NCBI RefSeq assembly: GCF_018729255.1
Contig: NZ_CP076061.1
Coordinates: 1,116,001-1,180,000, forward strand
Length of the DNA stretch: 64,000 bases
Reading direction: 5' to 3'
From: Cupriavidus sp. EM10
GTDB taxonomy: Bacteria; Pseudomonadota; Gammaproteobacteria; Burkholderiales; Burkholderiaceae
Shown here: piece by piece, positions 1-64,000 of the stretch
Numbering within the stretch: the stretch's first letter is position 1
Layout: each line of letters starts with the position of its first letter
Notes under the pieces: model-generated
Told to the model about the DNA's origin: nothing
Seen by the model: only the letters and a program-made list of their open reading frames with translations
The model's database searches: none
Made by a program: the position numbers and the translations under genes

Positions 1-678
1 GAACAGGCCGCGTCGCTGGAAGAAACCGCCGCGAGCATGGAGGAACTGACCAGCACCGTGCGCCAGAGCGCCGATAACGCGCGACAGGCCGCGCATCTGG
101 CCGAAGGCGCGTCGGACATCGCGGTGCGCGGCGGCGAGATCGTGCACAAGGTGGTGGAGACGATGGGCGAGATCAAGTCCGCGTCGGGCAAGGTGGTCGA
201 CATCATCGGCGTGATCGAGGGCATTGCCTTCCAGACCAACATCCTGGCGCTGAACGCCGCCGTGGAAGCCGCGCGGGCCGGCGAGCAGGGCCGCGGCTTT
301 GCCGTGGTGGCCGGCGAGGTGCGCAGCCTGGCGCAGCGGTCCGCCACGGCCGCCAAGGAGATCAAGGCGCTGATCGACAATTCCGCGCAGCGCGTGGAGG
401 ACGGCGCCCTGCTGGTGGAAGGCGCCGGCAAGGCCATGGAGGAAATCGTCGACGCGGTGAAGCGCGTGACCGACCTGATGGGCGAAATGCGCGCGGCCAC
501 CGAGGAACAGACCGGCGGCATCGAGCAGGTCAACCAGGCCGTGTCCCAGATGGACCAGATGGCCCAGCAGAACGCCGCACTGGTGGAGGAAGCCACCGCG
601 GCGGCGGCATCGCTGGAAGACCAGGCCGACGCGCTGCACCGCGCGGTGGGTCAGTTCAGGCTGGCGGGAGCGTTGTAA
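1..678 (+). CDS. Methyl-accepting chemotaxis protein, C-terminal part (5' truncated by window)
   Basis: The open frame is already running at base 1, so only the last ~225 residues are present. They are the cytoplasmic signalling domain of a chemoreceptor. The conserved hairpin tip, which binds CheA and CheW, is seen as [20 protein letters not shown] and is flanked by long heptad-patterned helices rich in Ala, Glu and Gln. Glu/Gln pairs in the helices fit methylation sites. Ligand-binding domain and membrane segments lie outside the window, so the stimulus is unknown. The gene is followed by a good intrinsic terminator and then by convergent fliD, which fits a motility neighbourhood. Family is certain; subtype cannot be told. 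Confidence 0.95.
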
Positions 679-772
679 GGCGGGCGAGGTGGAAGGTGGG
701 TGAAAAGAAGGTGTAGAGAAGGTGTAGAGGAAGAGACGCGTGAAAGCGTTATGGCAGTTCAGCCAAATTTGC

Positions 773-801
773 CGGCCCGCAGCGATGCGGGCCGTTTGTT
801 T
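773..801 (+). terminator. Intrinsic terminator after the chemoreceptor gene
   Basis: A perfect 9-bp GC-rich stem (CGGCCCGCA / TGCGGGCCG) with a GCGA loop is followed by TTTGTTT. It lies about 95 bases after the chemoreceptor stop and reads on the plus strand. Confidence 0.8.
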
Positions 802-827
802 CCGGCGCCGCCATGGAACAGGATCCA

Positions 828-861
828 CAAACAAAAGGGCGACGGCCAAAGCCATCGCCCT
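828..861 (-). terminator. Intrinsic terminator after fliD
   Basis: Read on the minus strand, AGGGCGA-x-GGC pairs with GCC-x-TCGCCCT around a short loop and is followed by a T-rich tract (TTTTGTTTG). It sits ~40 bases beyond the fliD stop codon. Confidence 0.75.
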
Positions 862-899
862 GTCTTCCGCTGCCGCACCGGGCGGCAACCCGAAGCGTC

Positions 900-2356
900 T
901 TACTTCTTCGAATTGGTCAGCGCCTGGAACTGCTGCGTCAGGTAGTTCTTCGTGTTGTTCATCTGGGCCACCGCCAGGTCAAGCGCCGTGAATTGCTTGC
1001 GGTAGCGTTCGATCTTGGCGTCGATGCGGCCGCTCATATCCTCGTAGCGCTTCTCGATGTCCTTCATGCTGCGCTCGATGCCGGTGGTGACCGCGCCGAT
1101 CGGGCCGCTTTCGCCCGTCATGCGGTCCACGGCCTCGGACAGCCGGCGGCCGAAGCCACCGGTGGAGCCGTCGCCCGAGAACAGCTGCGTCACGGTGGGC
1201 AGGTTGTCCTTCAGCGCGGCGTCCAGCTTCTTGCTGTCGATGGCCATCGTGCCGTCCTTCTGCATCGACACGCCAATCGCGGCCAGCATGGTCGGGGCGT
1301 TGGCCGGCATGCCCTGTTCGGGCGTGTTCAGCACGGCGCGGATCGTCGTCTGGATGCCACGGATCGACGTGTCGCCGTTCAGCGCGCCCTTGGTCATCGC
1401 CTTGGTGTCGAAGGCGGTCAGTGACTTGATGGTCGACTGGATGTTGTTGTAGGCGGTGACCATCGCCTGGATGGAATTCTTGATGCTGTCGGTGTCCTGC
1501 GTCAGCGACAGCGACGTCGTGCCGGTCTTCTTGAGCGTCATGGTCACGCCCTGCGCGGCGTCCACCACGGAGTTGCTGGTGCTGGTGATGGCAATGCCGT
1601 TGACCGTCAGCGCCGCGTTGGTGGCGCGCAGCGTTTCCTTCATCGCGTTCGAACCCGGCGTGGTCGGGTCGTAGCCCGCCACCCCCTGCAGCTCGGGCGA
1701 CGAACCCGAGATGCGCATGCTCATCGTCTCGCCGGTCTTGTCGGACGTCAGGATCAGGCGGTACGGCGTGGCGCTGCCATCGTTGATGATGCTGGCCTTG
1801 ACGCCGATGCCGGCCTTGTTGATGGCATCGCGGATGTCCTGCAGCGACCCCTTGCCCGGATCGATGGTGACCGTGCGCGGGTTCGGCACGGCGGTGGTGC
1901 TGGCGTTCGGGGTGAACGCCGGGCTCACGTACGTGCCGCTGGCTTCGTCCCAGCCGGTGGTCGTGCCGAACTCGAACGTCAGCGTGCCGGAACCAATCTG
2001 CACGTCCTGCTTGGCGTAGCCGTTGCCGGCCAGCGACTGGGCCTGCGCCAGGCGCGTCACGTTGACGCTCAGGTCGCTGGGCACGGCGTTGGCGGCGGTG
2101 GTCACCGTCATGATGTCGGAATTGCCCACGGCGGACTTGACCGCGCCGAAGGTGTCCCGGTTCATCAGCGCCTTGGCCGTGGCCTGGAAGCTGGTGAGCA
2201 TGCTCTTGACCGTGCCATAGGCGGTCAGGCGGGTCTGGAAGGCCGAGTGCTGGTTGTCCAGCGCCTTCAGCGGCGCGCGCTCGGCTTCGGACAGCTTGTC
2301 CAGCAATGTGGCCAGTTCGAGGTTGGCCCCACCCCGATGGAAGAAATCGCTGCCAT
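900..2356 (-). CDS. fliD: Flagellar filament cap / hook-associated protein 2, FliD (one-base frameshift near start)
   Basis: FliD caps the growing flagellar filament outside the cell and helps fold flagellin. The product (~485 residues once repaired) has the typical layout: an N-terminal coiled segment (LLDKLSEAERAPLKALD), Ser/Thr/Asn/Ala-rich middle domains, and a C-terminal helix ending in YLTQQFQALTNSKK. The natural start is the ATG at 2356, giving MAAISSIGVG, but the frame shifts after about ten codons: the G4 run (plus strand CCCC, 2327-2330) needs a fifth base to join MAAISSIGVG to ANLELATLLDKL. A TTG at 2306 would be in frame but drops the conserved N-terminus. I take this as a sequence error, not a pseudogene. 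No other flagellar gene follows in the window. Confidence 0.9.
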
Positions 2357-2466
2357 GGTTTTTGCCCTTCTTCTTGTTCGTTTCTGGTTGTCACCCAGGC
2401 GCTGCGTCGCCTGAATGTCCTGACATCCACGTTTACGTCGAACAAAAGTGGATCTTTAGGCTTTTT

Positions 2467-2520
2467 GATACAGAAACGATACAAAGACGATACGAAGACG
2501 GGCTAAATCCGATACATAGG
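2467..2520. promoter_or_regulatory. Tandem 11-bp repeats (GATACxxAxAC) upstream of fliD
   Basis: Three adjacent 11-mers, GATACAGAAAC, GATACAAAGAC and GATACGAAGAC (2467-2499), are followed by a degenerate unit and then GATACATAGG at 2511, exactly 22 bp after the third. The strict 11-bp phase, one helical turn, looks like an array for a regulator of the OmpR/PhoB type. It lies 110-165 bp upstream of the fliD start, in the gap between two minus-strand genes. Function is inferred from spacing only. Confidence 0.45.
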
Positions 2521-2539
2521 CCTAATGCATCACAAATGA

Positions 2540-3445
2540 TCAGTGCGTCAGACGGCGCTCCAGGGCGACCAGTGCCGTCTCGAAGCCTCTCAGTTGCGCC
2601 GTCATTGGCTTGTCATGAGCCAGCCGCCGGCCCACGGCCGCGTCGACGGTCGCGGCGATCAGCCGGCGCTGGGCGGCGATGTAGTCGAGGCATCGGGCGC
2701 GGGCGTCCGGGCCGCCGTCGGCCAGCACGGCCAGTACCGGGGCCAGCGGCAGGGTCCGGTAGCCGTCAAACGGAATGCCGTCGATGCCCCGCGAGGGGCC
2801 GAGCAATTCGGGCATCAGCAGGCGGCACACGGCATCGCCCCAGAGATGCTTGTCCGCGGCCTCGTCGGCGCGGCGCCAGGCCAGCGCGGTGGCGTAGCCA
2901 GGGTCGGCCACCGCGCCTGCGGCAACCAGCGGGATGTATCCGACCGGAAACGTACGTTGCGGCAGGACGGTCAGGCAGTCGGCGCCGATATCGTGCTCGC
3001 CGCCGCGCCGCCTGGCTGCCAGCGACACCGCCTGGAGCCGGTCAGGCACCCAGGCATCGAGCGGCACCATGGCGCAGGTGGACGGGCGGGACGCGTGGAT
3101 GCTGCAGTGGCCATCGTCGGCCAATGCCGGGCAGCGGCCGCGCGACGGATAGTCGATGGCCTGCGTGGCGATCATCAGCGTATCGCCGCCGGGCAGCGGG
3201 TGGCCCTGGCGGCTTGCCAGCGCGGCAAACGCGGCGACGTCATCGTCAGTGACCTCGACCATCCGCCCGTCCACCCGATGCTGCGTGCCGGCCCTGGGAG
3301 CCCGCACACGCCGCAGGGACAGCGCGCCGACAAAGCGGTCGGCATGCCGGAACAGTTCGTCCATGCTCATTAGCGGCGGCGAGTTGCAGCACTTGCCGCA
3401 CGCGGTGCACTGGAACCCGATGGAGACCGGCGCGTCGTCTACCAT
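2540..3445 (-). CDS. YkgJ-type cysteine-cluster protein (putative Fe/Zn-binding)
   Basis: The N-terminal part has the family's Cys signature: FQCTACGKCCNSPP (four Cys within about 20 residues of the start), then further Cys in GRCPALADDGHCSIHASRPSTC. Members are thought to bind iron or zinc; no reaction is established. About 301 residues, with a C-terminal part unlike anything I recognise. I start at the ATG at 3445, which overlaps the stop of the preceding MetQ-like gene by 7 bases; the frame is open further upstream but that stretch overlaps the neighbour. Last gene of the sulfatase operon, so a role in metal handling or maturation for that system is possible, as an inference. Confidence 0.75.
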   Translation of the reverse strand: MVDDAPVSIGFQCTACGKCCNSPPLMSMDELFRHADRFVGALSLRRVRAPRAGTQHRVDGRMVEVTDDDVAAFAALASRQGHPLPGGDTLMIATQAIDYPSRGRCPALADDGHCSIHASRPSTCAMVPLDAWVPDRLQAVSLAARRRGGEHDIGADCLTVLPQRTFPVGYIPLVAAGAVADPGYATALAWRRADEAADKHLWGDAVCRLLMPELLGPSRGIDGIPFDGYRTLPLAPVLAVLADGGPDARARCLDYIAAQRRLIAATVDAAVGRRLAHDKPMTAQLRGFETALVALERRLTH

Positions 3446-4224
3446 GGCCGGCGCACCGAATCGTTGAAGCGCGTCAGGATGAACGACTTCACGGCCGGCG
3501 AATGCAGCGCGCCGACCGTCGGCGCCACCCACGCCGCCCGGCAATCCGCCGCACGCACGGCCAGCACGTTGGCCCACGGCACGCGCGCATCCTCGATGCC
3601 GAGCGCATCGCGCGCCGGCGCCAGCCCGGCCGCGTCGGCGGCGGCGTAGGGCAGCGCGACCAGCGCCCCGCCATGCAATGCGGCGGCCAGCCGCTGCGCT
3701 GGCAAGCGCTGGAATCGGAGCTTGCGCGGGTTGTCGACGATGTCGCCAACCTGCGGCCGCAAGCCGGCATCGCCATCGATGCGGATCAGCCCATGGTTTT
3801 GCAGCAGCAGCAGCGCGCGTCCCTGCGCGGCGCGCTCCGCCGGTATCGCCACGACCGCGTTGACGGGCACCTGCCGCAGCGCCGCAATCTTCTCCGCGTA
3901 CAGTCCCATCGGGTACGTCACCGTATGTGCCACCGTGCAGACCGATGGGTCGTCCGCCAGCGCCTGGGCGTCCTCGGCAATCGAGGCATCGATGCGCCGC
4001 GCGCGCAACGCCTTGCGCACCTCGGCGATGCCGGGCAGCGGCACGGGCTGGAGCTGCACGGCGCCGGTCGGGGTGCCTGACGACGCGGCTTCCACCAGTT
4101 CGCGGTCGGCTGGCGTCACCACGCCGATGCGGACCACGCGCGGGGTGTCGGCCCAGGCCAGCGGTTGCACCGCTCCTACCAGGCCAAGCAGCACCGCCAG
4201 CGCCCTGACCATCGACTCAGTCAT
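3439..4224 (-). CDS. NlpA/MetQ-like periplasmic binding protein, orphan
   Basis: About 261 residues. A signal peptide (MVRALAVLLGLVGAVQPLAWA) is followed by a fold resembling MetQ/NlpA: a YPMGLYAEKI segment, VAIPAERAAQGRALLLLQNHGLI, and GALVALPYAAADAAGL correspond to conserved MetQ stretches. No lipobox Cys is visible, so it is probably soluble in the periplasm. No ABC permease or ATPase is nearby, so it would need a transporter encoded elsewhere. It overlaps the FGE gene by 8 bases and the YkgJ gene by 7, which indicates translational coupling. Start chosen at ATG 4224; ATG 4212 is also possible. It could carry a product freed by the sulfatase. Confidence 0.7.
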   Translation of the reverse strand: MTESMVRALAVLLGLVGAVQPLAWADTPRVVRIGVVTPADRELVEAASSGTPTGAVQLQPVPLPGIAEVRKALRARRIDASIAEDAQALADDPSVCTVAHTVTYPMGLYAEKIAALRQVPVNAVVAIPAERAAQGRALLLLQNHGLIRIDGDAGLRPQVGDIVDNPRKLRFQRLPAQRLAAALHGGALVALPYAAADAAGLAPARDALGIEDARVPWANVLAVRAADCRAAWVAPTVGALHSPAVKSFILTRFNDSVRRPW

Positions 4225-5254
4225 CGCGCAGCACCGTCCGGAAACCGATATGCGAGGTCGGCAGGTCGCGCTCGGCCGGCTCGCGCGCCGATGCCCGGTA
4301 TCGCACGCAGAAGTCCGGCGCGCACAGGAACGATCCGCCCTTGATGACGGCCATGCGGGTGTCGCGTGCGTTGCCGGGACGCGCCGACAACGCGGCAACG
4401 TACGCGGTATCGCCGTTGGCGTGCGACTGGCGCGGCCCCGTGTAGGGGTCGGCGGTCCACTCCCACGCGTTGGCAATCATGTCGTACAGGCCGAAGGCGT
4501 TCGCTGTGAAGCATCCCACCGGGGCCAGGCCCTCGAAGCCGTCGCGGGCGCTGTTCAGCACCGGGAACACACCTTGCCAGTAATTGGCGGTTGGCGTGCC
4601 GTCGGCGCTGCTGGGCGCGGTCTCCAGCGCCGCGCCCGACTGGCCGGCCTTGGCCGCGTATTCCCATTCGTCCTCCGTCGGCAGATCGCGGCCGAGCCAC
4701 TGCGCGTAGGCCCGCGCATCGGCCTGCGTGACCAGCGTCACCGGCTGGTTGCCCTTGCCATCGATACTCGATGCCGGGCCAGCCGGATGACGCCAGTCGG
4801 CCCCGCGCACCATCGACCACCACGCGTACGGCCGTTGCTGAAGCTCGTCGCCCGTCGGCTTGTGGAACACCACGGCCTCGCCGGCGCGTTCCGCCTCGGT
4901 GCGATAGCCGGTGGCGCGCACGAAGTCGGCGAACTGCGCGTTGGTAACCTCGGTGCGGTCGATCCAGAAGCTGGCCACGCGTGCCTTGCCCGCGGGCCGT
5001 TCGTCGGGATAGCCGAGCGTCGTGCCCGGCACGAACTCGCCGCCGCGCACGTGGGCCATGCCTGCCGTCTTCTGCTGGCGCCAGTCGTCCGGGAGACCGG
5101 CGTAGGTAGTGCACTGGTGCGGCGTGCCGAGTGCCGCCGCGCCATGCAGCGGCACGGCACGCACCGCCAGCGTGGCGGCCAGCCCGACGACGAACGCCGC
5201 GCCGGCCACCATCCAGAGCCGATGGCATCTGAACGATGTTCGAAGCAATTGCAC
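4217..5254 (-). CDS. Formylglycine-generating enzyme (SUMF1/FGE family), membrane-anchored
   Basis: FGE oxidises the sulfatase active-site cysteine to formylglycine. The 345-residue product has one N-terminal membrane segment (residues ~14-34), then the complete FGE-sulfatase domain: GGEFVPGT, FWIDRTEVTNAQFADFV, the DLPTEDEWEYAA block, and a C-terminal GGSFLCAPDFCVRYRASARE. The two cysteines there, C311 and C316, match the copper-binding catalytic pair of aerobic FGEs, so this copy should be an active oxidase rather than one of the many family members lacking the pair. It begins with GTG seven bases after the arylsulfatase stop behind GAGG, so the two are co-expressed. Membrane anchoring suggests it acts at the periplasmic face. 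Confidence 0.88.
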   Translation of the reverse strand: MQLLRTSFRCHRLWMVAGAAFVVGLAATLAVRAVPLHGAAALGTPHQCTTYAGLPDDWRQQKTAGMAHVRGGEFVPGTTLGYPDERPAGKARVASFWIDRTEVTNAQFADFVRATGYRTEAERAGEAVVFHKPTGDELQQRPYAWWSMVRGADWRHPAGPASSIDGKGNQPVTLVTQADARAYAQWLGRDLPTEDEWEYAAKAGQSGAALETAPSSADGTPTANYWQGVFPVLNSARDGFEGLAPVGCFTANAFGLYDMIANAWEWTADPYTGPRQSHANGDTAYVAALSARPGNARDTRMAVIKGGSFLCAPDFCVRYRASAREPAERDLPTSHIGFRTVLRDD

Positions 5255-5261
5255 GGCCGCC

Positions 5262-7232
5262 TCAATAGATCATGCCGGGGACCTTCGGCAGCACCGCGCC
5301 GACGGCCTTGGCATAGTCGTTCCACTTCGCCTTCAGATCGGCCACCACGTCGGGCCGCTGCACGGCCAGGTCGTTGGTCTCGCCACGGTCCGCGCGGATG
5401 TCGAAGAGCTGCCATTCGCCGTTGGCCGGCCCGAACGGCGGCTCGATCCACGTGGCTTTCCAGTTGTCGGCGTAGACATAGGTACGGCCGTACAGCTCCT
5501 CGGCGAACGTGGTCCGCGCCGGTGCGCTGGCCTTGCCCTGCAGCGTGGGCAGCAGCGACAGCCCGGTGATCGGATACACGTTGCGGCCGTCGTAGACCAC
5601 CTTGCCCGCATTGCGGTTCACGCCCTTGCTGTCGTACAGGGCAGCCGCCGGCGTGCTGGGCGCGGCAATGCCGGCAATGTCCAGGAACGTGGGCGCCAGG
5701 TCCACCACATGCGTGAAGGCATCGAGCTTTGCGGCCTGCTGCGCGGGCGCCGCGCCCGGCAGTTTGACGATGGTCGGCACCGAATGGCCGCCTTCGGCCG
5801 GGTACGACTTCCAGAGCCGGAACGGCGTGGCGCTGACTTCGGCCCAGCGCTGCCCGTAGTCCAGATTGCTGGAGCCCTTGTAGGCCGTGGTGCCCAGCGT
5901 CGGGTAGACCGCCGGGTCGGCGTTCTTCGCGTCGTAGCTCTGGTCGTAGTTGCCGCTGAACTCGTAGTAGCTGGCTTCCGGGCCGTTGTCGCTCTGGAAC
6001 ACGATCAGCGTGTTGTCGTACTCGCCGATGTCCTTCAGGTGCTGCACCAGGCGGCCGACGTTGTCGTCCAGGTTCTCGACCATCGCCGCGAAGATTTCCA
6101 TGTAGCGGGCCTGCGCGCGCTTTTCGTCGGCCGTCAGGCTGTCCCACTTCTTGTTGGCATTGGCCACGCGCGTGTCCACGCCGCCCTGCGCGGCGCTGTT
6201 GGTCGACGTGATGTAGTTCGCCGTTGCCGTGCCCCAGTTCGCGGATTTCGGCGTCACGGCCAGCGACTCGTCGCGCCCGGCGTTGGGCTTGAAGTCGGCC
6301 GGAATCAGCCCCAGTGCCTTCTGCCGCGCCAGCCGGGCCGCGCGGATCGGCTCGTAGCCAGCATCGTAGACGCCCTTGTAGCGGTCGATGTACGCCGCCG
6401 GCGCCTGCAGCGGCGAGTGCGGCGCCTGGTAGGTCAGGTAGGCGAAGAACGGCTTGCCGTCGGCATTCTTGCCGGTGCTCGAATCGATGTACTTGAGGAT
6501 CGTCGACGTATAGAAGTCGGACGAGAAGAAGTTGGTGGTGTTCGGCGTGACGTAGTGGTCGTCTTCCACATAGGCGGTGCTGCCGTTGCGGCCGAAGTGG
6601 TCGCCACCGCCGCCCAGCAGCGCGTAGCTCTTCTCGAAGCCCCACGACACCGGCGTCTGGCCCGGCGACGACGCGCCCACGTTCGCGCCCTGGTTCGTGG
6701 CGTTGGGCAGGCCGCTGCCCAGGTGCCACTTGCCGGCCATGTACGTGTGATAGCCGCCGTCCTTGAGCAGTTGCGCGATCGACAGCGCGCGGTCGTTCAG
6801 ATAGCCCTCGTAGCCGGGCTTCGGCGCGTTGTTCTCGTCGACGTAGTTCACGTCGGTGGTAGCCATGGTGCCCTGCCCCACCAGATGGTGGTCGGTGCCC
6901 GAGATGATCATCGAGCGCGTCACGGCGCAGACCGCCGCCGTATGGTGGTTGGCCAGAATGCGGCCCTGCCTGACCAGCGCATCGAGGTTCGGGGTGCGGA
7001 TCTCGCTGCCGAACGCGCCCAGGTCCGAATAGCCGAGGTCGTCGGCCATGATGAAGATGATGTTGGGCTTCTTCGTCGCCACCGTTGTCGGCGCCGGATT
7101 GTTGGACGACGTTGTCGGCGTGTCGTCGCTGCCGCATCCGCCCATCAGCGCCAGCGCCGTGGCGCACAGACCTGCCATCACCCGGCGCGCCGGGGCCTTT
7201 CGATCTGGGGACGCTGCTGTCGTTCTTGTCAT
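5262..7232 (-). CDS. Arylsulfatase, probable lipoprotein
   Basis: A 656-residue alkaline-phosphatase-superfamily sulfatase that should hydrolyse sulfate esters in the periplasm or on the envelope. Residues 18-33 form a lipoprotein-like signal with ALMGGC, followed by a Ser/Thr/Pro linker. NIIFIMADDLGYSDLG supplies the metal-binding Asp pair (D64, D65). The modification site is CAVTRSMIISG at C102: the usual signature is C-x-P/A-x-R, and here the third position is Val. MAGKWHLGSG and FQSDNGPEASYYEF supply further conserved metal/substrate residues. First gene of a four-gene operon with its own FGE; the ATG at 7232 follows AGGAGAG. The context strongly supports an active enzyme despite the odd motif. 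Confidence 0.92.
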   Translation of the reverse strand: MTRTTAASPDRKAPARRVMAGLCATALALMGGCGSDDTPTTSSNNPAPTTVATKKPNIIFIMADDLGYSDLGAFGSEIRTPNLDALVRQGRILANHHTAAVCAVTRSMIISGTDHHLVGQGTMATTDVNYVDENNAPKPGYEGYLNDRALSIAQLLKDGGYHTYMAGKWHLGSGLPNATNQGANVGASSPGQTPVSWGFEKSYALLGGGGDHFGRNGSTAYVEDDHYVTPNTTNFFSSDFYTSTILKYIDSSTGKNADGKPFFAYLTYQAPHSPLQAPAAYIDRYKGVYDAGYEPIRAARLARQKALGLIPADFKPNAGRDESLAVTPKSANWGTATANYITSTNSAAQGGVDTRVANANKKWDSLTADEKRAQARYMEIFAAMVENLDDNVGRLVQHLKDIGEYDNTLIVFQSDNGPEASYYEFSGNYDQSYDAKNADPAVYPTLGTTAYKGSSNLDYGQRWAEVSATPFRLWKSYPAEGGHSVPTIVKLPGAAPAQQAAKLDAFTHVVDLAPTFLDIAGIAAPSTPAAALYDSKGVNRNAGKVVYDGRNVYPITGLSLLPTLQGKASAPARTTFAEELYGRTYVYADNWKATWIEPPFGPANGEWQLFDIRADRGETNDLAVQRPDVVADLKAKWNDYAKAVGAVLPKVPGMIY

Positions 7233-7348
7233 ACGCCTCTCTCCTGAACCGGATTTCTCGGGAAAGCGGTCATGCTAAGAACGCGGCACGTGGCGCAGAA
7301 CGAATGTTTTTGCCTATCGTTATTCGTGCAGCGCACCACAAGATGCGC

Positions 7349-7378
7349 TTGACGCGCGCAAACGGCAGGCTATATAAC
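7349..7378 (+). promoter_or_regulatory. Probable sigma-70 promoter for the amidohydrolase/UbiD genes
   Basis: TTGACG at 7349-7354 and TATATAAC at 7371-7378 form a -35/-10 pair with a spacer of 16-18 bp depending on register. It faces the amidohydrolase gene at 7548 and would give a leader of roughly 160 nt. The 315-base gap 7233-7547 also has to hold the divergent promoter of the sulfatase operon, which I could not place. Confidence 0.5.
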
Positions 7379-7412
7379 GAACGCGTGGGTAGAAGCGGTC
7401 GATCGAACAGCA

Positions 7413-7530
7413 GCGGCGCAACGCCGCGACGTTCATCTGGAGATTGCTCACTGACGGAGTTTCTGTCAGTGGCGCCATGACCCCACCGGTCCCACCTCCC
7501 TGACACGACTCCAAGTCTTTCACCAGAGTC
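7413..7530 (+). promoter_or_regulatory. Structured leader before the amidohydrolase genes
   Basis: Three inverted repeats lie in the predicted untranslated leader: GCGGCG-CAA-CGCCGC (7413-7427), CACTGAC-N9-GTCAGTG (7449-7471) and a weaker GACTC/GAGTC pair (7507-7530). None is followed by a T tract, so they are not terminators. The middle one could equally be a DNA operator. No known riboswitch was recognised. Confidence 0.35.
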
Positions 7531-7547
7531 ATCGTTAGGGGATCTCA

Positions 7548-8450
7548 ATGATCATCGACACCAGCTGTTACCCGACCAACCTGGTCGACCTGGCCTGGCG
7601 GCACGACGGCGATCCGTTCACCGGCGAGCGCCTGATCCAGATGATGGACGGACCGTTCACCATCAACGGCAAGCCGCGCCGCATCGACCGCGCCTTTATC
7701 CAGCCGCCGCAGGGCAACACCATCTACACGTACACCGACGGCGTGCAGTCAGGCGCGGAGTCCATCGATTCCTACATGGCGTACACGCGCGAGATGGTGG
7801 CGAAGTACCCCGACCGCTTTATCGGCTGCTTCGTCTACAACCCGCGCTGCGGCGTGGAGAACGGCGTCAACGCGATCGAGCACTACGTGAAGCGGCTCGG
7901 CTTCAAGATGGTCCAGTTCCAGGCCAACATGCATGCCTATCGCCCCGACCGCGCGCTGGACTGGCTGCGCCCGGCGCTGCAGAAATGCGCGGAGCTTGGC
8001 GTACTGGTCAAGCTGCATACCGGCGACGGCCCGTACAGCATCCCCACCGAATGGGTGCCGATGATGAAGGAGTTTCCGACCGTGAACTTCATCATGGCCC
8101 ACTTCGGCGTGCAGACCGGCGGCGTGTACTGCTTCGAGCCGTTCCAGATGGCCATGGACATGCCCAACGTCTATTGCGAATCGGGCTGGTGCCTGCAGTC
8201 GCGCATCGTCGAATTCGCCAAGGTGTTGCCGAAGCACAAGATCCTGTTCGGCTCCGACACGCCGCCCAACGAGCCCGGCATGTGGCTGCGGCTGCTGGAG
8301 GTGCTCTGCTTCGAACCGCCGCAGGGCCTCAATCTCGACGAAGACACGCTCGAGGACTACCTCGGCAACAACGTCGCCCGCATGATCGGCCTGGAGCCGA
8401 CGCCCGTACCGCGCACGCTCGAAGAAGCGAAGGCACGGCTGGCCGCATGA
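7548..8450 (+). CDS. ACMSD-type amidohydrolase paralogue lacking the HxH metal motif
   Basis: About 300 residues of the amidohydrolase-2 family, which includes metal-dependent decarboxylases (ACMSD, gamma-resorcylate decarboxylase) and hydrolases. It is strongly similar along its length to the next gene product. Later metal/active-site residues are present: KLHTGDG (H157), MAHFG (H185) and FGSDTPPNE (D237). The N-terminal HxH that binds the metal is replaced: MIIDTSCYPTN has Ser6 and Tyr8 where the neighbour has His6 and His8. It is therefore probably inactive alone, perhaps a partner subunit, or uses a different chemistry. Start ATG behind AGGGGA. First gene of the set with the paralogue and UbiD. 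Confidence 0.85.
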   Translation: MIIDTSCYPTNLVDLAWRHDGDPFTGERLIQMMDGPFTINGKPRRIDRAFIQPPQGNTIYTYTDGVQSGAESIDSYMAYTREMVAKYPDRFIGCFVYNPRCGVENGVNAIEHYVKRLGFKMVQFQANMHAYRPDRALDWLRPALQKCAELGVLVKLHTGDGPYSIPTEWVPMMKEFPTVNFIMAHFGVQTGGVYCFEPFQMAMDMPNVYCESGWCLQSRIVEFAKVLPKHKILFGSDTPPNEPGMWLRLLEVLCFEPPQGLNLDEDTLEDYLGNNVARMIGLEPTPVPRTLEEAKARLAA

Positions 8451-8490
8451 CGCGGACGACGCAAACGAGATTCCGACGGAGCACACGAAC

Positions 8491-9405
8491 ATGATTATCG
8501 ATACCCACCTGCACCCGACCAACCTCGTCGACGAGGCCTGGCGCCATACCGGCGAGCCGTTCAACGGCGAGCGCATGCTGAAGATGATGGACGGCCCGTA
8601 CATGATCAACGGCAAGCCGCGCCGTATCGACATGGGGTTCATCCAGCCGCCGCCCGGCAACACCGGCTATCGCGACGGCAACCGGCGCGGCCGCGAAGGC
8701 ATCCGCGACTACATGGCCTACGTGGCCAGCCTGTGCCAGAAGTACCCTGACCGCTTTATCGGCAACTTCACGTTCAACCCGCGCTGGGGCCCGGAAGAAG
8801 GCGCGCTGGAGCTGGAATTCCATATCAAGGAATACGGCTTCAAGATGCTGAAGCTCCACGCCAACATGCACGGCTACCGTCCCGACCGCGCGCTGGACTG
8901 GCTGCGCCCGGCGATGAAGGTCTGCGCCAGGTACAACATCGTGGTGCTGATCCACACCGGCGACGGCCCCTACACGATCCCGACGATGTTCTACCCGGTG
9001 ATCCGCGAATTCCCGATGGTCAATTTCATCATCGGGCACTTCGGCATCCAGACCGGCGGCAACTACTCGTTCGAGGCGTTCTGGATGGCCATGGATACGC
9101 CGAACGTGTATTGCGAATCGGGCTGGTGCTTCCAGTCGCGCATCGTCGAGTTCGCCCGGCAGCTGCCGCGCGACAAGATCGTGTTCGGCACCGACACCCC
9201 GCCGAACGAGCCCGGCATGTGGCTGCGCGAGCTTGAGATGCTCTGCGGCCCCGCGCCGCAGGGCATGGATCTGGACGAGGACGGCCTGGAAGACTACATG
9301 GGCAACAACATCGCGCGCCTGGTCGGCATCGAGCCCACCGCCCCGCCGAAGACGCAGGAGGAGGCACAGGCCCGTCTGAAGGATACGTACGCCAGCACGC
9401 GCTAA
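8491..9405 (+). CDS. ACMSD-type amidohydrolase / putative decarboxylase, intact metal site
   Basis: 304 residues, same family and length as the preceding paralogue. The full ligand set is present: MIIDTHLHPTN (H6, H8), LIHTGDGP (H155), IGHFG (H183) and FGTDTPPNEPG (D235). Relatives bind one zinc or manganese ion and either decarboxylate aromatic or heteroaromatic acids without oxidation or hydrolyse ring amides. It lies 40 bases downstream of the first paralogue and 119 before a UbiD-family gene, so they probably share a transcript. Substrate cannot be read from sequence; the surrounding Mo hydroxylase, purine-type permeases and deaminase suggest an N-heterocycle. Confidence 0.88.
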   Translation: MIIDTHLHPTNLVDEAWRHTGEPFNGERMLKMMDGPYMINGKPRRIDMGFIQPPPGNTGYRDGNRRGREGIRDYMAYVASLCQKYPDRFIGNFTFNPRWGPEEGALELEFHIKEYGFKMLKLHANMHGYRPDRALDWLRPAMKVCARYNIVVLIHTGDGPYTIPTMFYPVIREFPMVNFIIGHFGIQTGGNYSFEAFWMAMDTPNVYCESGWCFQSRIVEFARQLPRDKIVFGTDTPPNEPGMWLRELEMLCGPAPQGMDLDEDGLEDYMGNNIARLVGIEPTAPPKTQEEAQARLKDTYASTR

Positions 9406-9524
9406 GGCTTCGGCCGGCGCACCGACCCATCCTTCCCGTCTGGTCACGCGCGGACGCCGCCAACGCGGTGGCGTCCGCGCGCGGCAACGGTTTCCCGTTG
9501 GAAGTTCCCAAGCGGAGCCATGCC

Positions 9525-10943
9525 ATGACTGCAGCAAGCCCGTCCTCGCCGGGGTTCGAACCGAATTTCGACGATACCTCGCAGGACTTTCACACCTTCC
9601 TCGCCGCCTATCGTGCGGCCTTTCCCGACGATGTCCTGACCGTGCGCGAGCCGGTCACCGCCAACCAGGAGCCCACCGCGCTGGTCTGGACGCTGGCCGC
9701 CCACGATCGCCATCCCGTGCTGGTATTCGACGACGTGGCCGGCCTGGGCACGCCGCTGGTCACCAACCTGTTTGCGTCGCGCGAACGCGTGGGCCGCATG
9801 CTGGGCGTGGCGCCTGCCGGCATCCATGCCGAGTACCAGGCGCGTAGCCGCCGGCTGATGACGCCGCGCGTGCTGGAATCGGGCGCCGTGACCGGCATCG
9901 TGGAGGAGCAGGTCGACCTGGCGACGCTGCCTGCGATCCGGCATTTCGCCACCGATCGCGGGCCGTATATCACCAACGCCATCCTGATCGCCGAGGACCG
10001 CGAAGCCGGCTTCGGCAACGCCAGCTATCACCGTTCGATGCTGCACTCGCCCACGGAGATCGCCACCAGCCTGCACTCGCGCGGCCACCTCTGGCGCATG
10101 TACCAGCGCGCCGTGGAACTGGGCAGGCCGCTGCCGGTGGCCATGGTGATCGGCACGCATCCGCTGTTCATGCTGGCCGGCGCGGCGCGCCTGCCGTATG
10201 GCGTGGATGAGCGGCACGTTGCCAGCGGGCTGTTCGGCGCGCCGCTCGAGGTCGTGCGCACGCCGCGCTACGGCATCGCGGTACCGGCGCATGCCGAGAT
10301 CGTGCTCGAAGGGGTGATCGATCCATCTGCGCGCGTCGACGAAGGCCCGTTCGGCGAGTTCACCGGGTATTCGTCGGACCGCTCCACCAACAACCTGCTG
10401 CGCGTGGAAACCGTGATGCGGCGCGCCGACGCCTGGCTGGTGGATGTGGTCGGCGGCAACTCGGCCGAGCACCTGAACCTGGGCCGCATTCCGCGCGAAT
10501 CGGAGATGGTCGAGAAACTGATGGAGCGCTTTCCGTCGGTCACGGCCGTGCACTACCCCAGCTCCGGCACGCACTTCCACGCCTACGTGGCGCTGCGCCA
10601 GTCGCGGCCCGGCGAGGCGCGGCAGGTCATGCTGGGGCTGCTCGGGTGGGACCCGTACCTGAAGACGGTGGTGGCCGTGGATGCCGATGTCGACATCACG
10701 CGCGACGAGCAGGTGTTGTGGGCCATTGCCACGCACCTGCAGCCGCATCTCGATGTGGTGGTGGTCGACGGGCTGCCCGGCAGCGCGCTCGATCCGTCCG
10801 CGTCGGGCGTGGGCACCACGTCGCGCATGGGGCTGGACGCCACGCGCGGGCCGAACTTCGACGGCATCCGTGCGCGTATCGACGACGACGCCATGGCACG
10901 CGCGGCAGCGTTGCTGGCCCGCATCGATACGGGAAAACACTGA
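9525..10943 (+). CDS. UbiD-family prenylated-FMN-dependent decarboxylase
   Basis: About 472 residues. UbiD enzymes reversibly decarboxylate aromatic or unsaturated acids using prenyl-FMN. The acidic part of the E-R-E active site is visible in VDEGPFGEFTGY, where two Glu five residues apart match the catalytic pair; LVDVVGGNSAEHLNLGRIPRE and VVDGLPGSALDPSA are typical of the C-terminal half. Start is the ATG at 9525 behind AGCGGAG, not an earlier in-frame codon at 9468. Cofactor would come from the UbiX encoded at 17453. This is more like catabolic UbiD enzymes than housekeeping ubiquinone UbiD, judging by context rather than phylogeny. Confidence 0.9.
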   Translation: MTAASPSSPGFEPNFDDTSQDFHTFLAAYRAAFPDDVLTVREPVTANQEPTALVWTLAAHDRHPVLVFDDVAGLGTPLVTNLFASRERVGRMLGVAPAGIHAEYQARSRRLMTPRVLESGAVTGIVEEQVDLATLPAIRHFATDRGPYITNAILIAEDREAGFGNASYHRSMLHSPTEIATSLHSRGHLWRMYQRAVELGRPLPVAMVIGTHPLFMLAGAARLPYGVDERHVASGLFGAPLEVVRTPRYGIAVPAHAEIVLEGVIDPSARVDEGPFGEFTGYSSDRSTNNLLRVETVMRRADAWLVDVVGGNSAEHLNLGRIPRESEMVEKLMERFPSVTAVHYPSSGTHFHAYVALRQSRPGEARQVMLGLLGWDPYLKTVVAVDADVDITRDEQVLWAIATHLQPHLDVVVVDGLPGSALDPSASGVGTTSRMGLDATRGPNFDGIRARIDDDAMARAAALLARIDTGKH

Positions 10944-11011
10944 CGCGCGGGTACACCGCTGCAGCAGATACGACGCAAAACACGGCGCCCCGCGGCATTG
11001 ATCGGCTGACC

Positions 11012-11042
11012 CGATCCATTAATCCGTACGGCCCATTTACCC
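11012..11042. promoter_or_regulatory. Shared regulatory element before the NCS2 permease gene
   Basis: The stretch CGATCCATTAATCCG-N8-ATTTACCC closely matches one at 13701-13731 before the Mo-hydroxylase operon (CGATCAATAAATCCG-N9-ATTTACC). It lies ~140 bp before the permease start. The LysR protein encoded at 12737-13648, divergent from the Mo operon, is the natural candidate to bind both. Confidence 0.5.
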
Positions 11043-11181
11043 AATGTCCGGTGGCTGGCATGCTGCCCTGACAAGACACACGCAGGTGGCGAAAACGTGG
11101 CGGCAGACCACGGGGGGCGGCACTGCAACCCCTTCGACCAACCATGCGGGCAGTTCCGGCCTGGAAGACGAAGGAGACAGC

Positions 11182-12573
11182 ATGATTCCCCAATCCACTT
11201 CGCATGGGATCGACGCGGTGCATCCGGTCGATGAAGTCTTGCCCCCGATTCGGCTGGCCGCGCTGGGCCTGCAGCACGTGCTCGTGATGTACGCGGGCGC
11301 GATTGCCGTGCCGCTGATCATCGGTGGCGCGCTCCACCTGCCCAAGGACCAGATCGCCTTCCTGATCGCGGCGGACCTGTTCTGCTGCGGCCTGGTGACG
11401 ATGATCCAGAGCATCGGCATCTGGAAGATCGGCATCCGGCTGCCTGTGATGATGGGCGTCACGTTCACCGCCATTGCGCCGATCATCGCCACCGGCTCGA
11501 ATCCGTCGCTCGGGCTTCCCGCCGTGTTCGGCGCGGTGATGGTGGCCGGCGTGTTCACGTTCGTGGCAGCGCCGTACGTCAGCCGGCTGATCCGCTGGTT
11601 CCCGCCCGTGGTGACCGGCACCGTGGTGCTGGTGATCGGCATCTCGCTGATGCGTGTGGGCGTGAACTGGGCGGCGGGGGGCAACCCCATGCTCAGCACG
11701 CCCACGGGCCCGGTGCCCAACCCCGCCTATGGCCTGCCGGTCAACCTGGGCATCGCCACGGTGGTCCTGCTCACGGTGCTGGGCATGATCGCGTTCTTCA
11801 AGGGCTTCCTGTGCAACATCGCCGTGCTGATCGGCATTACGACAGGCTTCGTGATCGCCGTGGCGCTGGGCAAGGTCAGCTTCGCGGGCGTGCATGCGGC
11901 CGACTGGGTGGCGCTGATCACACCGTTTCACTTCGGGTGGCCCACGTTCGACCTGATGACGTCGATCACGCTGTGCGTGGTGATGGTAGTCATCATGATC
12001 GAGGGCGTGGGCCAGTTCCTGGCGCTGGGCGAGATCGTGGATCGCCCGGTCACGCCTGACGACCTGGCGCGCGGCCTGCGGGCCGACGGCGTGGGCGCGC
12101 TGGTGGGCGCAGTGTTCAACACGTTCACCTATACGTCGTACGCGCAGAACGTCGGGCTGGTTCAGGTCACTGGCGTGCGCAGCCGCTGGGTGTGCGCCAC
12201 GGCCGGCGGCATCCTGATCGTGCTCGGCTGCCTGCCCAAGCTGGCGTTCTTTGCCGCGTCGATCCCGCAATACGTGCTGGGCGGCGCGGCGTTGGTGATG
12301 TTCGGCATGGTGGCGGCCACCGGCGTGCGCATCCTGGGACATGTCGATTTCGTGGAGAACAAGAAAAACGCGTACATCGTGGCGGTCAGCCTGGCGCTGG
12401 GCATGATTCCGCTGGTGGCCGACAAGTTCTTCGCGCAGTTGCCCGATCTGGTGGCCAGGTTCTGCCAGAACGGCATCCTGCTGGGTACGCTGTGCGCGGT
12501 GCTGCTGAACCTGCTGTTCAACGTGCGTGGCGCGGAAGCAGCGCCGCAGATGCTGGCGAAGAAGGTGGCTTGA
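11182..12573 (+). CDS. NCS2-family nucleobase:cation symporter
   Basis: A 463-residue inner-membrane permease with about 12-14 hydrophobic segments, of the family that imports xanthine, urate, uracil or related rings with protons. HPVDEVLPPIRLAALGLQHV is the typical N-terminus; the region around FLALGEIVDRPVT (TM8/TM9 loop) matches the substrate-site area of bacterial xanthine/urate permeases. Start ATG 11182 follows AAGGAG; the frame is open from 11044 but that part is not family-like. It lies between UbiD and the LysR gene and carries the shared upstream element, so it probably imports the substrate of the island. A second copy is at 20595. Confidence 0.92.
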   Translation: MIPQSTSHGIDAVHPVDEVLPPIRLAALGLQHVLVMYAGAIAVPLIIGGALHLPKDQIAFLIAADLFCCGLVTMIQSIGIWKIGIRLPVMMGVTFTAIAPIIATGSNPSLGLPAVFGAVMVAGVFTFVAAPYVSRLIRWFPPVVTGTVVLVIGISLMRVGVNWAAGGNPMLSTPTGPVPNPAYGLPVNLGIATVVLLTVLGMIAFFKGFLCNIAVLIGITTGFVIAVALGKVSFAGVHAADWVALITPFHFGWPTFDLMTSITLCVVMVVIMIEGVGQFLALGEIVDRPVTPDDLARGLRADGVGALVGAVFNTFTYTSYAQNVGLVQVTGVRSRWVCATAGGILIVLGCLPKLAFFAASIPQYVLGGAALVMFGMVAATGVRILGHVDFVENKKNAYIVAVSLALGMIPLVADKFFAQLPDLVARFCQNGILLGTLCAVLLNLLFNVRGAEAAPQMLAKKVA

Positions 12574-12594
12574 GTTGAATTTGCGGCGGGGTTG

Positions 12595-12720
12595 CTCCCC
12601 TCTCCCGCCTGCGGGAGAGGGGTTGGGGGTGAGGGCAAGCGGTTCAAATTGAACCAGTCGGCAAGCAGAGACTCCCGGCCCTCACCCCGGCCCCTCTCCC
12701 ACTTTGTGGGAGAGGGGAGA
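12595..12720. repeat. REP-like palindromic pair in inverted orientation
   Basis: Two hairpin units of the form CTCCCCTCTCCCGC / GCGGGAGAGGGG with a GGGTGAGGG tail (12595-12635 and, reversed, 12679-12720) face each other. The perfect palindrome GGTTCAA-A-TTGAACC lies between them. It fills the convergent gap between permease and LysR genes, where such elements often end transcription. Related units occur at 19294, 33379 and 54286. Confidence 0.75.
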
Positions 12721-12736
12721 AAACCACGGGAAGAAA

Positions 12737-13648
12737 TCATTTCCCCAGATCACTCCGATGCCGCATTAGCAGGTCCCTGAACGACTGCGCCGGTGGCGAC
12801 AGTGACCGGTCCGCATGTGTCAGCAGCGAGATCTCGCGCGAGATCACCGGGTCTTGCGGCATCACCGCCACCAGGCCCAGCGACGATGTCAGCCGCGTCA
12901 CCGCCGTGCTCATCACCGCGATGCCCAGCCCGGCGTCGACCATGCCGACCATCGTCAGTGGCAGGTACACCTCGTGCACGCGTGCCAGCGAGATACCGCG
13001 CGTGGCCAGTGCCGCATCGAGGCAGTCGCGGATCGGGTTGCCGCGGTGTGGGCCGATCACCGGCAGCTTTGCCACTTCCTCCCAGGTCAGCTCGCGGCGG
13101 CGCGCCAGCGGATGACTGGGCGGCATGACGATCACGAACGCATCCGACGACAGCCGGTGCGCCGCCAGATCGGGCTGGCCTTCCGGGATCGTGCCGATGC
13201 CGAAATCGACTTCGCCCGCGCTGACCATGCGCGGCACTTCGTCCTCGGCCACGTCGTGCAGTTCCACCTTCACGCCCGGATGCCCCACGCAGAACTCGCG
13301 GATAAAGCGCGGCAGCATCAGCGCGGCCTGGATCGACGAGGCGGCAATCGAGACGCGTCCCCGGCCCAGCGTACGCAGGTCCACGGAGCTGTCCAGCACG
13401 CTGTCGATGTCGGCGACGGCCTTCTTCACCATCGGCAGCAGTTCGGCGCCCGCCTGGGTGATCTGCATCAGCCGCGTATGGCGGTCGAACAGCTTGAGCC
13501 CCAGGTTGACTTCGAGTTCGTGGATCAGCGCGCTGATGGACGACTGCGAGAGGCTGAGCTTCTCGGCCGCCCGTGTGAAATGCCGCTCCTCGGCCACGGC
13601 GACAAACGCGCGTAGCTGGCGCAGCGATACGTTCATGTTGCCAGGCAT
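12737..13648 (-). CDS. LysR-family transcriptional regulator
   Basis: About 303 residues. Residues ~5-65 are the LysR winged helix-turn-helix (LRQLRAFVAVAEERHFTRAA, then LSLSQSSISALIHELE), followed by the two-lobed effector domain. It is divergent from the Mo-hydroxylase operon with 156 bp between start codons, the usual place for a LysR that controls its neighbour, and a repeated element found also before the permease gene lies in that gap. Start is ATG 13648 (MPGNMNVS); ATG 13636 is the alternative. The effector is unknown, probably the substrate or an intermediate of the island. Confidence 0.93.
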   Translation of the reverse strand: MPGNMNVSLRQLRAFVAVAEERHFTRAAEKLSLSQSSISALIHELEVNLGLKLFDRHTRLMQITQAGAELLPMVKKAVADIDSVLDSSVDLRTLGRGRVSIAASSIQAALMLPRFIREFCVGHPGVKVELHDVAEDEVPRMVSAGEVDFGIGTIPEGQPDLAAHRLSSDAFVIVMPPSHPLARRRELTWEEVAKLPVIGPHRGNPIRDCLDAALATRGISLARVHEVYLPLTMVGMVDAGLGIAVMSTAVTRLTSSLGLVAVMPQDPVISREISLLTHADRSLSPPAQSFRDLLMRHRSDLGK

Positions 13649-13700
13649 GTCTCTCCCTGCTCTGTTGTATGGGTCACGGCAGTCGATTCAGAGGGTAACA

Positions 13701-13731
13701 CGATCAATAAATCCGGTTGCGGGCATTTACC
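13701..13731. promoter_or_regulatory. Shared regulatory element between LysR gene and Mo-hydroxylase operon
   Basis: CGATCAATAAATCCG-N9-ATTTACC, the twin of the element at 11012-11042. It contains an imperfect dyad (AAATCCG facing CGGGCATTT) of the size bound by LysR proteins. It lies ~75 bp before the first gene of the operon. Confidence 0.5.
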
Positions 13732-13804
13732 GATGATGGCGCACCACCCATCATGGATTCACGGCCAGCGACGCAGGCCAAAGGCACCCCCAAAAGGAGT
13801 CGAC

Positions 13805-14665
13805 ATGAGAGCGTTCGAATACCTCGAACCCGCCACGCTGGCAGAGGCCTCGGCGCTGCTGTATCGCAGCGGTGGACGCGCCAGCGTACTGGCCGGCGGC
13901 ACCGACCTGCTCGTGCAGATCAAGGAATCGCACCGCCAGCCGGCGCAGGTCATCAACATCAAGAAGATCCCCGGCATGGACGTGCTGGCGTTCGATCCGG
14001 CCGAAGGGCTGCGCATCGGCGCGCTGGTCACCACGCGCGAAGCCGAGACCTCGTATGCGGTACGCCGCCACTACGCCAGCCTGGCCCGCGCCGTGACCGA
14101 CTTTGCATCGATCCAGGTACGCAACCGCGCCACGGTGGTCGGCAACGTCTGCCGTGCCTCGCCGTCCGCCGATTCGCTGGCACCGCTGATCGCCGACCGC
14201 GCATCGGTGCACCTGTACGGCCTGCAAGGGTCGCGCGCGATGCTGGTGGAGGACTTCGTCAAGGGGCCCGGCAAGACCGCGCTGGAACCGGACGAGCTGG
14301 TGTCGCGCATCACCATTCCCGCACCGGCGCCGCATACGGGCAAGGCCTACATCAAGCACGGGCGCCGCGTGCAGATGGAACTGGCCACCGTGGGCGTGGC
14401 GGTATCGGTCACCGTGGAACGCGGCCAGTGTGCCGACATCGGCATCGTGCTGGCCGCCGTGGGCCCCACGCCGATCCGCGCGCGCCGCGCCGAGGCCGTG
14501 CTGCGTGGGCATGCGCCCAGCGACGCGCTGGTGCTGCAGGCCGCGCACGCCGCCATGGAGGATGCGCGCCCGATCAGCGACGTGCGCGCCAGCGCCGACT
14601 ATCGCCGCGAAATGGTCAGCGTGCTGACGCGCCGTGCCATCGCCCAAGCCCTGGAGACCCTGTAA
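13805..14665 (+). CDS. Molybdenum hydroxylase, FAD-binding medium subunit
   Basis: 286 residues of the CoxM/XdhB type. It binds the FAD that passes electrons from the Fe-S subunit. The FAD site is seen as VLAGGTDLLVQIKE (residues ~35-48) and the typical RNRATVVGNVCRASPSAD. No extra 4Fe-4S loop of the 4-hydroxybenzoyl-CoA reductase beta subunit is evident, so an ordinary xanthine-oxidase-family dehydrogenase is more likely. Start ATG 13805 lies behind AAAAGGAG. The stop overlaps the next start by one base (TAATG), the first of four tight couplings in this operon. Confidence 0.93.
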   Translation: MRAFEYLEPATLAEASALLYRSGGRASVLAGGTDLLVQIKESHRQPAQVINIKKIPGMDVLAFDPAEGLRIGALVTTREAETSYAVRRHYASLARAVTDFASIQVRNRATVVGNVCRASPSADSLAPLIADRASVHLYGLQGSRAMLVEDFVKGPGKTALEPDELVSRITIPAPAPHTGKAYIKHGRRVQMELATVGVAVSVTVERGQCADIGIVLAAVGPTPIRARRAEAVLRGHAPSDALVLQAAHAAMEDARPISDVRASADYRREMVSVLTRRAIAQALETL

Positions 14666-15174
14666 TGCGCAAATTGATCGAAGTGGACATCAACGGCGAG
14701 CCGCGCGAACTGGCTGTGGAGCCGCACAGCACGCTGCTGGACGCGCTGCGCTACGACGCCGGCCTGACCGGCACCAAGAAGGGCTGCGACGTGGGCGAGT
14801 GTGGCTCGTGCACGATCCTGGTCGACGGCAAGCCGATGAACAGCTGCCTGATGCTGGCCCCCGAAGCCCACGGCTGCAAGATCGTCACGATCGAGGGCAT
14901 CCAGCCCCATGCCGATGCCGTGCATCCGATCCAGGAGCAGTTCATGCGCTGCGGGGCCGCGCAATGCGGCTTCTGCACCCCCGGCTTCGTGGTGGCCGCC
15001 AAGGCGCTGCTCGACGCCAATCCGAATCCCACGCGCGACGAAATCCGCTTTGCCATCGCCGGCAATATCTGCCGCTGCACCGGCTACACCAAGATCGTCG
15101 AGGCCATCGAGCAAACCGCCGAGGACCTGCGCCGCGATCCCCAATGCCACCGCGCACCGGAGACCACACGATGA
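14665..15174 (+). CDS. Molybdenum hydroxylase, [2Fe-2S] small subunit
   Basis: 169 residues with the two iron-sulfur clusters of the xanthine-oxidase family. The N-terminal plant-ferredoxin-type cluster is KKGCDVGECGSCTILVDG plus a later Cys (NSCLM). The C-terminal four-helix cluster is QCGFCTPGF and NICRCTGY. It relays electrons from the Mo site to FAD. It overlaps both neighbours (TAATG before, ATGA after), so the three subunits are made in coupled fashion. The Cys-rich signature makes the assignment certain; the substrate is not indicated. Confidence 0.95.
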   Translation: MRKLIEVDINGEPRELAVEPHSTLLDALRYDAGLTGTKKGCDVGECGSCTILVDGKPMNSCLMLAPEAHGCKIVTIEGIQPHADAVHPIQEQFMRCGAAQCGFCTPGFVVAAKALLDANPNPTRDEIRFAIAGNICRCTGYTKIVEAIEQTAEDLRRDPQCHRAPETTR

Positions 15175-17456
15175 CCCACGCCGTGATCGGACACAGCGTC
15201 AAGCGCACGGACCTGCTCGACAAGGTCACCGGCAACGCAAAGTACGTGGCGGACATGCCGCTGGCCGGGCTGCTGCACGCAAAGATGAAGCGCTGCAACG
15301 TAGCGCACGCGCGCATCCGCCGCATCGACACCGCCGCCGCGCTGGCGCTGCCCGGCGTCAAGGCCATCCTGACCCACGAGAACGTACCGCGCGTGCTGCA
15401 CGCCGGGTCGCCCCATCCGCGCTCGGCCTCGGTCACGTGCGACCAGTACATCCTCGATGACAAGGTGCGCTACTGGGGCGAAGGCGTGGCCGCCGTGGCC
15501 GCCACCAGCGAGGACATCGCCGCGCGTGCCGTCGAGCTGATCGAGGTCGAGTACGAGCCGTTGCCCGCGCTGTTCACCGTCGATGAAGCGGCGGCCCCGG
15601 GCGCCCCGCTGATCCACGACCGCGAGCCGGGCGGTAACCTGGTGCTGCCGCCCGTGCGCATCGAGCGCGGCGATGTCGACAAGGGCTTTGCCGAGGCAGA
15701 CTTCATCCTGGAAGGCGTCTACGAGGGCGGCCGCCCCACGCCGGCCTATATGGAGCCTAACGTGCTGACCTGCAAGTGGGACGGCAACGGCAACCTGACC
15801 GTGTGGATTTCCACGCAAACCGCATTCATGGTGCGCGGCATCATGGCCGAGGTGCTGGGCCTGCCGCTGCACAAGGTGCGCGTGCTGGTGGACCACATGG
15901 GCGGCGGCTTCGGCGCCAAGCAGGACCTGTTCCAGAGCGAATTCCTGTGCGCCCTGCTGGCACGCGAGACGCACCGCCCGGTGCGCATGGAATACACGCG
16001 CGAGGAAACGTTCCTGGGCGGCCGCACCCGCCATCCCGCGCGGGTCTGGCTGCGCCAGGGCTTCCGTAACGACGGCACGATCACGGCGCGGGAGGCCAAG
16101 GTGGTCTTCAACTCGGGGGCCTACGGCTCGCATGGGCCCGGCGTGACCAATGTCGGCACCGCCGCCATGGTGTCGCTGTATCGCTGCGAGAACGTCCGGC
16201 TGGAAGGCCGCTGCGTCTACACCAACAGCCCGATTGCCGGCGCATTCCGCGGCTACGGCGTAGTGCAGACTTACTACGCGCTCGATATCCAGATGGACGA
16301 GGCCGCCGAGCGGCTGGGCATGGACCCCGCCGAGCTGAAGCTCCGGAATGCCGTGCGCGAAGGCGATATCGCGCCGTCGAACCATCCGCTGATCGGGCGC
16401 GGGCTGGAAGCCTGCATTGCCCGGGGCATGGAAGCCGTCGACTGGAAGGCCCGCCGCCTGACCACCCGCCAGCAGCAGGGCGTGATCCGGCGCGGCTGGG
16501 GCGTCGGCTGCGAGATGCACGGCAGCAGCGCCTATCCGGGCATCAAGGAACAGGGCAACGCCATCGTCAAGATGAACGAGGACGGCACGGTGGTACTGCT
16601 GACCGGCGCCGCCGGCCTGGGCACCGGCGCGCACACCGCCCTGGCGCAGATCGTTGCCGAGGAAATGGCGATTCCGTTCGAATCGGTCTCGGTCGTGCAC
16701 GGCGACACCGACGTGGTGCCGTGGGACATCGGCGCCTTTGCCAGCCACACCACCTACATGGTGGGCCGGGCCGCGCAGATGGCGGCCGGCGAGATCAAGA
16801 CGCAACTGCTGGCGCGGGCGGCCAAGCAGATGGAGGCCGAACCCGACGCACTGGACATCGCCGATGGTGTGATCTCGGTGCGCGGCCGCCAGGGTCCGAC
16901 CCTGACGGTGCGCGAGGCCGTGATGCCGCGCAAGGGGCTGCCGGCCGCGCAGTTCGTGGGCACCGCGACCTATCACCCGACCAAGTCGTACTCGTTCGCC
17001 GCGCATTTCGTGGAGGTCGAAGTCGACACCGAGACCGGCTTCGTCACGGTGAAGCAGGTGGTGCCGGTGCACGATATCGGCAAGGTGATCCACCCGGTGG
17101 GGGCGGCGGGCCAGATCGAGGGCGGCATCCAGCAAGGCATCGGCCATACGCTGTACGAGGACTACCAGATCGACATGCAGACGGGCCGGTCGCTGAACGC
17201 CAACTTTGTCGACTACAAGATGCCGCTGGCGATGGACATGCCGGAGATCCGCACGATCCTGCTCGAAGCCGCACCCGACCCCGGCGGCCCGTTCGGCGCC
17301 AAGGGCGTGGGCGAAGACCCCATTGTCGCCATCGGCCCGGCCATCGCCAACGCGGTGTTCGACGCCATCGGGGTGCGCTTCCGGCACTATCCGATCAAGC
17401 CCGAACAGGTGCTCCAGGCATTGGCCGCCAGGCGCGCAGCGGAGGCCCGGCCATGA
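15171..17456 (+). CDS. Molybdenum hydroxylase, molybdopterin-binding large subunit
   Basis: 761 residues. The catalytic subunit carries the Mo-pterin cofactor and hydroxylates a carbon, usually next to a ring nitrogen, with water as oxygen source. Seen: an N-terminal a/b-hammerhead domain (VTGNAKYVADMPL); GGGFGAKQDLFQSEF, AFRGYGVVQTYY and GAAGLGTGAHTALAQI of the cofactor site; and GGPFGAKGVGEDP near the end, whose Glu matches the catalytic base. Length fits three-subunit enzymes such as nicotinate, isoquinoline or xanthine dehydrogenase relatives. Starts with ATGA overlap on the Fe-S subunit and ends with ATGA overlap on ubiX. Substrate unknown. Confidence 0.93.
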   Translation: MTHAVIGHSVKRTDLLDKVTGNAKYVADMPLAGLLHAKMKRCNVAHARIRRIDTAAALALPGVKAILTHENVPRVLHAGSPHPRSASVTCDQYILDDKVRYWGEGVAAVAATSEDIAARAVELIEVEYEPLPALFTVDEAAAPGAPLIHDREPGGNLVLPPVRIERGDVDKGFAEADFILEGVYEGGRPTPAYMEPNVLTCKWDGNGNLTVWISTQTAFMVRGIMAEVLGLPLHKVRVLVDHMGGGFGAKQDLFQSEFLCALLARETHRPVRMEYTREETFLGGRTRHPARVWLRQGFRNDGTITAREAKVVFNSGAYGSHGPGVTNVGTAAMVSLYRCENVRLEGRCVYTNSPIAGAFRGYGVVQTYYALDIQMDEAAERLGMDPAELKLRNAVREGDIAPSNHPLIGRGLEACIARGMEAVDWKARRLTTRQQQGVIRRGWGVGCEMHGSSAYPGIKEQGNAIVKMNEDGTVVLLTGAAGLGTGAHTALAQIVAEEMAIPFESVSVVHGDTDVVPWDIGAFASHTTYMVGRAAQMAAGEIKTQLLARAAKQMEAEPDALDIADGVISVRGRQGPTLTVREAVMPRKGLPAAQFVGTATYHPTKSYSFAAHFVEVEVDTETGFVTVKQVVPVHDIGKVIHPVGAAGQIEGGIQQGIGHTLYEDYQIDMQTGRSLNANFVDYKMPLAMDMPEIRTILLEAAPDPGGPFGAKGVGEDPIVAIGPAIANAVFDAIGVRFRHYPIKPEQVLQALAARRAAEARP

Positions 17457-18079
17457 GCGCGTCACGTCGGCTGGTGGTGGCCATCACCGGCGCCAGCGGC
17501 GCGGCGTACGGCGTGCGGCTGCTGCAGGCGATGGGCACGGCCGACGGCTGGGAGACGCACCTGGTCTGCTCGCCGTCCGGCCTGCTGACCGTGCACCACG
17601 AGCTGGGCCTGCAACGCCGCGACGTCGAGGCGCTGGCCGACGTGGTGCACAACGTGCGCGACATCGGCGCCAGCGTGGCCAGCGGATCGTTCCGCTGCGA
17701 CGGCATGGTCATCGCGCCGTGCTCGATGCGCACGCTGGCTGCGGTGGCCACCGGCATGGCCGACAACCTGGTGACCCGCGCCGCCGACGTCATGCTCAAG
17801 GAGCGCCGCCGGCTGGTGCTGCTGGCACGCGAGACGCCGCTGCACCTGGTGCACCTGCGCAACATGACGACGGTGACGGAGATGGGCGCCATCGTGATGC
17901 CGCCGGTGCCGGCTTTCTATACCCATCCACAGAGCGTCGACGACATCGTGGGCCACACGGTCGGCCGCGTGCTGGACCTGTTCGGCGTCGAGCACGCCGG
18001 TCTGGTGGCGCGCTGGTCCGGCATGCGGCCGGCGCTTGCCGCAGTGCATTCCGATATCACACCCAGGGAGACCCCATGA
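17453..18079 (+). CDS. ubiX: Flavin prenyltransferase (UbiX/Pad1 family)
   Basis: 208 residues. UbiX prenylates FMN to make the cofactor of UbiD enzymes. Motifs seen: ITGASGAAYGVRLL (FMN phosphate loop), MVIAPCSMRTLAAVATG, and RETPLHLVHLRNM followed by MPPVPAFY, all typical. Its stop and start overlap the Mo-subunit gene and the CobW gene by ATGA, so prenyl-FMN supply is wired into the Mo-hydroxylase operon, while its client UbiD is encoded 7 kb upstream at 9525. This suggests a dedicated pathway copy; the housekeeping ubiX would lie elsewhere. Confident in function, less so in exclusive service to the nearby UbiD. Confidence 0.9.
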   Translation: MSASRRLVVAITGASGAAYGVRLLQAMGTADGWETHLVCSPSGLLTVHHELGLQRRDVEALADVVHNVRDIGASVASGSFRCDGMVIAPCSMRTLAAVATGMADNLVTRAADVMLKERRRLVLLARETPLHLVHLRNMTTVTEMGAIVMPPVPAFYTHPQSVDDIVGHTVGRVLDLFGVEHAGLVARWSGMRPALAAVHSDITPRETP

Positions 18080-19179
18080 CCGAAGCCCAACGCCACCTGC
18101 CGCAGCTGCCGCCTGTTCCCGTCACGATCCTGACGGGCTTCCTTGGCGCCGGCAAGACCACGCTGCTCAACCACATCCTGACGCAGAAGCACGGGCATCG
18201 CATCGCGGTGATCGAGAACGAGTTCGGCGAGGTCGATGTCGACTCGGACCTCGTGCTGACGTCCGACGAAGAGATCTACCAGATGACCAACGGCTGCATC
18301 TGTTGCGTGGTCGACGTGCGGACCGACCTGGTGCGCATCCTGCAGAAGCTGCTGGAACGGCCCGAGCGGTTCGACCATATTCTTGTGGAAACCAGCGGTC
18401 TGGCCGATCCCACGCCGGTGGCGGCCACGTTTTTCATGGACAACGACGTGGCGAAGCAGGTCACGCTGGACGGCATCCTGACGCTGGTCGACGCCGTGCA
18501 TATCGAGGACCATCTCGACGACCCAAAGCTGTCGGGCTTCGACAACCAGGCCGTGGACCAGATCGTGGCCGCCGACCGCATCATCCTGAACAAGACGGAC
18601 CTGGTCTCCGGCGCGCGGCTCGATGCGCTGACGCACCGGCTGCAGCACCTGAACGAAGGCGCGCAGATCCTGCGGTCGAACTACGCGCAGGTGGACCTGT
18701 CGCGCATTCTCGGCATCGGCGGCTTCACGCCGGGGATGGCCCAGTTGCCGGAGGACGCGCACGACCACGGGCACGGCGGACACCACCACGCCGGGAACGA
18801 TCCGGATCACTTATGCGACGAACTGTGCGACCACGCCCATGACGACGATGAACACGCTCACCGGCACGATCCCTCGGTGACGTCGGTTTCCCTGCTGTTC
18901 GACACGCCATTCGACCGCCAGCGGCTGGAGCACGCGCTGCGGGCGCTGCTGGCGGCGCAGGGCGACGACGTGTTCCGCATGAAGGGCATCGTCGCCGTGC
19001 AGGACGACGACCGCCGCCATGTGCTGCAGGCCGTGCACCGGCTGATGGACTTCCATCCGGCCGACGCCTGGGGCGATACGCCGCGCGAAAGCAAGTTTGT
19101 GTTCATCGGCCGCAATCTTGATCGCGCTCGGCTGCAGACGCTGCTGCGCGTGTGCCAGCCGGCGCAGGTGGCGGCCTAG
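18076..19179 (+). CDS. CobW/COG0523 GTPase with His-rich metal-binding stretch
   Basis: 367 residues, a P-loop GTPase of the metallochaperone family. Walker A is GFLGAGKTT (from residue 21), followed by ENEFGEVDVD, the family metal motif GCICC (Cys 74, 76, 77), and NKTD (172-175). Residues ~229-264 are packed with His, Asp and two Cys, typical of zinc- or cobalt-handling members. A CobW C-terminal domain follows. Last gene of the coupled operon and ended by a strong terminator. Since the cluster encodes three metal-dependent amidohydrolases, delivering their metal is a plausible role (inference); Mo-enzyme assembly is less likely for this family. Confidence 0.9.
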   Translation: MTEAQRHLPQLPPVPVTILTGFLGAGKTTLLNHILTQKHGHRIAVIENEFGEVDVDSDLVLTSDEEIYQMTNGCICCVVDVRTDLVRILQKLLERPERFDHILVETSGLADPTPVAATFFMDNDVAKQVTLDGILTLVDAVHIEDHLDDPKLSGFDNQAVDQIVAADRIILNKTDLVSGARLDALTHRLQHLNEGAQILRSNYAQVDLSRILGIGGFTPGMAQLPEDAHDHGHGGHHHAGNDPDHLCDELCDHAHDDDEHAHRHDPSVTSVSLLFDTPFDRQRLEHALRALLAAQGDDVFRMKGIVAVQDDDRRHVLQAVHRLMDFHPADAWGDTPRESKFVFIGRNLDRARLQTLLRVCQPAQVAA

Positions 19180-19232
19180 CCGATGACTTGAAGACAGCTC
19201 TGGGACCCCGTCAGGCATGACGGGTGATTGAC

Positions 19233-19267
19233 GGCGCGGCTCGTCTCACGCGAGTCGCGCCTTTTTT
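19233..19267 (+). terminator. Strong intrinsic terminator of the Mo-hydroxylase operon
   Basis: An 11-bp stem (GGCGCGGCTCG / CGAGTCGCGCC, one G-T pair) with a 7-base loop is followed by TTTTTT. It lies about 50 bases after the CobW stop. Confidence 0.9.
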
Positions 19268-19293
19268 ATGCGTGGGGGGTGGTTGATGCGCTG

Positions 19294-19417
19294 GCCCTCT
19301 CCCCCGCCCTCTCCCGCCCCTCTCCCGCTCGCGAGAGGGGAGAACACAATGCGTGCTTGAAACACTGCCGGTTTGCTCCCCTCTCCCGCATGGCGGGAGA
19401 GGGGCCGGGGGTGAGGG
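19294..19417. repeat. REP-like palindromic units
   Basis: Two further units of the CTCTCCCGC/GCGGGAGAG type. The first (19294-19344) has three CCTCTCCC stretches facing one GAGAGGGGAG. The second (19376-19417) is a clean hairpin with a GGGGGTGAGGG tail. They occupy the convergent gap between the CobW and AraC genes. Confidence 0.7.
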
Positions 19418-19432
19418 CAAAGCCTGCCCCAA

Positions 19433-20281
19433 CTACCGCCCCCGCAGCGTCGCCGACGGCGACTCCCCAAACTCCTTGCGATACTCCCGCGCGAACAGGC
19501 TCAGGTGCGTAAAGCCGTTGCGCAGCGCGATCTCCGACACCACGCCCGGGCCCGGTGTGGCATGCTGCAGCGCCTCGCGGGCGCCGTGCAGACGCAGCAG
19601 GCGCAGGTATTCCATCGGCGTGATGTTCTTGCTCTTGCGAAAGCCGAGTTGCAACGTGCGCTCGCACACGCCGCAGTGCGCAGCCAGCGCTTGCATCGTC
19701 ACCGGTTTGTCGAGATTCGCGCGCAGGTAGCGGATCGCGCAGCGCACGTAGGGCGGCAGCGACGGCAGGTAGCCGCGCGGCAGCAGGCGGCCGTCCGCGC
19801 CGAAATGGTCGGCCAGCAGCGTGGTCAGGAACAGTTGCTCGATGGCGCCGTCGGCTGCCGGCAGGCCGGGACCGTCCGCGCCCATCGCTGCTTCCGTGCG
19901 CAGCCAGCTCATCATGGCCCGCCAGCGGCCGGACAGCTGCGCGTCCGCCAACGGCTGCATGGCGAACATCAGCGGCGCGGGCGCATCGAAGTTGAAGCAG
20001 TCGCGGAACGCCTCTTCCAGCGCCTGGCGTCGCACGATGACGCTGAAGCGTTCGCAATCGGCGTCCAGCAGCAGGCGCACCGGCAGCGACGGCGAGAACA
20101 CCCAGGTCTCGCCGGGCGCCATCTCGCGCGTCATGCCGTCCCACGCCACGCGGCAGCCGCCCGACAGCACGGTCTGCACCACGTATTGATCCTTGCCCGG
20201 CTGCGGCTCCACCTCCATGGCCTGGGCATAGCGCGTGGTGGCCAGCGTGAGGTGGCCGATCTGGCAGCTCTGCAACTGCAC
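19433..20281 (-). CDS. AraC-family transcriptional regulator
   Basis: About 282 residues. The N-terminal half is a cupin-like sensor of the AraC-binding type (GETWVFSPSLPVRLLLDADCERFSV). The C-terminal ~100 residues hold the two helix-turn-helix motifs (MQALAAHCGVCERTLQLGFRK, then the VSEIALRNGFTHLSLFAREYRKEFG signature in two parts). The first usable start in frame is GTG 20281. It is divergent from the second NCS2 permease gene and its deaminase partner, which it probably controls. A pair of TGGTGCAG repeats 20 bp apart lies between. Effector unknown. Confidence 0.92.
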   Translation of the reverse strand: MQLQSCQIGHLTLATTRYAQAMEVEPQPGKDQYVVQTVLSGGCRVAWDGMTREMAPGETWVFSPSLPVRLLLDADCERFSVIVRRQALEEAFRDCFNFDAPAPLMFAMQPLADAQLSGRWRAMMSWLRTEAAMGADGPGLPAADGAIEQLFLTTLLADHFGADGRLLPRGYLPSLPPYVRCAIRYLRANLDKPVTMQALAAHCGVCERTLQLGFRKSKNITPMEYLRLLRLHGAREALQHATPGPGVVSEIALRNGFTHLSLFAREYRKEFGESPSATLRGR

Positions 20282-20385
20282 CTGCGGCGCCGCGTCGTCG
20301 GTACGCAGCCTCGTGGGCCCAAAATGCGCGCGGATAGTGCCTGCACGTGGTCGATTGCACGGGCATGGCTCGCATTGTTCACTCT

Positions 20386-20413
20386 TGGTGCAGCGTGTTG
20401 AACCATGGTGCAG
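20386..20413. promoter_or_regulatory. Direct repeats TGGTGCAG, candidate AraC-type operator
   Basis: TGGTGCAG occurs at 20386-20393 and again at 20406-20413, 20 bp (two helical turns) apart, in the 313-bp gap between the divergent AraC gene and the NCS2 permease gene. AraC proteins commonly bind direct half-sites at about this spacing. Nothing else is recognised in that gap. Confidence 0.4.
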
Positions 20414-20594
20414 AAAACCTGGGAAGGGCGGGGGTCGGTGTCGTCATCGTGGGAGCCTTGCAGGTTCCGTGCAAGCTGTGGAAAACCCCTGCGCTTTCGC
20501 TTCCGTGCGCGCCCGTTCGCAATGTTGCTACGCACGGCGCCCCGTACCCGCTACCTTGGCTGCGAACCCACACGAAAAAGGCAGGAGAGCCGCC

Positions 20595-21964
20595 ATGACC
20601 ACCCCGTCCACCCCGTCGACCAGGTGCTGCCCGCGCGGGCCATGGTCTCGCTTGGCTTCCAGCACATGCTGGTGAGCTACCTTGGCGCGATTGCCGTGCC
20701 GATGATCGTCGCGGGCGCGCTGAAGATGACGCCCGCTCAGACCACGCTGCTGATCAGCACGGCACTCTTTACCTCCGGCATCGCCACGCTGCTGCAGACC
20801 GTCGGCTTCTGGAAGTTCGGCGTGCGACTGCCGCTGATGCAGGGCGTGGCCTTCGGCTCGGTGGGTCCGGTGATCGCCATCGGCACCGATCCGTCGCTGG
20901 GCTTTACCGGCGTCTGCGGCGCGGTGATCGGCGCCGGCGTGGTGACGATGTTCCTGGCCCCCGTGATCGGCCGGCTCAAGCGCTTCTTTCCGCCCGTGGT
21001 CAGCGGCTGCATCATCACTTCGGTGGGCCTGTCGCTGTTTCCGGTGGCCTACCAGTGGGCCGGCGGCGGGCATGGCGCCAAGGACTTCGGCTCGCCGATG
21101 TTCTTCATCGTCGCGTTCGGCACCGTGGCGCTGATCCTCTTTATCAACAGCCATGGCGGCCGGCTGGTGCGCAGCCTGGCCGTGCTGATCGGCCTGATGG
21201 TGGGCGGCGCGGCGGCGTGGCTGCTGGGCATGGGCAACTTCGAGGAAGTCGCCCGCGCGCCGTGGTTCACGATGGTGACGCCGTTCGCGTTCGGCATGCC
21301 CACGTTCAACGCCGGCGCCATCGTCACGATGGTGATCGTGATGGTGGTGCAGATGGTGGAGTCGATGGGGCTGTTCGTGGCCATCGGCGATATCGTCAAG
21401 CGCCCGGTGTCCGAGCGAGAAGCCACCTGCGGCCTGCGCGCCAACGGCCTGGCCAGCGCCATTGGCGGATGCTTCGCGGCGTTTCCGTTCATCGCATTCA
21501 TGGAGAACGTGGGCCTGGTGATCGTGACCGGCGTGCGCAGCCGCTGGGTGGTGGCCGTCTGCGGGCTCATGCTTTGCGTGGTGGCGCTGGTACCGAAGAT
21601 CGGCGCCCTGTTCTCGTCGATCCCCGCCGCCGCGCTGGGCGGCGCCACCATCGTGATGTTCGGCGTGGTGGTGGCAGCCGGCATCCGCACGCTGGGGCAG
21701 GTCGACTATGAGCGCAAGCCGGCCAACCTCAGCGTGGTGGCCATCACGCTGGCCTGCGCGCTGATGCCGGTCATCATGCCGAACCTGCTGGAAAAGCTGC
21801 CGTCGGCGCTGCAACCGTTCGTCCATAGCAGCGTGATCATCTCGTGCGTGGTCTCGGTGTTCCTGAACCTGATCCTGAACGGCATCCCGGCGCGCGACGA
21901 GGAAGACGCACACGCCCCGGTAGCCGCACCCTCCGCCGCCGCATCCCCTGTCTCCGAGACCTGA
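20595..21964 (+). CDS. NCS2-family nucleobase:cation symporter, second copy (one-base frameshift at start)
   Basis: About 456 residues once repaired, a polytopic purine/pyrimidine permease similar to the one at 11182. The ATG at 20595 follows CAGGAGAG and reads MTTP, but the conserved N-terminal HPVDQVLPARAMVSLGFQHM is in the next frame. One extra C in the CCCC run at 20602-20605 joins them as MTTPVHPVDQVLP, matching HPVDEVLP of the first copy. In-frame ATG 20642 has no clear ribosome site and loses this motif. The MVESMGLFVAIGDIVKRPVS segment marks the family's central loop. It lies 3 bases before a deaminase gene, implying uptake of that enzyme's substrate. Confidence 0.88.
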
Positions 21965-21967
21965 GCC

Positions 21968-23359
21968 ATGACCCAACAAGCCCAATTTGGTCAGCCCACC
22001 CTGATCCGCAACGCCGCCGCCGTGATGACCGGCCGCGCCGGTGCCGCCGCCCGTGCCGGCGCGGTCGATATCCGCATCCGCGATGGCCACGTGGCCGAAC
22101 TGGCGGCCGGCCTGCAGCCGCAGCCCGGCGAGACCGTGATCGATGCCAGCGGCTGCGTGGTCTATCCGGGCTGGGTCAACACCCATCACCACCTGTTCCA
22201 GAACCTGCTCAAGGCGGTGCCGGCCGGCATCAACGCCGATCTGCAGGAATGGCTGGCCAGCGTGCCCTATCCCCGGCTGGACCGCTTCACGCCCGAGATT
22301 TTCCGTACCGCCGTGCGGCTGGGCATGGCCGAGCTGCTGCTGTCGGGCACCACCACCTGCGCCGACCACCACTACCTGTACCACCACGGCCACGGCGCGG
22401 AGACCGGCGACGTGCTGTTCGACGTGGCGCAGGAATTCGGCATGCGGCTGGTGCTGTGCCGGGGCGGCGCCGTGCAGTCGAAATCCGATCATCCCGGCAT
22501 GCGCGCCACGGCCCTGGTGCCCGAGACGCTCGACGAGATGCTGGCCGACATCGAGCGGCTCAAGTCGCGCTACCACGACGCCGGCCCCGACGCGCTGCGC
22601 CGCGTGGTGGTGGCGCCGACCACGCCCACGTTCTCGCTGCCGCCCGTGCTGCTGCGCGAGGTGGCAGGCTTCGCGCGCGGCATGCAGCTGCGGCTGCACA
22701 GCCATCTGTCCGAGACCGACAACTACGTGCGCTTCTGCGCCGAGAAATACCGCTGCACGCCCGTGCAGTTCGTGGCGGACCACGACTGGCTGGGCCCCGA
22801 TGTCTGGTTTGCCCACCTGGTCACCGTCACGCCCGACGAAATCCGCATGCTGGGCCAGACCGGTACCGGCATGGCCCACTGCCCCGTCAGCAACGCGCGG
22901 CTGGGCAGCGGCATCGCGCCCGTGCGCGCCATGGCCGACGCCGGCGTGCCGGTATCGATCGGCGTGGATGGCGTGGCGTCGAACGAATCGGGCAGCATGG
23001 TGCACGAGGCCAATTTCGCGTGGCTGGTGCACCGGGCGCTGGGCGGCGCGGCCCAGACGCGGGTCGAGGAAGTGATCCACTGGGGTACGGCGGGCGGCGC
23101 GCAGGTGCTGGGCTTGCCTGGGGTGGGCACGCTGGCGCCGGGGCAGTCGGCGGACCTGGCGATCTACGATGTCGGCGGCCTGCGCTTTGCCGGCTTCCAT
23201 GACATCGCCACGGCGCCGGTGGCGGCCGGCGAGCCCACGCCGGTGCGCGACGTGTTCGTGCGCGGCCGGCATGTGGTGGAAGGCGGTGCCATCGTCGGGC
23301 TGGATATCGAACAGCTGCGCCGCGACGCGCAGGCGGCGCTGAGGACGCTGCTGCCCTGA
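21968..23359 (+). CDS. Guanine-type / 8-oxoguanine deaminase-like amidohydrolase
   Basis: 463 residues of the cytosine-deaminase-like amidohydrolase subfamily; the sequence resembles characterised 8-oxoguanine deaminase (Pseudomonas PA0142 type) from memory. It would hydrolyse an exocyclic ring amine to a carbonyl plus ammonia in the cytoplasm. Metal ligands: VNTHHHLFQ (H73, H75), LHSHLSET (H246), FAHLV (H283) and IGVDGVASNE (D334); E249 is the likely proton shuttle. It starts three bases after the permease stop, so both are one operon under the AraC protein. The real substrate may be a related N-heterocycle or aminotriazine; family placement is firm, exact substrate is not. Confidence 0.85.
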   Translation: MTQQAQFGQPTLIRNAAAVMTGRAGAAARAGAVDIRIRDGHVAELAAGLQPQPGETVIDASGCVVYPGWVNTHHHLFQNLLKAVPAGINADLQEWLASVPYPRLDRFTPEIFRTAVRLGMAELLLSGTTTCADHHYLYHHGHGAETGDVLFDVAQEFGMRLVLCRGGAVQSKSDHPGMRATALVPETLDEMLADIERLKSRYHDAGPDALRRVVVAPTTPTFSLPPVLLREVAGFARGMQLRLHSHLSETDNYVRFCAEKYRCTPVQFVADHDWLGPDVWFAHLVTVTPDEIRMLGQTGTGMAHCPVSNARLGSGIAPVRAMADAGVPVSIGVDGVASNESGSMVHEANFAWLVHRALGGAAQTRVEEVIHWGTAGGAQVLGLPGVGTLAPGQSADLAIYDVGGLRFAGFHDIATAPVAAGEPTPVRDVFVRGRHVVEGGAIVGLDIEQLRRDAQAALRTLLP

Positions 23360-23511
23360 TCTGGCAGATCTTGCAAGCCATCGCCTGCGATGTTCACGCA
23401 TTGGCGGGTGATCGCCCGCATCCGCGGCCTCGCAGGCGTGGCCCGGACCTTGCTGCGCTTTCCCTTCATCGGCGCTTAATCTCCCCTTAAGGCTCAATCA
23501 AGGAGCGCAGC

Positions 23512-23733
23512 ATGGCAACCCGCGAAGATGCATCAACACGTAACAGCCCGACGGACGTGGGCGAGTCCGATCATCGTGACGAAACACTCGAAGTCAAGGT
23601 TTCGGGCGACGGCAACGGCCTGGTGGACGACGAGACCTCCGGTCATGTGCTCAAGCCGGACGACCCTGCGCCCGGCAAGACCGCCAACGAGCAACGGGCG
23701 GGCGAGGGCGACGAGGACGCGACCAGCCAGTAA
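23512..23733 (+). CDS. Small acidic hypothetical protein
   Basis: 73 residues, very hydrophilic and acidic (many Asp, Glu, Gly, no Cys), with no signal peptide or membrane segment. It contains a SGDGNGLVDDETSGHVLKP stretch. A good ribosome site (AAGGAG) precedes ATG 23512, and codon third positions are G/C rich like the neighbours, which supports real coding. Probably disordered. I do not recognise a family; similar small acidic proteins are common in Burkholderiaceae. It stands alone between the deaminase gene and an exported-protein gene. Confidence 0.6.
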   Translation: MATREDASTRNSPTDVGESDHRDETLEVKVSGDGNGLVDDETSGHVLKPDDPAPGKTANEQRAGEGDEDATSQ

Positions 23734-23772
23734 GCGAGCCGGAGCCCGGGCGATCCCGACCGGCAGACATTC

Positions 23773-23794
23773 GATACAACAGCTTACAAAGACA
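23773..23794. promoter_or_regulatory. TACAA direct repeat upstream of the exported-protein gene
   Basis: TACAACAGCT is followed directly by TACAAAGACA, giving TACAA boxes exactly 10 bp apart, about 80-100 bp before the ATG at 23875. It resembles the pairs at 54202 and 56484 and the array upstream of fliD. The site is a candidate for an OmpR-type regulator. Confidence 0.4.
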
Positions 23795-23874
23795 CCTGGG
23801 ACAGGGTCAACGGGCCGCGCGGCGCGCCGTTAGTATCGGCATCCACGCAGCAACCCGAGCAAAAGGTGCTATCA

Positions 23875-24195
23875 ATGTCCAGGTTCCTCATCGCCAGTCT
23901 GATCGGTCTTTCCGCCCTCACGGCCTCTGCCGCCGCCGAGGCCCATGTCAATTTCGATATCGGCATCGGCGTGCCGGCCTACGTGGCCCCGCCTCCGGCC
24001 CCGGTGTACTACCAGCCAGCCCCCGTCTACGTGGCGCCGCGCCCGGTGGTTGTCGAGCCGCGTCCCGTGGTGGTGGCCCCCGGCTACTACGAAGGCTGGC
24101 GCGAACAGCGTTGGCGCGAGCGTGAATGGCGTCGCGAACAACGCTGGCGCGAGCACGAGTGGCGCCGTGAGCAGCGTTGGCGCGAGGACGACTGA
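23875..24195 (+). CDS. Exported Pro/Val- and Arg/Trp-rich protein
   Basis: 106 residues. A signal peptide (MSRFLIASLIGLSALTASAAAEA) is followed by a PxPV-type region (PAPVYVAPRPVVVEPRPVVV), then a strongly basic tail built from near-repeats of REQRWRE / REWRREQRW. It is probably periplasmic or outer-membrane associated. I chose ATG 23875; an in-frame GTG at 23866 would add three residues ahead of the signal peptide. Proteins of this kind are frequent and uncharacterised in Burkholderiaceae. The tail is encoded by imperfect ~30-bp direct repeats (~24100-24190), so its length may vary between strains. Confidence 0.75.
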   Translation: MSRFLIASLIGLSALTASAAAEAHVNFDIGIGVPAYVAPPPAPVYYQPAPVYVAPRPVVVEPRPVVVAPGYYEGWREQRWREREWRREQRWREHEWRREQRWREDD

Positions 24196-24271
24196 TTGCC
24201 AATGACGTTCACCGCCTGGCCGCGTGCGGACTTTCGCTTGTCCATGCGTGGCCCGACGACCGTGGGGCACG

Positions 24272-24379
24272 CAGTCATTACAGTCATTACGTTGCAGAAT
24301 TAACAGTCCGTTAACGCGCGATCGGCAAAAAGGAAAAAGGGCGGGCCGCAACGCCGTCCAATGTTACGTAACGCGTAAC
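24272..24379. promoter_or_regulatory. Direct repeat and palindromes upstream of the LuxR-type gene
   Basis: The 297-base gap before the LuxR-type gene holds a tandem repeat CAGTCATTA-CAGTCATTA (24272-24289) and, at 24363-24379, the palindrome GTTACGTAAC extended by GCGTAAC. These look like regulator sites, possibly for autoregulation. The evidence is sequence symmetry only. Confidence 0.35.
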
Positions 24380-24492
24380 GGCGCCGTACCGAAAGTGCAC
24401 GACGCAATGCGGCTCTCAGGTCCGTCGCGTGGTTGGAACGGAACTTGCCATGCACTCGCTTCCAAACAGAGAAGAAACAGGGGAGCGTAACC

Positions 24493-25250
24493 ATGAGGGC
24501 TGCAGTAGTGGAATCCCGGCCGTTGATCGGCTTCGGCATTCAGCAGGTGCTTTATCGCATCAAGGACATCGACGATTCCCGCCTGGTGGCGCCCGGCCCT
24601 TCGCTGGGCCTCACGCTGGACGGCATCGACCTGCTGATCGTCGGAGACCTGCAGCAGGGCTACGACCCTGCCATGCTGCAGCTGCTGGGCACCGCCGCCA
24701 ACGTACGCGGCGTGCAGTACCTGAGCGCGGGCGGGACAGTGCAATGGATGCCGCCGCGCGAGATCTCGCCGCTGCTGTCGTGGCTGCCCGAGAACGCGAC
24801 CCTGGAGGCTATCGAGGAAACGCTGCGCAAGATGATCGGCGCAATGCGCCAGGGATGCTGCACCGGCGCGCCTTACGAAGACGGTGCGTCACGCCGCGAC
24901 CGGTGCCAGCCCCGGCCCGCCGGCAATACCGCCATCGTGTTGCCGATGGCCCTGCAGCCGAGCCAGCCACGCCTGCCGGGCCTGTCGGGCGGGGCGCTGC
25001 CCGACTCCGTGACCGAAGCCCAGTTGCTGAGCCTGACGCAGCGCCAGTACGACGTGCTGGTCCTGCTTTCCAAGGGCATGTCCATCAAGCTGATCAGCCG
25101 GCGCCTGCACATCTCCGTGCCGACGGTGAAAGCCACACGCTGCAGATCTACCGCCGGCTGGCGGCCAGCAACAAGACCGAGGCGGTCTTCGTGGCCCGCG
25201 AGCGCGGCGCACTGCTGACGTCGATCTCCGCGGCGGCGGAGGCCGCCTGA
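24493..25250 (+). CDS. LuxR/NarL-type regulator with degenerate receiver (one-base frameshift)
   Basis: About 252 residues once repaired. The C-terminal LuxR helix-turn-helix is clear: SLTQRQYDVLVLLSKGMSIK then LISRRLHISVPTVKA, continuing as TLQIYRRLAASNKTEAVFVA in another frame. One C must be restored in the CC at 25133-25134 to give VKAHTLQIYRRL. The N-terminal ~110 residues resemble a receiver domain (MRAAVVESRPLIGFGIQQVL, LLIVGDLQQG), but the phospho-acceptor position has no obvious Asp-Asp pair, so control by phosphorylation is doubtful. Start ATG 24493 behind GGGAG. No histidine kinase is adjacent. Target genes are unknown. Confidence 0.8.
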
Positions 25251-25274
25251 GGGATCGGGCCGGATCGGGGCGGA

Positions 25275-26418
25275 TCAGGGCCGCTGGGAGAACGTGCGCT
25301 CGAACACCGCTTCGGCGATGCGGTTCTTGAGGATCTCGATGGAGCCGCCGGCAATCATCCAGCCGCGGCAGCGGCGCTGGCAGTATTCCACCAGTTCATC
25401 CTGGCTGTAGCCCATGCCGCCCATCACCTGCAGCGCCTCGTTGGCGATGTCGAAGCCGGCCTGGTTGCAGAACGCCTTGGCGATGGCGGTTTCCTCAGCC
25501 GACGGCAGCCCGCTGTCGGCGTTGCTGGCGGCACGGTACAGCAGCAGCTGGCCGGCATCGAGCTTCATCTTCATCTCGGCGAACTTCCACTGCAGGCCCT
25601 GGAATTCGCACAGCAGGCGGCCGAACTGCTTGCGCTGCAGCGCCCACTGGCGCGCCACCTCGTAGGCGTAGCGGCCCAGCGCCAGCGAGCGCGCCGTGTT
25701 GCCCATGCGTTCTACGTTGAAGCCCGCGATCTGCTTCTTGAAGCCGCCCTCCCCAGCAGCACGTCCCGGGCGCCACGTAGACGTCCTCGAAGTAGATCTG
25801 CGCCCATTCCTCGCCCGACATGAAGCGCGATTTCTGGCCGATGCGCACGCCCGGCGCCTTGGTATCGATCAGCACCGACCCGATGCCGCCCACGCCGGGG
25901 CCAAAGCGCACGTAGGCCAGGATCACGTCGGCATGGGGGCCGTGCGTGGTGAAGATCTTGGTGCCGTTGATACGGAAACCTTCGCCATCGGGCGTGGCGC
26001 TGGTCTTCAGTTCCGTTACGGCGGAGCCGGCTTCCGGCTCGGTCATGCCCACCGAGATCAGCGTCTCGCCACGCAGCAACGGCGCCAGCCAGCGCGCCTT
26101 CTGGTCCGCCGATCCGTATTCGGCCAGCACGCGGATCGCGCCGAAGTTGCCGGCCTGCACCACGTCCGCGCTGCGCGGACAATGCGCGGCCACGGCCTGG
26201 ATGGCGATCACGGCATCCATCAGCGATCCGCCCTGGCCGCCGTCGGCCTCGCCAATCGTGATGCCAAGCAGGCCCTGCGCCGCCATCTTCTGCGCCACGT
26301 CCCACGGATAGGCGTCGGTGTGGGCGCGCTCGCGGGCGCCGGGGCGCAGCTCCTTTTCCGCGAAGCGGCTGACGGCGTCCTGGAATTCCTGCTGTTCTGG
26401 GGTGAGCTTGAAATGCAT
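25275..26418 (-). CDS. Acyl-CoA dehydrogenase (two one-base frameshifts)
   Basis: About 381 residues once repaired, the normal length. The N-terminal helical domain (MHFKLTPEQQEFQDAVSRFA), the central beta domain with ISVGMTEPEAGSAVTELKTS and FTTHGPHAD (FAD/substrate site), and the C-terminal domain (MGNTARSLALGRYAYEVARQ, QVMGGMGYSQDELVEYCQRR) are all present but in three frames. Restoring one base in the CCC run 25765-25767 and one in the CCCC run 25751-25754 gives VYVAPGDVLLGEGGFKKQI. It oxidises a fatty or short acyl-CoA at the alpha-beta bond. It lies 36 bases downstream of an acyl-CoA synthetase gene on the same strand; substrate not evident. Confidence 0.85.
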
Positions 26419-26454
26419 GGTGTCTCCGGAATCTGATGGATATCTGTGGTTGGG

Positions 26455-28599
26455 TCAGTGCTGCCCGTCGGCCAGCCGCAGCACGCAGTCGACGCCGACC
26501 ACGCCGTTGGCCCGCACGAACAACGGGTTGATCTCGGCCTCGGCAACGGCCGCGCCCTGCACCGCCGCCAGCCGCGAAAAGCGCACGATGGCATCGGCCA
26601 GCGCATTCACATCGCCGCGGGGCAGGCCACGAAAGCCGCGCACCAGCCGCGTGGATCGCACCTCGTCGATCATCTGCCGTGCCTCGGCCAGGCTGACCGG
26701 CGCCGGGCGCAGGCTCACGTCGCGATGCAGTTCTGCCGTGACGCCGCCGGCGCTGAGCATCACCATCGGCCCCACCAGCGGGTCGTGGCGATAGCCGAGC
26801 ATCAGCTCCAGCAGACGGTCTTCCATGCGCTGGACCAGGATGCCGTCGATGCGTGCATCGGGCGCCGCCTGGCGGGCATTCGCCATCAGCCGTTGGGCGG
26901 CCGCCGCCAGTTCGGCGTTGTCGCGCACGCCCACCTGCACACCGCCCACCTCTGTCTTGTGAAGGATGTCGCGCGAGCAGATCTTGGCGACCACGGGGTA
27001 AGGCACGGCATGGCCCAGCGACGCGGCGGTCACCAGCACCGCCGGCGCAATCAGCACACCCAGCGCCTCGAACACGGTGCCGGCTTCGCGCTCGGTCAGG
27101 TCGCCTTGCGTGGGCAGACCTTCGGGCCATGCCAGCGGCGGCACGCTTGCGGCATCGTCGCCGGCGGCGGCCTGGGCGCCCCGCGCCGCACGGAACAGGC
27201 AGGACAGCGCATCGGCGCAGCTTTCCGGCGTGCGGAACGCCGGTACGCCGGCCGATTGCAGCACCTGCAGCGACTGCGTGGCTTCAGGCACCAGGAAGGC
27301 CAGCAACGGCTTGCCGCCAACGGCCGACGCCTCGACGATAGGCTTGACGGCCAGTTGCGGATGGAACTGCGCCGACGACCCCGCCACGCACAGCACGGCA
27401 TCGCACCAGTCGCTTTGCAGCATCTGCTCCACCAGATCGCGGTATTGCGCGCTGGTGCCGGCCAGCGTCAGGTCGATGATCGGCGTCTGGCGGATATTCA
27501 CGCCCCGCGCGGCCATATGGGCGACAAACGCGTCGGGCGGCGGCACCGCGTCGACACCGGCCAGGCCAAGCCGGTCCACCACAGTGGCCGCGCCGCCGCC
27601 AGTGGTAGTCACCACGGCCACGCGCGGCGCACGGTCCAGCGCCGGCACCGTCCGCGCATGGCGGCTGGCCAGCGGCGCGGCTTCGAACAGCGTTTCCAGC
27701 ATCTCAACGCGCATGGCGCCGTGCTTGCGCAGGAAGGCATCCACGGCCGCATCGTTGCCGGCCAGCGCGCCGGTGTGCGACTGGGCCAGTGCCTCGCCCT
27801 GCGCCGAGCGGCCAAGCTTGTAGACCAGCACCGGCTTGCCCGCCGCACGCGCCCGGCGCAGCGCGGGGCCCAGCACGGCGGCATCGCGGATCGTTTCGAG
27901 GAACAGCAGGATGACTTCGGTGGCATCGTCGTCCACCAGCAGGTCCACCAGTTCGCCCACGCCAACGTCGGCCTCGTTGCCGACCGATACCAGCTTGGCG
28001 AAACCCAGGCCCCGCGCCGCGCCGCGCGACAGCAGTGCGCCCAGCATCGAGCCGCTCTGCGACACCACGCTCACCGTGCCGGCGCGCAATTCGTCCATCT
28101 CCAGCACTGCGTTGACCGACAGAATGGCGCCGCTATGCACGTCGACCACGCCGATGCTGTTCGGCCCAAGTAGCCGCACGCCAAGCTGCCTGGCCTGATC
28201 GGCCAGCGCCTGCTGGGCCGCCATGCCGGCTTCGCCCAGTTCCGCAAATCCGTCGGAAAAGACCGTCACCACGCGCGCACCGCGTGCGGCACTTTGCGTC
28301 AGCGCTTCGGCGACGTGGGCACCGGGCACCATCACGAAGGCGTGGTCGATGGCCTCGGGCAAGGCCTCGACGCTGGGGTACGCCGGCAAGCCCATGACCT
28401 CGGCCCGGCCCGCGTTGACCGGCAGGATGCGGCCCTGGTAGCCATGCTTGCGCATGAAGCGCAGCGGGCGCGCGGTGTTCTTCTTCTCGTCGGCCGATGC
28501 ACCTACCAGCGCCACCACGCCCGGCGTGAACAGTGCCTGGGCCAGCGCCTTGCCGGTGGCGCCCACGCCTGCGGCGATTTCCTTGTCGACTCTCGTCAT
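26455..28599 (-). CDS. ADP-forming acyl-CoA synthetase (acetate--CoA ligase family)
   Basis: A 714-residue fusion of the alpha- and beta-type parts of NDP-forming acyl-CoA synthetases. It runs CoA-binding Rossmann domain (VALVGASADEKKNTARPLRF, residues ~28-130), ligase-CoA flavodoxin-like domains (VVSQSGSMLGALLSRGAARG), SHTGALAG with the likely phospho-histidine H275, then a C-terminal ATP-grasp domain ending at LADGQH. It makes an acyl-CoA from acid, CoA and ATP. Start ATG 28599 is well placed. It lies between genes for MmgE/PrpD and acyl-CoA dehydrogenase, so it probably activates an organic acid in this locus. Confidence 0.88.
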   Translation of the reverse strand: MTRVDKEIAAGVGATGKALAQALFTPGVVALVGASADEKKNTARPLRFMRKHGYQGRILPVNAGRAEVMGLPAYPSVEALPEAIDHAFVMVPGAHVAEALTQSAARGARVVTVFSDGFAELGEAGMAAQQALADQARQLGVRLLGPNSIGVVDVHSGAILSVNAVLEMDELRAGTVSVVSQSGSMLGALLSRGAARGLGFAKLVSVGNEADVGVGELVDLLVDDDATEVILLFLETIRDAAVLGPALRRARAAGKPVLVYKLGRSAQGEALAQSHTGALAGNDAAVDAFLRKHGAMRVEMLETLFEAAPLASRHARTVPALDRAPRVAVVTTTGGGAATVVDRLGLAGVDAVPPPDAFVAHMAARGVNIRQTPIIDLTLAGTSAQYRDLVEQMLQSDWCDAVLCVAGSSAQFHPQLAVKPIVEASAVGGKPLLAFLVPEATQSLQVLQSAGVPAFRTPESCADALSCLFRAARGAQAAAGDDAASVPPLAWPEGLPTQGDLTEREAGTVFEALGVLIAPAVLVTAASLGHAVPYPVVAKICSRDILHKTEVGGVQVGVRDNAELAAAAQRLMANARQAAPDARIDGILVQRMEDRLLELMLGYRHDPLVGPMVMLSAGGVTAELHRDVSLRPAPVSLAEARQMIDEVRSTRLVRGFRGLPRGDVNALADAIVRFSRLAAVQGAAVAEAEINPLFVRANGVVGVDCVLRLADGQH

Positions 28600-28632
28600 G
28601 ACTGCAGTGTTCCTGTAATGGATGAGGATGGC

Positions 28633-29988
28633 TCAGCGCGCACGCAGCGCGCCAAGGCCAAGCTGGCGCACCGGGCGCGCATCGAGTTGCCAGAGCGCGT
28701 CGAGCAGGCTCGCCGCCTTGTCCTGGCCCAGCACCGGGCCGCCCAGTTCCATGAACTTGTCGGTCAGCATCGCGTCGTCGAGCGGAGCCTCGGGATCGCC
28801 CACGCGGTACGGCTGGAAGTGCGCGTGGCGCGTGCCGTCGGCCATCTCGATCTCCACGCGGGCGGCACGCTGGCGCGGAAATGCGGCGGTGAGTCCGGCG
28901 TCGGTGGTCAGCGTGATGCGCGTCATCAGGGTGCGGATCGCGGTATCGGCCAGGCGCTCCGGCTCGAAGGCGTCGAGCCGCACCGCGCCATGCAGGATGC
29001 CGTGGGCCACCACGTAGGGCAGGCTGAAGCGTGCCTCGAACGGCGTGGTCGGGTTGAAATCGCCGGTCACGTCCAGCGCCACCTGGTAGGCGTTCACGCG
29101 CACGGCGGCGATGCGCGACGGATCCAGCGCTTGTTCGCGCACCAGCCGCATGGCCGCGTCGATGGCGGCGAACGTGTGGCCGCAGCAGCCATGGTTCTTC
29201 TGCGTGATGCGCGTGACGTTGTAGTCGGTGCCCAGCCCTGCGGTGGCAATCGCCCAGTTCGGGCTGCCGCACAATGCCGCGCCAAAGCCGGCATCGCCTT
29301 CGAGAATGTCGCTCACGCCAGTCACGCCGTGCGCGGCGCCCTGGGCCGCCAGCACGCCCGTTTGCGCCGCGTGCCCGGCGTGCAGCGCCTTGGTCATCGC
29401 GTCGGAGCGAAAGGCCTGCTGCAGCCCCGATGCAAACGTGGTGGCGGTGGCCATGGCGTGGCCGGCCACCTCGGCGTTGCCCGGCGCCAGCAGCACCGCG
29501 CCGGCGGCGGCCGCGCCAATGCAGCCCACCGTGCCGGTGGTATGGAAGAAGCGGTAGTGTGCGGGCTGGATCGCGGCGCCGATGCGCGTGGACACCTCGT
29601 AGCCGGCCACCACGGCGCGCAGCAGGTCGGTGCCGCTGGCATTGCGGTCCTCGGCCAGCGCCAGTGCCGCCGCAATGGTCGGGCAGCCCGGGTGGTAGAC
29701 CGCGTCGCGGAAGATGTCGTCGAACTCGGCCGCGTGCGACGTACTGCCATTGATCCACGCGGCCAGCGCCGGGAATGCGGAGGTGCCGTGGCCCAGCACG
29801 GTGCTGTGGCCCACGCCCAGTTCGGCGCGATGCGCGGCCACCAGCTGGCGGCCCGGCGCCATCGGCACGCCGGCAAGCAGCGCGGCGAACCAGTCGATCA
29901 CCACGCGCCGGGCGTGGTGCACTACATCGTCGGGCAGGGGCGCATGGGCCTGGTTGCCGACATAGGCGGCAAATTGGTCGATCAGCAT
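28633..29988 (-). CDS. MmgE/PrpD family protein
   Basis: About 451 residues. The family includes 2-methylcitrate dehydratase (PrpD) and cis-aconitate decarboxylase, which dehydrate or decarboxylate tricarboxylic-type acids. Typical stretches: VIDWFAALLAGVPMAPG near the N-terminus, INGSTSHAAEFDDIFRDAVYHPGCP (seen in two parts) and KNHGCCGHTFAAIDA. I start at ATG 29988 behind AGAGGAG rather than at upstream in-frame codons at 30018 or 30156, which lack family character. The gene heads the minus-strand set with acyl-CoA synthetase and acyl-CoA dehydrogenase and is divergent from a LysR gene. Likely acts on an intermediate from the acid taken up through the Bug receptors. Confidence 0.85.
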   Translation of the reverse strand: MLIDQFAAYVGNQAHAPLPDDVVHHARRVVIDWFAALLAGVPMAPGRQLVAAHRAELGVGHSTVLGHGTSAFPALAAWINGSTSHAAEFDDIFRDAVYHPGCPTIAAALALAEDRNASGTDLLRAVVAGYEVSTRIGAAIQPAHYRFFHTTGTVGCIGAAAAGAVLLAPGNAEVAGHAMATATTFASGLQQAFRSDAMTKALHAGHAAQTGVLAAQGAAHGVTGVSDILEGDAGFGAALCGSPNWAIATAGLGTDYNVTRITQKNHGCCGHTFAAIDAAMRLVREQALDPSRIAAVRVNAYQVALDVTGDFNPTTPFEARFSLPYVVAHGILHGAVRLDAFEPERLADTAIRTLMTRITLTTDAGLTAAFPRQRAARVEIEMADGTRHAHFQPYRVGDPEAPLDDAMLTDKFMELGGPVLGQDKAASLLDALWQLDARPVRQLGLGALRAR

Positions 29989-30159
29989 GCCGGTTGTCTC
30001 CTCTGGAATGACGTCCATGGTACGAACGGGCGCCCGGCCAGCTTTGACATTTGGTGAAAGCTCCCGAGCCGGCATGCGTATCCCGGCGTGCCGGGGCTGG
30101 TGCATACTTTGCGCACGCCATCGTCGGCCCAGCCTTTCCATCTGGAGCACGCTCACCCC

Positions 30160-31077
30160 ATGGACATGGACATTCCTTCGCTTGCCATTCTGATTGCCGC
30201 CGTGGAAGAGAAGAGCCTGTCACGCGCGGCCGAGCGCGAGAACCTGGTCACGTCGGCGGCCAGCAAGCGGATTGCCGAGCTGGAACGGCGCGCGGGCACT
30301 GCGCTGCTGCGCCGCCACGGGCGTGGCGTGGAGCCGACGCCGGCGGGCGCCATGCTCTACCAGCGCGCCAAGGCCATCGTGCGCAGCGTGCAGCTGGCGC
30401 AGGACGCGCTGGCGGCCTACTCGCTCGACGGCATCGCCAAGATCCGGCTGGCGTCGAACCGTTCCACGATCCTGCAGTTCCTGCCGGCCGATATCAGCGG
30501 TTTCCACAAGCACGACCCCGATGCGCGCATCGACCTGGTGGAAGCGTTCAGCTTCGATATTCCGCGCATGGTATCCAACGGCGATGCCGATATCGGCATC
30601 TATCACGCGCGCAGCCCCAGCCCGGGCGTGCATTCGGTGCCGTACCGCAAGGACCGCGTGGGGCTGGTGGTGCCGCGCGGGCATCCGCTGGAGGCGAAAG
30701 GCTCGCTGCATCTGGAAGAAGCACTCGACTACGACTTCCTGGGCTACTTCCCGCGCCATACGTTCGATGCGTTCCTGACGCTGGCGTCTGGCACGCTGTC
30801 GCGCCCGCTGACCGTCAAGACGCAGGTGTCCAACTTCGAGGCGCGCTGCCGCATGGTGCGCGAAGGGATGGGCCTGGCCGTGGTGCCCGAGGGCATCGCG
30901 CGCAACTACCTGCAGATGATGGGCCTGTCGATGCTGACGCTCAAGGACGCCTGGGCCGAGCGCGAATTCCACGTCTGCGTGCGCGACCGCGACAGCCTGC
31001 CGTCCGGCGTGGCCCGGCTGCTCGACTACCTGAGCCGCTGCGCCGCGATGGAGCAGCATTTCCTCAAGCCGCGCTGA
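30160..31077 (+). CDS. LysR-family transcriptional regulator
   Basis: About 305 residues. MDMDIPSLAILIAAVEEKSL starts the winged helix-turn-helix, with LVTSAASKRIAELERRAGTA as recognition region; the effector-binding domain follows (VPRGHPLEAKGSLHLEEAL, GMGLAVVPEGIARNYLQMM). Start is ATG 30160; the frame is open from 30088. It is divergent from the MmgE/PrpD gene with 171 bp between starts and lies just upstream of two Bug receptor genes, so it likely controls both sides. Confidence 0.92.
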   Translation: MDMDIPSLAILIAAVEEKSLSRAAERENLVTSAASKRIAELERRAGTALLRRHGRGVEPTPAGAMLYQRAKAIVRSVQLAQDALAAYSLDGIAKIRLASNRSTILQFLPADISGFHKHDPDARIDLVEAFSFDIPRMVSNGDADIGIYHARSPSPGVHSVPYRKDRVGLVVPRGHPLEAKGSLHLEEALDYDFLGYFPRHTFDAFLTLASGTLSRPLTVKTQVSNFEARCRMVREGMGLAVVPEGIARNYLQMMGLSMLTLKDAWAEREFHVCVRDRDSLPSGVARLLDYLSRCAAMEQHFLKPR

Positions 31078-31191
31078 GAACGCAGCGTTTCTGTTTCGTC
31101 AAAGCTCCGTGCGGGCATCTTTCTAAGATGTTCCACAGGGCGGCCCTTTCACCAGAGGCCTGCCCACGACAAGAATCACACGGAGACAGCA

Positions 31192-32159
31192 ATGAAAGAC
31201 TTCCTGCGGCGCTCGGCCGCCGGCGTGCTGCTTTTTTGCGCCGCAACCGCCCACGCCCAGCAACCCTATCCCACCAAGCCGATCCGCGTGGTCGTGGCAT
31301 TTACCGCCGGCGGCACCACCGACATCCTGGCCCGCGAAGTGGCCCAGCAGATGGGCAAGGCCCTGGGCCAGAGCGTGGTGGTGGAGAACCGGCCCGGCGC
31401 CGGCGGCAATATCGGCAGCGACTACGTGGGCCGCAGCGACGCCGACGGCTACACGCTGCTGGCGACGTCGGTCGGCCCGGTGGCCATCAATCCCACCCTG
31501 TACAGCCGCCTCAAGGTTAATCCGCAGACCGACCTGCAGCCGGTGGCCCCGATTGCCGACGTGCCCAACGTCATGGTGGTCAGCCCCAACGTGCCGGCCA
31601 AGACCGTGCAGGAGTTCATCACCTACGCCCGCGCGCATCCGGGCCAGCTGAACTTCGGATCGACGGGCGTGGGCACGGCCGCGCATCTGTCCGGCGTGCT
31701 GTTCAACGAGCGCACGGGGCCAGGACCACCCACGTGCCGTACAAGGGCGCCGACGCGCTGAACGACCTGCTGGCCGGCCGCGTGCAGTTCATGTTTGCCA
31801 CGGTGCCGTCGGTGATCTCGCATATCCGTGGCGGGCAGCTGCGGGCGCTGGCGGTGACGTCGCGCAAGCGGTCGTCGGCGTTGCCCGATGTGCCGACCAT
31901 GGCCGAAGCCGGCGTGCAGAACCTGGTCACCGGCGCCTGGTTCGGCCTGTTCGCCCCGAAGCACACGCCGCCCGAGATCGTGGTCAAACTGAACAAGGTG
32001 GTGACCGAAGCGCTGGCGCAGCCCGACATGCGCAACAAGCTCGCGCAGCAGGGCGCCGAGGCCATGAACCTGGCACCGGACGCGTTCGGCAAGTTCGTGG
32101 TGGCCGAATACCAGGCCTGGAAGCCCGTGGTGATCAGCGCCGGGGCGCGCATCGACTGA
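31192..32159 (+). CDS. Bug-type tripartite tricarboxylate receptor (one-base frameshift)
   Basis: About 322 residues once repaired. A signal peptide (MKDFLRRSAAGVLLFCAATAHA) leads into YPTKPIRVVVAFTAGGTTDI, the typical first strand of Bug receptors, with VVENRPGAGGNIGSDYV next. The frame breaks at the GGGG run 31716-31719; one more G gives NERTGARTTHVPYKGADAL and continues to the normal end. It binds an organic acid in the periplasm. No TctAB membrane partners lie nearby, as is usual for the many Bug paralogues in these bacteria. ATG follows CGGAGA. Confidence 0.9.
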
Positions 32160-32379
32160 CCCCGGGAGACCCCGCACGACCTGCCCTGCAGTACGGGGCA
32201 TGGCTTGCCGCACTGCAGCCTGCGGTGCGGCTATCGCACATTGCATCGCAAACCCGGGGCTGACCCTGACTTCGGTGGCGCGCCGACTCACCGATAATCC
32301 GCCAGACCGGGCGCTGCCCGGCCATAGAGCCCCGGGGCGTTGCCACCGGGCGCGGAAGAAAATCAGTGAAGGAGATGTA

Positions 32380-33366
32380 GTGCGTATCAAGCGTCAAGCC
32401 GCACGCGTGGCGTGCGGGATGGCCGTTGCCATCGCCACCGTTTTCACCTGCCACGGCGCGTTCGCCGCCGATGCCTGGCCGACCAAACCCATCAAGGTCA
32501 TCGTGCCGTACACGCCGGGCGGCTCCACCGACACCGTATCGCGCGTGATCTTCGAGCGTGTGTCGCAGAGCCTGGGCCAGCCCATCATCATCGAGAACAA
32601 GCCCGGCGCCAACAGCACGCTGGGCGTGGGCGTGGCCGCGCGCTCGGCGCCCGACGGCTATACGTTCGTGTCGGTGCTGGCCGCGTACAGCGCCAACATG
32701 TCGCTGTATTCGAAGCTCAGCTACAAGCCGTCGGACCTGGCGCCGGTGGCGGAAATGGCCGAGCTGCCGCTGTTCCTGTTCGCCAGCAAGAAAGTGCCGG
32801 TCAAGACCGTGGCGGAGCTGGTGGACTACGGCAAGAAGCACCCGGACACGCTGACATTCGGCTCCAGCGGCGTCGGCAGTTCGGCGCACCTGACCGGCGA
32901 ACGGCTGGCCATGGAATCGAAGGTCAAGATGACGCACGTGCCGTACAACGGCAGCGCGCCGATCCTGCCCGCGCTGGTGTCCGGCGAGGTGTCGGTGGCC
33001 TTCGACCCGCTGCTGGTGCCGATGCCGCACGTGAAGTCCGGCAAGATCAACGTGCTGGCCGTGGCATCGGCCAAACGCTGGCCCGGCGAGCCCAATATCC
33101 CGACGATGGAGGAGTCCGGCTTCCCGGGCTTCGTGATGAGTTCGTGGACGGGCCTGCTGGCCCCGGCCGGCACGCCGCAGCCGGTGATCGACCGCATGGC
33201 CCGCGAAATCGCCGCAGCCACGCGCAGCGCCGATGTGGCGAAGAAACTGACCGAGCTTGGCTTTATCCCCGTGGGCGGCACGCCCGACGAGTTCCGCAAG
33301 CTGATCGAGCGGGATACGATGCGCTACGGGCAGATTGTGAAGGCGGGGAAGATTACGCTGGATTGA
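32380..33366 (+). CDS. Bug-type tripartite tricarboxylate receptor
   Basis: 328 residues, intact. The start is GTG 32380 behind AAGGAG, followed by a signal peptide (ACGMAVAIATVFTCHGAFAA). WPTKPIKVIVPYTPGGSTDT, IIENKPGANSTLGVGVAARS, THVPYNGSAPILPALVSGEV and the C-terminal TGLLAPAGTPQPVIDRMARE are family landmarks. It is the second Bug gene in tandem, 220 bp after the first, probably a separate unit. The ligand is likely a carboxylate or similar small acid used by the acyl-CoA locus upstream. A REP-like hairpin follows the stop. Confidence 0.93.
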   Translation: MRIKRQAARVACGMAVAIATVFTCHGAFAADAWPTKPIKVIVPYTPGGSTDTVSRVIFERVSQSLGQPIIIENKPGANSTLGVGVAARSAPDGYTFVSVLAAYSANMSLYSKLSYKPSDLAPVAEMAELPLFLFASKKVPVKTVAELVDYGKKHPDTLTFGSSGVGSSAHLTGERLAMESKVKMTHVPYNGSAPILPALVSGEVSVAFDPLLVPMPHVKSGKINVLAVASAKRWPGEPNIPTMEESGFPGFVMSSWTGLLAPAGTPQPVIDRMAREIAAATRSADVAKKLTELGFIPVGGTPDEFRKLIERDTMRYGQIVKAGKITLD

Positions 33367-33378
33367 TTCTTTACCCAT

Positions 33379-33420
33379 GGTTTTCTCCCTCTCCCGCCAT
33401 GCGGGAGAGGGGAGAAAACC
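33379..33420. repeat. REP-like palindrome between convergent genes
   Basis: GGTTTTCTCC-CTCTCCCGC, CAT loop, GCGGGAGAG-GGGAGAAAACC form one long hairpin of the same family as the units at 12595, 19294 and 54286. It sits between the Bug receptor and the convergent deaminase gene. Confidence 0.7.
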
Positions 33421-33429
33421 AACGGCGTT

Positions 33430-33892
33430 TTACCCCTGCCGCCGCTTCCACTCCTCATAAAGATCCACCTCCCCTCCAGCCGCACGGGCACGTACTGGAT
33501 CTTCATCGACTGTTCGGCGAACGGTTTGGCCAGGTCCGCGTAGATGGCCGCCGTCGACAGGCCGAACGGCTCGCCGTCGTCGTTCGAATACGCGTATGCC
33601 ACCTCGGTCACGCCGGCCAGCCGCATGGCGGCCATGCACATCGGGCACGGGTGGCCGCTGGCATACACGGCGCTCCCGGCCAGGCTTGGCGTGCCCAGCT
33701 TGTGGGTGGCGGCGCGGATTGCGTTGAGTTCGGCGTGCGACGTGGGATCGTTGGTCTTGTGGATCTCGTTGACGGCCGTCATCAGGACTTCGCCGTCCCG
33801 GACGATCACCGCCCGAATGGACGGCCGCCGGCCTGCAGGTTGGCTTGTGCCAGGCGGATGGCTTCGCGCAGGTATTGCTGTGCATTCGACAT
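33430..33892 (-). CDS. Cytidine/guanine-deaminase-type nucleoside deaminase (two one-base frameshifts)
   Basis: About 154 residues once repaired. The zinc site is complete: HAELNAIRAA (His and catalytic Glu) and SGHPCPMCMAAM (two Cys). The N-terminus (MSNAQQYLREAIRLAQANLQ, ATG 33892 behind GGAGA) joins the core only if a G is restored at plus-strand CCC 33812-33814 (RPFGAVIVRDGEVLM). The C-terminus needs another at CCCC 33471-33474 to read EVDLYEEWKRRQG. It would deaminate guanine, cytosine or a related base. Convergent with the Bug receptor gene; no operon partner. Confidence 0.82.
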
Positions 33893-34026
33893 GTCTGATC
33901 TCCGGAAAACGTAGGCGCTGATGATAACCGCTTGCCGCCTGTACTAAGCTCATTGCGGGCGGCCTCACCGGCTGGAAGCCGCGCCCGGAAACCTTTGCCA
34001 GCCGTGTCGTTGGAAGCGGGGGTGCC

Positions 34027-34527
34027 ATGTCTCGCCTTGCTGCCTTTGCCGTGGCCATGCTTGCCACGCTGGGCTCGGCCATTGCCGCCGAACCCCAGCC
34101 GGGCGCGCTGACCATCACCTTTATCCATCCGGAAACCTACCGGGACGCGTCCAAAAGCTACGGCTACGGCAGCGATGCGCAGGTGCTCGATGCGATCCGC
34201 GTGCACCTGCAGAAGCTGGCCGCCCGCGAGCTGCCGGCCGGGTATTCGCTGTCGATCGAGATCCTGGACATCGACCTGGCCGGCTATATCGACTGGCGCT
34301 ACCAGGGCAATGTGCGCGTGATCCGCGATGCCACCTGGCCGCGCATGACCTTGCGCTACGTGCTGATGCACGACGGCGCCACCATCGCCAGCCAGCAGGA
34401 ACGCATCAACAACATGAACTTCAACTGGGGCGTCAACCTGTACGGCTACAGCGATCCGTTGCGCTACGAAAAGGCGATGCTGGACGACTGGTTCGCGCGC
34501 GCCATCACGCGGCAAGTGCACGGCTGA
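34027..34527 (+). CDS. DUF3016-type exported protein
   Basis: 166 residues with a signal peptide (MSRLAAFAVAMLATLGSAIAA), then a single domain I recognise as DUF3016: ITFIHPETYRDASKSYGYG, LSIEILDIDLAGYIDW, and PRMTLRYVLMHDGATI. Function is unknown; it is predicted to be periplasmic. Start ATG 34027. It stands alone between the deaminase gene and a MerR gene, with no clear operon. Confidence 0.82.
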   Translation: MSRLAAFAVAMLATLGSAIAAEPQPGALTITFIHPETYRDASKSYGYGSDAQVLDAIRVHLQKLAARELPAGYSLSIEILDIDLAGYIDWRYQGNVRVIRDATWPRMTLRYVLMHDGATIASQQERINNMNFNWGVNLYGYSDPLRYEKAMLDDWFARAITRQVHG

Positions 34528-34576
34528 ATTCGCGGCTGAATTCACTGCTGACTGCGCGACCGGCGCGCCCCGCAGG

Positions 34577-35008
34577 CTACTTGCGCGGCACGGCGGGCCG
34601 GCCCCGCGCGCCGATGACGCCCTTGGCCGCCGCGCGCAGTATGCGCCGGAAGGTCGGGCAAGCCATATGGCCCGGCGCCGGGCAGGCCGCCGCATGCCGC
34701 AGGCCGTCGCGCATCGCCGTAAGCTGGCGGATCGTGCGATCGAGGTCGTCGGCCTTGTCGGCCAGCTTGCGCCGGTCGATGCGCACCTGGCCGTCGCGGG
34801 ACAGCATGCCGGCAATCTCGTCGAGCGAAAATCCCGCGGCGCGCCCCAGTGCCACCAGCGCCAGCCGGTCGAGCACGTCGGGGGCATACTGGCGGCGCAA
34901 GCCACGCCGTCCGGTGGACGCTATCAGGCCCTTTTCCTCGTAGTAGCGCAGCGCGGACGCGGGCACGCCGGATTGCCGCGCCACGTCTCCGATGTCGAGC
35001 GGATTCAC
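34577..35008 (-). CDS. MerR-family transcriptional regulator
   Basis: About 143 residues. The N-terminal MerR helix-turn-helix is DIGDVARQSGVPASALRYYE, followed by EKGLIASTGRRGLRRQYAPD and the long dimerisation helix (ADKADDLDRTIRQLTAMRDG). The C-terminal part has two Cys (ACPAPGHMACP), which could bind metal or sense oxidants; it is not the standard SoxR cluster spacing. I start at GTG 35008 behind AGGTCAAGG because the HTH begins right after it. It is divergent from a methyltransferase gene, the likely target. Confidence 0.85.
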   Translation of the reverse strand: MNPLDIGDVARQSGVPASALRYYEEKGLIASTGRRGLRRQYAPDVLDRLALVALGRAAGFSLDEIAGMLSRDGQVRIDRRKLADKADDLDRTIRQLTAMRDGLRHAAACPAPGHMACPTFRRILRAAAKGVIGARGRPAVPRK

Positions 35009-35010
35009 CC

Positions 35011-35046
35011 TTGACCTCAAGTGGAGTTGAACTGGCACAGTGTAGC
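35011..35046 (+). promoter_or_regulatory. Possible MerR-controlled promoter
   Basis: TTGACC (35011-35016) and a weak -10-like TGTAGC (35041) with CAAGTGGAGTTG between them lie in the gap between the MerR gene and the methyltransferase gene. The over-long spacer is what MerR-type activators correct, but the dyad is imperfect. Confidence 0.3.
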
Positions 35047-35080
35047 TTCCCTCCTTGGAGACACCACGAGTACCAGGACC

Positions 35081-35929
35081 ATGAACGCCAATCCGCAGAT
35101 CAACAGCGACCAGAACACCCTTTGGAACGGCACCGGCGGCCGCGCCTGGGTCGTGAACCAGGCGCTGCTGGACCGCATGTTCCAGCCCTTCGAACCGATC
35201 CTGCTCGATGCGCTGCCGACCGGCGGCCATCGCCGCGTGCTCGATGTCGGATGTGGCACCGGCGCCACCACGCTGGCCATGGCGCGGCGCCTGGGCAACC
35301 AGGGCGAAAGCGTCGGTGTCGACATTTCGGCCCCGATGCTGGACCTGGCCCGCGACCGCGCCGCCAAACTAGGCGTGGCGGCACGCTTCGTCCAGGCCGA
35401 TGTACAGACCCATGCCTTCGAGGCGGCCAGCTTCGACCACATCGCGTCGCGCTTCGGCGTGATGTTTTTCGACGACCCCGTGGCCGCCTTCGCCAATTTG
35501 CGCCGCGCGGCGCGGCCGGGCGCGACGATGCGCGTCATCGCCTGGCGCGACCAGGCCGAGAATGCGTTCATGACCACCGGCGAGCGCGCGGCGGCCCCGC
35601 TGTTGCCCGACCTGCCCGTGCGCCAGCCGGGCGCGCCGGGGCAGTTCGCCTTTGCCGACCGGCAGCGCGTTGCCACGATCCTGGCGCAAGCGGGATGGTC
35701 GGGCATCGACATCCGCCCCATCGACGTGCCGTGCGAACTGCCAGAGTCGGATCTGGTGGATTACATCGGCTGGCTCGGTTCGGTCGGCCAGAGGCTGCTG
35801 ACGGTAGACGAGGCCACGCGCGCCCGGGTCATCCAAACCGTGCGCGCCGCCTTCGCGCCGTTCGTGCACTGCGACACGGTGCGTTACACGGCGGCGTGCT
35901 GGCAGATCGACGCGCGGGCCGGAGACTGA
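35081..35929 (+). CDS. Class I SAM-dependent methyltransferase
   Basis: About 282 residues. The SAM site is clear: VLDVGCGTGATTLAMARRL (motif I), VGVDISAPMLDLARDRAAKL (acidic loop), and FDHIASRFGVMFFDDPVAAF (motif IV region). It belongs to the UbiE/COQ5-like group that acts on small molecules. I start at ATG 35081 (MNANPQINSDQ); the frame is open from 35021 with no family-like residues. Divergent from a MerR gene, which suggests induction by a toxic compound or metal. Substrate unknown. Confidence 0.88.
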   Translation: MNANPQINSDQNTLWNGTGGRAWVVNQALLDRMFQPFEPILLDALPTGGHRRVLDVGCGTGATTLAMARRLGNQGESVGVDISAPMLDLARDRAAKLGVAARFVQADVQTHAFEAASFDHIASRFGVMFFDDPVAAFANLRRAARPGATMRVIAWRDQAENAFMTTGERAAAPLLPDLPVRQPGAPGQFAFADRQRVATILAQAGWSGIDIRPIDVPCELPESDLVDYIGWLGSVGQRLLTVDEATRARVIQTVRAAFAPFVHCDTVRYTAACWQIDARAGD

Positions 35930-36002
35930 TGTTGCGCGCCCGGGCGGCGCGACTAGACTGGGTACATCATCGCGCGCATGTCATCACGACAGGGGGCAAG
36001 CC

Positions 36003-36419
36003 ATGGCCGCATCCACGGAACACCCGGTCAGCCATTCGACGCTGGCGTTCGGCCGCATCTATGCCGATGACGCGGGCCAGTCACACTTTGGCGCCTTGTC
36101 GTTCGACATGGCAGAGCGCAACTTTGCCCCGCCAGCGCCGCCGTTCTGGGTGTCGCGCATGGACGAGGCCGTGCGCCAGGGCTTTCTGGTGGTGCCCGCC
36201 GGCTGGGTGGGCGACCTGCATCCGGCGCCGGTCCGCATGTGGATCTTCCTGCTCGACGGCGAAATGGAGTTCGAGACTTCGGACGGTGAACGGCGCGCGC
36301 TGGTGCCCGGCACCACGCTGATGCTCGACGATACGCGCGGCAAGGGCCACCGCAGCCGGGTGATAGGCGGCAATATCGCCACGCTGGCCATGGTGGAAAT
36401 GCCGATCCTGGGCCGCTAG
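36003..36419 (+). CDS. Cupin-domain protein
   Basis: 138 residues forming a single cupin-like barrel: WIFLLDGEMEFETSDGERRA and LVPGTTLMLDDTRGKGHRSR resemble the two cupin motifs, but the metal-binding His pattern of the first motif is weak (HPAPVRMW). It may be a binding protein or isomerase rather than an oxygenase. ATG 36003. The stop is ten bases before the next gene, so the two are likely co-transcribed. Confidence 0.75.
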   Translation: MAASTEHPVSHSTLAFGRIYADDAGQSHFGALSFDMAERNFAPPAPPFWVSRMDEAVRQGFLVVPAGWVGDLHPAPVRMWIFLLDGEMEFETSDGERRALVPGTTLMLDDTRGKGHRSRVIGGNIATLAMVEMPILGR

Positions 36420-36428
36420 GCGCACCGG

Positions 36429-36839
36429 ATGCCTTCCGATACCAGCCCCGATCCCCGGCATCCGGCAACCCCGCCACAGCCGCAGGCGCCCTTGCCGCCA
36501 TCGCCGCCGCCCGCCCCGGCACCCATCGTCCCGTCGGGATTCCGGCAGGGCATCATCACGGCCATTACGGTGCTGCTGGGGTTTTCGCTGGCGTTCTGGC
36601 GATTCTGGGGCCTCGAAAGCCCGGGCTACTGGAGCCGCGCCTCGCTGGCGGCCGCCGCGTGCCTGATCGTGGCCGTGGCGCTGCAGATCCTGGCGCTGTT
36701 CCGTGCACTGCGGCTGGAGGACGACAGCATTCCCGAGTACCGCAAGACCGTGCGCTGGTTCATTGTGTCGGCCATCGCGCTGCTGGTGGGCCTGACCATC
36801 GCCATGATGGACGCGGCGCTGACCGAACAGGTGGACTGA
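36429..36839 (+). CDS. Small membrane protein with proline-rich N-terminus
   Basis: 136 residues. Residues 1-37 are a Pro/Ala-rich, disordered cytoplasmic tail; three hydrophobic segments follow (GIITAITVLLGFSLAFW, AAAACLIVAVALQILALF, WFIVSAIALLVGLTIAMM). I do not recognise a function. It is probably in the inner membrane and in one transcript with the cupin gene ten bases upstream. The stop codon is convergent with a TSUP permease gene, 17 bases away. Confidence 0.7.
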   Translation: MPSDTSPDPRHPATPPQPQAPLPPSPPPAPAPIVPSGFRQGIITAITVLLGFSLAFWRFWGLESPGYWSRASLAAAACLIVAVALQILALFRALRLEDDSIPEYRKTVRWFIVSAIALLVGLTIAMMDAALTEQVD

Positions 36840-36856
36840 CGGGCGCCTGCCGGTGC

Positions 36857-37623
36857 CTATCGGTGCATCAGCGCCGGCGCATAGGTCTTCACGAAGAACG
36901 CCAGCGTGATGCACGAGGTGGCCAGCAGCGTGCCGGCGCGCACCACGCGCGGCGGCGTCATGCGGCCCAGCAGCGCGCCGCCGTATCCGCCCAGGGTGGC
37001 GCCTATCAGCATGGCCACCGTCTCCGGCCAGCGCACGGCGTTGGCGACGACAAAGGCAAGCACGGCCACCGCGTTGGCCGCGCTCACCATCAGCGTGCGC
37101 GGCGCGTTCAGCTTCTTCAGGTCGCGGCTGTCCAGCAGACCCCACATGGCGATCATCATGATGCCCACCGCGCCGCCGAAATACCCGCCGTAGACGCCCA
37201 GCCCGAACTGCACCGCCAACACCGCGTGCGCGTGGATGCGCCAGCGCGCGCGCAGCGCCTCGCCGAGTTGCCGGCCGAACGCCAACGCCACGCAGGCGAT
37301 CAGCAGCAGCCACGGCAGCACGAACGTGAACGCCGCCGACGACGTGCGCAGTAGCAGCATCGCCCCGACAAACCCGCCGCACAGCGTGGCCGCCAGCAGC
37401 GCCCGCAGCGACACCGCGCCCACCGGGCCCAGGCCGTCGCGATACGCCCACGCACTGGCCAGGCCGCCCGGGAACAACGCCACCGTGCTCGATGTGTTCG
37501 CCTGAACCGGTGGCACACCGGCGGCGATCATCGCAGGCAGGCTGACGAACGAGCCACCGCCCGCCAGCGCATTCATCGCGCCAGCCACAAATCCCGCGCC
37601 GAAACCAGAAGAATTGGATCCAT
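36857..37623 (-). CDS. TauE/SafE (TSUP) family membrane transporter (probable frameshift at start)
   Basis: About 255 residues with 7-8 hydrophobic segments. MNALAGGGSFVSLPAMIAAG is the TSUP N-terminal signature, and VYGGYFGGAVGIMMIAMWGL is the matching repeat in the second half. Members export sulfite, sulfoacetate or other organosulfur anions. The frame as given can only start at GTG 37588, inside the first helix. An ATG at 37623 (MDPILLVSA) gives the usual N-terminus if one base is restored in CCC 37593-37595. Divergent from a LysR gene, its likely regulator. Confidence 0.82.
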
Positions 37624-37712
37624 GGAGCGAATGCTAGCCACCGGATCGGGCCCACGCAATCTGGCATTTCCGGTGCTAGACTTCGGCAAAACCGAAAGCT
37701 GGAGACGATGGC

Positions 37713-38618
37713 GTGCGCTTCGACCTGACCGATATGCGGCTCTTCCTGAGCGTCGTGGAATGCGGCAGCCTGACCCAGGGCGCCCGCTCGATGCATCTGG
37801 CGCTGGCGTCGGTCAGCGAACGCATTTCCGGCATGGAAGCCACGCTGGGCGCGCCGTTGCTGGAACGCAACCGGCGCGGCGTGCGGCCCACGGCTGCGGG
37901 CGAGGCGCTGGTGCGGCACGCGCGCTCGATCCTCGGCCAGGTCGAGCAAATGCGCGGCGAGCTGCGCAGCTACGCCACCGGCTTGCGGGGACGTATCCGC
38001 CTGTTGTCGAATACCGCCGCGCTGGCGTCGTTCCTGCCGCCGCACCTGCGCCGTTTCCTGGCGGCGCATCCCGACCTGTCCATCGACCTGGGAGAACGTC
38101 CAAGCCCGGAAATCGTCCAGGCGCTGGTCGAGGGCCGCGCGGAACTGGGCATCGTGGCCGATTTTGCCGATTTCGCGAATCTGCAGACGCACCGCATCGC
38201 CGAGGACCAGCTTGTGGTGGTGGCCAGCCGGCAGCACCGGATCGCAGCGCAGCCTGCCGTGGCCTTCTCGGACATCGTCGGCGAGCCAATCGTGGGCATG
38301 GCGGATACGGCGCTGGAAACGCACCTGGCCGAGCGCGCGTCGCGGCTCGGGCACCAGTTGCACTATCGCGTCCAGTTGCGCAATGTGGGGCATGTGGCGA
38401 TGCTGGTCGATGCCGGCATCGGCATATCGATCGTGTCCAGCGCGCTGGCCAGGTCGATGCCACGCGGGCTGGCCATCCTGCCGTTGTCCGAGCCCTGGGC
38501 GACGCGGCGGCTGTTCCTGTGCGCGCGCGATTTTGGCGCGCTGACCCCGCATGCGGGGCTGCTGGCCCGCCAACTGATCGAAAGCGTCGACGTCGGAGCC
38601 TCAAGTCCACCCGCCTGA
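37713..38618 (+). CDS. LysR-family transcriptional regulator
   Basis: 301 residues. DMRLFLSVVECGSLTQGARS and LALASVSERISGMEATLGAP form the helix-turn-helix; a periplasmic-binding-protein-like effector domain follows (IDLGERPSPEIVQALVEGRA, VAMLVDAGIGISIVSSALAR). Start GTG 37713 with GGAGA upstream. It is divergent from the TSUP transporter gene, with about 90 bp between starts, which suggests control of export or uptake of that substrate. Confidence 0.9.
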   Translation: MRFDLTDMRLFLSVVECGSLTQGARSMHLALASVSERISGMEATLGAPLLERNRRGVRPTAAGEALVRHARSILGQVEQMRGELRSYATGLRGRIRLLSNTAALASFLPPHLRRFLAAHPDLSIDLGERPSPEIVQALVEGRAELGIVADFADFANLQTHRIAEDQLVVVASRQHRIAAQPAVAFSDIVGEPIVGMADTALETHLAERASRLGHQLHYRVQLRNVGHVAMLVDAGIGISIVSSALARSMPRGLAILPLSEPWATRRLFLCARDFGALTPHAGLLARQLIESVDVGASSPPA

Positions 38619-38657
38619 AGGCCGTAAAATCCTGCGACATCGTTCGGAAGCATTCCC

Positions 38658-39227
38658 ATGAAAACGCTAATCCTGTTGGCCGCCGTCGGGCTGGCATCCA
38701 TCGCCCATGCCCAATCGGCCCAGCCGACCACTGGCGGCGTGGCCGCGCCGCTGGGCCTGGAGCTTGGCAAGACCTCCTGCGCACGGCTGACGCCGGGCCC
38801 GAATCGTGAACGGACCGGCACGGCGCCGTGGGCCGGCGGCGACGCATTCGAGCTGAAGCGCCTGGAACGCTTCAACCTGCCGGGCCTGACGCGTGCGGTC
38901 GTGAACTGCGACGGGCAGGACGTCGTGACACTGGTGACGCTGACCTTCGACCGCACCGCGCTCGACGACGTAAGCCACAAGCTCGACGGCCGCTACGAAT
39001 CGAAGCGCAAAACCGACGCCAACGCGCAGAACGGCTACGCGGAATGGGCGGCTTCCAATGGCAGCCTGGAGCTGCTGTACGCCCGCGACGGCAAGCAGTT
39101 CACGGTGGCCTACTGGGGCAAGGGCGCCAAGGCGCGCTATTTCGCCTACAACGGCAACTCGGACAAGGCGCCGGCCGCCCCGGCAGCCCCCGCGGCCGCG
39201 CCCTCGAAGGTGCCTGCTCCGCTCTGA
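38658..39227 (+). CDS. Exported hypothetical protein
   Basis: 189 residues. A clear signal peptide (MKTLILLAAVGLASIAHAQS) is followed by a soluble domain with two Cys (SCARL, VNCDGQ) that could form a disulfide, and an Ala/Pro-rich tail (APAAPAAPAAAPSKVPAPL). I recognise no family with certainty. ATG 38658. It stands just after a LysR gene on the same strand but with its own spacing (39 bp); periplasmic location is predicted. Confidence 0.75.
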   Translation: MKTLILLAAVGLASIAHAQSAQPTTGGVAAPLGLELGKTSCARLTPGPNRERTGTAPWAGGDAFELKRLERFNLPGLTRAVVNCDGQDVVTLVTLTFDRTALDDVSHKLDGRYESKRKTDANAQNGYAEWAASNGSLELLYARDGKQFTVAYWGKGAKARYFAYNGNSDKAPAAPAAPAAAPSKVPAPL

Positions 39228-39370
39228 TATGGCGCTGCCGCCGGCCCTGGGCTGGCGGCCGGGGCTCCCCCTTCAACTTTCGGTTGAAAATCCTTCTCCG
39301 GTTCTGTGCCTACCGGGAACAGATGGCGCCGACCATACTGGCGTCACCTTCCTCTCACCCGGAGCCAGCA

Positions 39371-39688
39371 ATGACCACCCCGATCTCTTTCGTCGTCCGC
39401 CTGCCCGGCAAGCCAGAACACCGCGAAACGCTGCAGGCCAAGCTCCACCATGTGCTGGAAACCATGGCCGGCGAGCCGGACTTCATCAACACGTTCCTGC
39501 ACCGGTCCAGCGACGATCCGGATACGCTGGTGGTCTATGAAACCTGGGCCTGCTCGGCCGACGATTTCCGCACCCGGCACCTGGCCAAACCGTACCGGCA
39601 GGAATACGAAGCCGCGCTGCCGACGCTGCTCAAGGCGCCGCGCACCATCGAATGGCTGGACCCGCTCAAGGAATACCTGAAGCGGTGA
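39371..39688 (+). CDS. Antibiotic biosynthesis monooxygenase (ABM) domain protein
   Basis: 105 residues, one ABM ferredoxin-like domain: ISFVVRLPGKPEHRETLQAK, FINTFLHRSSDDPDTLVVYE and WACSADDFRTRHLAKPYRQE follow the pattern of this family. Relatives act as small quinol or polyketide monooxygenases without cofactor, or as (methyl)glyoxal-type stress enzymes; function here is not predictable. ATG 39371. Single gene. Confidence 0.82.
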   Translation: MTTPISFVVRLPGKPEHRETLQAKLHHVLETMAGEPDFINTFLHRSSDDPDTLVVYETWACSADDFRTRHLAKPYRQEYEAALPTLLKAPRTIEWLDPLKEYLKR

Positions 39689-39782
39689 CCGCCAGGGTGT
39701 AATCTTCAGCCTGCATTTGCGCGCCCCCCTTCGCGCATGCGGGATGCCCGTTGGCATCCCGGCCAGCCCGGAGCCCACACCC

Positions 39783-40667
39783 ATGACCTCCAAAGCATCT
39801 TCCCGCCGGCAGGCTTTCCGGCAGCAGGTGGCCACCCGCAAGGCACTGCTGATGCCGGGCGCGTTCAATGCCATGAGCGCCCGCGTGATCGAAGACCTCG
39901 GATTCCAGGCCTTGTACCTGACCGGGGCCGGCGTCACCAACATGTCGTTCGGCCTTCCCGACCTCGGCTTCATCGGCCTGAGCGACATGGCCGAGCACAC
40001 GGCCCGTGTGCGCGACGCCGTCGACCTTCCGCTGCTGGTGGATGCCGATACGGGCTTCGGCAACGCCCTGAACGTCCACCACGCGGTGCGCACGCTGGAG
40101 CGGGCCGGCGCCGATGCCATCCAGCTCGAAGACCAGGTCATGCCGAAGAAGTGCGGCCACTTCGCCGGCAAGCATGTCGTAAGCACCAGCGAGATGGTCG
40201 GCAAGATCCGGGCCGCCACCGATGCGCGCGAAGACCCCGACTTCCTGATCGTGGCCCGTACCGACGCCGCCGCCGTGCATGGCATCGACGACGCCATCGA
40301 CCGTGGACACCGCTTCGCCGAAGCCGGCGCCGACATCCTGTTCCTGGAAGCCATCGAGGACCTCAAGGACATCGAACGGCTGCCCGGCCTGTTCAACGTG
40401 CCGCTGCTGATCAACATCGTGATCGGCGGCAAGACACCGGTGCAGGGCCGCGAAGCGCTGGAGCGGCTGGGCTACGGCCTGGTCCTGTACGCCAACGCCG
40501 CGCTGCAGGGCGCCGTGCGCGGCATGCAGCAGGCGTTGGACATGCTGCAGACCAACGGCCAGATGACCGAAGACCCGGCCATCGTCGCGCCGTTCGGCGA
40601 GCGGCAACGGCTGGTCCGCAAGCCGCTGTACGACGAACTCGACGGCCGCTACAAGAGCGACGACTGA
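39783..40667 (+). CDS. Isocitrate lyase / PEP mutase superfamily protein
   Basis: 294 residues. The superfamily signature is KKCGHFAGK (K122-K130) with the catalytic Cys124; Mg-binding Asp are in VDADTGFGNALNVHHAVRTL. Members include oxaloacetate decarboxylase, carboxyphosphonoenolpyruvate mutase and 2-methylisocitrate lyase. The C-terminal extension of true isocitrate lyase is absent. It probably cleaves or decarboxylates a 2-oxo or 2-hydroxy acid. Start ATG 39783. It is followed after 15 bases by an isochorismatase-like gene, likely one operon. Confidence 0.85.
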   Translation: MTSKASSRRQAFRQQVATRKALLMPGAFNAMSARVIEDLGFQALYLTGAGVTNMSFGLPDLGFIGLSDMAEHTARVRDAVDLPLLVDADTGFGNALNVHHAVRTLERAGADAIQLEDQVMPKKCGHFAGKHVVSTSEMVGKIRAATDAREDPDFLIVARTDAAAVHGIDDAIDRGHRFAEAGADILFLEAIEDLKDIERLPGLFNVPLLINIVIGGKTPVQGREALERLGYGLVLYANAALQGAVRGMQQALDMLQTNGQMTEDPAIVAPFGERQRLVRKPLYDELDGRYKSDD

Positions 40668-40682
40668 CCACCGGAGCCGGCC

Positions 40683-41270
40683 ATGCAGACTGCGCTGATC
40701 GTACTGGACCTGATCAATGACATCGTTCATGCCAAGGGCAAGCTGGCCGGCAGCGGCACGGCGGCGCAGGCCGCCGCGCGCAACCTGGTGGCCGCCAGCA
40801 ACGCGGTCATCGCCCATGCCCGGGCGCGGCAGTGGCCGGTGATCTTCGTCAGGGTGGGGTTTTCCGAAAGCTACGCCGAGCATCCTAAGGATTCGCCGGT
40901 GTTCGGCAAGGCCAGGGCGGCCGGCGCGCTGACCTTGGGAGGATGGGGGACCGCGTTTATCGATGGCCTCGACGTGCAGCCCGAAGATGCCATCGTCACC
41001 AAGCATCGCATCAGCGCGTTCCATGACACGGCGCTGGGAACCGTCCTGCGCGCCCACCACGTGGACCGCCTGGTGCTGGCCGGCGTTAGCACCAACTGGG
41101 CCGTGGAAGCAACAGCGCGCGAGGCGCACGACCGGGACTACCAGGTCGTCGTGGTCGAGGACGCCTGCGCGGCCCGCAGCGACGACGACCACCAGCGCGC
41201 GCTGAAGAACCTGGCCGCCATCGGCACCGTGACAACGGTGGCTGCGCTGCCGGGGTTGCGCGACGCGTAG
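40683..41270 (+). CDS. Isochorismatase-like protein with the nucleophilic Cys replaced
   Basis: 195 residues. The family Asp (TALIVLDLIND, D9) and Lys (AIVTKHRISAFHDT, K107) of the catalytic triad are present, but the motif that normally reads GVxTNxCVExTAR here reads GVSTNWAVEATAR: Ala140 sits where the nucleophilic Cys should be. True isochorismatases also lack this Cys, whereas amidases such as nicotinamidase need it. The gene may therefore encode a vinyl-ether hydrolase or an inactive homologue. It is in an apparent operon with the PEP-mutase-type gene. ATG 40683 behind CCGGAG. Confidence 0.8.
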   Translation: MQTALIVLDLINDIVHAKGKLAGSGTAAQAAARNLVAASNAVIAHARARQWPVIFVRVGFSESYAEHPKDSPVFGKARAAGALTLGGWGTAFIDGLDVQPEDAIVTKHRISAFHDTALGTVLRAHHVDRLVLAGVSTNWAVEATAREAHDRDYQVVVVEDACAARSDDDHQRALKNLAAIGTVTTVAALPGLRDA

Positions 41271-41284
41271 GGACCAGCGTTCTC

Positions 41285-41506
41285 TCAGCCCTTGCCCAGC
41301 GGCGGCCGGGACAGGAACCCCGCCATGTTGCTCAACTGGGCCAGTTCGCTGGCGGCTTCGCGCAGCAAGGCGGCGTGTTCGTGAATCTTCGCCGCCGTCA
41401 GCCGCGTGCGCGGCCCGGCCAGGCTGATGACGCAGATGCAGCGCGACCCGCGTACAACCGGCACGGCCACGGCCGCCATCCGTGCGGCAAACACTTCGTC
41501 GATCAT
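41285..41506 (-). pseudogene. IclR-type regulator, C-terminal remnant
   Basis: Only about 73 residues remain: AVAVPVVRGSRCICVISLAG, then PRTRLTAAKIHEHAALLREA match the end of the IclR effector domain. The DNA-binding domain and most of the effector domain are missing; the next 420 bases upstream encode an unrelated membrane coiled-coil protein in another frame. This is not a one-base break but a true loss of ~180 residues, probably by deletion or replacement. It could still be translated from ATG 41506, which overlaps the stop of the upstream gene (ATGA). Unlikely to be functional. Confidence 0.65.
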
Positions 41507-41922
41507 TGCCCGCGCGCCCGGGGGGCCGCCAGGCGCGAGACAACCTGCACAAGCAGACTGACGTCACCGGCCACCTTGTCGATCTTGACTTCCATACTGT
41601 TCATTCGCTCGTCCATCCGGTCAAAGCGGTCATCCATCTTGTCCAGACGCGTATCCATCTTGTCCAGACGCGTATCCATCCGGTCCAGACGCGTATCGAT
41701 CTTGTTCAGCCGGTCGTCGACGCTATCCAGCCGCGCCACCAAAGGCTTGACCTCGCCTTTCACGATATCGCGGTGGTGATTGGCCATGTAGGTCATGAGG
41801 CCAATGATGATTCCTATGATTGCCGCGGCAAGCAGACCGGCGACAGTAAGTTGATAGACGGTCAGGCTGGCTTCCTGCACCTCGGACGGTGCCGTAGCTG
41901 CCGCATTGATCATTGAATTCAT
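41503..41922 (-). CDS. Single-pass membrane protein with coiled-coil heptad repeats
   Basis: 139 residues. One membrane segment (LTVAGLLAAAIIGIIIGLMT, residues ~25-45) is followed by a long coiled coil built from seven-residue units such as RLDSVDDRLNKIDTRLDRMD, then DTRLDKM twice, up to about residue 110, and ending in a Val-rich helix. The repeated DTRLDKM is encoded by near-identical 21-bp DNA repeats (41636-41700). Proteins of this kind are often found near phage or mobile regions or as small membrane-tethered scaffolds; no function is known. Start ATG 41922. It overlaps the IclR remnant by four bases. Confidence 0.7.
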   Translation of the reverse strand: MNSMINAAATAPSEVQEASLTVYQLTVAGLLAAAIIGIIIGLMTYMANHHRDIVKGEVKPLVARLDSVDDRLNKIDTRLDRMDTRLDKMDTRLDKMDDRFDRMDERMNSMEVKIDKVAGDVSLLVQVVSRLAAPRARGQ

Positions 41923-42119
41923 GTTGTGCTGAAACTCTCAAAGGCAGAGGCGGGATCGGGCCCGCTCTCATTTTTTTCGTCCTGCTCGTAATCGATACAG
42001 GGGCTTGCGGCCTGCTGAACATCAACCCCAGCCGCGCAACTATTGCATCATGGAACAGACGGCACCAGTGATGGGGTGAGATCAAACGACCACCCACTCT
42101 ACCGGCGATTTTTGTGAAC

Positions 42120-42782
42120 TTATGTGAACGACAGCAGTGCCAGCGAAGCGCCGCCCACCAGCACCAGGCTGAGCGCCCAGACTGCATCGAGATTGAACCA
42201 GCTGCGTGCCACGAATTGCGGTCCGAGATAGCGGTACGTAAGCCACGCCAGGCCACCTCCTGCAGTCAGCATGGCCACGGTGTGGACGGCCGTCACCAGC
42301 ACGGCGGTGCCGGCGTTGCCGAGTGCCAGTGCGCCGGCGGCTTCGTGCCCCATGTTGCCCTGCGCCAGACAAAGGCCCAGGTAGATCGGAACCAGCATGA
42401 GCCCCGCGCCGTGCGCGATAGCGACCGCGAACGACCAGAAGGCCAGCCGCGACGGCGGGATACGGGCCAGTGCGCGCGGATGCCGGCGCCAGGCCAGCAG
42501 CGCCACGCCATAGGCCACCACCAGCACGCTGGCAGCCAGGCGGATATGCGTTTCCCAGGCGACCAGCGACACCAGCAGTCCGAACGGCAGCGTCAGTGCC
42601 AGGATGGCCAGCGCGTGACCGGCGCCGAGGTAGCCCAGCGATGCGGGCAGCGTGCGGGCGCTGCGTGTCATCAGCGCACCGGACACCGCGAGCGGCCATC
42701 CCATCGCCGGATTGAGCCCGTGGTACAGGCCGCTGGCCACCACGGCCGCCCACAGTCCCGCCTGCTCCCAGATAGCGGTCAA
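42120..42782 (-). CDS. Polytopic membrane protein linked to the SELENBP1-like gene
   Basis: About 220 residues, 6-7 hydrophobic segments (GLYHGLNPAMGWPLAVSGAL, YLGAGHALAILALTLPFGLL, LVTAVHTVAMLTAGGGLAWL). Start appears to be TTG 42782, overlapping the stop of the SELENBP1-like gene (TTGA), so translation is coupled. Conserved His in YHGLNP, GAGHAL, AIAHGAG and TAVHT could bind a metal. I do not recognise a named family. The coupling suggests it carries or oxidises something for, or inserts copper into, the methanethiol-oxidase-like protein. The 197-base gap downstream of 41923 shows no gene. Confidence 0.75.
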   Translation of the reverse strand: MTAIWEQAGLWAAVVASGLYHGLNPAMGWPLAVSGALMTRSARTLPASLGYLGAGHALAILALTLPFGLLVSLVAWETHIRLAASVLVVAYGVALLAWRRHPRALARIPPSRLAFWSFAVAIAHGAGLMLVPIYLGLCLAQGNMGHEAAGALALGNAGTAVLVTAVHTVAMLTAGGGLAWLTYRYLGPQFVARSWFNLDAVWALSLVLVGGASLALLSFT

Positions 42783-44182
42783 GCGGCCACCGATGGATAG
42801 CAGAACGAATCGGTCGAGCAGTCGCCGCCTTCGAGCCGGATCTGGTGCGCGCGATAGCCGGCGGGAAACGTCACGCGGAACCTTTCGTCGAGCGTCAGCC
42901 CGCCGTCGGCACCGGCATGGGCCATGACCTGCGCGCCCGGCACGCCGTCGGGATAGAACTGGTCGTCCCAGGTCGAGTACAGCGAATTGGTCCAGTAGAC
43001 GCGCTTGCCATCGCGGCTGATTTCCACCATCTGCGGGCCGCCCGCGAATGCCGCGCCATCGGGGTGCGGCGTGCGCCGGACGATGCCGCCCAGATGCACC
43101 GAGCCGGCCAGCCGGGGCTTGCGCGGGTCGCCGACATCGTACTGGCGCATTTCGCCGGTGCCCCAGCACGACACATAAAGAAACCGGTCGTCAAGCGACA
43201 GGTCGATATCGGTCACCAGCGGCGGCACCGCGCCAAAGCCCTTCAGCAACGGCGGCAGGTCGTCGGGCGACGCGGCCTCGGCCGGGATGGTGGCCGTCTT
43301 CTCGATATGGAACTGGCCACCTTCGCGCCACCAGGTCCAGATCGATCCCTCCAGGTTCGTGGTGTCCACTACCACGCCGACAAAGCCGTATTCGCGCACC
43401 GGGTCGTGCGCGGGCCGTACCTCCAGCGCCATCTGGTGCTGCGCGCCCAGGTCGAGCGTCTGCACGTTGCGGCGGGCGCGCAGATCCCAGAAATGAAGCC
43501 GATGCCCATAGCGGTTGCCGAGCAGGTCCTCGGGCACCAGGCCGTTCTCGAACTGCGGCGGCAGCGCCCATTCGCTCGACACCATGTAGTCGCGCGGCAG
43601 GTTCCACCAGAAGTCATAGTGCTTGTCCTGCGGGCCGCGGTCGATCTCCCAGCGGCCCAGCACCTCGAAAGTCTGGCAGTCCATGATGAAGATGCCGGGG
43701 GCGCCGGTGCCATCGGGGCCCGCGCCGCCAAGCGTGCTGACGTAGATGCCTTCCGGACCGCAATGCACGGTATGGGGTCGCGAATAGCCGGTCTTGCGAA
43801 AGATTTCGTCGGGCTCGATGACCTTGTGGATCCTGGCCTGCGTGGGATGCGGCTTCGTGTCGACCACATAGATGCGCGAGCTGCGCATGCCGGGAATGAT
43901 CAGGTAGCGCCGCTCCAGGAACGCGTGCCCGGTCAGCGGCGAGAGCGCCGACGAACACGCGTTCCAGCCGAAGTGATGCAGTTCGTCGCCCTTCTCGGTC
44001 ATCGGCACCGTGTGCACGACGGTGCCGTAGTGCCGGGAGCCGGGATGCACGTCGATCACCGCCAGCGCGTCCGGCTGCGACCCATCGGGGCTTAGCAGCA
44101 GGGTGTACGCATGGGTTTCCGCCGGGGCTTCCATCGCCAGCTTGGGCGAGGCATGGAACGTCGGGTCTGGCCGCAGGTTCAT
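42779..44182 (-). CDS. SELENBP1-family protein / putative methanethiol oxidase
   Basis: 467 residues, normal full length, beta-propeller fold. HHFGWNACSSALS matches the Cys region that binds selenium in the human protein; PHTVHCGPEGIYVSTLGGAG, YDFWWNLPRDYMVSSEW and SVHLGGIVRRTPHPDG are conserved family stretches with likely copper-binding His. Bacterial relatives (MtoX) oxidise methanethiol to formaldehyde, hydrogen sulfide and peroxide. MtoX has a signal peptide and periplasmic location; none is seen here (MNLRPDPTFHASPKLAME), so this copy may be cytoplasmic. Translationally coupled to a polytopic membrane protein gene. The name 'oxidase' rests on family knowledge, not on this sequence alone. 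Confidence 0.85.
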   Translation of the reverse strand: MNLRPDPTFHASPKLAMEAPAETHAYTLLLSPDGSQPDALAVIDVHPGSRHYGTVVHTVPMTEKGDELHHFGWNACSSALSPLTGHAFLERRYLIIPGMRSSRIYVVDTKPHPTQARIHKVIEPDEIFRKTGYSRPHTVHCGPEGIYVSTLGGAGPDGTGAPGIFIMDCQTFEVLGRWEIDRGPQDKHYDFWWNLPRDYMVSSEWALPPQFENGLVPEDLLGNRYGHRLHFWDLRARRNVQTLDLGAQHQMALEVRPAHDPVREYGFVGVVVDTTNLEGSIWTWWREGGQFHIEKTATIPAEAASPDDLPPLLKGFGAVPPLVTDIDLSLDDRFLYVSCWGTGEMRQYDVGDPRKPRLAGSVHLGGIVRRTPHPDGAAFAGGPQMVEISRDGKRVYWTNSLYSTWDDQFYPDGVPGAQVMAHAGADGGLTLDERFRVTFPAGYRAHQIRLEGGDCSTDSFCYPSVAA

Positions 44183-44424
44183 GATGGTCTTCTGGCAAGC
44201 GTGGCGCGAGACGCCTGGCTGGACCAGCCGGGGCGATCCAAGTCGGACGCTGCGCGTTCCAGCTTAGTCACTTCCACCACCATCACGAACGAAGAATTCT
44301 GCATGCCCATATTCCGTCACATCCGACAAGGATGGACGAGGCACGGCCGGTCCGGTTTCGGGCCGGTCTGGCCGGACACCGGAGGCGCCAGGCGCGACCC
44401 GGTGTCCATCAGGCATCGGAACCG

Positions 44425-45753
44425 TCAGGGGCGGCTCGGATAGATGCCCTGTGTGCAGATCACGTAGTACAGGCCGGTCGGCTCGAGCGACCGCAGATCG
44501 GGCAGGCGGAAGTTGTTGACGCCGTCGCCGCCGAAGTTGGTTCCAAGCAGCGAGAACAGCGCCTGGTTGCTCTGGATGCTCATCAAGCGGCCGTCTGCAC
44601 GCATGCCGCCAGCCGCAAAACTCGCGGCGGACAGCCAGACCGTAGCCATCGTGCAGTTGTTGCCGCTGACGCCGTCACCCACGCCGGCGTTGCCATTGCC
44701 AAGGCCGGGGATTGTTCCGGCCGGGCCCGTCGCACCCGTGGCTCCGGTGGCGCCCTGGGAACCGGTCGCTCCAGTCGCTCCAGTCGCTCCAGTAGCGCCG
44801 GTGGCGCCTGCAACGCCAGTGGCACCCGTGGCACCCGTGGCGCCCGTGCTGCCTTGCGGACCCGTGGCACCCGTGGCACCCGTGGCGCCATTGGCCCCGG
44901 TAGCGCCGGTCGCCCCGACGATGCCCGTCGCGCCGGTCGGGCCCGTGGCACCGGTCGCGCCGGTCGGGCCTTGCGGACCCGTCGCGCCCGTGGCGCCGTC
45001 CGCCCCATTGGTGCCATTGGTTCCATTGGTTCCGTTGGTGCCGTTCGCACCGGTGGCGCCCGTGGCACCCGTTGCCCCAGTCGCACCCGTGGCACCCGTC
45101 GGCCCCACCGGACCCACCTTGCCCTGGGCCACATCGCTCGACAGCGCCGCCAGCGTGGAATTGCTCAGCTTGAGCTTGGCTGCGATTTCTTCCAGGCGGT
45201 CGTCGTAGTTGTCGCCGTTGCGCGGGTTGAACTTCTGGTTCAGCAGGTTCAGCGAATCCGCATTGACGCCCAGCGTGGAAAGGCGCTGCTTGACCTGGGT
45301 AATGGCCAGCGCCAGCTTGTCGCTGGCCGCGGCGGCCGACACCGTCGAGAAGTTGGTGAAGAACGCCTCGGTGTCCGCGTTGCCATAGGCAGCGGACACA
45401 ACCAGTTCGGTAATCGGCGTGACGTTCGTCGTGCCTGCCGATTCGATGTACGAATGCAACACTTCGCCGGTGGACGTGGTCACGCGCAGCACGCACGGCA
45501 GGGCCAGGTTGGCCGTCGACGCGCTCCAGCTACCGTCCGATCCGGTGGTCACGGTCGTCTGTCCGCTCACGCACTTGACCATCAGCGCTGCATTGGCGAT
45601 CGGCGCGCCGGTGGCGGCCGTACCCGAAATCGTGGCGGCCGGCAGGGGCGCCGGGTTGCTGGCGGCGGTTCCGGTGCCGTCTCCGCCACCGCAGCTTGCA
45701 AGAAGTACAGACGTGGCGACCGACAGGGCGGCAGCCCATTGTTGTTGTTTCAT
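44425..45753 (-). CDS. Collagen-like lipoprotein with phage tail-collar C-terminus
   Basis: 442 residues. A lipoprotein signal ends at SVLLASC (C21), followed by a Gly/Thr/Ala linker, a ~165-residue N-terminal domain ([20 protein letters not shown], then a predicted helix [20 protein letters not shown]), a collagen-like tract of ~45 Gly-x-y triplets (residues ~211-346, mostly GAT, GNT and GPT), and a C-terminal ~90 residues resembling tail-collar domains ([20 protein letters not shown], then PDLRS). It should be an outer-membrane-anchored, surface-exposed trimer. Start ATG 45753. The GAT tract is encoded by highly repetitive DNA and may vary in length. Confidence 0.85.
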
Positions 45754-45988
45754 TTTCCCGTTCCCGTTTGAATGGATGATTTGACCCGACGCCCTCCGGA
45801 GCCGGCATGCGAAGTCCGGCCGCTCGTGGCGGCGCTGCATCTTAGCGATGGACGGGCCAGCCGGGGAAACTCAGGCACGCCCTACCTCAGTGGGGCAGAC
45901 AGCCCCGCGCACCCGACTGGCACCGGGCTGCAAAATGCGGGCAAAGCGGGTATTCTTCGCCCGGATTTTCGAGCCAGCGAGGACGGCG

Positions 45989-47071
45989 GTGACACGTATA
46001 TGCCTGAACATGATCGTCAAGGACGAAGCCCCGGTGATCGAGCGCTGCCTGGCCAGCGTGAAGCCGTGGATCGACCATTGGGTCATCGTCGATACGGGAT
46101 CCGGGGATGGCACCCAGGACGTGATCCGCCGCTACATGGCTGACCTGCCCGGTACGCTGCACGAACGCCCGTGGCGCAATTTCGGCCATAACCGCAACGA
46201 AGCCATGGCGCTGGCTCGCGAGTCGATGAGCGGCGCCGACGACTACCTGCTGTGCATCGATGCCGACGAGACGCTGCGCATGGCGTCCGGCTTCCGCTGG
46301 CCCGACCTCCGGGCGGACGGCTACCAGTTCCGCTGCGAACTGGACGGCTGGCAGTACCTGCGCAATGCGCTGGTGCGAGCCCGGCAGCCCTGGCGCTGGG
46401 AAGGCGTGCTGCACGAGTTCCTGACGCAGGACACGGCGCACACATGGCAGGCCCTGCCCCAGGCCACCATCGTCGTGGCACGCGACGGCGCGCGGGCGCG
46501 CGATCCGCAGACGTACCTGCGCGATATCGCGACACTTGAACACGCCATCCGCGACGAGCCCGCCAACACGCGCTACCGCTTCTACCTGGCGCAGAGCTAC
46601 CGCGACGCCGGCAAGCTCGATGATGCCCTGCGCGTCTACGGCGAACGCGCCACCATGGGCGGCTGGGACGAAGAGGTCTGGTTCGCGCGCTTTCAGGTCG
46701 CCGTCCTGCGCGAGCGGGTGGGCGAGTCGCCCGCAGCGGTGCAGGCCGCCTATCTCGATGCCTATCAGCAGCGGCCGACGCGCGCGGAGCCGCTATGCGA
46801 GCTGGCGCGCTACCACCGCCTGCGCGGCGAATTCGCGCTGGCCCACCTGTTCGCGCAGCAGGCGGCGGGCATGTCCCTGCCTGCCGATGCGCTGTTTGTC
46901 GACGAATCGGTGTACACCTGGCGCGCGCTCGATGAGCTGGTGGTCAGCGCCTACTATGTGGGCGCGCAGGCACAGGGGCGCGAAGCGCTGCAGCGGCTGA
47001 TCGCCGATCAGCGCTTTCCCGAAGGCGAGCGAGCCCGCATCGTCGGAAACTGCCAGTATTTCGGGCTGTAG
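45989..47071 (+). CDS. GT2-family glycosyltransferase with TPR-like C-terminus
   Basis: About 360 residues. ICLNMIVKDEAPVIERCLAS then DHWVIVDTGSGDGTQDVIRR is the nucleotide-sugar-binding start of family 2 transferases; LLCIDADETLRM carries the DxD-type motif. From ~200 on, helical repeats (RYRFYLAQSYRDAGKLDDAL, RAEPLCELARYHRLRGEFAL) resemble tetratricopeptides. Such proteins modify cell-surface glycans or proteins. Start is uncertain: GTG 45989 gives the conserved beginning directly; in-frame codons at 45935 and 45848 would add extra residues. Divergent from the collagen-like gene. Confidence 0.82.
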   Translation: MTRICLNMIVKDEAPVIERCLASVKPWIDHWVIVDTGSGDGTQDVIRRYMADLPGTLHERPWRNFGHNRNEAMALARESMSGADDYLLCIDADETLRMASGFRWPDLRADGYQFRCELDGWQYLRNALVRARQPWRWEGVLHEFLTQDTAHTWQALPQATIVVARDGARARDPQTYLRDIATLEHAIRDEPANTRYRFYLAQSYRDAGKLDDALRVYGERATMGGWDEEVWFARFQVAVLRERVGESPAAVQAAYLDAYQQRPTRAEPLCELARYHRLRGEFALAHLFAQQAAGMSLPADALFVDESVYTWRALDELVVSAYYVGAQAQGREALQRLIADQRFPEGERARIVGNCQYFGL

Positions 47072-47089
47072 CCGCCGTCGGGCGCCGCG

Positions 47090-47830
47090 CTATGCCGGAT
47101 CCCGGCCGGCGCTGGTGCCCGCATCCACGGACTGACCAGCGCCCTCGCCCACGTTCTGGCTCGCGGTCTGGCCGGCGCGGCCCAGCTGGCCGGTCAGGCC
47201 GGGTTCGCTCGACTGAGCCGCCCAGCGCGTATCGCCGCTGCCTGGCAGCACCCGGATGCGGTTTTCCACATCCTTGACGCCGTAGACCGATGCGGCGATA
47301 TCCTCGATGCGGTACTTCTGCGGCCGCGCCGGCACCGTCCCGGACAACGTGACCCATCCTTCGGATACCGTCACCTCCACCTCCCGCACGTCGAGCCGCC
47401 CCGCATGGGCCAACCGCTCGCACAGGTCTTCGCGGATGCGGTCATCCGAACGTGTATAGCCCTTGGGACTTGCCTGCTGTCGATGCCCTTGGGCGCCGGA
47501 CCTTTCCGAGCCGCCCGGGCCGTCGCCATATGCGCCGGGCAGCGCCCGGGAATCTACGCCGCTGCCGCGCGCTGCTCCGTAGCCGCCGCGCCAGCGATGC
47601 TCGCCTGGCATGCCGCCATGCCGATAGGCGCCACTGCCGTCCTCGCGATCCGCCGCCTCGCCGGGGTAGCCATGCCCGATGCCCCAGCCGGCCTGCCCCG
47701 TGTAGCGCGTACGTTCCATCTGGCGTGGATCGCCGCCGTAGTCGCGCGGTGCGCCGCGCCGGTCGTCCTGATATCGGTCGTCCTGATATCGGTCGTCCTG
47801 ATCCCCGCCTTGTCTGCTGCCTCGGTTCAT
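47090..47830 (-). CDS. BON-domain protein with disordered Gly/Arg-rich N-terminus
   Basis: 246 residues. The first ~125 are low-complexity (RYQDDRYQDDRRGAPRDYGG, Gly/Arg/Asp-rich) and probably disordered. Residues ~128-195 are one BON domain: IREDLCERLAHAGRLDVREV, VSEGWVTLSGTVPARPQKYR, IEDIAASVYGVKDVENRIRV. BON domains bind membranes or phospholipids and are common in osmotic and envelope stress proteins. No signal peptide, so location is unclear. ATG 47830. The three QDDRY repeats are encoded by 15-bp DNA repeats near 47770-47800. Confidence 0.8.
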   Translation of the reverse strand: MNRGSRQGGDQDDRYQDDRYQDDRRGAPRDYGGDPRQMERTRYTGQAGWGIGHGYPGEAADREDGSGAYRHGGMPGEHRWRGGYGAARGSGVDSRALPGAYGDGPGGSERSGAQGHRQQASPKGYTRSDDRIREDLCERLAHAGRLDVREVEVTVSEGWVTLSGTVPARPQKYRIEDIAASVYGVKDVENRIRVLPGSGDTRWAAQSSEPGLTGQLGRAGQTASQNVGEGAGQSVDAGTSAGRDPA

Positions 47831-47855
47831 GTCGTCTCCTGCTGGCTACGCTGCG

Positions 47856-48095
47856 TCAGGACTTCTGGCCCTTCTGCGTACGCTTTTCCGCTCCCTTTTC
47901 CGCGCCCTTTTCCTGCGACTCCGACGTGGCCTGATGTTGCGCGCCCGGGTCTTCGTTGCGGAATCCGCCATAGCTGCTCTGGCCGGGGTCTGCGCTGCGG
48001 CTCTTCAACTGGTCCGCGCGCTGGTCGGTGCGCACGCCTGGATTGGCCCCGGCGCGGTTTTCGGCAGGCTTGCCGGTGTTGGGCTTGCTGGACAT
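47856..48095 (-). CDS. Small hydrophilic hypothetical protein
   Basis: 79 residues, no hydrophobic segment, rich in Lys, Glu, Gln, Ser and Gly (KSRSADPGQSSYGGFRNEDP, then EKGAEKGAEKRTQKGQ). A good ribosome site (AAGGAG) precedes ATG 48095, which supports real coding over longer in-frame readings. Probably disordered; stress-type hydrophilin character. It lies 25 bases upstream of the BON-domain gene and may be co-transcribed. Confidence 0.6.
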   Translation of the reverse strand: MSSKPNTGKPAENRAGANPGVRTDQRADQLKSRSADPGQSSYGGFRNEDPGAQHQATSESQEKGAEKGAEKRTQKGQKS

Positions 48096-48243
48096 CGCGG
48101 TCTCCTTGAAGGCAAGTGGAAATGCGGCAGGGTATGCCGCAATCATCGTGCCAATGGCTTCGCCGGCTGCGGTGCCCACGCCGGTCCGGCATGGCGCTTG
48201 CCTCGGGTATCGGCATAGATTCATCACCGAGCGGAGGACTGCC

Positions 48244-48806
48244 ATGCCAGCAACCACCAGGCGACTTGCCAACCTTCTGATTCTTGCCGCTGCGGCGGCC
48301 ATCTTGTCCGCGCCAGCCATCGGCGTGCATGCAGCACCGCTCTCGGACAAGCCGGGCACCGCCCTGGCCGGCGATGGCGATGTGATGTTCCTGCGCAAGG
48401 CCGCCATGGCCGGCACGATGGAAATCGACGCCAGCAACCTGGCGCAAAGCCGGGCCAGCAGCGGGCAGGTCAAGGCGTTCGCGGCGCAGATGATCCAGGA
48501 CCATCGCGCGGCCGAGGCCAAGCTCCAGCAGCAGGCGCAACGGCTGGGGTGCAGTTGCCGGCAACGCCGCTGCAAAAGGACCAGCAGGCGCTGGCGAAGC
48601 TGGGACAGCTGAAGGGGGCCGAATTCGACCGGGCCTACGCCCAGCAGGTTGGCGTGGACGCGCACCAGGACGCCGTGGCGCTGTTCAGGAAGGCGGCGGA
48701 CGATGCCAAGGACGATGGGGTCAAATCGTTCGCGCGCGAGACGTTGCCCACGCTGGAGCACCATCTGGAGATGGCGCAGAAAATGGCGTCGCAACTGAAG
48801 CCATAA
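48244..48806 (+). CDS. DUF4142 exported protein (one-base frameshift)
   Basis: About 187 residues once repaired. Signal peptide MPATTRRLANLLILAAAAAI continuing to AIGVHA, then the helical DUF4142 (ferritin-like) domain: FLRKAAMAGTMEIDASNLAQ, KAFAAQMIQDHRAAEAKLQQ and HQDAVALFRKAADDAKDDGV. The frame breaks at GGGG 48546-48549; one more G gives QRLGVQLPATPLQKDQQ. Function unknown; such proteins are periplasmic and often near stress genes. ATG 48244 behind GCGGAGG. Confidence 0.82.
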
Positions 48807-48903
48807 GGCCCCAGGCCACCTTTGAAGGCGTTTGCAGATCCCGGTGGCGGATCTGCAAACCCCATGCAATATCTGCGTGGCCCGCGCCAGCGAGCCGGGC
48901 CAG

Positions 48904-49320
48904 TCAGTCGGCCCTGGCGAGGAAGTACTGCGACACGATGGCCCGCGTGGTGGGGCTGGTCGTCAGTTCGTCGACCAGCTCGCGCGGCGCCCACTTCAGG
49001 TACTTGATCTCGTTGCGGGGCTTGGGCGTGGCCGACTTGCCCACGGCGGCCGAGAAGACGTGGTGCACGGTCGTGGCGCCGATGAACTGGAAGGCATTGG
49101 TCAGCGACTTGGCCTCGATCGCGGTTTCTTCCCGCAGCTCGCGCCAGGCGGCTTCCACCAGCGATTCCTGGTCATCGGGGCGCCCGCCCGGCAGGGCCCA
49201 GCGCACGCCATCCTTCGAGACGAGAAGCACCTGCTCCTCGCGCACGCAGATGACCGTAGCTCTGATTTTGGGCTTGATGAAAGGCATATCGGCCGTTGCA
49301 ACCACTGCTCGTTGTTTCAT
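48904..49320 (-). CDS. NUDIX hydrolase
   Basis: 138 residues with a complete Nudix box: GGRPDDQESLVEAAWRELRE followed by ETAIEA (the REuxEExGu part has Ala for the last Gly). It hydrolyses a nucleoside diphosphate linked to another group. Strands VICVREEQVLLVSKDGVRWA before and GATTVHHVFSAAVGKS after complete the fold. ATG 49320. Alone on the minus strand; substrate not predictable. Confidence 0.88.
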   Translation of the reverse strand: MKQRAVVATADMPFIKPKIRATVICVREEQVLLVSKDGVRWALPGGRPDDQESLVEAAWRELREETAIEAKSLTNAFQFIGATTVHHVFSAAVGKSATPKPRNEIKYLKWAPRELVDELTTSPTTRAIVSQYFLARAD

Positions 49321-49572
49321 GACATCCGGACCCGCTCGCAGGCGATGGTCCTACTATAAAGGCGTGCCGGCTCATGGTGGACCGGCTGTTTCCAGGGCGG
49401 CCTGTGCGCAAGGCAAGCAAACCGGACAGCGGCGTAGTGTCGCCCCTGCAGCCGCCACTGGCAATGGATTACGGCCGCATGAGGCCGCGTCCGGGCGTAT
49501 TTGGCCGAATCTGTTGCACATCCACCGCAGCCCGCCGCAGCGCGCCCGTACCGATGGGCTCCGTCGTCCACC

Positions 49573-50103
49573 TCATGCACGTGCCGTGCCACCGGGCCGC
49601 CCCGCGTCGGCCATTGCCATTCCATGGTAGTGCGCAATGCGCTCGAGCGCCCACAGCGCGGCGGCTTCGCGAATCTGCGTGCGATCGCCCTGGAAGCGCC
49701 GCGTCTCGGCGTACTCGCATATCCGCGCAGCGGCCCCCGGCAGGCGGATCAGCCACGCAAAGCACTGGGTGCCCGGCGGCGTGCCGTCGGGTGCGCCGTC
49801 ATCTGTCACCCCCGTGTTGGCCACGGCCACGCTGGCCTGGCTGATCCGCATCACGCCGCGCGCCATGGCAAGCGACACCGCTTCGCTGGTCAGGCCGTGG
49901 CGCGCGATGAGGTCCGCGCCAACACCCAGGATCTGCTCCTTGGCATCGGGCGAATAGGCGACGATGGCGCACTTGAGCGTAACGCCGCAGCCCGGTATGT
50001 CAGCAATATGCGAGGCGATCAGCCCGGCCGTGCACGATTCCGCAGTGGCCAGCCGCAACGCGTGCCGCTGCATGAAATGGGCGGCGGCTTCAGCGGGTTG
50101 CAT
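49573..50103 (-). CDS. CinA-family nicotinamide-nucleotide amidohydrolase (PncC-like)
   Basis: 176 residues corresponding to the single CinA C-terminal (PncC) domain. LATAESCTAGLIASHIADIP has the catalytic Ser region; MRISQASVAVANTGVTDDGA and GTPPGTQCFAWLI are the following conserved blocks. It would deamidate nicotinamide mononucleotide to nicotinate mononucleotide in NAD recycling. In most homologues the second block reads SVTGIAGP; ANTGVTDD here is a diverged version. I start at ATG 50103 behind GGAGG; the frame is open further upstream. The 5' end overlaps the end of the DUF421 gene by 14 bases. Confidence 0.78.
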   Translation of the reverse strand: MQPAEAAAHFMQRHALRLATAESCTAGLIASHIADIPGCGVTLKCAIVAYSPDAKEQILGVGADLIARHGLTSEAVSLAMARGVMRISQASVAVANTGVTDDGAPDGTPPGTQCFAWLIRLPGAAARICEYAETRRFQGDRTQIREAAALWALERIAHYHGMAMADAGRPGGTARA

Positions 50104-50689
50104 GGGCATCCTCCGTTCGGGTGAGGGGCGCCGGGTCCTTGCGAGGGGCCGGCCCGGGATGCTTGACGAACGAGATCTGTCCATCGCGTTCGAGCACCAC
50201 ATCCCATTCCGCCCCGGATTGCGGCCCGCTGTGCTTGTCGTGCCGGGCGTCCCAGCCGGGCATGTGCAGCGCGCCACGCGCTTTCGCGTCCAGGTCCTCA
50301 GCGCTCAGCATGGCCCGCCGGCGGGCGCGGCGATCCTCCTTGCCGTCCTTCACCACGACGATGGGACGCCCGCCGATGGCCCGGTCCACCGCCGGCCATC
50401 GCGCGGAAATCATGCAGACGAGCCGATGCAGGAAGACCAGCACGGCAGCCGCTGCCAGCGTGCCCAGGATCGGACTTGCACCCACCACCGCGCGCGACAG
50501 GATCGCGCCCAGCAGCAGCATGATGCAGAGATCGAACGCGGTCTTCTGGGCAAAGGTGCGGCGGCCGGCCACCCGCAGCAGCAGCCATGTGGCGACGAAG
50601 ACCAGCGCGGCACGCGATGACATCTGGTACCACGCCAGATCCTTGCCAACGCCGAAGATGGCCTCGAAAGTGGCCTCGAATGCGTCCAT
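50090..50689 (-). CDS. DUF421/YetF-type membrane protein
   Basis: 199 residues. Two to three membrane segments lie between ~25 and 95 (AALVFVATWLLLRVAGRRTF, FDLCIMLLLGAILSRAVVGA, GTLAAAAVLVFLHRLVCMIS), then a small soluble domain (GGRPIVVVKDGKEDRRARRR ... EWDVVLERDGQISFV). AGRRTFAQKTAFDLCIMLLL is the DUF421 signature. Role unknown; linked to spore germination or stress in other bacteria. ATG 50689 behind GGGAGG. Overlaps the CinA gene, so they are probably in one transcript. Confidence 0.82.
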   Translation of the reverse strand: MDAFEATFEAIFGVGKDLAWYQMSSRAALVFVATWLLLRVAGRRTFAQKTAFDLCIMLLLGAILSRAVVGASPILGTLAAAAVLVFLHRLVCMISARWPAVDRAIGGRPIVVVKDGKEDRRARRRAMLSAEDLDAKARGALHMPGWDARHDKHSGPQSGAEWDVVLERDGQISFVKHPGPAPRKDPAPLTRTEDAHATR

Positions 50690-50714
50690 GCCGCCCCTCC
50701 CCCGGCTACGGCGC

Positions 50715-50939
50715 TCAGCCCCGGATCGACCGGGGATCGTGGCCGAACGAATTGCGCGCGCGAATCTGGCCGTCACGGCCATGGATGAACAACTCCGCCT
50801 TGTTTTGCCGGGCCATCTCGGTTGCGACCTCGATGGCGTCTTCCTGCGTGGCATACAGTTTCCGGCCCTCCGGGGTTTTGGCCTCTTCCACCGCCCAGCC
50901 TTCGGGGGCCGGCACCACGTGTACGTCTTTGCCGCTCAT
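50715..50939 (-). CDS. DUF2188-type small protein
   Basis: 74 residues matching DUF2188: VHVVPAPEGWAVEEAKTPEG, YATQEDAIEVATEMARQNKA, then ELFIHGRDGQIRARNSFGHD. It is a small alpha-beta domain of unknown function, often in stress-type gene sets. ATG 50939 behind AAGGAGA. First gene of a minus-strand run with the DUF421 and CinA genes (25-base gap). Confidence 0.82.
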   Translation of the reverse strand: MSGKDVHVVPAPEGWAVEEAKTPEGRKLYATQEDAIEVATEMARQNKAELFIHGRDGQIRARNSFGHDPRSIRG

Positions 50940-51467
50940 CTCCGTCTCCTTGGGTGTCTGTCACATATCCTACTTATTCACCGAAAGCCCCGCCCGCGGT
51001 AGTCGGCGCCGGTCTGACAACTGCGTAGGCCAACGTCGGTGTTCACAACGCCAGCGTTCACGACGCAGCGACAGTGTCCGGAACGAGGACTTTCCGGACC
51101 TGCTGACCGATGCGTTTCTGACCTAGATTCGTAATGCGCCCGGCGGTCCAGACCCGTCGGGGCTCCCTTGATCCATGGGCGCCCGCTCTCCCGAGTTGGC
51201 GCTTCTTTTTTGTCGGGCATGAAACGGCCCGACACCCTTTCGGACAGGGCTGACGCCAGCCCGACCTCCATCCCGGGTGTCTGCCATCTTCCGGCATTGG
51301 CCAATGCGAGCTGTTGGCGCCTGGCCAACCACTCGCCCCGTTTTCGGCGCTGGCGCGCCGGCCGCACCACATTCGGGCCCCTGCATCCACTGGTACGGGA
51401 TCTGCGTAATAGCAGAGGAACGCCCAGCCGCGTTCCGTCATGTTTCACCTGCCTTTGGAGTTTTGTC
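50940..51467. other. Non-coding stretch of ~530 bases
   Basis: I see no convincing gene here. A hairpin TGTCGGGC-atgaaacg-GCCCGACA (~51210-51233) is preceded on the plus strand by TTTTTT. The open frames on the minus strand are Arg/Trp/Pro-rich without a ribosome site and look spurious. It should contain the promoter of the exported-protein gene at 51468 and of the DUF2188 set, neither of which I could pin down. Confidence 0.45.
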
Positions 51468-51866
51468 ATGTCACGCAGATTCACCATTTCCCTCCTCTCC
51501 ACCACTGCCCTGGCCCTTGCGCTGGCGGCAGGCGCCGCCCATGCCTCGGGCCCGCGCGACAGCACGCATGCTGGCGACAGGTACGGCTACAGCTTCCGCA
51601 TGGACTCGCGCGATGTCTTCACCGACGGCGCGCGCGCAGGGCGATTCGACACGTTCAGCGAAGGCGCACGCGTCGTGGCCCCCACCACGCGCGACATCGA
51701 CAACGACCGGTCCTTGTCCGGGATGGACCTGCGTGGCGTCTCGGCCGAGCCCTCGCGCACCATCGACGTCTACACCGACGGCGCGCTGGCCGGCATGGAT
51801 CGCCGCGGTGTATCCGCCGAGCCGTCGCGCACCATCGACGTCTATACGGACGGTGCCATGGCCTGA
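51468..51866 (+). CDS. Exported DGA-repeat protein (short form)
   Basis: 132 residues. A signal peptide (RFTISLLSTTALALALAAGA to AHA) is followed by a domain made of repeats. The last two are almost identical: GMDLRGVSAEPSRTIDVYTD-GA and GMDRRGVSAEPSRTIDVYTD-GA, with looser DVFTDGARAG and DTFSEGARVV units before them. The same 'x-Y/F-x-D/E-GA' units build the protein encoded at 53600. No known family recognised. It is expected to be periplasmic. ATG 51468 behind TTGGAG. Confidence 0.75.
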   Translation: MSRRFTISLLSTTALALALAAGAAHASGPRDSTHAGDRYGYSFRMDSRDVFTDGARAGRFDTFSEGARVVAPTTRDIDNDRSLSGMDLRGVSAEPSRTIDVYTDGALAGMDRRGVSAEPSRTIDVYTDGAMA

Positions 51867-52067
51867 GCCGCGGATGGCGGGCCAGCGACGCGAACCGGCG
51901 CGCGGGCCCGCCCAGCCATGCCATCCCCGGCCGACTTACGCTGCCTGTGCCACATTGGCCCGCCGGCGCGCTGGGCCGTACAGGCGTTTTCGCAATAGAC
52001 TGAAACCTGCCGCGCGCAGCAAGGCGCGACGGTCGAACCAGCCAATCCCCAGTCAGCGAGCGAAGCC

Positions 52068-52401
52068 ATGTCGATCCCCCACCTGTCTTCCGGCCAGACC
52101 GCCAGCGTCCTGCCGCTTGGCGCCAATCTCAAGAACACCCCACCACCGCGCTGTTCAAGGCCCCCATATGGAAGTGGCCCGCCTGGTGATGCTGGCGGGC
52201 AAACAGCTGCCGCCACATGCCGTGGCCGGCCCGTTGACCATCCAGTGCATCGAGGGCGAAGTCGAAGTGGCGCTGGACCACGGATCGCAACGGTTGAAGC
52301 CTGGCGACCTGATCTACCTGGCCGGCAACGTGCGGCATGACGTCAAGGCGCTGTCCGATGCATCGGTGCTGCTGACGATCGTGTTGATGGACGGGCCGTA
52401 G
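52068..52401 (+). CDS. Small cupin protein (two one-base frameshifts)
   Basis: About 111 residues once repaired. Start MSIPHLSSGQTASVLPLGAN; after restoring one C at CCCC 52138-52141 and another at CCCCC 52161-52165 the frame runs LKNTPTTALFKAPHMEVARL then VMLAGKQLPPHAVAGPLTIQ. The cupin core is AGKQLPPHAVAGPLTIQCIE followed by GEVEVALDHGSQRLKPGDLI and GNVRHDVKALSDASVLLTIV. Likely a single-domain cytoplasmic cupin of unknown ligand. Confidence 0.8.
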
Positions 52402-52417
52402 GACGGCAAGCCAACGG

Positions 52418-52441
52418 AAAAAGGCCCTGCAAGCAGGGCCT
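52418..52441 (-). terminator. Intrinsic terminator after the thioredoxin-like gene
   Basis: On the minus strand AGGCCCTGC pairs with GCAGGGCCT and is followed by TTTTT. It lies ~45 bases past the stop of the TlpA-like gene and also close to the end of the convergent cupin gene. Confidence 0.8.
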
Positions 52442-52484
52442 CCCATCCAGAACATCGTCAATACGCCAGTTTCGGCGCCGCCCC

Positions 52485-53039
52485 TCATTGCGGCTGCGCC
52501 GCCTTGCGTTCCGCCAGCAGCTTCTGGATCGCCGCCTCGGTTTCCTTGTAGCGCCCTTCGCCGTAGTGCTGGTACACGATGCGGCCGTTGGCATCGACCA
52601 GGTACAGCGCGGGCCAGTACTGGTTGCGATAGGCGGACCACGTGCCGTACATGTTGTCCTGCGCCACCGGATAGCGGATGTCGTAGCGCTTGAGCGCCGC
52701 CTTGACGTTGTCCGTCGATTTCTCGAACGGGAATTCCGGCGTGTGCACGCCCACCACCACCAGCCCCTGGTCCTTGTACTTGTCGTACCACTGTTTCACA
52801 TACGGCAGCGTGTTCACGCAGTTGCCGCAGGCGTATGTCCAGAAGTCGACCAGCACCACCTTGCCGCGCAGTTGCTGCATCGTGAGCGGCTCGGCATTCA
52901 GCCAGTTGTTGATCCCCACGAATTCGGGCGCGGAGCCCTGGTCGCCAACCTTTGGACTTTCGGCGATGGCGCCGCTGCCGAAGGTATAGATGGCCGCGAT
53001 GCCGATGGCGGCAAGCATGGCGCGAAGTACGTTACGCAT
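52485..53039 (-). CDS. TlpA-like periplasmic thioredoxin-fold protein
   Basis: 184 residues. An N-terminal signal/anchor (MRNVLRAMLAAIGIAAIYTF) leads into a redoxin domain: VVLVDFWTYACGNCVNTLPY with the redox pair C71-G-N-C74, VVVGVHTPEFPFEKSTDNVK, and PALYLVDANGRIVYQHYGEG. It probably reduces or oxidises protein thiols in the periplasm. It is clearly related to the thioredoxin part of the DipZ-like protein at 56596 (shared VGVHTPEF, FEK, YWPA). ATG 53039. It is followed by a terminator and preceded by the Ohr gene on the same strand. Confidence 0.88.
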   Translation of the reverse strand: MRNVLRAMLAAIGIAAIYTFGSGAIAESPKVGDQGSAPEFVGINNWLNAEPLTMQQLRGKVVLVDFWTYACGNCVNTLPYVKQWYDKYKDQGLVVVGVHTPEFPFEKSTDNVKAALKRYDIRYPVAQDNMYGTWSAYRNQYWPALYLVDANGRIVYQHYGEGRYKETEAAIQKLLAERKAAQPQ

Positions 53040-53107
53040 GATTCAGGGGCCTCTCTGGAGATGCTCGCCCCGTGGCCCGCCAGCGGGCGGACGGGGCGAC
53101 GGGCTGG

Positions 53108-53527
53108 TCAGACCAGCTCGGTTTCGATATGGATGTTGCCGTGCAGCGCCTTCGAGTACGGGCAGGTCTTGTGCGCGGTGTCCACCAGCGCCTGCGCCAC
53201 CTCGCGGTCGATGCCGGGGATGTGCACGCGTAGCCGTGCCTGCAGCAGGTATTCCGCGCCAGCCGTGCCCAGATCGACCTCGGCATCCACCGACAGGTCT
53301 TCCGGCAGCTTGATCTTCTGCTTGCCGGCGGCCAGGCCGATGGCGCCGATGAAGCAGGCGGACCAGCCGGCGGCCAGCAGCTGCTCGGGGTTGGTGCCAG
53401 TGCCCTTGCTGCCCGGCGACGACAGGTTGATGTCGAGCTTGCCGTCGTCGCTGCGGGCCGAGCCGTCGCGGCCGCCAGACGTGATGTGGACCTTGCCGGT
53501 GTACAGGACGTTTTCGATGCGGGTCAT
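53108..53527 (-). CDS. Organic hydroperoxide resistance protein (OsmC/Ohr family)
   Basis: 139 residues, full length for Ohr. Ohr is a thiol peroxidase reducing organic hydroperoxides. The two reactive Cys are C58 (AAGWSACFIGAI) and C122 (AHKTCPYSKA), with NPEQLLAAGW before the first. VLYTGKVHITSGGRDGSARS is the typical start. ATG 53527 behind AAGGAAACC. It is next to a TlpA-like gene and near a two-component system and DipZ-like gene, consistent with an oxidative-stress/envelope redox block. No OhrR regulator is adjacent. Confidence 0.9.
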   Translation of the reverse strand: MTRIENVLYTGKVHITSGGRDGSARSDDGKLDINLSSPGSKGTGTNPEQLLAAGWSACFIGAIGLAAGKQKIKLPEDLSVDAEVDLGTAGAEYLLQARLRVHIPGIDREVAQALVDTAHKTCPYSKALHGNIHIETELV

Positions 53528-53599
53528 GATGGTTTCCTTGTCTCGTTCGTTGGTTGGAATCGGGGTTGCGGGATCGGAGGTTTACGAAATCGGCTGGGC

Positions 53600-54031
53600 T
53601 CAGGCGTAGGCGCCATCCAGGTACGGATCGACGCTGCGCGACGGTTCGGCCGAGACGCCGGTGCGATCCATGCCGGCCACCACGCGTGCACCTTCGTAGT
53701 ACGGGTCAAGCGTGCGGGCGCCGTCGTAGTAGGGGCTGCGCTGGTCCTGCACCGAGCGCGCGCCGTCCAGGTACGGGTCGGCCGAACGGGCCGGCGGGGC
53801 CGACACGCCAGTGCGATCCAGGCCAGCTACCGTGTGGGCGCCGTCGTAGTAGGGGCTGCGCTGATCCTGCACCGAGCGGGCGCCTTCGGTGTACACATCG
53901 CGCGCACCCTGCACGGCACGGGCGCCGTCGGTGTACGGGTCGCGGGCGCTGACAACAGAGGCCTGTGCGCCGGCAGCAGCGGCAACCAGGGCAACAGCGA
54001 GGACAAGGCGTTGGGTCAGATTCTTGGACAT
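53600..54031 (-). CDS. Exported DGA-repeat protein (long form)
   Basis: 143 residues. Signal peptide MSKNLTQRLVLAVALVAAAA-GAQA, then eight units of the type DPYTDGAR, DVYTEGAR, SPYYDGAH, DPYLDGAR, SPYYDGAR, DPYYEGAR and so on, alternating with linkers VQDQRS and AGLDRTGVSAPPARS / AGMDRTGVSAEPSRS. The end matches the short form at 51468. No known family. ATG 54031 behind AAGGAAACC. Periplasmic or surface location is predicted; a TACAA direct-repeat site lies ~170 bp upstream. Confidence 0.75.
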   Translation of the reverse strand: MSKNLTQRLVLAVALVAAAAGAQASVVSARDPYTDGARAVQGARDVYTEGARSVQDQRSPYYDGAHTVAGLDRTGVSAPPARSADPYLDGARSVQDQRSPYYDGARTLDPYYEGARVVAGMDRTGVSAEPSRSVDPYLDGAYA

Positions 54032-54199
54032 GATGGTTTCCTTTCAGTGGTATGCGGTAGATTCGGTGGCTTGCCTGGCAGCGTGCGCTTTGTCGTTTGT
54101 GCGTCGCGCTGCCATGGACCGTATTTAAGGCGGCTCACGTATCGCGCCCGTAGCGACTTGGCGGCCGTTGTGTCAGGGCACGTATCGTCACGGCGGGCT

Positions 54200-54221
54200 G
54201 ATACAAAGGCGTACAAAAAGG
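54200..54221. promoter_or_regulatory. TACAA direct repeat upstream of the long DGA-repeat gene
   Basis: TACAAAGGCG is followed directly by TACAAAAAGG, boxes 10 bp apart. It lies in the gap between the sensor-kinase gene and the DGA-repeat gene. Pattern and spacing match the pairs at 23775 and 56484. Confidence 0.45.
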
Positions 54222-54285
54222 GGATGGGGGGATGCCGGGAGGCGAGGGCAGGGGGTAAAGCCAGGTAAACGCGCGCTTCGCGACA

Positions 54286-54314
54286 CTCCCCTCTCCCACT
54301 TGGGGAGAGGGGAG
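54286..54314. repeat. REP-like palindrome after the sensor kinase gene
   Basis: CTCCCCTCTCCC, loop ACTTG, GGGAGAGGGGAG: a perfect 12-bp hairpin of the family seen at 12595, 19294 and 33379, located just past the kinase stop codon. It may serve as transcription end signal. Confidence 0.7.
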
Positions 54315-54320
54315 AAAAAC

Positions 54321-55621
54321 TCAGCCCAGCCGGATATCCGCGGCCAGACCGCCGCCTTCGCGGTTGCGCAAGGTCAGCGAGCCGCCGATGGCGGCCGCCA
54401 GCTGGTGGGCGATGGCCAGGCCCAGGCCGGTGCCGCCGGTTTCGCGGTTGCGCGATCCTTCCAGGCGGACGAATGGCTGCAGCACCGCTTCGAGCTTGTC
54501 TTCCGGGATGCCGGGGCCCCGGTCCAAAATCGAGATCACCACGGCCTCGCGCTCACGGTGCACGCCCACTTCGGCGGCCCCGCCGCCATATTTGATGGCG
54601 TTGTCGATCAGGTTGGTCAGCACCCGCCGCAGGGCGTTGCGGCGCGTCACGATGGCGCCGCCGGCGTTTTCGCCGATGCTCACGTCCTTGCCGGTGTCCT
54701 GGTAGTCGTAGACCAGGCTTTCGACAAACGATCCCAGGTCGATGCGCGACGCTTCCTCGCCATCGCCGCCGCTGCTGCGCGCATAGGCCAGCCCTTCGCG
54801 CACCAGGGTCTGGATTTCCGCCAGGTCGTTCACCAGCTTGCGCTTTTCCTCGGAATCCTCGGCCATTTCCGCGCGCAGCTTCATCCGGGTGATCGGCGTC
54901 TGCAGGTCATGCGAGATGGCGGCCAGGATCTGCACGCGCTCTTCGACAAAGTGCGCGATGCGGTCGCGCATGGCGTTGAAGGCCCGCGCCGCCTGGGCCA
55001 GTTCGGTGGGGCCCTGTTCGTCCAGCGGCTGCGAGCGGGTGTTCGGGTTGAGCGCATCGGCGGCGTCGGCCAGCGCCACCAGCGGGCGGATCGACAGGCG
55101 CACGGCGAACCAGCAGCACAGGATCAGCAGCAGCAGCTGCAGCACCAGCACATAGGGCAGCCACTGGGCGATGGGGGTCATGCGCGGATGCACGTCGATG
55201 GTCAGCGGGCTGCCGTCGCTTAGCGTCAGGTGCGCCTGGAGCTGCTTGCCATCGCCCGGTATCGACTGCACCGTGACCGGAAAGTGCGTGCCGGTGGCTT
55301 CCATGATGCGCTCGGCAATATCCCGCCCGCGCTCCGTCATCTCGGGCACCCCGGGCGAGCCCGGCCCCAGGATGTACTGGTAGTTGCCGCGGTTCACGCG
55401 GGGCAGCCACTGCGGGCGCTCGGCGGCGGGAATCCGGTCCAGGATCGCCACCGACGTCGCCACGTCGGTCTCCAGCGTGCCCAGCATGACCTGCCGCGCC
55501 GACATGTATCGCTCCGAAAACAGCACGGCGAACGACAGCAGGTGCGCGACGATCATGCCGGCCAGCAGGATCAGGAACAGGCGCGACCCCATCGTATGGG
55601 GCCAGCGCCAGCGGCGATTGC

Positions 55622-55625
<4 letters not shown>
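54321..55625 (-). CDS. Two-component sensor histidine kinase
   Basis: 434 residues. Two membrane segments (residues ~15-36 and ~155-178) flank a ~115-residue periplasmic sensor. HAMP follows to ~230, then the H box AAISHDLQTPITRMKLRAEM with phospho-acceptor H239, the N box NLIDNAIKYGG, and G boxes DRGPGIPEDKLEAV and GGTGLGLAIAHQLA. All catalytic motifs are intact. Translationally coupled to the OmpR-type regulator gene (four-base ATGA overlap). The periplasmic domain has no recognised ligand motif; neighbours suggest an envelope redox or metal signal. Confidence 0.93.
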
Positions 55626-56365
<740 letters not shown>

Positions 56366-56452
56366 CAGCTTCACCCCTGGCAATCTAATTTTTAGGAAAA
56401 TTGTGAACAATCAGTCGGTTGGCGAGATTGTATGGGCGCCCGCGCGTTGGCG

Positions 56453-56503
56453 TGTATCGCAATGTATCTGGCGGCTGCGCCCGCACAAAGCCATACAACT
56501 TTG
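56453..56503. promoter_or_regulatory. Direct-repeat sites between regulator and DipZ-like gene
   Basis: On the plus strand CACAAAGCCA-TACAACTTTG (56484-56503) gives ACAA boxes 10 bp apart. On the minus strand GATACATTGC-GATACACGCC (56449-56468) gives two GATAC boxes 10 bp apart. Both lie in the 230-bp gap between the divergent response-regulator and DipZ-like genes, so they could serve autoregulation and target control. Confidence 0.45.
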
Positions 56504-56595
56504 CCGGTTCGCGACACATTTACGGTAGATCACGGGCGTCTCATTGGGGCATGCCAGATTGCTGGCCCCTCATCCTTGCCGAAAGGAACCCGATC

Positions 56596-58410
56596 ATGAC
56601 GCTGCTGATCCTTGCCTATCTGGGCGGTGCCCTCACCATCCTGAGCCCTTGCATCCTGCCCGTGCTGCCGTTCGTGCTCAGCGGCAGCGGCCAGCCGTTC
56701 GTGCGCGGGCGGCTGCCGATGCTGGCCGGCATGGCGCTGACCTTTGCGGCGGTGGCCACGCTGGCGTCGGTGGGCGGCGCCTGGGCCGTGCGCGCCAACG
56801 AATATGGCCGCTACGCGGCGCTGGCCCTGCTGGCAGTGTTCGGGGTATCGCTGCTGGTGCCCCGGCTGGCCGATGCGCTGACGCGTCCCGTGGTGGCGCT
56901 GGGCAACCGGCTGGCCGGCGATGGTACGGCCGGCGCCGCGTCGCCGTGGGCGTCGCTGCTGCTGGGCGTGGCCACGGGCATGCTGTGGGCGCCGTGTGCC
57001 GGCCCCATCCTCGGTATCGTGCTGACCACGGCGGCGCTGCAGGGCGCCAGCGTGCAAAGCTCGCTGCTGCTGGTGGCCTACGCGGCCGGCGCGGCCACGT
57101 CGCTGGCCGCCGCGCTGGGCCTGGGCGGCCGTCTGTTCGCGGCGATGAAGCGGTCGATGGGTGCCGGCGAATGGCTGCGCCGTGGCCTGGGCGTAGGGGT
57201 GCTGGGTGGCGTGGCCGCCATCGCCATCGGGGCCGATACGGGCTTCCTGGCGCGGTTGTCGGTAAGCGGCCCCGCCCGGCTGGAGCAGGCGCTGGTCGAC
57301 CGGCTGCACAACGCCACCCCCGCCACACCCCAGGCCCGCACCGAGGTTGCCGCTGCCCCGGCGAGCCCGGGCGACGGCGCCGGCATGCTGCTGGCCGCGA
57401 ACGGCGCGGGGACCGACGGCTACGGTTCCGGCGGCCGCCTGCCGGTGGAAGGCCAGCTGCCAGCGCTCGATGGTGCGGTCCAGTGGTTCAACACGCCGAA
57501 TGGCGCGCCGATCACGCGGCAGCAGCTGCAAGGCAAGGTCACGCTGGTCTATTTCTGGACGTATTCCTGCATCAACTGCATCCGCACGCTGCCCTACCTG
57601 CGCGCCTGGGCCGACAAGTACCCGAACCTGCAGGTCATCGGCGTGCACACGCCCGAGTTCGCGTTCGAGAAGAAGCCCGACAACGTGCGCCGCGCCATCG
57701 GCGGCTTCAAGATCGGTTTCCCGGTAGCCGTGGACAGCGACTACAGGATCTGGCGAGCCTTCGACAACAACTACTGGCCGGCGGCCTACTTTGTCGATGC
57801 GCGCGGCAATTTCCGCCATCACCAGTTCGGCGAAGGCGACTACGCGCAGTCCGAACGCGTGATCCAGACGCTGCTTGCCGAAGCGGGCCAGCCGTCGGCG
57901 TCGCGCGATGTGGTGGTGCCCGACGCCAGGGGCGCGCAGGCTGCCCCCGACCTGCGCAATGTCCGCTCGGGCGAAACCTACGTGGGCTACAACCAGGCGT
58001 CGAACTTCGCGTCGCCGGGCGGCATCCGTCCGGACGCGCCACGCAACTACGCCGTGGATGCCAACCTGCGCCTGAACCAGTGGGGGCTGGCAGGCCAGTG
58101 GACCGTGGGCCCGGAATTCGCCACCGTGGATCGTGCCGACGGCAGCATCCGCTACCGCTTCCAGGCCCGCGACCTGCACCTGGTGCTGGGGCCCGCCGCC
58201 AACGGCCGCGCCGTGCGCTTCGTGGTGACGATCGACGGCAAGGCGCCCGGCGACAACCACGGCGCGGACATCGACGCCAACGGCAACGGCGCCATCACGG
58301 CCACGCGGTTGTACCAGCTGGTGCGCCAGGCCGGCGAAGTGGGTGAACACACGTTCGAGATCCGCTTCCTGGACCCGGGCGCCCAGGCCTACGCGTTTAC
58401 GTTCGGCTGA
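56596..58410 (+). CDS. DipZ-like fusion: CcdA membrane domain, TlpA thioredoxin domain and C-terminal beta domain
   Basis: 604 residues. Residues 1-~225 are a CcdA/DsbD-type electron-transfer membrane domain with the two Cys in ILSPCILPVLPF (C19) and WAPCAGPILG (C134). Residues ~285-440 are a thioredoxin fold with VYFWTYSCINCIRTLPYLRA (C325, C328). The remaining ~160 form a beta-rich domain (YAVDANLRLNQWGLAGQWTV) as in mycobacterial DipZ. It should move reducing power across the inner membrane to periplasmic thiols. ATG 56596 behind GAAAGGA. Divergent from an OmpR-type regulator that probably controls it. It overlaps the end of the DUF2239 gene by 22 bases. Confidence 0.9.
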   Translation: MTLLILAYLGGALTILSPCILPVLPFVLSGSGQPFVRGRLPMLAGMALTFAAVATLASVGGAWAVRANEYGRYAALALLAVFGVSLLVPRLADALTRPVVALGNRLAGDGTAGAASPWASLLLGVATGMLWAPCAGPILGIVLTTAALQGASVQSSLLLVAYAAGAATSLAAALGLGGRLFAAMKRSMGAGEWLRRGLGVGVLGGVAAIAIGADTGFLARLSVSGPARLEQALVDRLHNATPATPQARTEVAAAPASPGDGAGMLLAANGAGTDGYGSGGRLPVEGQLPALDGAVQWFNTPNGAPITRQQLQGKVTLVYFWTYSCINCIRTLPYLRAWADKYPNLQVIGVHTPEFAFEKKPDNVRRAIGGFKIGFPVAVDSDYRIWRAFDNNYWPAAYFVDARGNFRHHQFGEGDYAQSERVIQTLLAEAGQPSASRDVVVPDARGAQAAPDLRNVRSGETYVGYNQASNFASPGGIRPDAPRNYAVDANLRLNQWGLAGQWTVGPEFATVDRADGSIRYRFQARDLHLVLGPAANGRAVRFVVTIDGKAPGDNHGADIDANGNGAITATRLYQLVRQAGEVGEHTFEIRFLDPGAQAYAFTFG

Positions 58411-58985
58411 TCGTCGCCGAAGGCCGGCGCGGCGAGCTGGCGGGCGTGGTCGCGCAGGTCGGCCGGCCACGCCTGCGACAGCGCCAGGAAGCGCTCGCGA
58501 TCGCCGCCATACAGCGCCCGCGACGCTTCTTCGTAGCCGGGCTGGTTGCCGAGCATCGTCGACATGAAACGGTCGGCGGCTGCCTTGGCGCGGCCCGCGC
58601 CCAGATCCACACCCTGCCCCTTGCGCGCCGCATCCACCAGCTTGCGCAGCGTCACCGACGCCCCGCCCGACTGCTCGCCCAGCCAATCCCAGTGGCGCGG
58701 CAACAGCGTGACTTCCCGGGCCACCACGCCCAGCTTCGGGCGGCCGGCGCCCTTCCTGACCTGGCTGTCGTCGGCACTCGCTGGCGCCAGCCGCGCGGCG
58801 ATATCGGCATCGCTGCCGCGCAGGTCGAAATCCACCTGCCGCCCCGTGAGGTCGCCAAAGGCAAGGATCGATTGATTGGGATCGGCACGCAGCGCGGCGG
58901 CCACGGCCAGCGCCACTTCCAGAGGCGTGCCGGACGCAAGCCGCCGTTCGCCGGCAAACGCGGTACAGGTTTCGATATCTTCCAT
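58389..58985 (-). CDS. DUF2239 family protein
   Basis: 198 residues, matching DUF2239: CTAFAGERRLASGTPLEVAL, FGDLTGRQVDFDLRGSDADI, RPKLGVVAREVTLLPRHWDW then LGEQSGGASVTLRKLVDAAR. The last segment looks like a ribbon-helix or toxin-control-type helix, but no function is established. ATG 58985. A perfect 20-bp palindrome lies 34-53 bp upstream and is probably an operator. The gene converges on the DipZ-like gene and overlaps its end. Confidence 0.82.
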   Translation of the reverse strand: MEDIETCTAFAGERRLASGTPLEVALAVAAALRADPNQSILAFGDLTGRQVDFDLRGSDADIAARLAPASADDSQVRKGAGRPKLGVVAREVTLLPRHWDWLGEQSGGASVTLRKLVDAARKGQGVDLGAGRAKAAADRFMSTMLGNQPGYEEASRALYGGDRERFLALSQAWPADLRDHARQLAAPAFGDDQPNVNA

Positions 58986-59018
58986 GTGAGTCTCCTGATT
59001 CGGGTTTCGATGGGAGAC

Positions 59019-59066
59019 GATATTACCCGGGTAATATCATGGAAGTCAATTACACCCGGGTAATAT
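59019..59066. promoter_or_regulatory. Palindromic operator GATATTACCCGGGTAATATC plus a half-degenerate second copy
   Basis: 59019-59038 is a perfect 20-bp palindrome. A second copy centred 29 bp away (59049-59066) keeps the core ACCCGGGT and the right arm AATAT, but the left arm is mutated. They overlap the likely promoter of the DUF2239 gene on the minus strand. A dimeric repressor (MarR/TetR/ArsR size) is the probable ligand; its gene is not in the window. Confidence 0.6.
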
Positions 59067-59189
59067 TTTTGGCTGGCGCCTTCGTCGGCTTCCTCAAGCA
59101 CGGCGAACGGACGGCGGGCTTTGACCCGAAGCGCCGCGCATGGCAGCATCGCGGGGCAAATTTTCAGACCACTTCTTATGGGACTTTCA

Positions 59190-59575
59190 ATGATCGGAAT
59201 CCGGCCACTGCTGATCGCGGCCATCGTCGCCCCGCTGCTGGCGGCCTGCGCCAGCGGCAGCAGCATGGAGTACCTTGAATCGCAGGATGGCAGCACGATC
59301 CATTCGGATGCCAGCGTGGGCGAGCTGGTGGGGTGCCTGAAGCGCAAGCTTGGCGATGACGCCACGGTGGACGCCTACCCGAACCTGGCAAGGTCGATGT
59401 GCGCGTGGGCTATGGCAGCCGTGCCGATGCCGGTTACTCGTACCTGATCAACCTGCGCGCCGCCCGGCAGGGCACCGACGTGCAGATCCGCAGCGCCGGC
59501 GACTTCCGGCCGATGCTGAGCAAGGGCCGCGTCACCGGCTACGTCAAGGACTGCAAGCCGGCCGCGGCCCGCTGA
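59190..59575 (+). CDS. Small lipoprotein of unknown function (one-base frameshift)
   Basis: About 128 residues once repaired. A lipoprotein signal (MIGIRPLLIAAIVAPLLAAC) is followed by a short alpha-beta domain: SVGELVGCLKRKLGDDATVD, then VRVGYGSRADAGYSYLINLR. The frame breaks near 59387; restoring one G gives NLGKVDVRVGYG and the normal end VKDCKPAAAR. ATG 59178 is the alternative start, four residues upstream. No family recognised. Confidence 0.7.
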
Positions 59576-59593
59576 GGCTGCCGGCAGGCGCGC

Positions 59594-60460
59594 TCAGCCT
59601 GCCCAGCCCATCGTCCGCGCCTGGGCCAGCACGGCGCGGGCGCGTTCCACGAACGGGCGGTCCACCATCTTGCCGTCGACCAGATAGGCGCCCACGCCCT
59701 TGGCGTCGGCCTGATCGGCGGCTGCCACGATCCGCTGCGCGGCGGCGATCTCTGCCTCGGTCGGCTGGAACGCCGCGTTGGCCAGCGCGATCTGGCTCGG
59801 GTGGATGCAGCTCTTGCCCAGGTACCCCAGCCGGCGCGCCAGTTCGGCTTCGGCGCGGTAGCCATCGGCATCCTTCACGTCGGCGAACGCCGCGTCGTAG
59901 GCAAACACGCCCGCCTCGGCGGCGGCCATGCGCATCTGGTACATCGTCTGCGCCACGGCCAGCGTCTCGCGCCGGTGGATGCCGGCCGGCTCGAACAGGT
60001 CGGCGTAACCCAGCTGCAGACCCGCCACACGCGCATCGGCGGCCGCCAGTTCATGCGCGCGGCGCAGCCCGCGCGGCGACTCGATATTGAGCAGCAGCTT
60101 CACCGGCGTGGTCACGCCGTTGGCTGCCTCGGCCAGCGCGACGGCGCGGGCGGCCAGGTGCACCTGCTCCACCTCCTCCACCTTCGGCACGTTCACCAGG
60201 TGCAGCCCGTTGCGCACCACGGCGACGATATCGGGCGCGAAGTGGGCGGTGTCCGGCGCGTTCACGCGCACGATCAACGTCTTGCCCGCTGCCGCCGTGC
60301 GGCCCGAGGCCAGAAGGTCCTGCAGCGCGGCGCGGGCTTCGCCCTTGCGCGGCTCCGCCACGGCGTCCTCCAGGTCGAAGGACAGCGCATCGGCCGCGCT
60401 GGCCAGCGCCTTGTCGAACAGCTCCGGGCGCGATCCCGGTACGAACAGTTTGCTGCGCAT
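59594..60460 (-). CDS. CitE-like HpcH/HpaI aldolase/citrate lyase family protein
   Basis: 288 residues. RSKLFVPGSRPELFDKALAS, LSFDLEDAVAEPRKGEARAA (DLEDAV with the Mg-binding residues), VRVNAPDT and LLLNIESPRGLRRAHELAAA are typical of CitE-like CoA-ester lyases such as malyl-, citramalyl- or beta-methylmalyl-CoA lyase. Start ATG 60460 behind AAGGATGAGGA. It lies downstream of a Bug receptor, a cyclase and a CaiB transferase gene on the same strand. That fits a route where an acid is taken up, activated by CoA transfer and split. Confidence 0.85.
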   Translation of the reverse strand: MRSKLFVPGSRPELFDKALASAADALSFDLEDAVAEPRKGEARAALQDLLASGRTAAAGKTLIVRVNAPDTAHFAPDIVAVVRNGLHLVNVPKVEEVEQVHLAARAVALAEAANGVTTPVKLLLNIESPRGLRRAHELAAADARVAGLQLGYADLFEPAGIHRRETLAVAQTMYQMRMAAAEAGVFAYDAAFADVKDADGYRAEAELARRLGYLGKSCIHPSQIALANAAFQPTEAEIAAAQRIVAAADQADAKGVGAYLVDGKMVDRPFVERARAVLAQARTMGWAG

Positions 60461-60483
60461 GATCGTCCTCATCCTTCCTTCAA

Positions 60484-61451
60484 TCATTCCGCGCGGATAT
60501 TGCGCTGCCTGACCAGCGCACCCCAGCGCGCCGCCTCGCCCTGCACGAACTTGCCGAACTGCTGCGGCGAATTGCCAACGGGCTCCAGGCCCATCTGGCG
60601 CAGCTTGTCCTGCACGTGCGGGTCGGCCACGGCGCCCTGCACTTCCTTCGCCAGCCGCGCCACCACCTCGGGCGGCGTGCCCTTGGGCACCCACACGCCG
60701 TTCCACTCCAGCACCTCGAAATCGGGCAGGCCGCTTTCGGCCAGCGTCGGGTATCGGGCAGGCCCGGATTGCGCTTGAGCGACGTCACCGCCAGCGCCTT
60801 GAGCTTGCCGCTCTTCGCATAGTTGAGCGTCGACGCCACATTGCCGAAATAGGCCGATACCTGGTTGCCCATCACGTCGGTCAGCGCCGGCGCACCGCCC
60901 TTGTAGGGCACGTGCAGCAGGTCGATGCCGGCCTTGGCGTTGAGCAGCTCGCCCGCCAGATGCGATCCGCTGCCCGAGCCGGCCGACGCAAAGGTCAGCT
61001 TGCCGGGATTGGCCTTGGCATAGGCGATGAAGTCCTTGACCGTCTTGTACGGCGCATTGGGCGGCACCACCAGGATGTTGGCCGCCGTGGCCACCAGCGA
61101 GATCGGCACCAGTTCCTTGAGCGGATCGAACGACATCTTGCGCAGACTCGGGTTGACCGCGAACGCCGACGCGTCGTACAGCACCGTGTAGCCATCGGGC
61201 ACGGACTTGGCCACGGCTTCCTCGCCAATCACGCCGGCCGCGCCGGGACGGTTGTCGATCACCACCTGCTGGCCCATCGACGCGCTCATGCGCTGCGCGA
61301 TCACGCGCGCCGTGTTGTCGGCGCCGCCGCCGGCCGAATACGGCACGATCATGCGGATGGGACGGTCAGGGTATGTGGCACCAGCGGCGGCAGCCAGCAG
61401 CGGCACGCAGGCCGCCACGGCGACCAGCAGCTTGCGGCGGGTCGGATGCAT
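60484..61451 (-). CDS. Bug-type tripartite tricarboxylate receptor (one-base frameshift)
   Basis: About 322 residues once repaired. Signal peptide region (KLLVAVAACVPLLAAAAGAT) then YPDRPIRMIVPYSAGGGADN, VIDNRPGAAGVIGEEAVAKS, LLHVPYKGGAPALTDVMGNQ. The frame breaks at GGG 60749-60751 (plus strand); one more base gives NPGLPDTPTLAESGLPDFEV and continues to WNGVWVPKGTPPEVVARLAK. Periplasmic receptor for an organic acid; no TctAB partners nearby. It lies 23 bases upstream of the CitE-like gene. Confidence 0.9.
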
Positions 61452-61483
61452 GGAGTCTCCTTGTTTTCTTGTCGTCGAACGAA

Positions 61484-62502
61484 TCAGACAGTGGCAATAG
61501 GGTTAGCCGGCGATCCCACCGCGCGCGGCAGGTGCATCGGCGGCGCGGTCAGCAGGAACGACGCCCGCCCGGCCCGGTGCAGCCACGCGGCCAGCGGCGT
61601 CAGGTGCCACATCTCGCCCAGCGGGATGCCCAGCTTGACCAGGCAGAGTTCGTGCAGCGGCAGCAGCGCGCCGGTGGTGCCCGGCGGCAGCGCATGGCGG
61701 CGTTCTTCCACCGCATGGTTGTCGGCGGCGATGGCGGCGATGCCGGCCTCATCGATCCAGCGCAGCAGCCGTGCATCGGTGCCGTCCAGCACGGCGCAGG
61801 CGTTGCGCAGCGCCCCGTGGTCGTCGGCGGCGGACAGCTGCAGCGCCATGTCGGCCAGCCCGGTATGCACGCAGAGGATGTCGCCGCGTTGAACGTCGAC
61901 GCCATCGGCCTCGATCACGCGCATCAGGTCGTCATAGCCCACCGCACGCCGCGCCGGGCCGAAGTGCCGGTGCAGGTCCACCAGCGTGCCGCGCCCCTGG
62001 ATGCCGCGCGCCGCCATCGGGGCAATCGACAGGGCCTGGGCGCCGACGAACGTGCCATCGGCTGCGCTGCCAGAGCCCACCGAGAAGCCGTTGTAGCCCA
62101 CCGTTTCGGCATGGCCGTCGCCATCGGCATCGAACAGGCAGTTCACATGGCCCAGCGCATCCCACTGCGTCGAGTACTGCGGCGACAGCGTGACGTGGTC
62201 GTCGCTGATCACATCGGTGGCGCCCGGCACATCGCCGGCCATCGGCCGGTTGAACACGCGCTGGCCGTCCTTTTCCGACGGATGCAACACGGGCGGGCGT
62301 CGGCGCGGATTCAGCACGCCGGCGCGCGGCACGTCGAGCGGCAGGCTGAGCGAGAACGTCAGCCCCTCGCGCACCTCGCGCACGGCGGCCAGCACCTGCG
62401 CGGGCCGATCAGGTTGAGCCGGCCCAGCTGGTCGTCGGGGCCGAAATCGCCCCAGTTGGATCCTTCGGGGCGGTGCGTCCAGCGCGGGTTCGTCGCCATC
62501 AT
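61484..62502 (-). CDS. Cyclase-family (kynurenine-formamidase-like) hydrolase (one-base frameshift)
   Basis: About 339 residues once repaired. Start MMATNPRWTHRPEGSNWGDF at ATG 62502; the frame breaks at GGG 62402-62404, and one more base gives LNLIGPAQVLAAVREVREGL. The metal region reads QYSTQWDALGHVN, a variant of the family's HxGTHxDxxxH; later blocks are GRGTLVDLHRHFG and RGDILCVHTGLADMAL. The loss of the leading His is usual in this larger subgroup. It may hydrolyse a formamide or lactone-type bond. Overlaps the CaiB gene end by four bases. Confidence 0.8.
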
Positions 62503-63748
62503 TGGTCCTTGGTCGCGTTGCTGGCGTTGCTGGCGTCAATCACTACGCCAGCCGCCTGCAGCGCGGCGATGCGTGCGTCGTCCAGCCCGGCCGCGCGCAG
62601 CGCCTCCACCGAATGCTCGCCCAGCGCCGGGGCCGCGCGCCGGAAGGCGCCCGGCGTGCCGCCCAGCCGCGGCGAGATGTTGTGGACCGGGATCTGCCCC
62701 ATCTCGGCGTCGGGAATCTCCACCACGATGTCCCGCGCCTGGAAATGCGGGTCCTGCTCGATATCGGAGATGTCGTAGATCGGGCCAATCGTCACGCCGG
62801 CCTTGTCGAAGAACGCCACGCAATCCGGCTGGTTCATCGTCCCCAGGAATTCGCCGATGATGCCGTCCAGCAGCGCGGCGTGCTTCACGCGCTCGGCGTT
62901 GATGGCAAAGCGCGGATCGGTGATCAGCTCGGGCCGCCCGATGGCGCGGAACAGCCGCTCGGTCATGGCCTGCGTCGACGCCGACAGGCACACCCATTTG
63001 CCATCGGCGGTCTGGTAGGCATTGCGCGGCGCGCTGTTGGTCGACCGGCTGCCCGTGCGCGGCTTGACCTTGCCGGTCAGCCGGTAATTGGCCGCCTGCG
63101 CGCCCAGGATGGCGAAGATCGGGTCCAGCAGCGGCAGGTCGATCACCTGGCCCACGCCGCCGCGCATTTCCACGTTGCGCACGGCGCTGAGCACGCCGAT
63201 GGCGCCGTACAGGCCGGCCGTCATGTCGCCCAGGTAGATCGGCGGCAGCACCGGCTCGCGGTCGGCAAAGCCGTTCATCGACGCAAACCCCGACATGCCT
63301 TCGACCAGCGTGCCGAAGCCGGGGCGATGCGAATACGGGCCGTCCTGGCCCCAGCCCGATACACGCACGATCACCAGCCGGGGTTGCGCGCCATCAGCAC
63401 GTCGGGGCCCAGGCCCATGGTCTCCAGCGTGCCGGGCTTGAAGCTTTCCACGAACACATCGGCATGGGCCACGAGGTCCAGGATCACGTCGATGGCGCCC
63501 TCGGCCCGGAAGTTCAGGCACAGGCTGCGCTTGTTGCGGCAGTACGCCTTCCACGCGGTGGGCACGTCCTTGACCTTCCAGTCGCGCAGCGTGTCGCCGC
63601 TGGCGGGCTCCACCTTGAGCACGTCGGCGCCCAGGTCGGCCAGCGCCATCGTCAGCGTGTTGCCCGCCACCAGGCGGGAGAGATCGAGGATGCGGATGCC
63701 GTCGAGCGGTCCGGTGGCGTCGGGCGCCAGCGCTTGCTGCCTGAACAT
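62499..63748 (-). CDS. CaiB/BaiF family CoA transferase (one-base frameshift)
   Basis: About 416 residues once repaired. N-terminal GPLDGIRILDLSRLVAGNTL and LADLGADVLKVEPASGDTLR, then LRDWKVKDVPTAWKAYCRNK; the catalytic Asp lies in PPIYLGDMTAGLYGAIGVLS. The frame breaks at GGGG 63380-63383 (plus strand); one more base gives ARNPRLVIVRVSGWGQDGPY. It moves CoA between carboxylic acids, here probably to the substrate of the CitE-like lyase. Starts at 63748; the preceding Bug gene ends 16 bases upstream. Confidence 0.88.
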
Positions 63749-63764
63749 GGGAAGACTCTGTGGA

Positions 63765-64000
63765 TTATTCGGCGGTGATATTGCGGGCCTTGGCCACCTG
63801 CTTCCAGCGCGCGCTGTCGCGGCGGATATGCTCGGCGAACTGGGGCGCGGTCATCGCGGACGGCTCGGCGCCTTCGCGCGAGAAGATCTCGCGCATTTCC
63901 GGCGTGGCGATGATGTCGCGGATCTCGGCGTTGAGCTTGTCCACCAGCGGCTGCGGGTGCCGGCCGGCGCAAAGACGCCCCACCAGAGCTCGGCGGAGTA
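63765..64000 (-). CDS. Bug-type receptor, C-terminal part (runs off window, one-base frameshift)
   Basis: Only the last ~79 residues are in the window: YSAELWWGVFAPAGTPQPLV (after restoring one base at GGG 63955-63957, plus strand), DKLNAEIRDIIATPEMREIF and HIRRDSARWKQVAKARNITA. The WWGVFAPAGTP block and the terminal RWKQV-NI pattern are typical of Bug receptors. The gene starts beyond base 64000. It is in line with the CaiB gene, so this would be a second receptor for the same locus. Confidence 0.85.
   Translation of the reverse strand, partial: LRRALVGRLCAGRHPQPLVDKLNAEIRDIIATPEMREIFSREGAEPSAMTAPQFAEHIRRDSARWKQVAKARNITAE

Follow-up and report, generated by a model that had tools for sequence, protein, structure and literature searches.

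The window, i.e., the whole 64,000-nucleotide stretch of Cupriavidus sp. EM10 DNA that was analysed, harbors at positions 7548-23359 a catabolic island that is conserved together in many soil bacteria and, judging from its genes, probably lets them consume pterins such as folate remains and insect pigments. We tentatively propose that it serves pteridine (pterin) catabolism as a module ending in xanthine, and it may include the still missing gene of a ring-contracting enzyme known since the 1960s.

Gene content of the island

Using profile scans and translations, we confirmed the gene families that an initial annotation had assigned to this region, as well as its two regulators. The region is filled by 11 catabolic, transport and maturation genes, not ten as first counted, and, as the initial annotation had claimed, no unrelated gene was seen inside 7548-23359. 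Both flanks are unrelated to the island: upstream lies a sulfatase with its FGE-type modifying enzyme, and downstream are a LuxR-type regulator and genes of acyl-CoA/PrpD type.

The genes form three blocks: block 1 (7.5-10.9 kb), made of two amidohydrolases (A1 and A2) and a UbiD-family decarboxylase; block 2 (13.8-19.2 kb), the operon of a molybdenum (Mo) hydroxylase; and block 3 (20.6-23.4 kb), composed of the NCS2b permease and a deaminase. NCS2b (about 20405-21964, + strand, conserved part from about 20597) and the other permease, NCS2a (about 11182-12573, + strand, start uncertain, open reading frame from 11044), both pass the cut-off of the xanthine-permease subfamily (467 and 540 bits against TIGR03173, cut-off 414). 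The regulators are a LysR-type protein (12737-13648, - strand; Pfam HTH_1 and LysR_substrate), divergent from the Mo operon, and an AraC-type protein (19433-20281, - strand), the class of which was read from its translation and the position of which is kept in several Cupriavidus loci.

Deaminase

The last gene (21968-23359, + strand) had been regarded as 8-oxoguanine-deaminase-like. The following lines of evidence place its product nearer to isoxanthopterin deaminase. First, it scored 788 bits against PRK12393 (cut-off 543), a model named only 'amidohydrolase family protein', and 433 bits against the 8-oxoguanine deaminase model PRK08203 (cut-off 532). Second, its E-values are 4e-141 with PDB 2paj and 1e-83 with 3hpa. 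Third, in a tree it grouped with 2PAJ and was split from the 3HPA-type at 100/100 (36 versus 3 rows). We take 3HPA to be an 8-oxoguanine deaminase, an identity that was ruled out for the island protein by its score below the cut-off and its place outside the 3HPA group. We also take 2PAJ to be the isoxanthopterin / pterin-6-carboxylate deaminase reportedly described by Hall et al. in 2010, and to be the enzyme meant in the passage cited next. According to that passage, isoxanthopterin and pterin-6-carboxylate are deaminated by members of the 2PAJ-type family (PMC5270733).

By its sequence, the island deaminase is a member of the isoxanthopterin / pterin-6-carboxylate deaminase group, with which it shares the PRK12393 subfamily and the tree position. 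The island deaminases are, however, not orthologs of 2PAJ: they form separate clades, between which the 2PAJ clade lies with moderate support (94/89 and 92/87), and their identity to 2PAJ is 47-52% for most islands and 52-58% for the Oxalobacteraceae/Variovorax type, whereas its true orthologs from the same family reach 69-85%. Four such orthologs occur in other loci devoid of A1, A2 and UbiD; at L109, the sole one scanned for neighbors, these are an ABC transporter and a Rieske oxygenase.

The grouping with 2PAJ, hence with a pterin-acting family, argues for pteridine catabolism; among the purine, pyrimidine, pyrazine and pteridine substrates initially envisaged, the pteridine fits best. We regard this substrate as more secure than the order of the steps. 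It is very unlikely that the island acts on 7-deazapurines, with UbiD decarboxylating 7-carboxy-7-deazaguanine or preQ0-type bases, the Mo enzyme hydroxylating C8, a deamination and an opening of the lactam ring by A1/A2. The UbiD relatives do include enzymes that act on indole- and furan-carboxylates, and the NCS2 xanthine-type permeases, the BMP-type ABC transporters of some island loci and the Tsx-like gene of one locus (L126) fit any purine-like base; but the flanks, as far as annotated or scanned, showed neither queuosine nor deazaguanine genes, and the characterized deaminase relatives act on pterins in the passage cited above.

Conservation and co-occurrence

In 299 genomes of Burkholderiaceae, 64 of which have A2, the island genes are associated far above chance. 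A2 and a deaminase ortholog (counted when full-length) occur together in 61 genomes, A2 alone in three, the deaminase alone in none and neither in 235, no A2-less genome having the deaminase in full; in 58 of the 61 genomes a single contig carries both genes, no more than 15.8 kb from each other. A1, A2 and UbiD are all present in 80/80 loci retrieved with A2. Within the genus, UbiD occurs in 23/23 A2-bearing and 0/17 A2-less genomes, and the Mo enzyme L subunit in 20/23 and 1/17, respectively. In many Paraburkholderia and Pseudomonas, blocks 1 and 3 are joined into a single run of genes, as are blocks 1 and 2 in two other Burkholderiales genomes, and in some related loci all island parts are packed side by side. 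Carriers of the island include Paraburkholderia fungorum, strains of Cupriavidus necator and, on pSymB, Sinorhizobium meliloti 1021, all of them amenable to laboratory work. The initial annotation had postulated a single pathway for an N-heterocycle, and had named independent occurrence of the blocks as what would speak against it; their co-occurrence and their joining in other genera support that pathway.

The blocks are not perfectly locked together. Three A2-bearing genomes of the genus are devoid of the Mo L enzyme, and another Mo enzyme is used in many islands. In the sole A2-less genome of the genus that has the Mo operon, without A1, A2 and UbiD, the operon adjoins a different, 2PAJ-like deaminase (56%). 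Five alphaproteobacterial islands have a cytosine-deaminase-type enzyme in place of the deaminase, neither the deaminase nor UbiX was found in the retrieved stretch of loci L119 and L120, and in two Rhodoplanes islands the only UbiD is a 40-41% copy at a distance of a few kb, with no deaminase closer than 10 kb.

The least probable explanation that we considered is that block 3 deaminates 8-oxoguanine to salvage oxidized purines, while an unrelated aromatic acid is the substrate of blocks 1 and 2, all being linked by proximity only. It draws on the genome with the Mo operon but not A1/A2/UbiD, and on NCS2b and the deaminase being a separate unit, three bases apart, with its own divergent regulator. 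It is largely refuted by the 61/3/0/235 distribution, and the joined blocks of other genera, the deaminase being outside the 3HPA group and the location in the Mo operon of UbiX, the partner of UbiD, also stand against it.

Amidohydrolases and UbiD

A1 (7548-8450, + strand; Pfam PF04909, 122 bits) and A2 (8491-9405, + strand; Pfam, 162 bits) are Amidohydro_2 paralogs, about 65% identical to each other. A2, which is ~80-99% conserved across genera, has the HxH motif, the third and fourth His and the Asp of ACMSD-type metal-dependent amidohydrolases, these metal-site residues (H6, H8, H155, H183 and D235) being invariant in 85/85 sequences. In A1, S-C-Y replaces the metal-binding H-x-H in 83/83 sequences, with S6 and Y8 invariant, and this metal-site-less protein is kept from alpha- to gammaproteobacteria. 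A1 is therefore probably a non-metal partner subunit rather than another ring-opening enzyme working on its own. The island proteins differ from ACMSD, 5-carboxyvanillate decarboxylase and iso-orotate decarboxylase in being a pair of their own, in which A2 would have a metal-site-less partner.

A2 has the ACMSD / LigW / IDCase fold: its AlphaFold model (pLDDT 79) best matched 5-carboxyvanillate decarboxylase, LigJ hydratase, ACMSD and IDCase, its sequence match to solved Amidohydro_2 members being only E 6e-7. The fold neighbors are decarboxylases at least as much as hydrolases, and since they include LigJ hydratase and LigY, a hydrolase, the reaction is not fixed by the fold. That A2 is itself a decarboxylase of a heteroaromatic carboxylate, like LigW, IDCase and ACMSD, with UbiD removing the second carboxylate of a dicarboxylated N-heterocycle, seems improbable. 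The closest folds are indeed mostly decarboxylases, including IDCase, whose substrate is a pyrimidine carboxylate, but LigJ and LigY belong to the same neighborhood, and we know of no obvious natural dicarboxylated N-heterocycle that also needs a 2-amino deaminase. We propose instead that A2 could be a ring-contraction enzyme.

The UbiD-family prenyl-FMN decarboxylase (9525-10943, + strand, alternative upstream start at 9468) was identified by its score against TIGR00148 (271 bits, cut-off 245), by the motifs EGP[FY]GE (97/97 records) and NxS[YF]HR (95/97), presumably the catalytic Glu and Arg motifs, and by the occurrence in the island of the UbiX flavin prenyltransferase (17453-18079, + strand; PF02441, 153 bits), which overlaps L by four bases and has relatives annotated UbiX. 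Its best solved relative is 6h6x (E 1e-65); 6h6x and 6h6v, which we take to be the furan-2-carboxylate enzyme HmfF, lead the matches, followed by AnInD (7p9q). The island UbiD shares family and catalytic motifs with these heteroaromatic decarboxylases, but its similarity to them is moderate only.

Molybdenum hydroxylase

The Mo operon encodes a xanthine-oxidase-type hydroxylase made of a FAD subunit (M, 13805-14665, + strand; PF00941 and PF03450), a 2Fe-2S subunit (S, 14665-15174, + strand) and an XdhA-like Mo subunit (L, 15171-17456, + strand), as well as UbiX and a CobW-type GTPase (18076-19179, + strand; PF02492, 190 bits, and PF07683), a probable metal chaperone. The FAD and MoCoBD domains of M and L were recognized with Pfam, and S only by its position and its translation inside the 13717-15174 frame; related loci keep an S subunit between M and L, and its relatives are annotated (2Fe-2S)-binding protein.

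Similarly to E. coli XdhABC, the enzyme has a three-subunit M/S/L architecture, and XdhA is the best model of L, which retains an Arg motif (AFRG[YF]G, 28/28 records) that we take to be that of purine hydroxylases. L differs from xanthine dehydrogenase (XDH) in scoring below every XDH equivalog cut-off shown (674/780 bits for XdhA, 651/916 and 334/849.5) and in having Gln in place of the XDH Glu (GGGFGAKQ, versus GGGFGGKE in XDH; 28/28 records). The presumed catalytic Glu motif, GAKG[VI]GE, occurs in 28/28 records. The canonical XDH of the same genome is encoded on another contig. XDH was found in 80/80 genomes, but the 16 A2-less genomes tested all have it as well, and its presence is therefore not discriminating.

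Proposed pathway

In the proposed pterin pathway, the NCS2 permeases would import oxidized pterins (isoxanthopterin, leucopterin or pterin-6-carboxylate), the deaminase would exchange the 2-amino group for oxygen, taking the pterin to the lumazine level, and the Mo hydroxylase would oxidize the pyrazine carbons to yield 2,4,6,7-tetraoxypteridine. A2, zinc- or other metal-dependent, would act with the metal-less A1: attack of a metal-bound hydroxide on the vicinal dicarbonyl would contract the six-membered ring to xanthine-8-carboxylate (EC 5.5.1.3), CobW providing the metal. UbiD, with prenyl-FMN from UbiX, would turn this imidazole-2-type carboxylate into xanthine, and the separate cellular XDH and urate route would complete the breakdown. 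The initially proposed carboxylated N-heterocycle would be kept as an N-heterocycle, but the carboxylate on which UbiD acts would more probably arise along the route, as xanthine-8-carboxylate, than be the compound with which the pathway begins.

The biochemistry of pteridine-ring degradation (folates, biopterins, molybdopterin remains, insect and fish pigments) is old. McNutt and Damle reportedly described in 1964, in Alcaligenes, the tetrahydroxypteridine cycloisomerase (EC 5.5.1.3), an enzyme for which we know of no sequence. That A1/A2 is its missing gene pair, a heteromeric amidohydrolase contracting a pteridine to a purine ring, the product of which would feed UbiD as the first prenyl-FMN purine-8-carboxylate decarboxylase, is a possible but doubtful assignment. 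If true, bacteria would turn pterins back into purines, with an outcome that is the reverse of the GTP-to-pterin ring expansion; a prenyl-FMN enzyme would decarboxylate a purine; and a catabolic enzyme pair would have one conserved metal-less subunit. A passage of PMC1940265 lists EC 5.5.1.3 as an orphan activity ranked 'difficult', and no later gene assignment was found in the open-access literature. According to a passage of PMC5941619, tetrahydroxypteridine and xanthine-8-carboxylate are isobaric (one ion, two assignments).

In agreement with the initial annotation, no described pathway with this gene set was found in the open-access literature, nor were genes for pteridine-ring degradation below the deamination step; the island offers concrete candidates for these missing steps, including the orphan EC number. 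The degradation of folic acid by Variovorax sp. F1, with carboxypeptidase G and a pterin deaminase, corresponds to the upper part of a similar catabolism; in the parts of that report considered here, gene descriptions stop at deaminopteroic acid and do not include the A1/A2/UbiD/Mo genes (PMC9513972).

Another order of the steps, starting from imported pterin-6-carboxylate (folate remains), appears unlikely. The deaminase would produce lumazine-6-carboxylate, the Mo hydroxylase would oxidize C7, UbiD would remove the 6-carboxylate early, and A1/A2 would open the pyrazine ring hydrolytically to a diaminouracil-type product, not xanthine. UbiD with UbiX is natural for an aromatic carboxylate, and passages of three sources are consistent with such a route: pterin-6-carboxylate is also taken by 2PAJ-type enzymes (PMC5270733), a folate-grown isolate was reported to accumulate lumazine-6-carboxylate (PMC5919439), and this compound was named a candidate intermediate of folate degradation (PMC9513972), but in the last source cultures of Variovorax F1 yielded none at a detectable level. 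Furthermore, A1, A2 and UbiD are constant (with the distant UbiD copy in the two Rhodoplanes), whereas the deaminase and the Mo enzyme vary, which suggests that A1/A2 and UbiD catalyze consecutive steps, as in the proposed route to xanthine.

Purine-degradation genes

Four islands in other lineages adjoin urate, allantoin or glyoxylate genes: L119 has a urate block, L120 a glyoxylate carboligase together with an HIU-hydrolase-like gene, and L081 and L044 a glyoxylate carboligase each. These flanks favor an exit through purines over the early action of UbiD. What weighs against the proposed route is that they occur in only 4/121 records screened (two of the four being the source of queries), where a rough estimate predicts about one, and that locus L113, which is devoid of the island, also has an HIU hydrolase near an 8-oxoguanine-type deaminase.

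Gene content and conservation of the island

Contig 2 of a 6.66-Mb genome carries the island (positions 7548-23359 of the window), with genes unrelated to it on either side. It comprises, in order, two Amidohydro_2 genes (A1 and A2), UbiD, an NCS2 permease (NCS2a), a divergent LysR gene, the three subunits (M, S and L) of a Mo hydroxylase, UbiX, a CobW GTPase, a divergent AraC-type gene identified by translation, a second NCS2 permease (NCS2b) and a deaminase. According to the gene coordinates, consecutive genes of the M-S-L-UbiX-CobW series share 1-4 bases, and a gap of 3 bases separates NCS2b from the deaminase; therefore, three transcription units seem to be present in the window. One transcription unit combines UbiX, the partner of UbiD from the A1-A2-UbiD block, with the Mo hydroxylase. 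Among the matches listed in the A2 scan, the nearest named relatives are Cupriavidus. Adjoining the island on the minus strand (3439-7232) is a sulfatase and maturation gene set, made up of a sulfatase (5262-7232), an FGE-type sulfatase-modifying enzyme (4217-5254) and an NlpA-type lipoprotein (3439-4224).

In a scan for A2 across one genome per species, 241 matches were confirmed and the top 80 retained; in a set found via A2, distant islands and A2-less islands are under-represented. A1, A2 and UbiD occurred together in 80/80 of these best 80 of 241 loci, which bears out the association expected in the initial annotation. The Mo operon, which had been assigned to the same set, followed it in part: a large subunit, with two types counted, was present in 68/80 loci and not seen in 12/80. 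The same loci harbored CobW (77/80), UbiX (72/80), an NCS2 or BMP transporter (72/80) and the deaminase (54/80). Some contigs stop early, and among the 63/80 loci that are 20 kb or longer, Mo enzymes are encoded in 58 and the deaminase in 45. Twelve of the 18 loci of this length without a deaminase are of the Cupriavidus type, with a window-like layout and the deaminase outside the 10-kb flank; the remaining six are L020, L024, L027, L030, L073 and L080. The island was found in 4/398 genomes sampled across the phylum and 4/250 sampled across the order, and A2 in two of the five genomes of the family of genome G002. On plasmids, tblastn with A2 matched 126 records, 92 of them with at least 80% A2 coverage.

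Within the family, A2 was present in 64/299 genomes and the orthologous deaminase class in 61/299, all 61 of them A2-bearing (Fisher 1.5e-60, a value that ignores the relatedness of the genomes). This class was defined by at least 66% identity and E <= 1e-200, a threshold chosen after full-length matches had been seen to drop from 66% straight to 55% identity. A2 and the deaminase lie on one contig in 58 pairs, 4.5-15.8 kb apart, and a full deaminase ortholog is lacking from three A2-bearing genomes: G380, G472 and, apart from a fragment, G476. In the A2-less genome G332, a deaminase fragment and pieces of NCS2b and A2 lie within 1.1 kb (L115 5444-6539), a relic suggesting that the island was lost as a unit.

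In a genus sample of 40 genomes (23 with A2, 17 without), UbiD was present in 23/23 A2-bearing and 0/17 A2-less genomes, and Mo L in 20/23 and 1/17, respectively (counts that ignore relatedness). The A2-bearing genomes in which the genome scan did not find Mo L (G322, G358 and G395) have A2 at the coordinates of loci L021, L019 and L023, respectively, where no Mo enzyme was found close to the island.

In the initial annotation, blocks occurring independently of one another were named as evidence against a single pathway; instead, the blocks co-occur, in an arrangement that varies between lineages. Many Paraburkholderia, Caballeronia, Burkholderia, Ralstonia and Pseudomonas, and also Marinobacterium, have the single run A1-A2-UbiD-UbiX-CobW-NCS2b-deaminase, and a different Mo enzyme, of two subunits, is encoded a few kb off on the opposite strand. 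In Herminiimonas and Janthinobacterium, UbiX-CobW-ABC transporter-deaminase-A1-A2-UbiD is followed by M-S-L on the opposite strand, and in loci L119 and L120 A1-A2-UbiD-M-S-L form a single run. Ensifer and Shinella plasmids carry genes for a BMP transporter, a cytosine-deaminase-type amidohydrolase, an aldolase, NCS2, M-S-L, CobW, A1, A2, UbiD, UbiX and XdhC, and further versions occur in Paracoccus, Ponticoccus, Caballeronia NK8 and S. meliloti pSymB.

Several accompanying genes were observed. The divergent two-subunit Mo enzyme (Mo2), which replaces the three-subunit type in many islands (L085 14279-16942, L040 4027-6832 and similar loci) and has the motif GGSFG[AS]RE in 46/46 records, is a non-orthologous replacement of the hydroxylation step. 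An arylmalonate-decarboxylase-like gene of the Asp/Glu racemase family follows the deaminase or CobW (e.g., L040 17147-17878) in many Paraburkholderia, Caballeronia and Burkholderia islands, and as a query matched 31/121 records. The class II aldolase family gene (PRK06486) of the Ensifer and Shinella islands (L102 8363-9151, L103 8334-9134) has no place in the scheme proposed below. A Tsx-like nucleoside channel gene, just below the Pfam cut-off (27.0 versus 27.2 bits), lies 3' of the deaminase in L126 (17966-18916).

The deaminase and the substrate class

The deaminase had been described as 8-oxoguanine-deaminase-like, an identity that we reject on the following lines of evidence. First, it scored 433 with the corresponding model, against a cut-off of 532, and 788 with PRK12393, against a cut-off of 543. 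Second, its best solved relative is 2PAJ (E 4e-141), which we take to be the isoxanthopterin- and pterin-6-carboxylate-deaminating Sargasso Sea family member, followed by 3HPA (E 1e-83), presumably representative of the 8-oxoguanine deaminases. Third, the island deaminases and the 2PAJ clade were split from the 3HPA group with a support of 100/100. The 2PAJ clade was placed between two island deaminase clades, with the 2PAJ orthologs beside the Oxalobacteraceae/Variovorax island deaminases (94/89); the inner forks are only moderately supported (92/87 and 94/89, with 85/66 for the other island clade). This tree contains 39 selected rows, excluding those with stops or fewer than 390 aligned residues, includes 2PAJ and 3HPA as aligned stretches only, and leaves five forks open.

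An independent tie between the island-type Mo hydroxylase and a 2PAJ-type deaminase is provided by G366, the sole A2-less genome of the genus sample with Mo L. Its M-S-L genes (85-93%) lie 3' of a 2PAJ-like deaminase gene (56% to 2PAJ), the frame of which is interrupted by a stop and which a porin gene separates from M-S-L; an ABC transporter and a 2OG-Fe(II) oxygenase are encoded upstream. Sargasso Sea members of the deaminase family are stated to act on isoxanthopterin and pterin-6-carboxylate (PMC5270733). In five alphaproteobacterial islands, a cytosine-deaminase-type amidohydrolase stands in place of the island deaminase. This is compatible with what PMC9513972 reports of the Variovorax F1 pterin deaminase, namely its closeness to predicted cytosine and creatine amidases.

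Elsewhere, the neighbours of 2PAJ-like deaminases (46-63% to 2PAJ) include ABC transporter genes and a 2OG-Fe(II) oxygenase but not A1, A2 or UbiD (L099 13929-16365, L100 9354-14410, L101 9464-13341 and L125 2606-8406). Similarly, in L109 (3585-8814) a Rieske oxygenase and an ABC transporter accompany a true 2PAJ ortholog (83%), again with no A1, A2 or UbiD. Such loci possibly represent a second pterin-using gene set.

A proposed pathway from pterins to xanthine

We propose that the island serves pteridine catabolism ending in xanthine. A pterin would be taken up by NCS2, the deaminase would remove its 2-amino group, and the Mo hydroxylase would oxidise C6/C7 to yield 2,4,6,7-tetraoxypteridine. 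A2, with A1, would contract the ring of this compound to xanthine-8-carboxylate, which UbiD, using prenyl-FMN from UbiX, would decarboxylate to xanthine, for onward use by XDH and the route through urate. With leucopterin, deamination alone would suffice before contraction; with isoxanthopterin, deamination plus one hydroxylation would be required. This ring-contraction activity was reportedly described by McNutt and Damle (1964). The corresponding tetrahydroxypteridine cycloisomerase (EC 5.5.1.3) appears among published orphan activities (PMC1940265), and tetraoxypteridine and xanthine-8-carboxylate are given as two assignments of one ion in another report (PMC5941619). The strength of the scheme is that four steps are matched by four enzymes; its weakness is that the evidence for pteridines from outside the island comes mainly from the deaminase group.

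For Mo L, XdhA was the top-scoring model, yet the score was below every XDH cut-off shown. Mo L has GGGFGAKQ in 28/28 records, versus GGGFGGKE in two XDH sequences of the family, and retains AFRG[YF]G in 28/28 (some loci of the motif sets, of 28 and 97 records, share a genome); we take the Glu of GGGFGGKE and the Arg of AFRG[YF]G to be substrate-binding residues. UbiD retains its motifs, presumably catalytic, and its nearest solved relatives are 6h6x/6h6v, which we take to be the furan-dicarboxylate enzyme HmfF, and the AnInD protein. We infer that xanthine-8-carboxylate is chemically near a five-membered-ring 2-carboxylate. All metal ligands are kept in A2 (85/85 sequences), and in A1 S-C-Y replaces H-x-H (83/83 sequences) and, on strand 4, Gln stands in place of a conserved Lys and His. 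The A2 model (pLDDT 79, pTM 0.85) matches 5-carboxyvanillate decarboxylase, LigJ hydratase, ACMSD and IDCase, and fold comparison (VIA-align, Foldseek) did not discriminate among decarboxylase, hydratase and hydrolase.

A possible connection with purine catabolism

The presence of XDH does not discriminate as a sign of a xanthine exit: a match above the XDH cut-off was found in 80/80 genomes checked, 64 A2-bearing and 16 A2-less alike. That the island is itself housekeeping purine catabolism is rejected, with a canonical XDH on another contig of EM10 and an island Mo enzyme under the XDH cut-offs.

Sparse flanks outside the family are more telling. L119 carries allantoinase PuuE, OHCU decarboxylase, allantoate amidohydrolase and an HIU-hydrolase-family gene, which ends 1.4 kb before A1. 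L120 carries glyoxylate carboligase, LysR and an HIU-hydrolase gene 71% identical to that of L119 and just below the cut-off (84.7 versus 87.45 bits). In L081, glyoxylate carboligase, tartronate-semialdehyde reductase and LysR lie immediately 5' of A1-A2-UbiD, and the flank of L044 has glyoxylate carboligase and LysR. The flank genes of these four loci correspond to steps leading from urate to central metabolism. Since the queries used to screen 121 records came from L119 and L120, and about one such neighbour is expected by chance (a rough estimate), the flanks support, rather than prove, an exit to purine catabolism. An AllC-like gene in L053 (34%) and an HIU hydrolase in L113, a record without the island (40%), were not counted as support. 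In L044, a RES/Xre toxin-antitoxin pair (2204-3735) lies between glyoxylate carboligase/LysR and A1.

Novelty and spread

The component families of the island are all known already. Among the papers listed in open-access (PMC) searches on activity names, pterin or pteridine degradation and gene combination, which concerned insect pigments, clinical topics and folate, we found no such gene cluster described. Within these listings, three things appear to be new: the gene combination, the A1/A2 pairing in which one conserved member has no metal site, and the reactions proposed here.

Arrival of the island by phage is rejected: a viral-contig scan gave no relative, the 64-kb window has no tRNA gene, and no Rfam match at gathering score was found in the island region. 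On a Shinella plasmid, Tn3 and IS256 transposase genes adjoin the island (L103 22127-32457), a possible route of spread.
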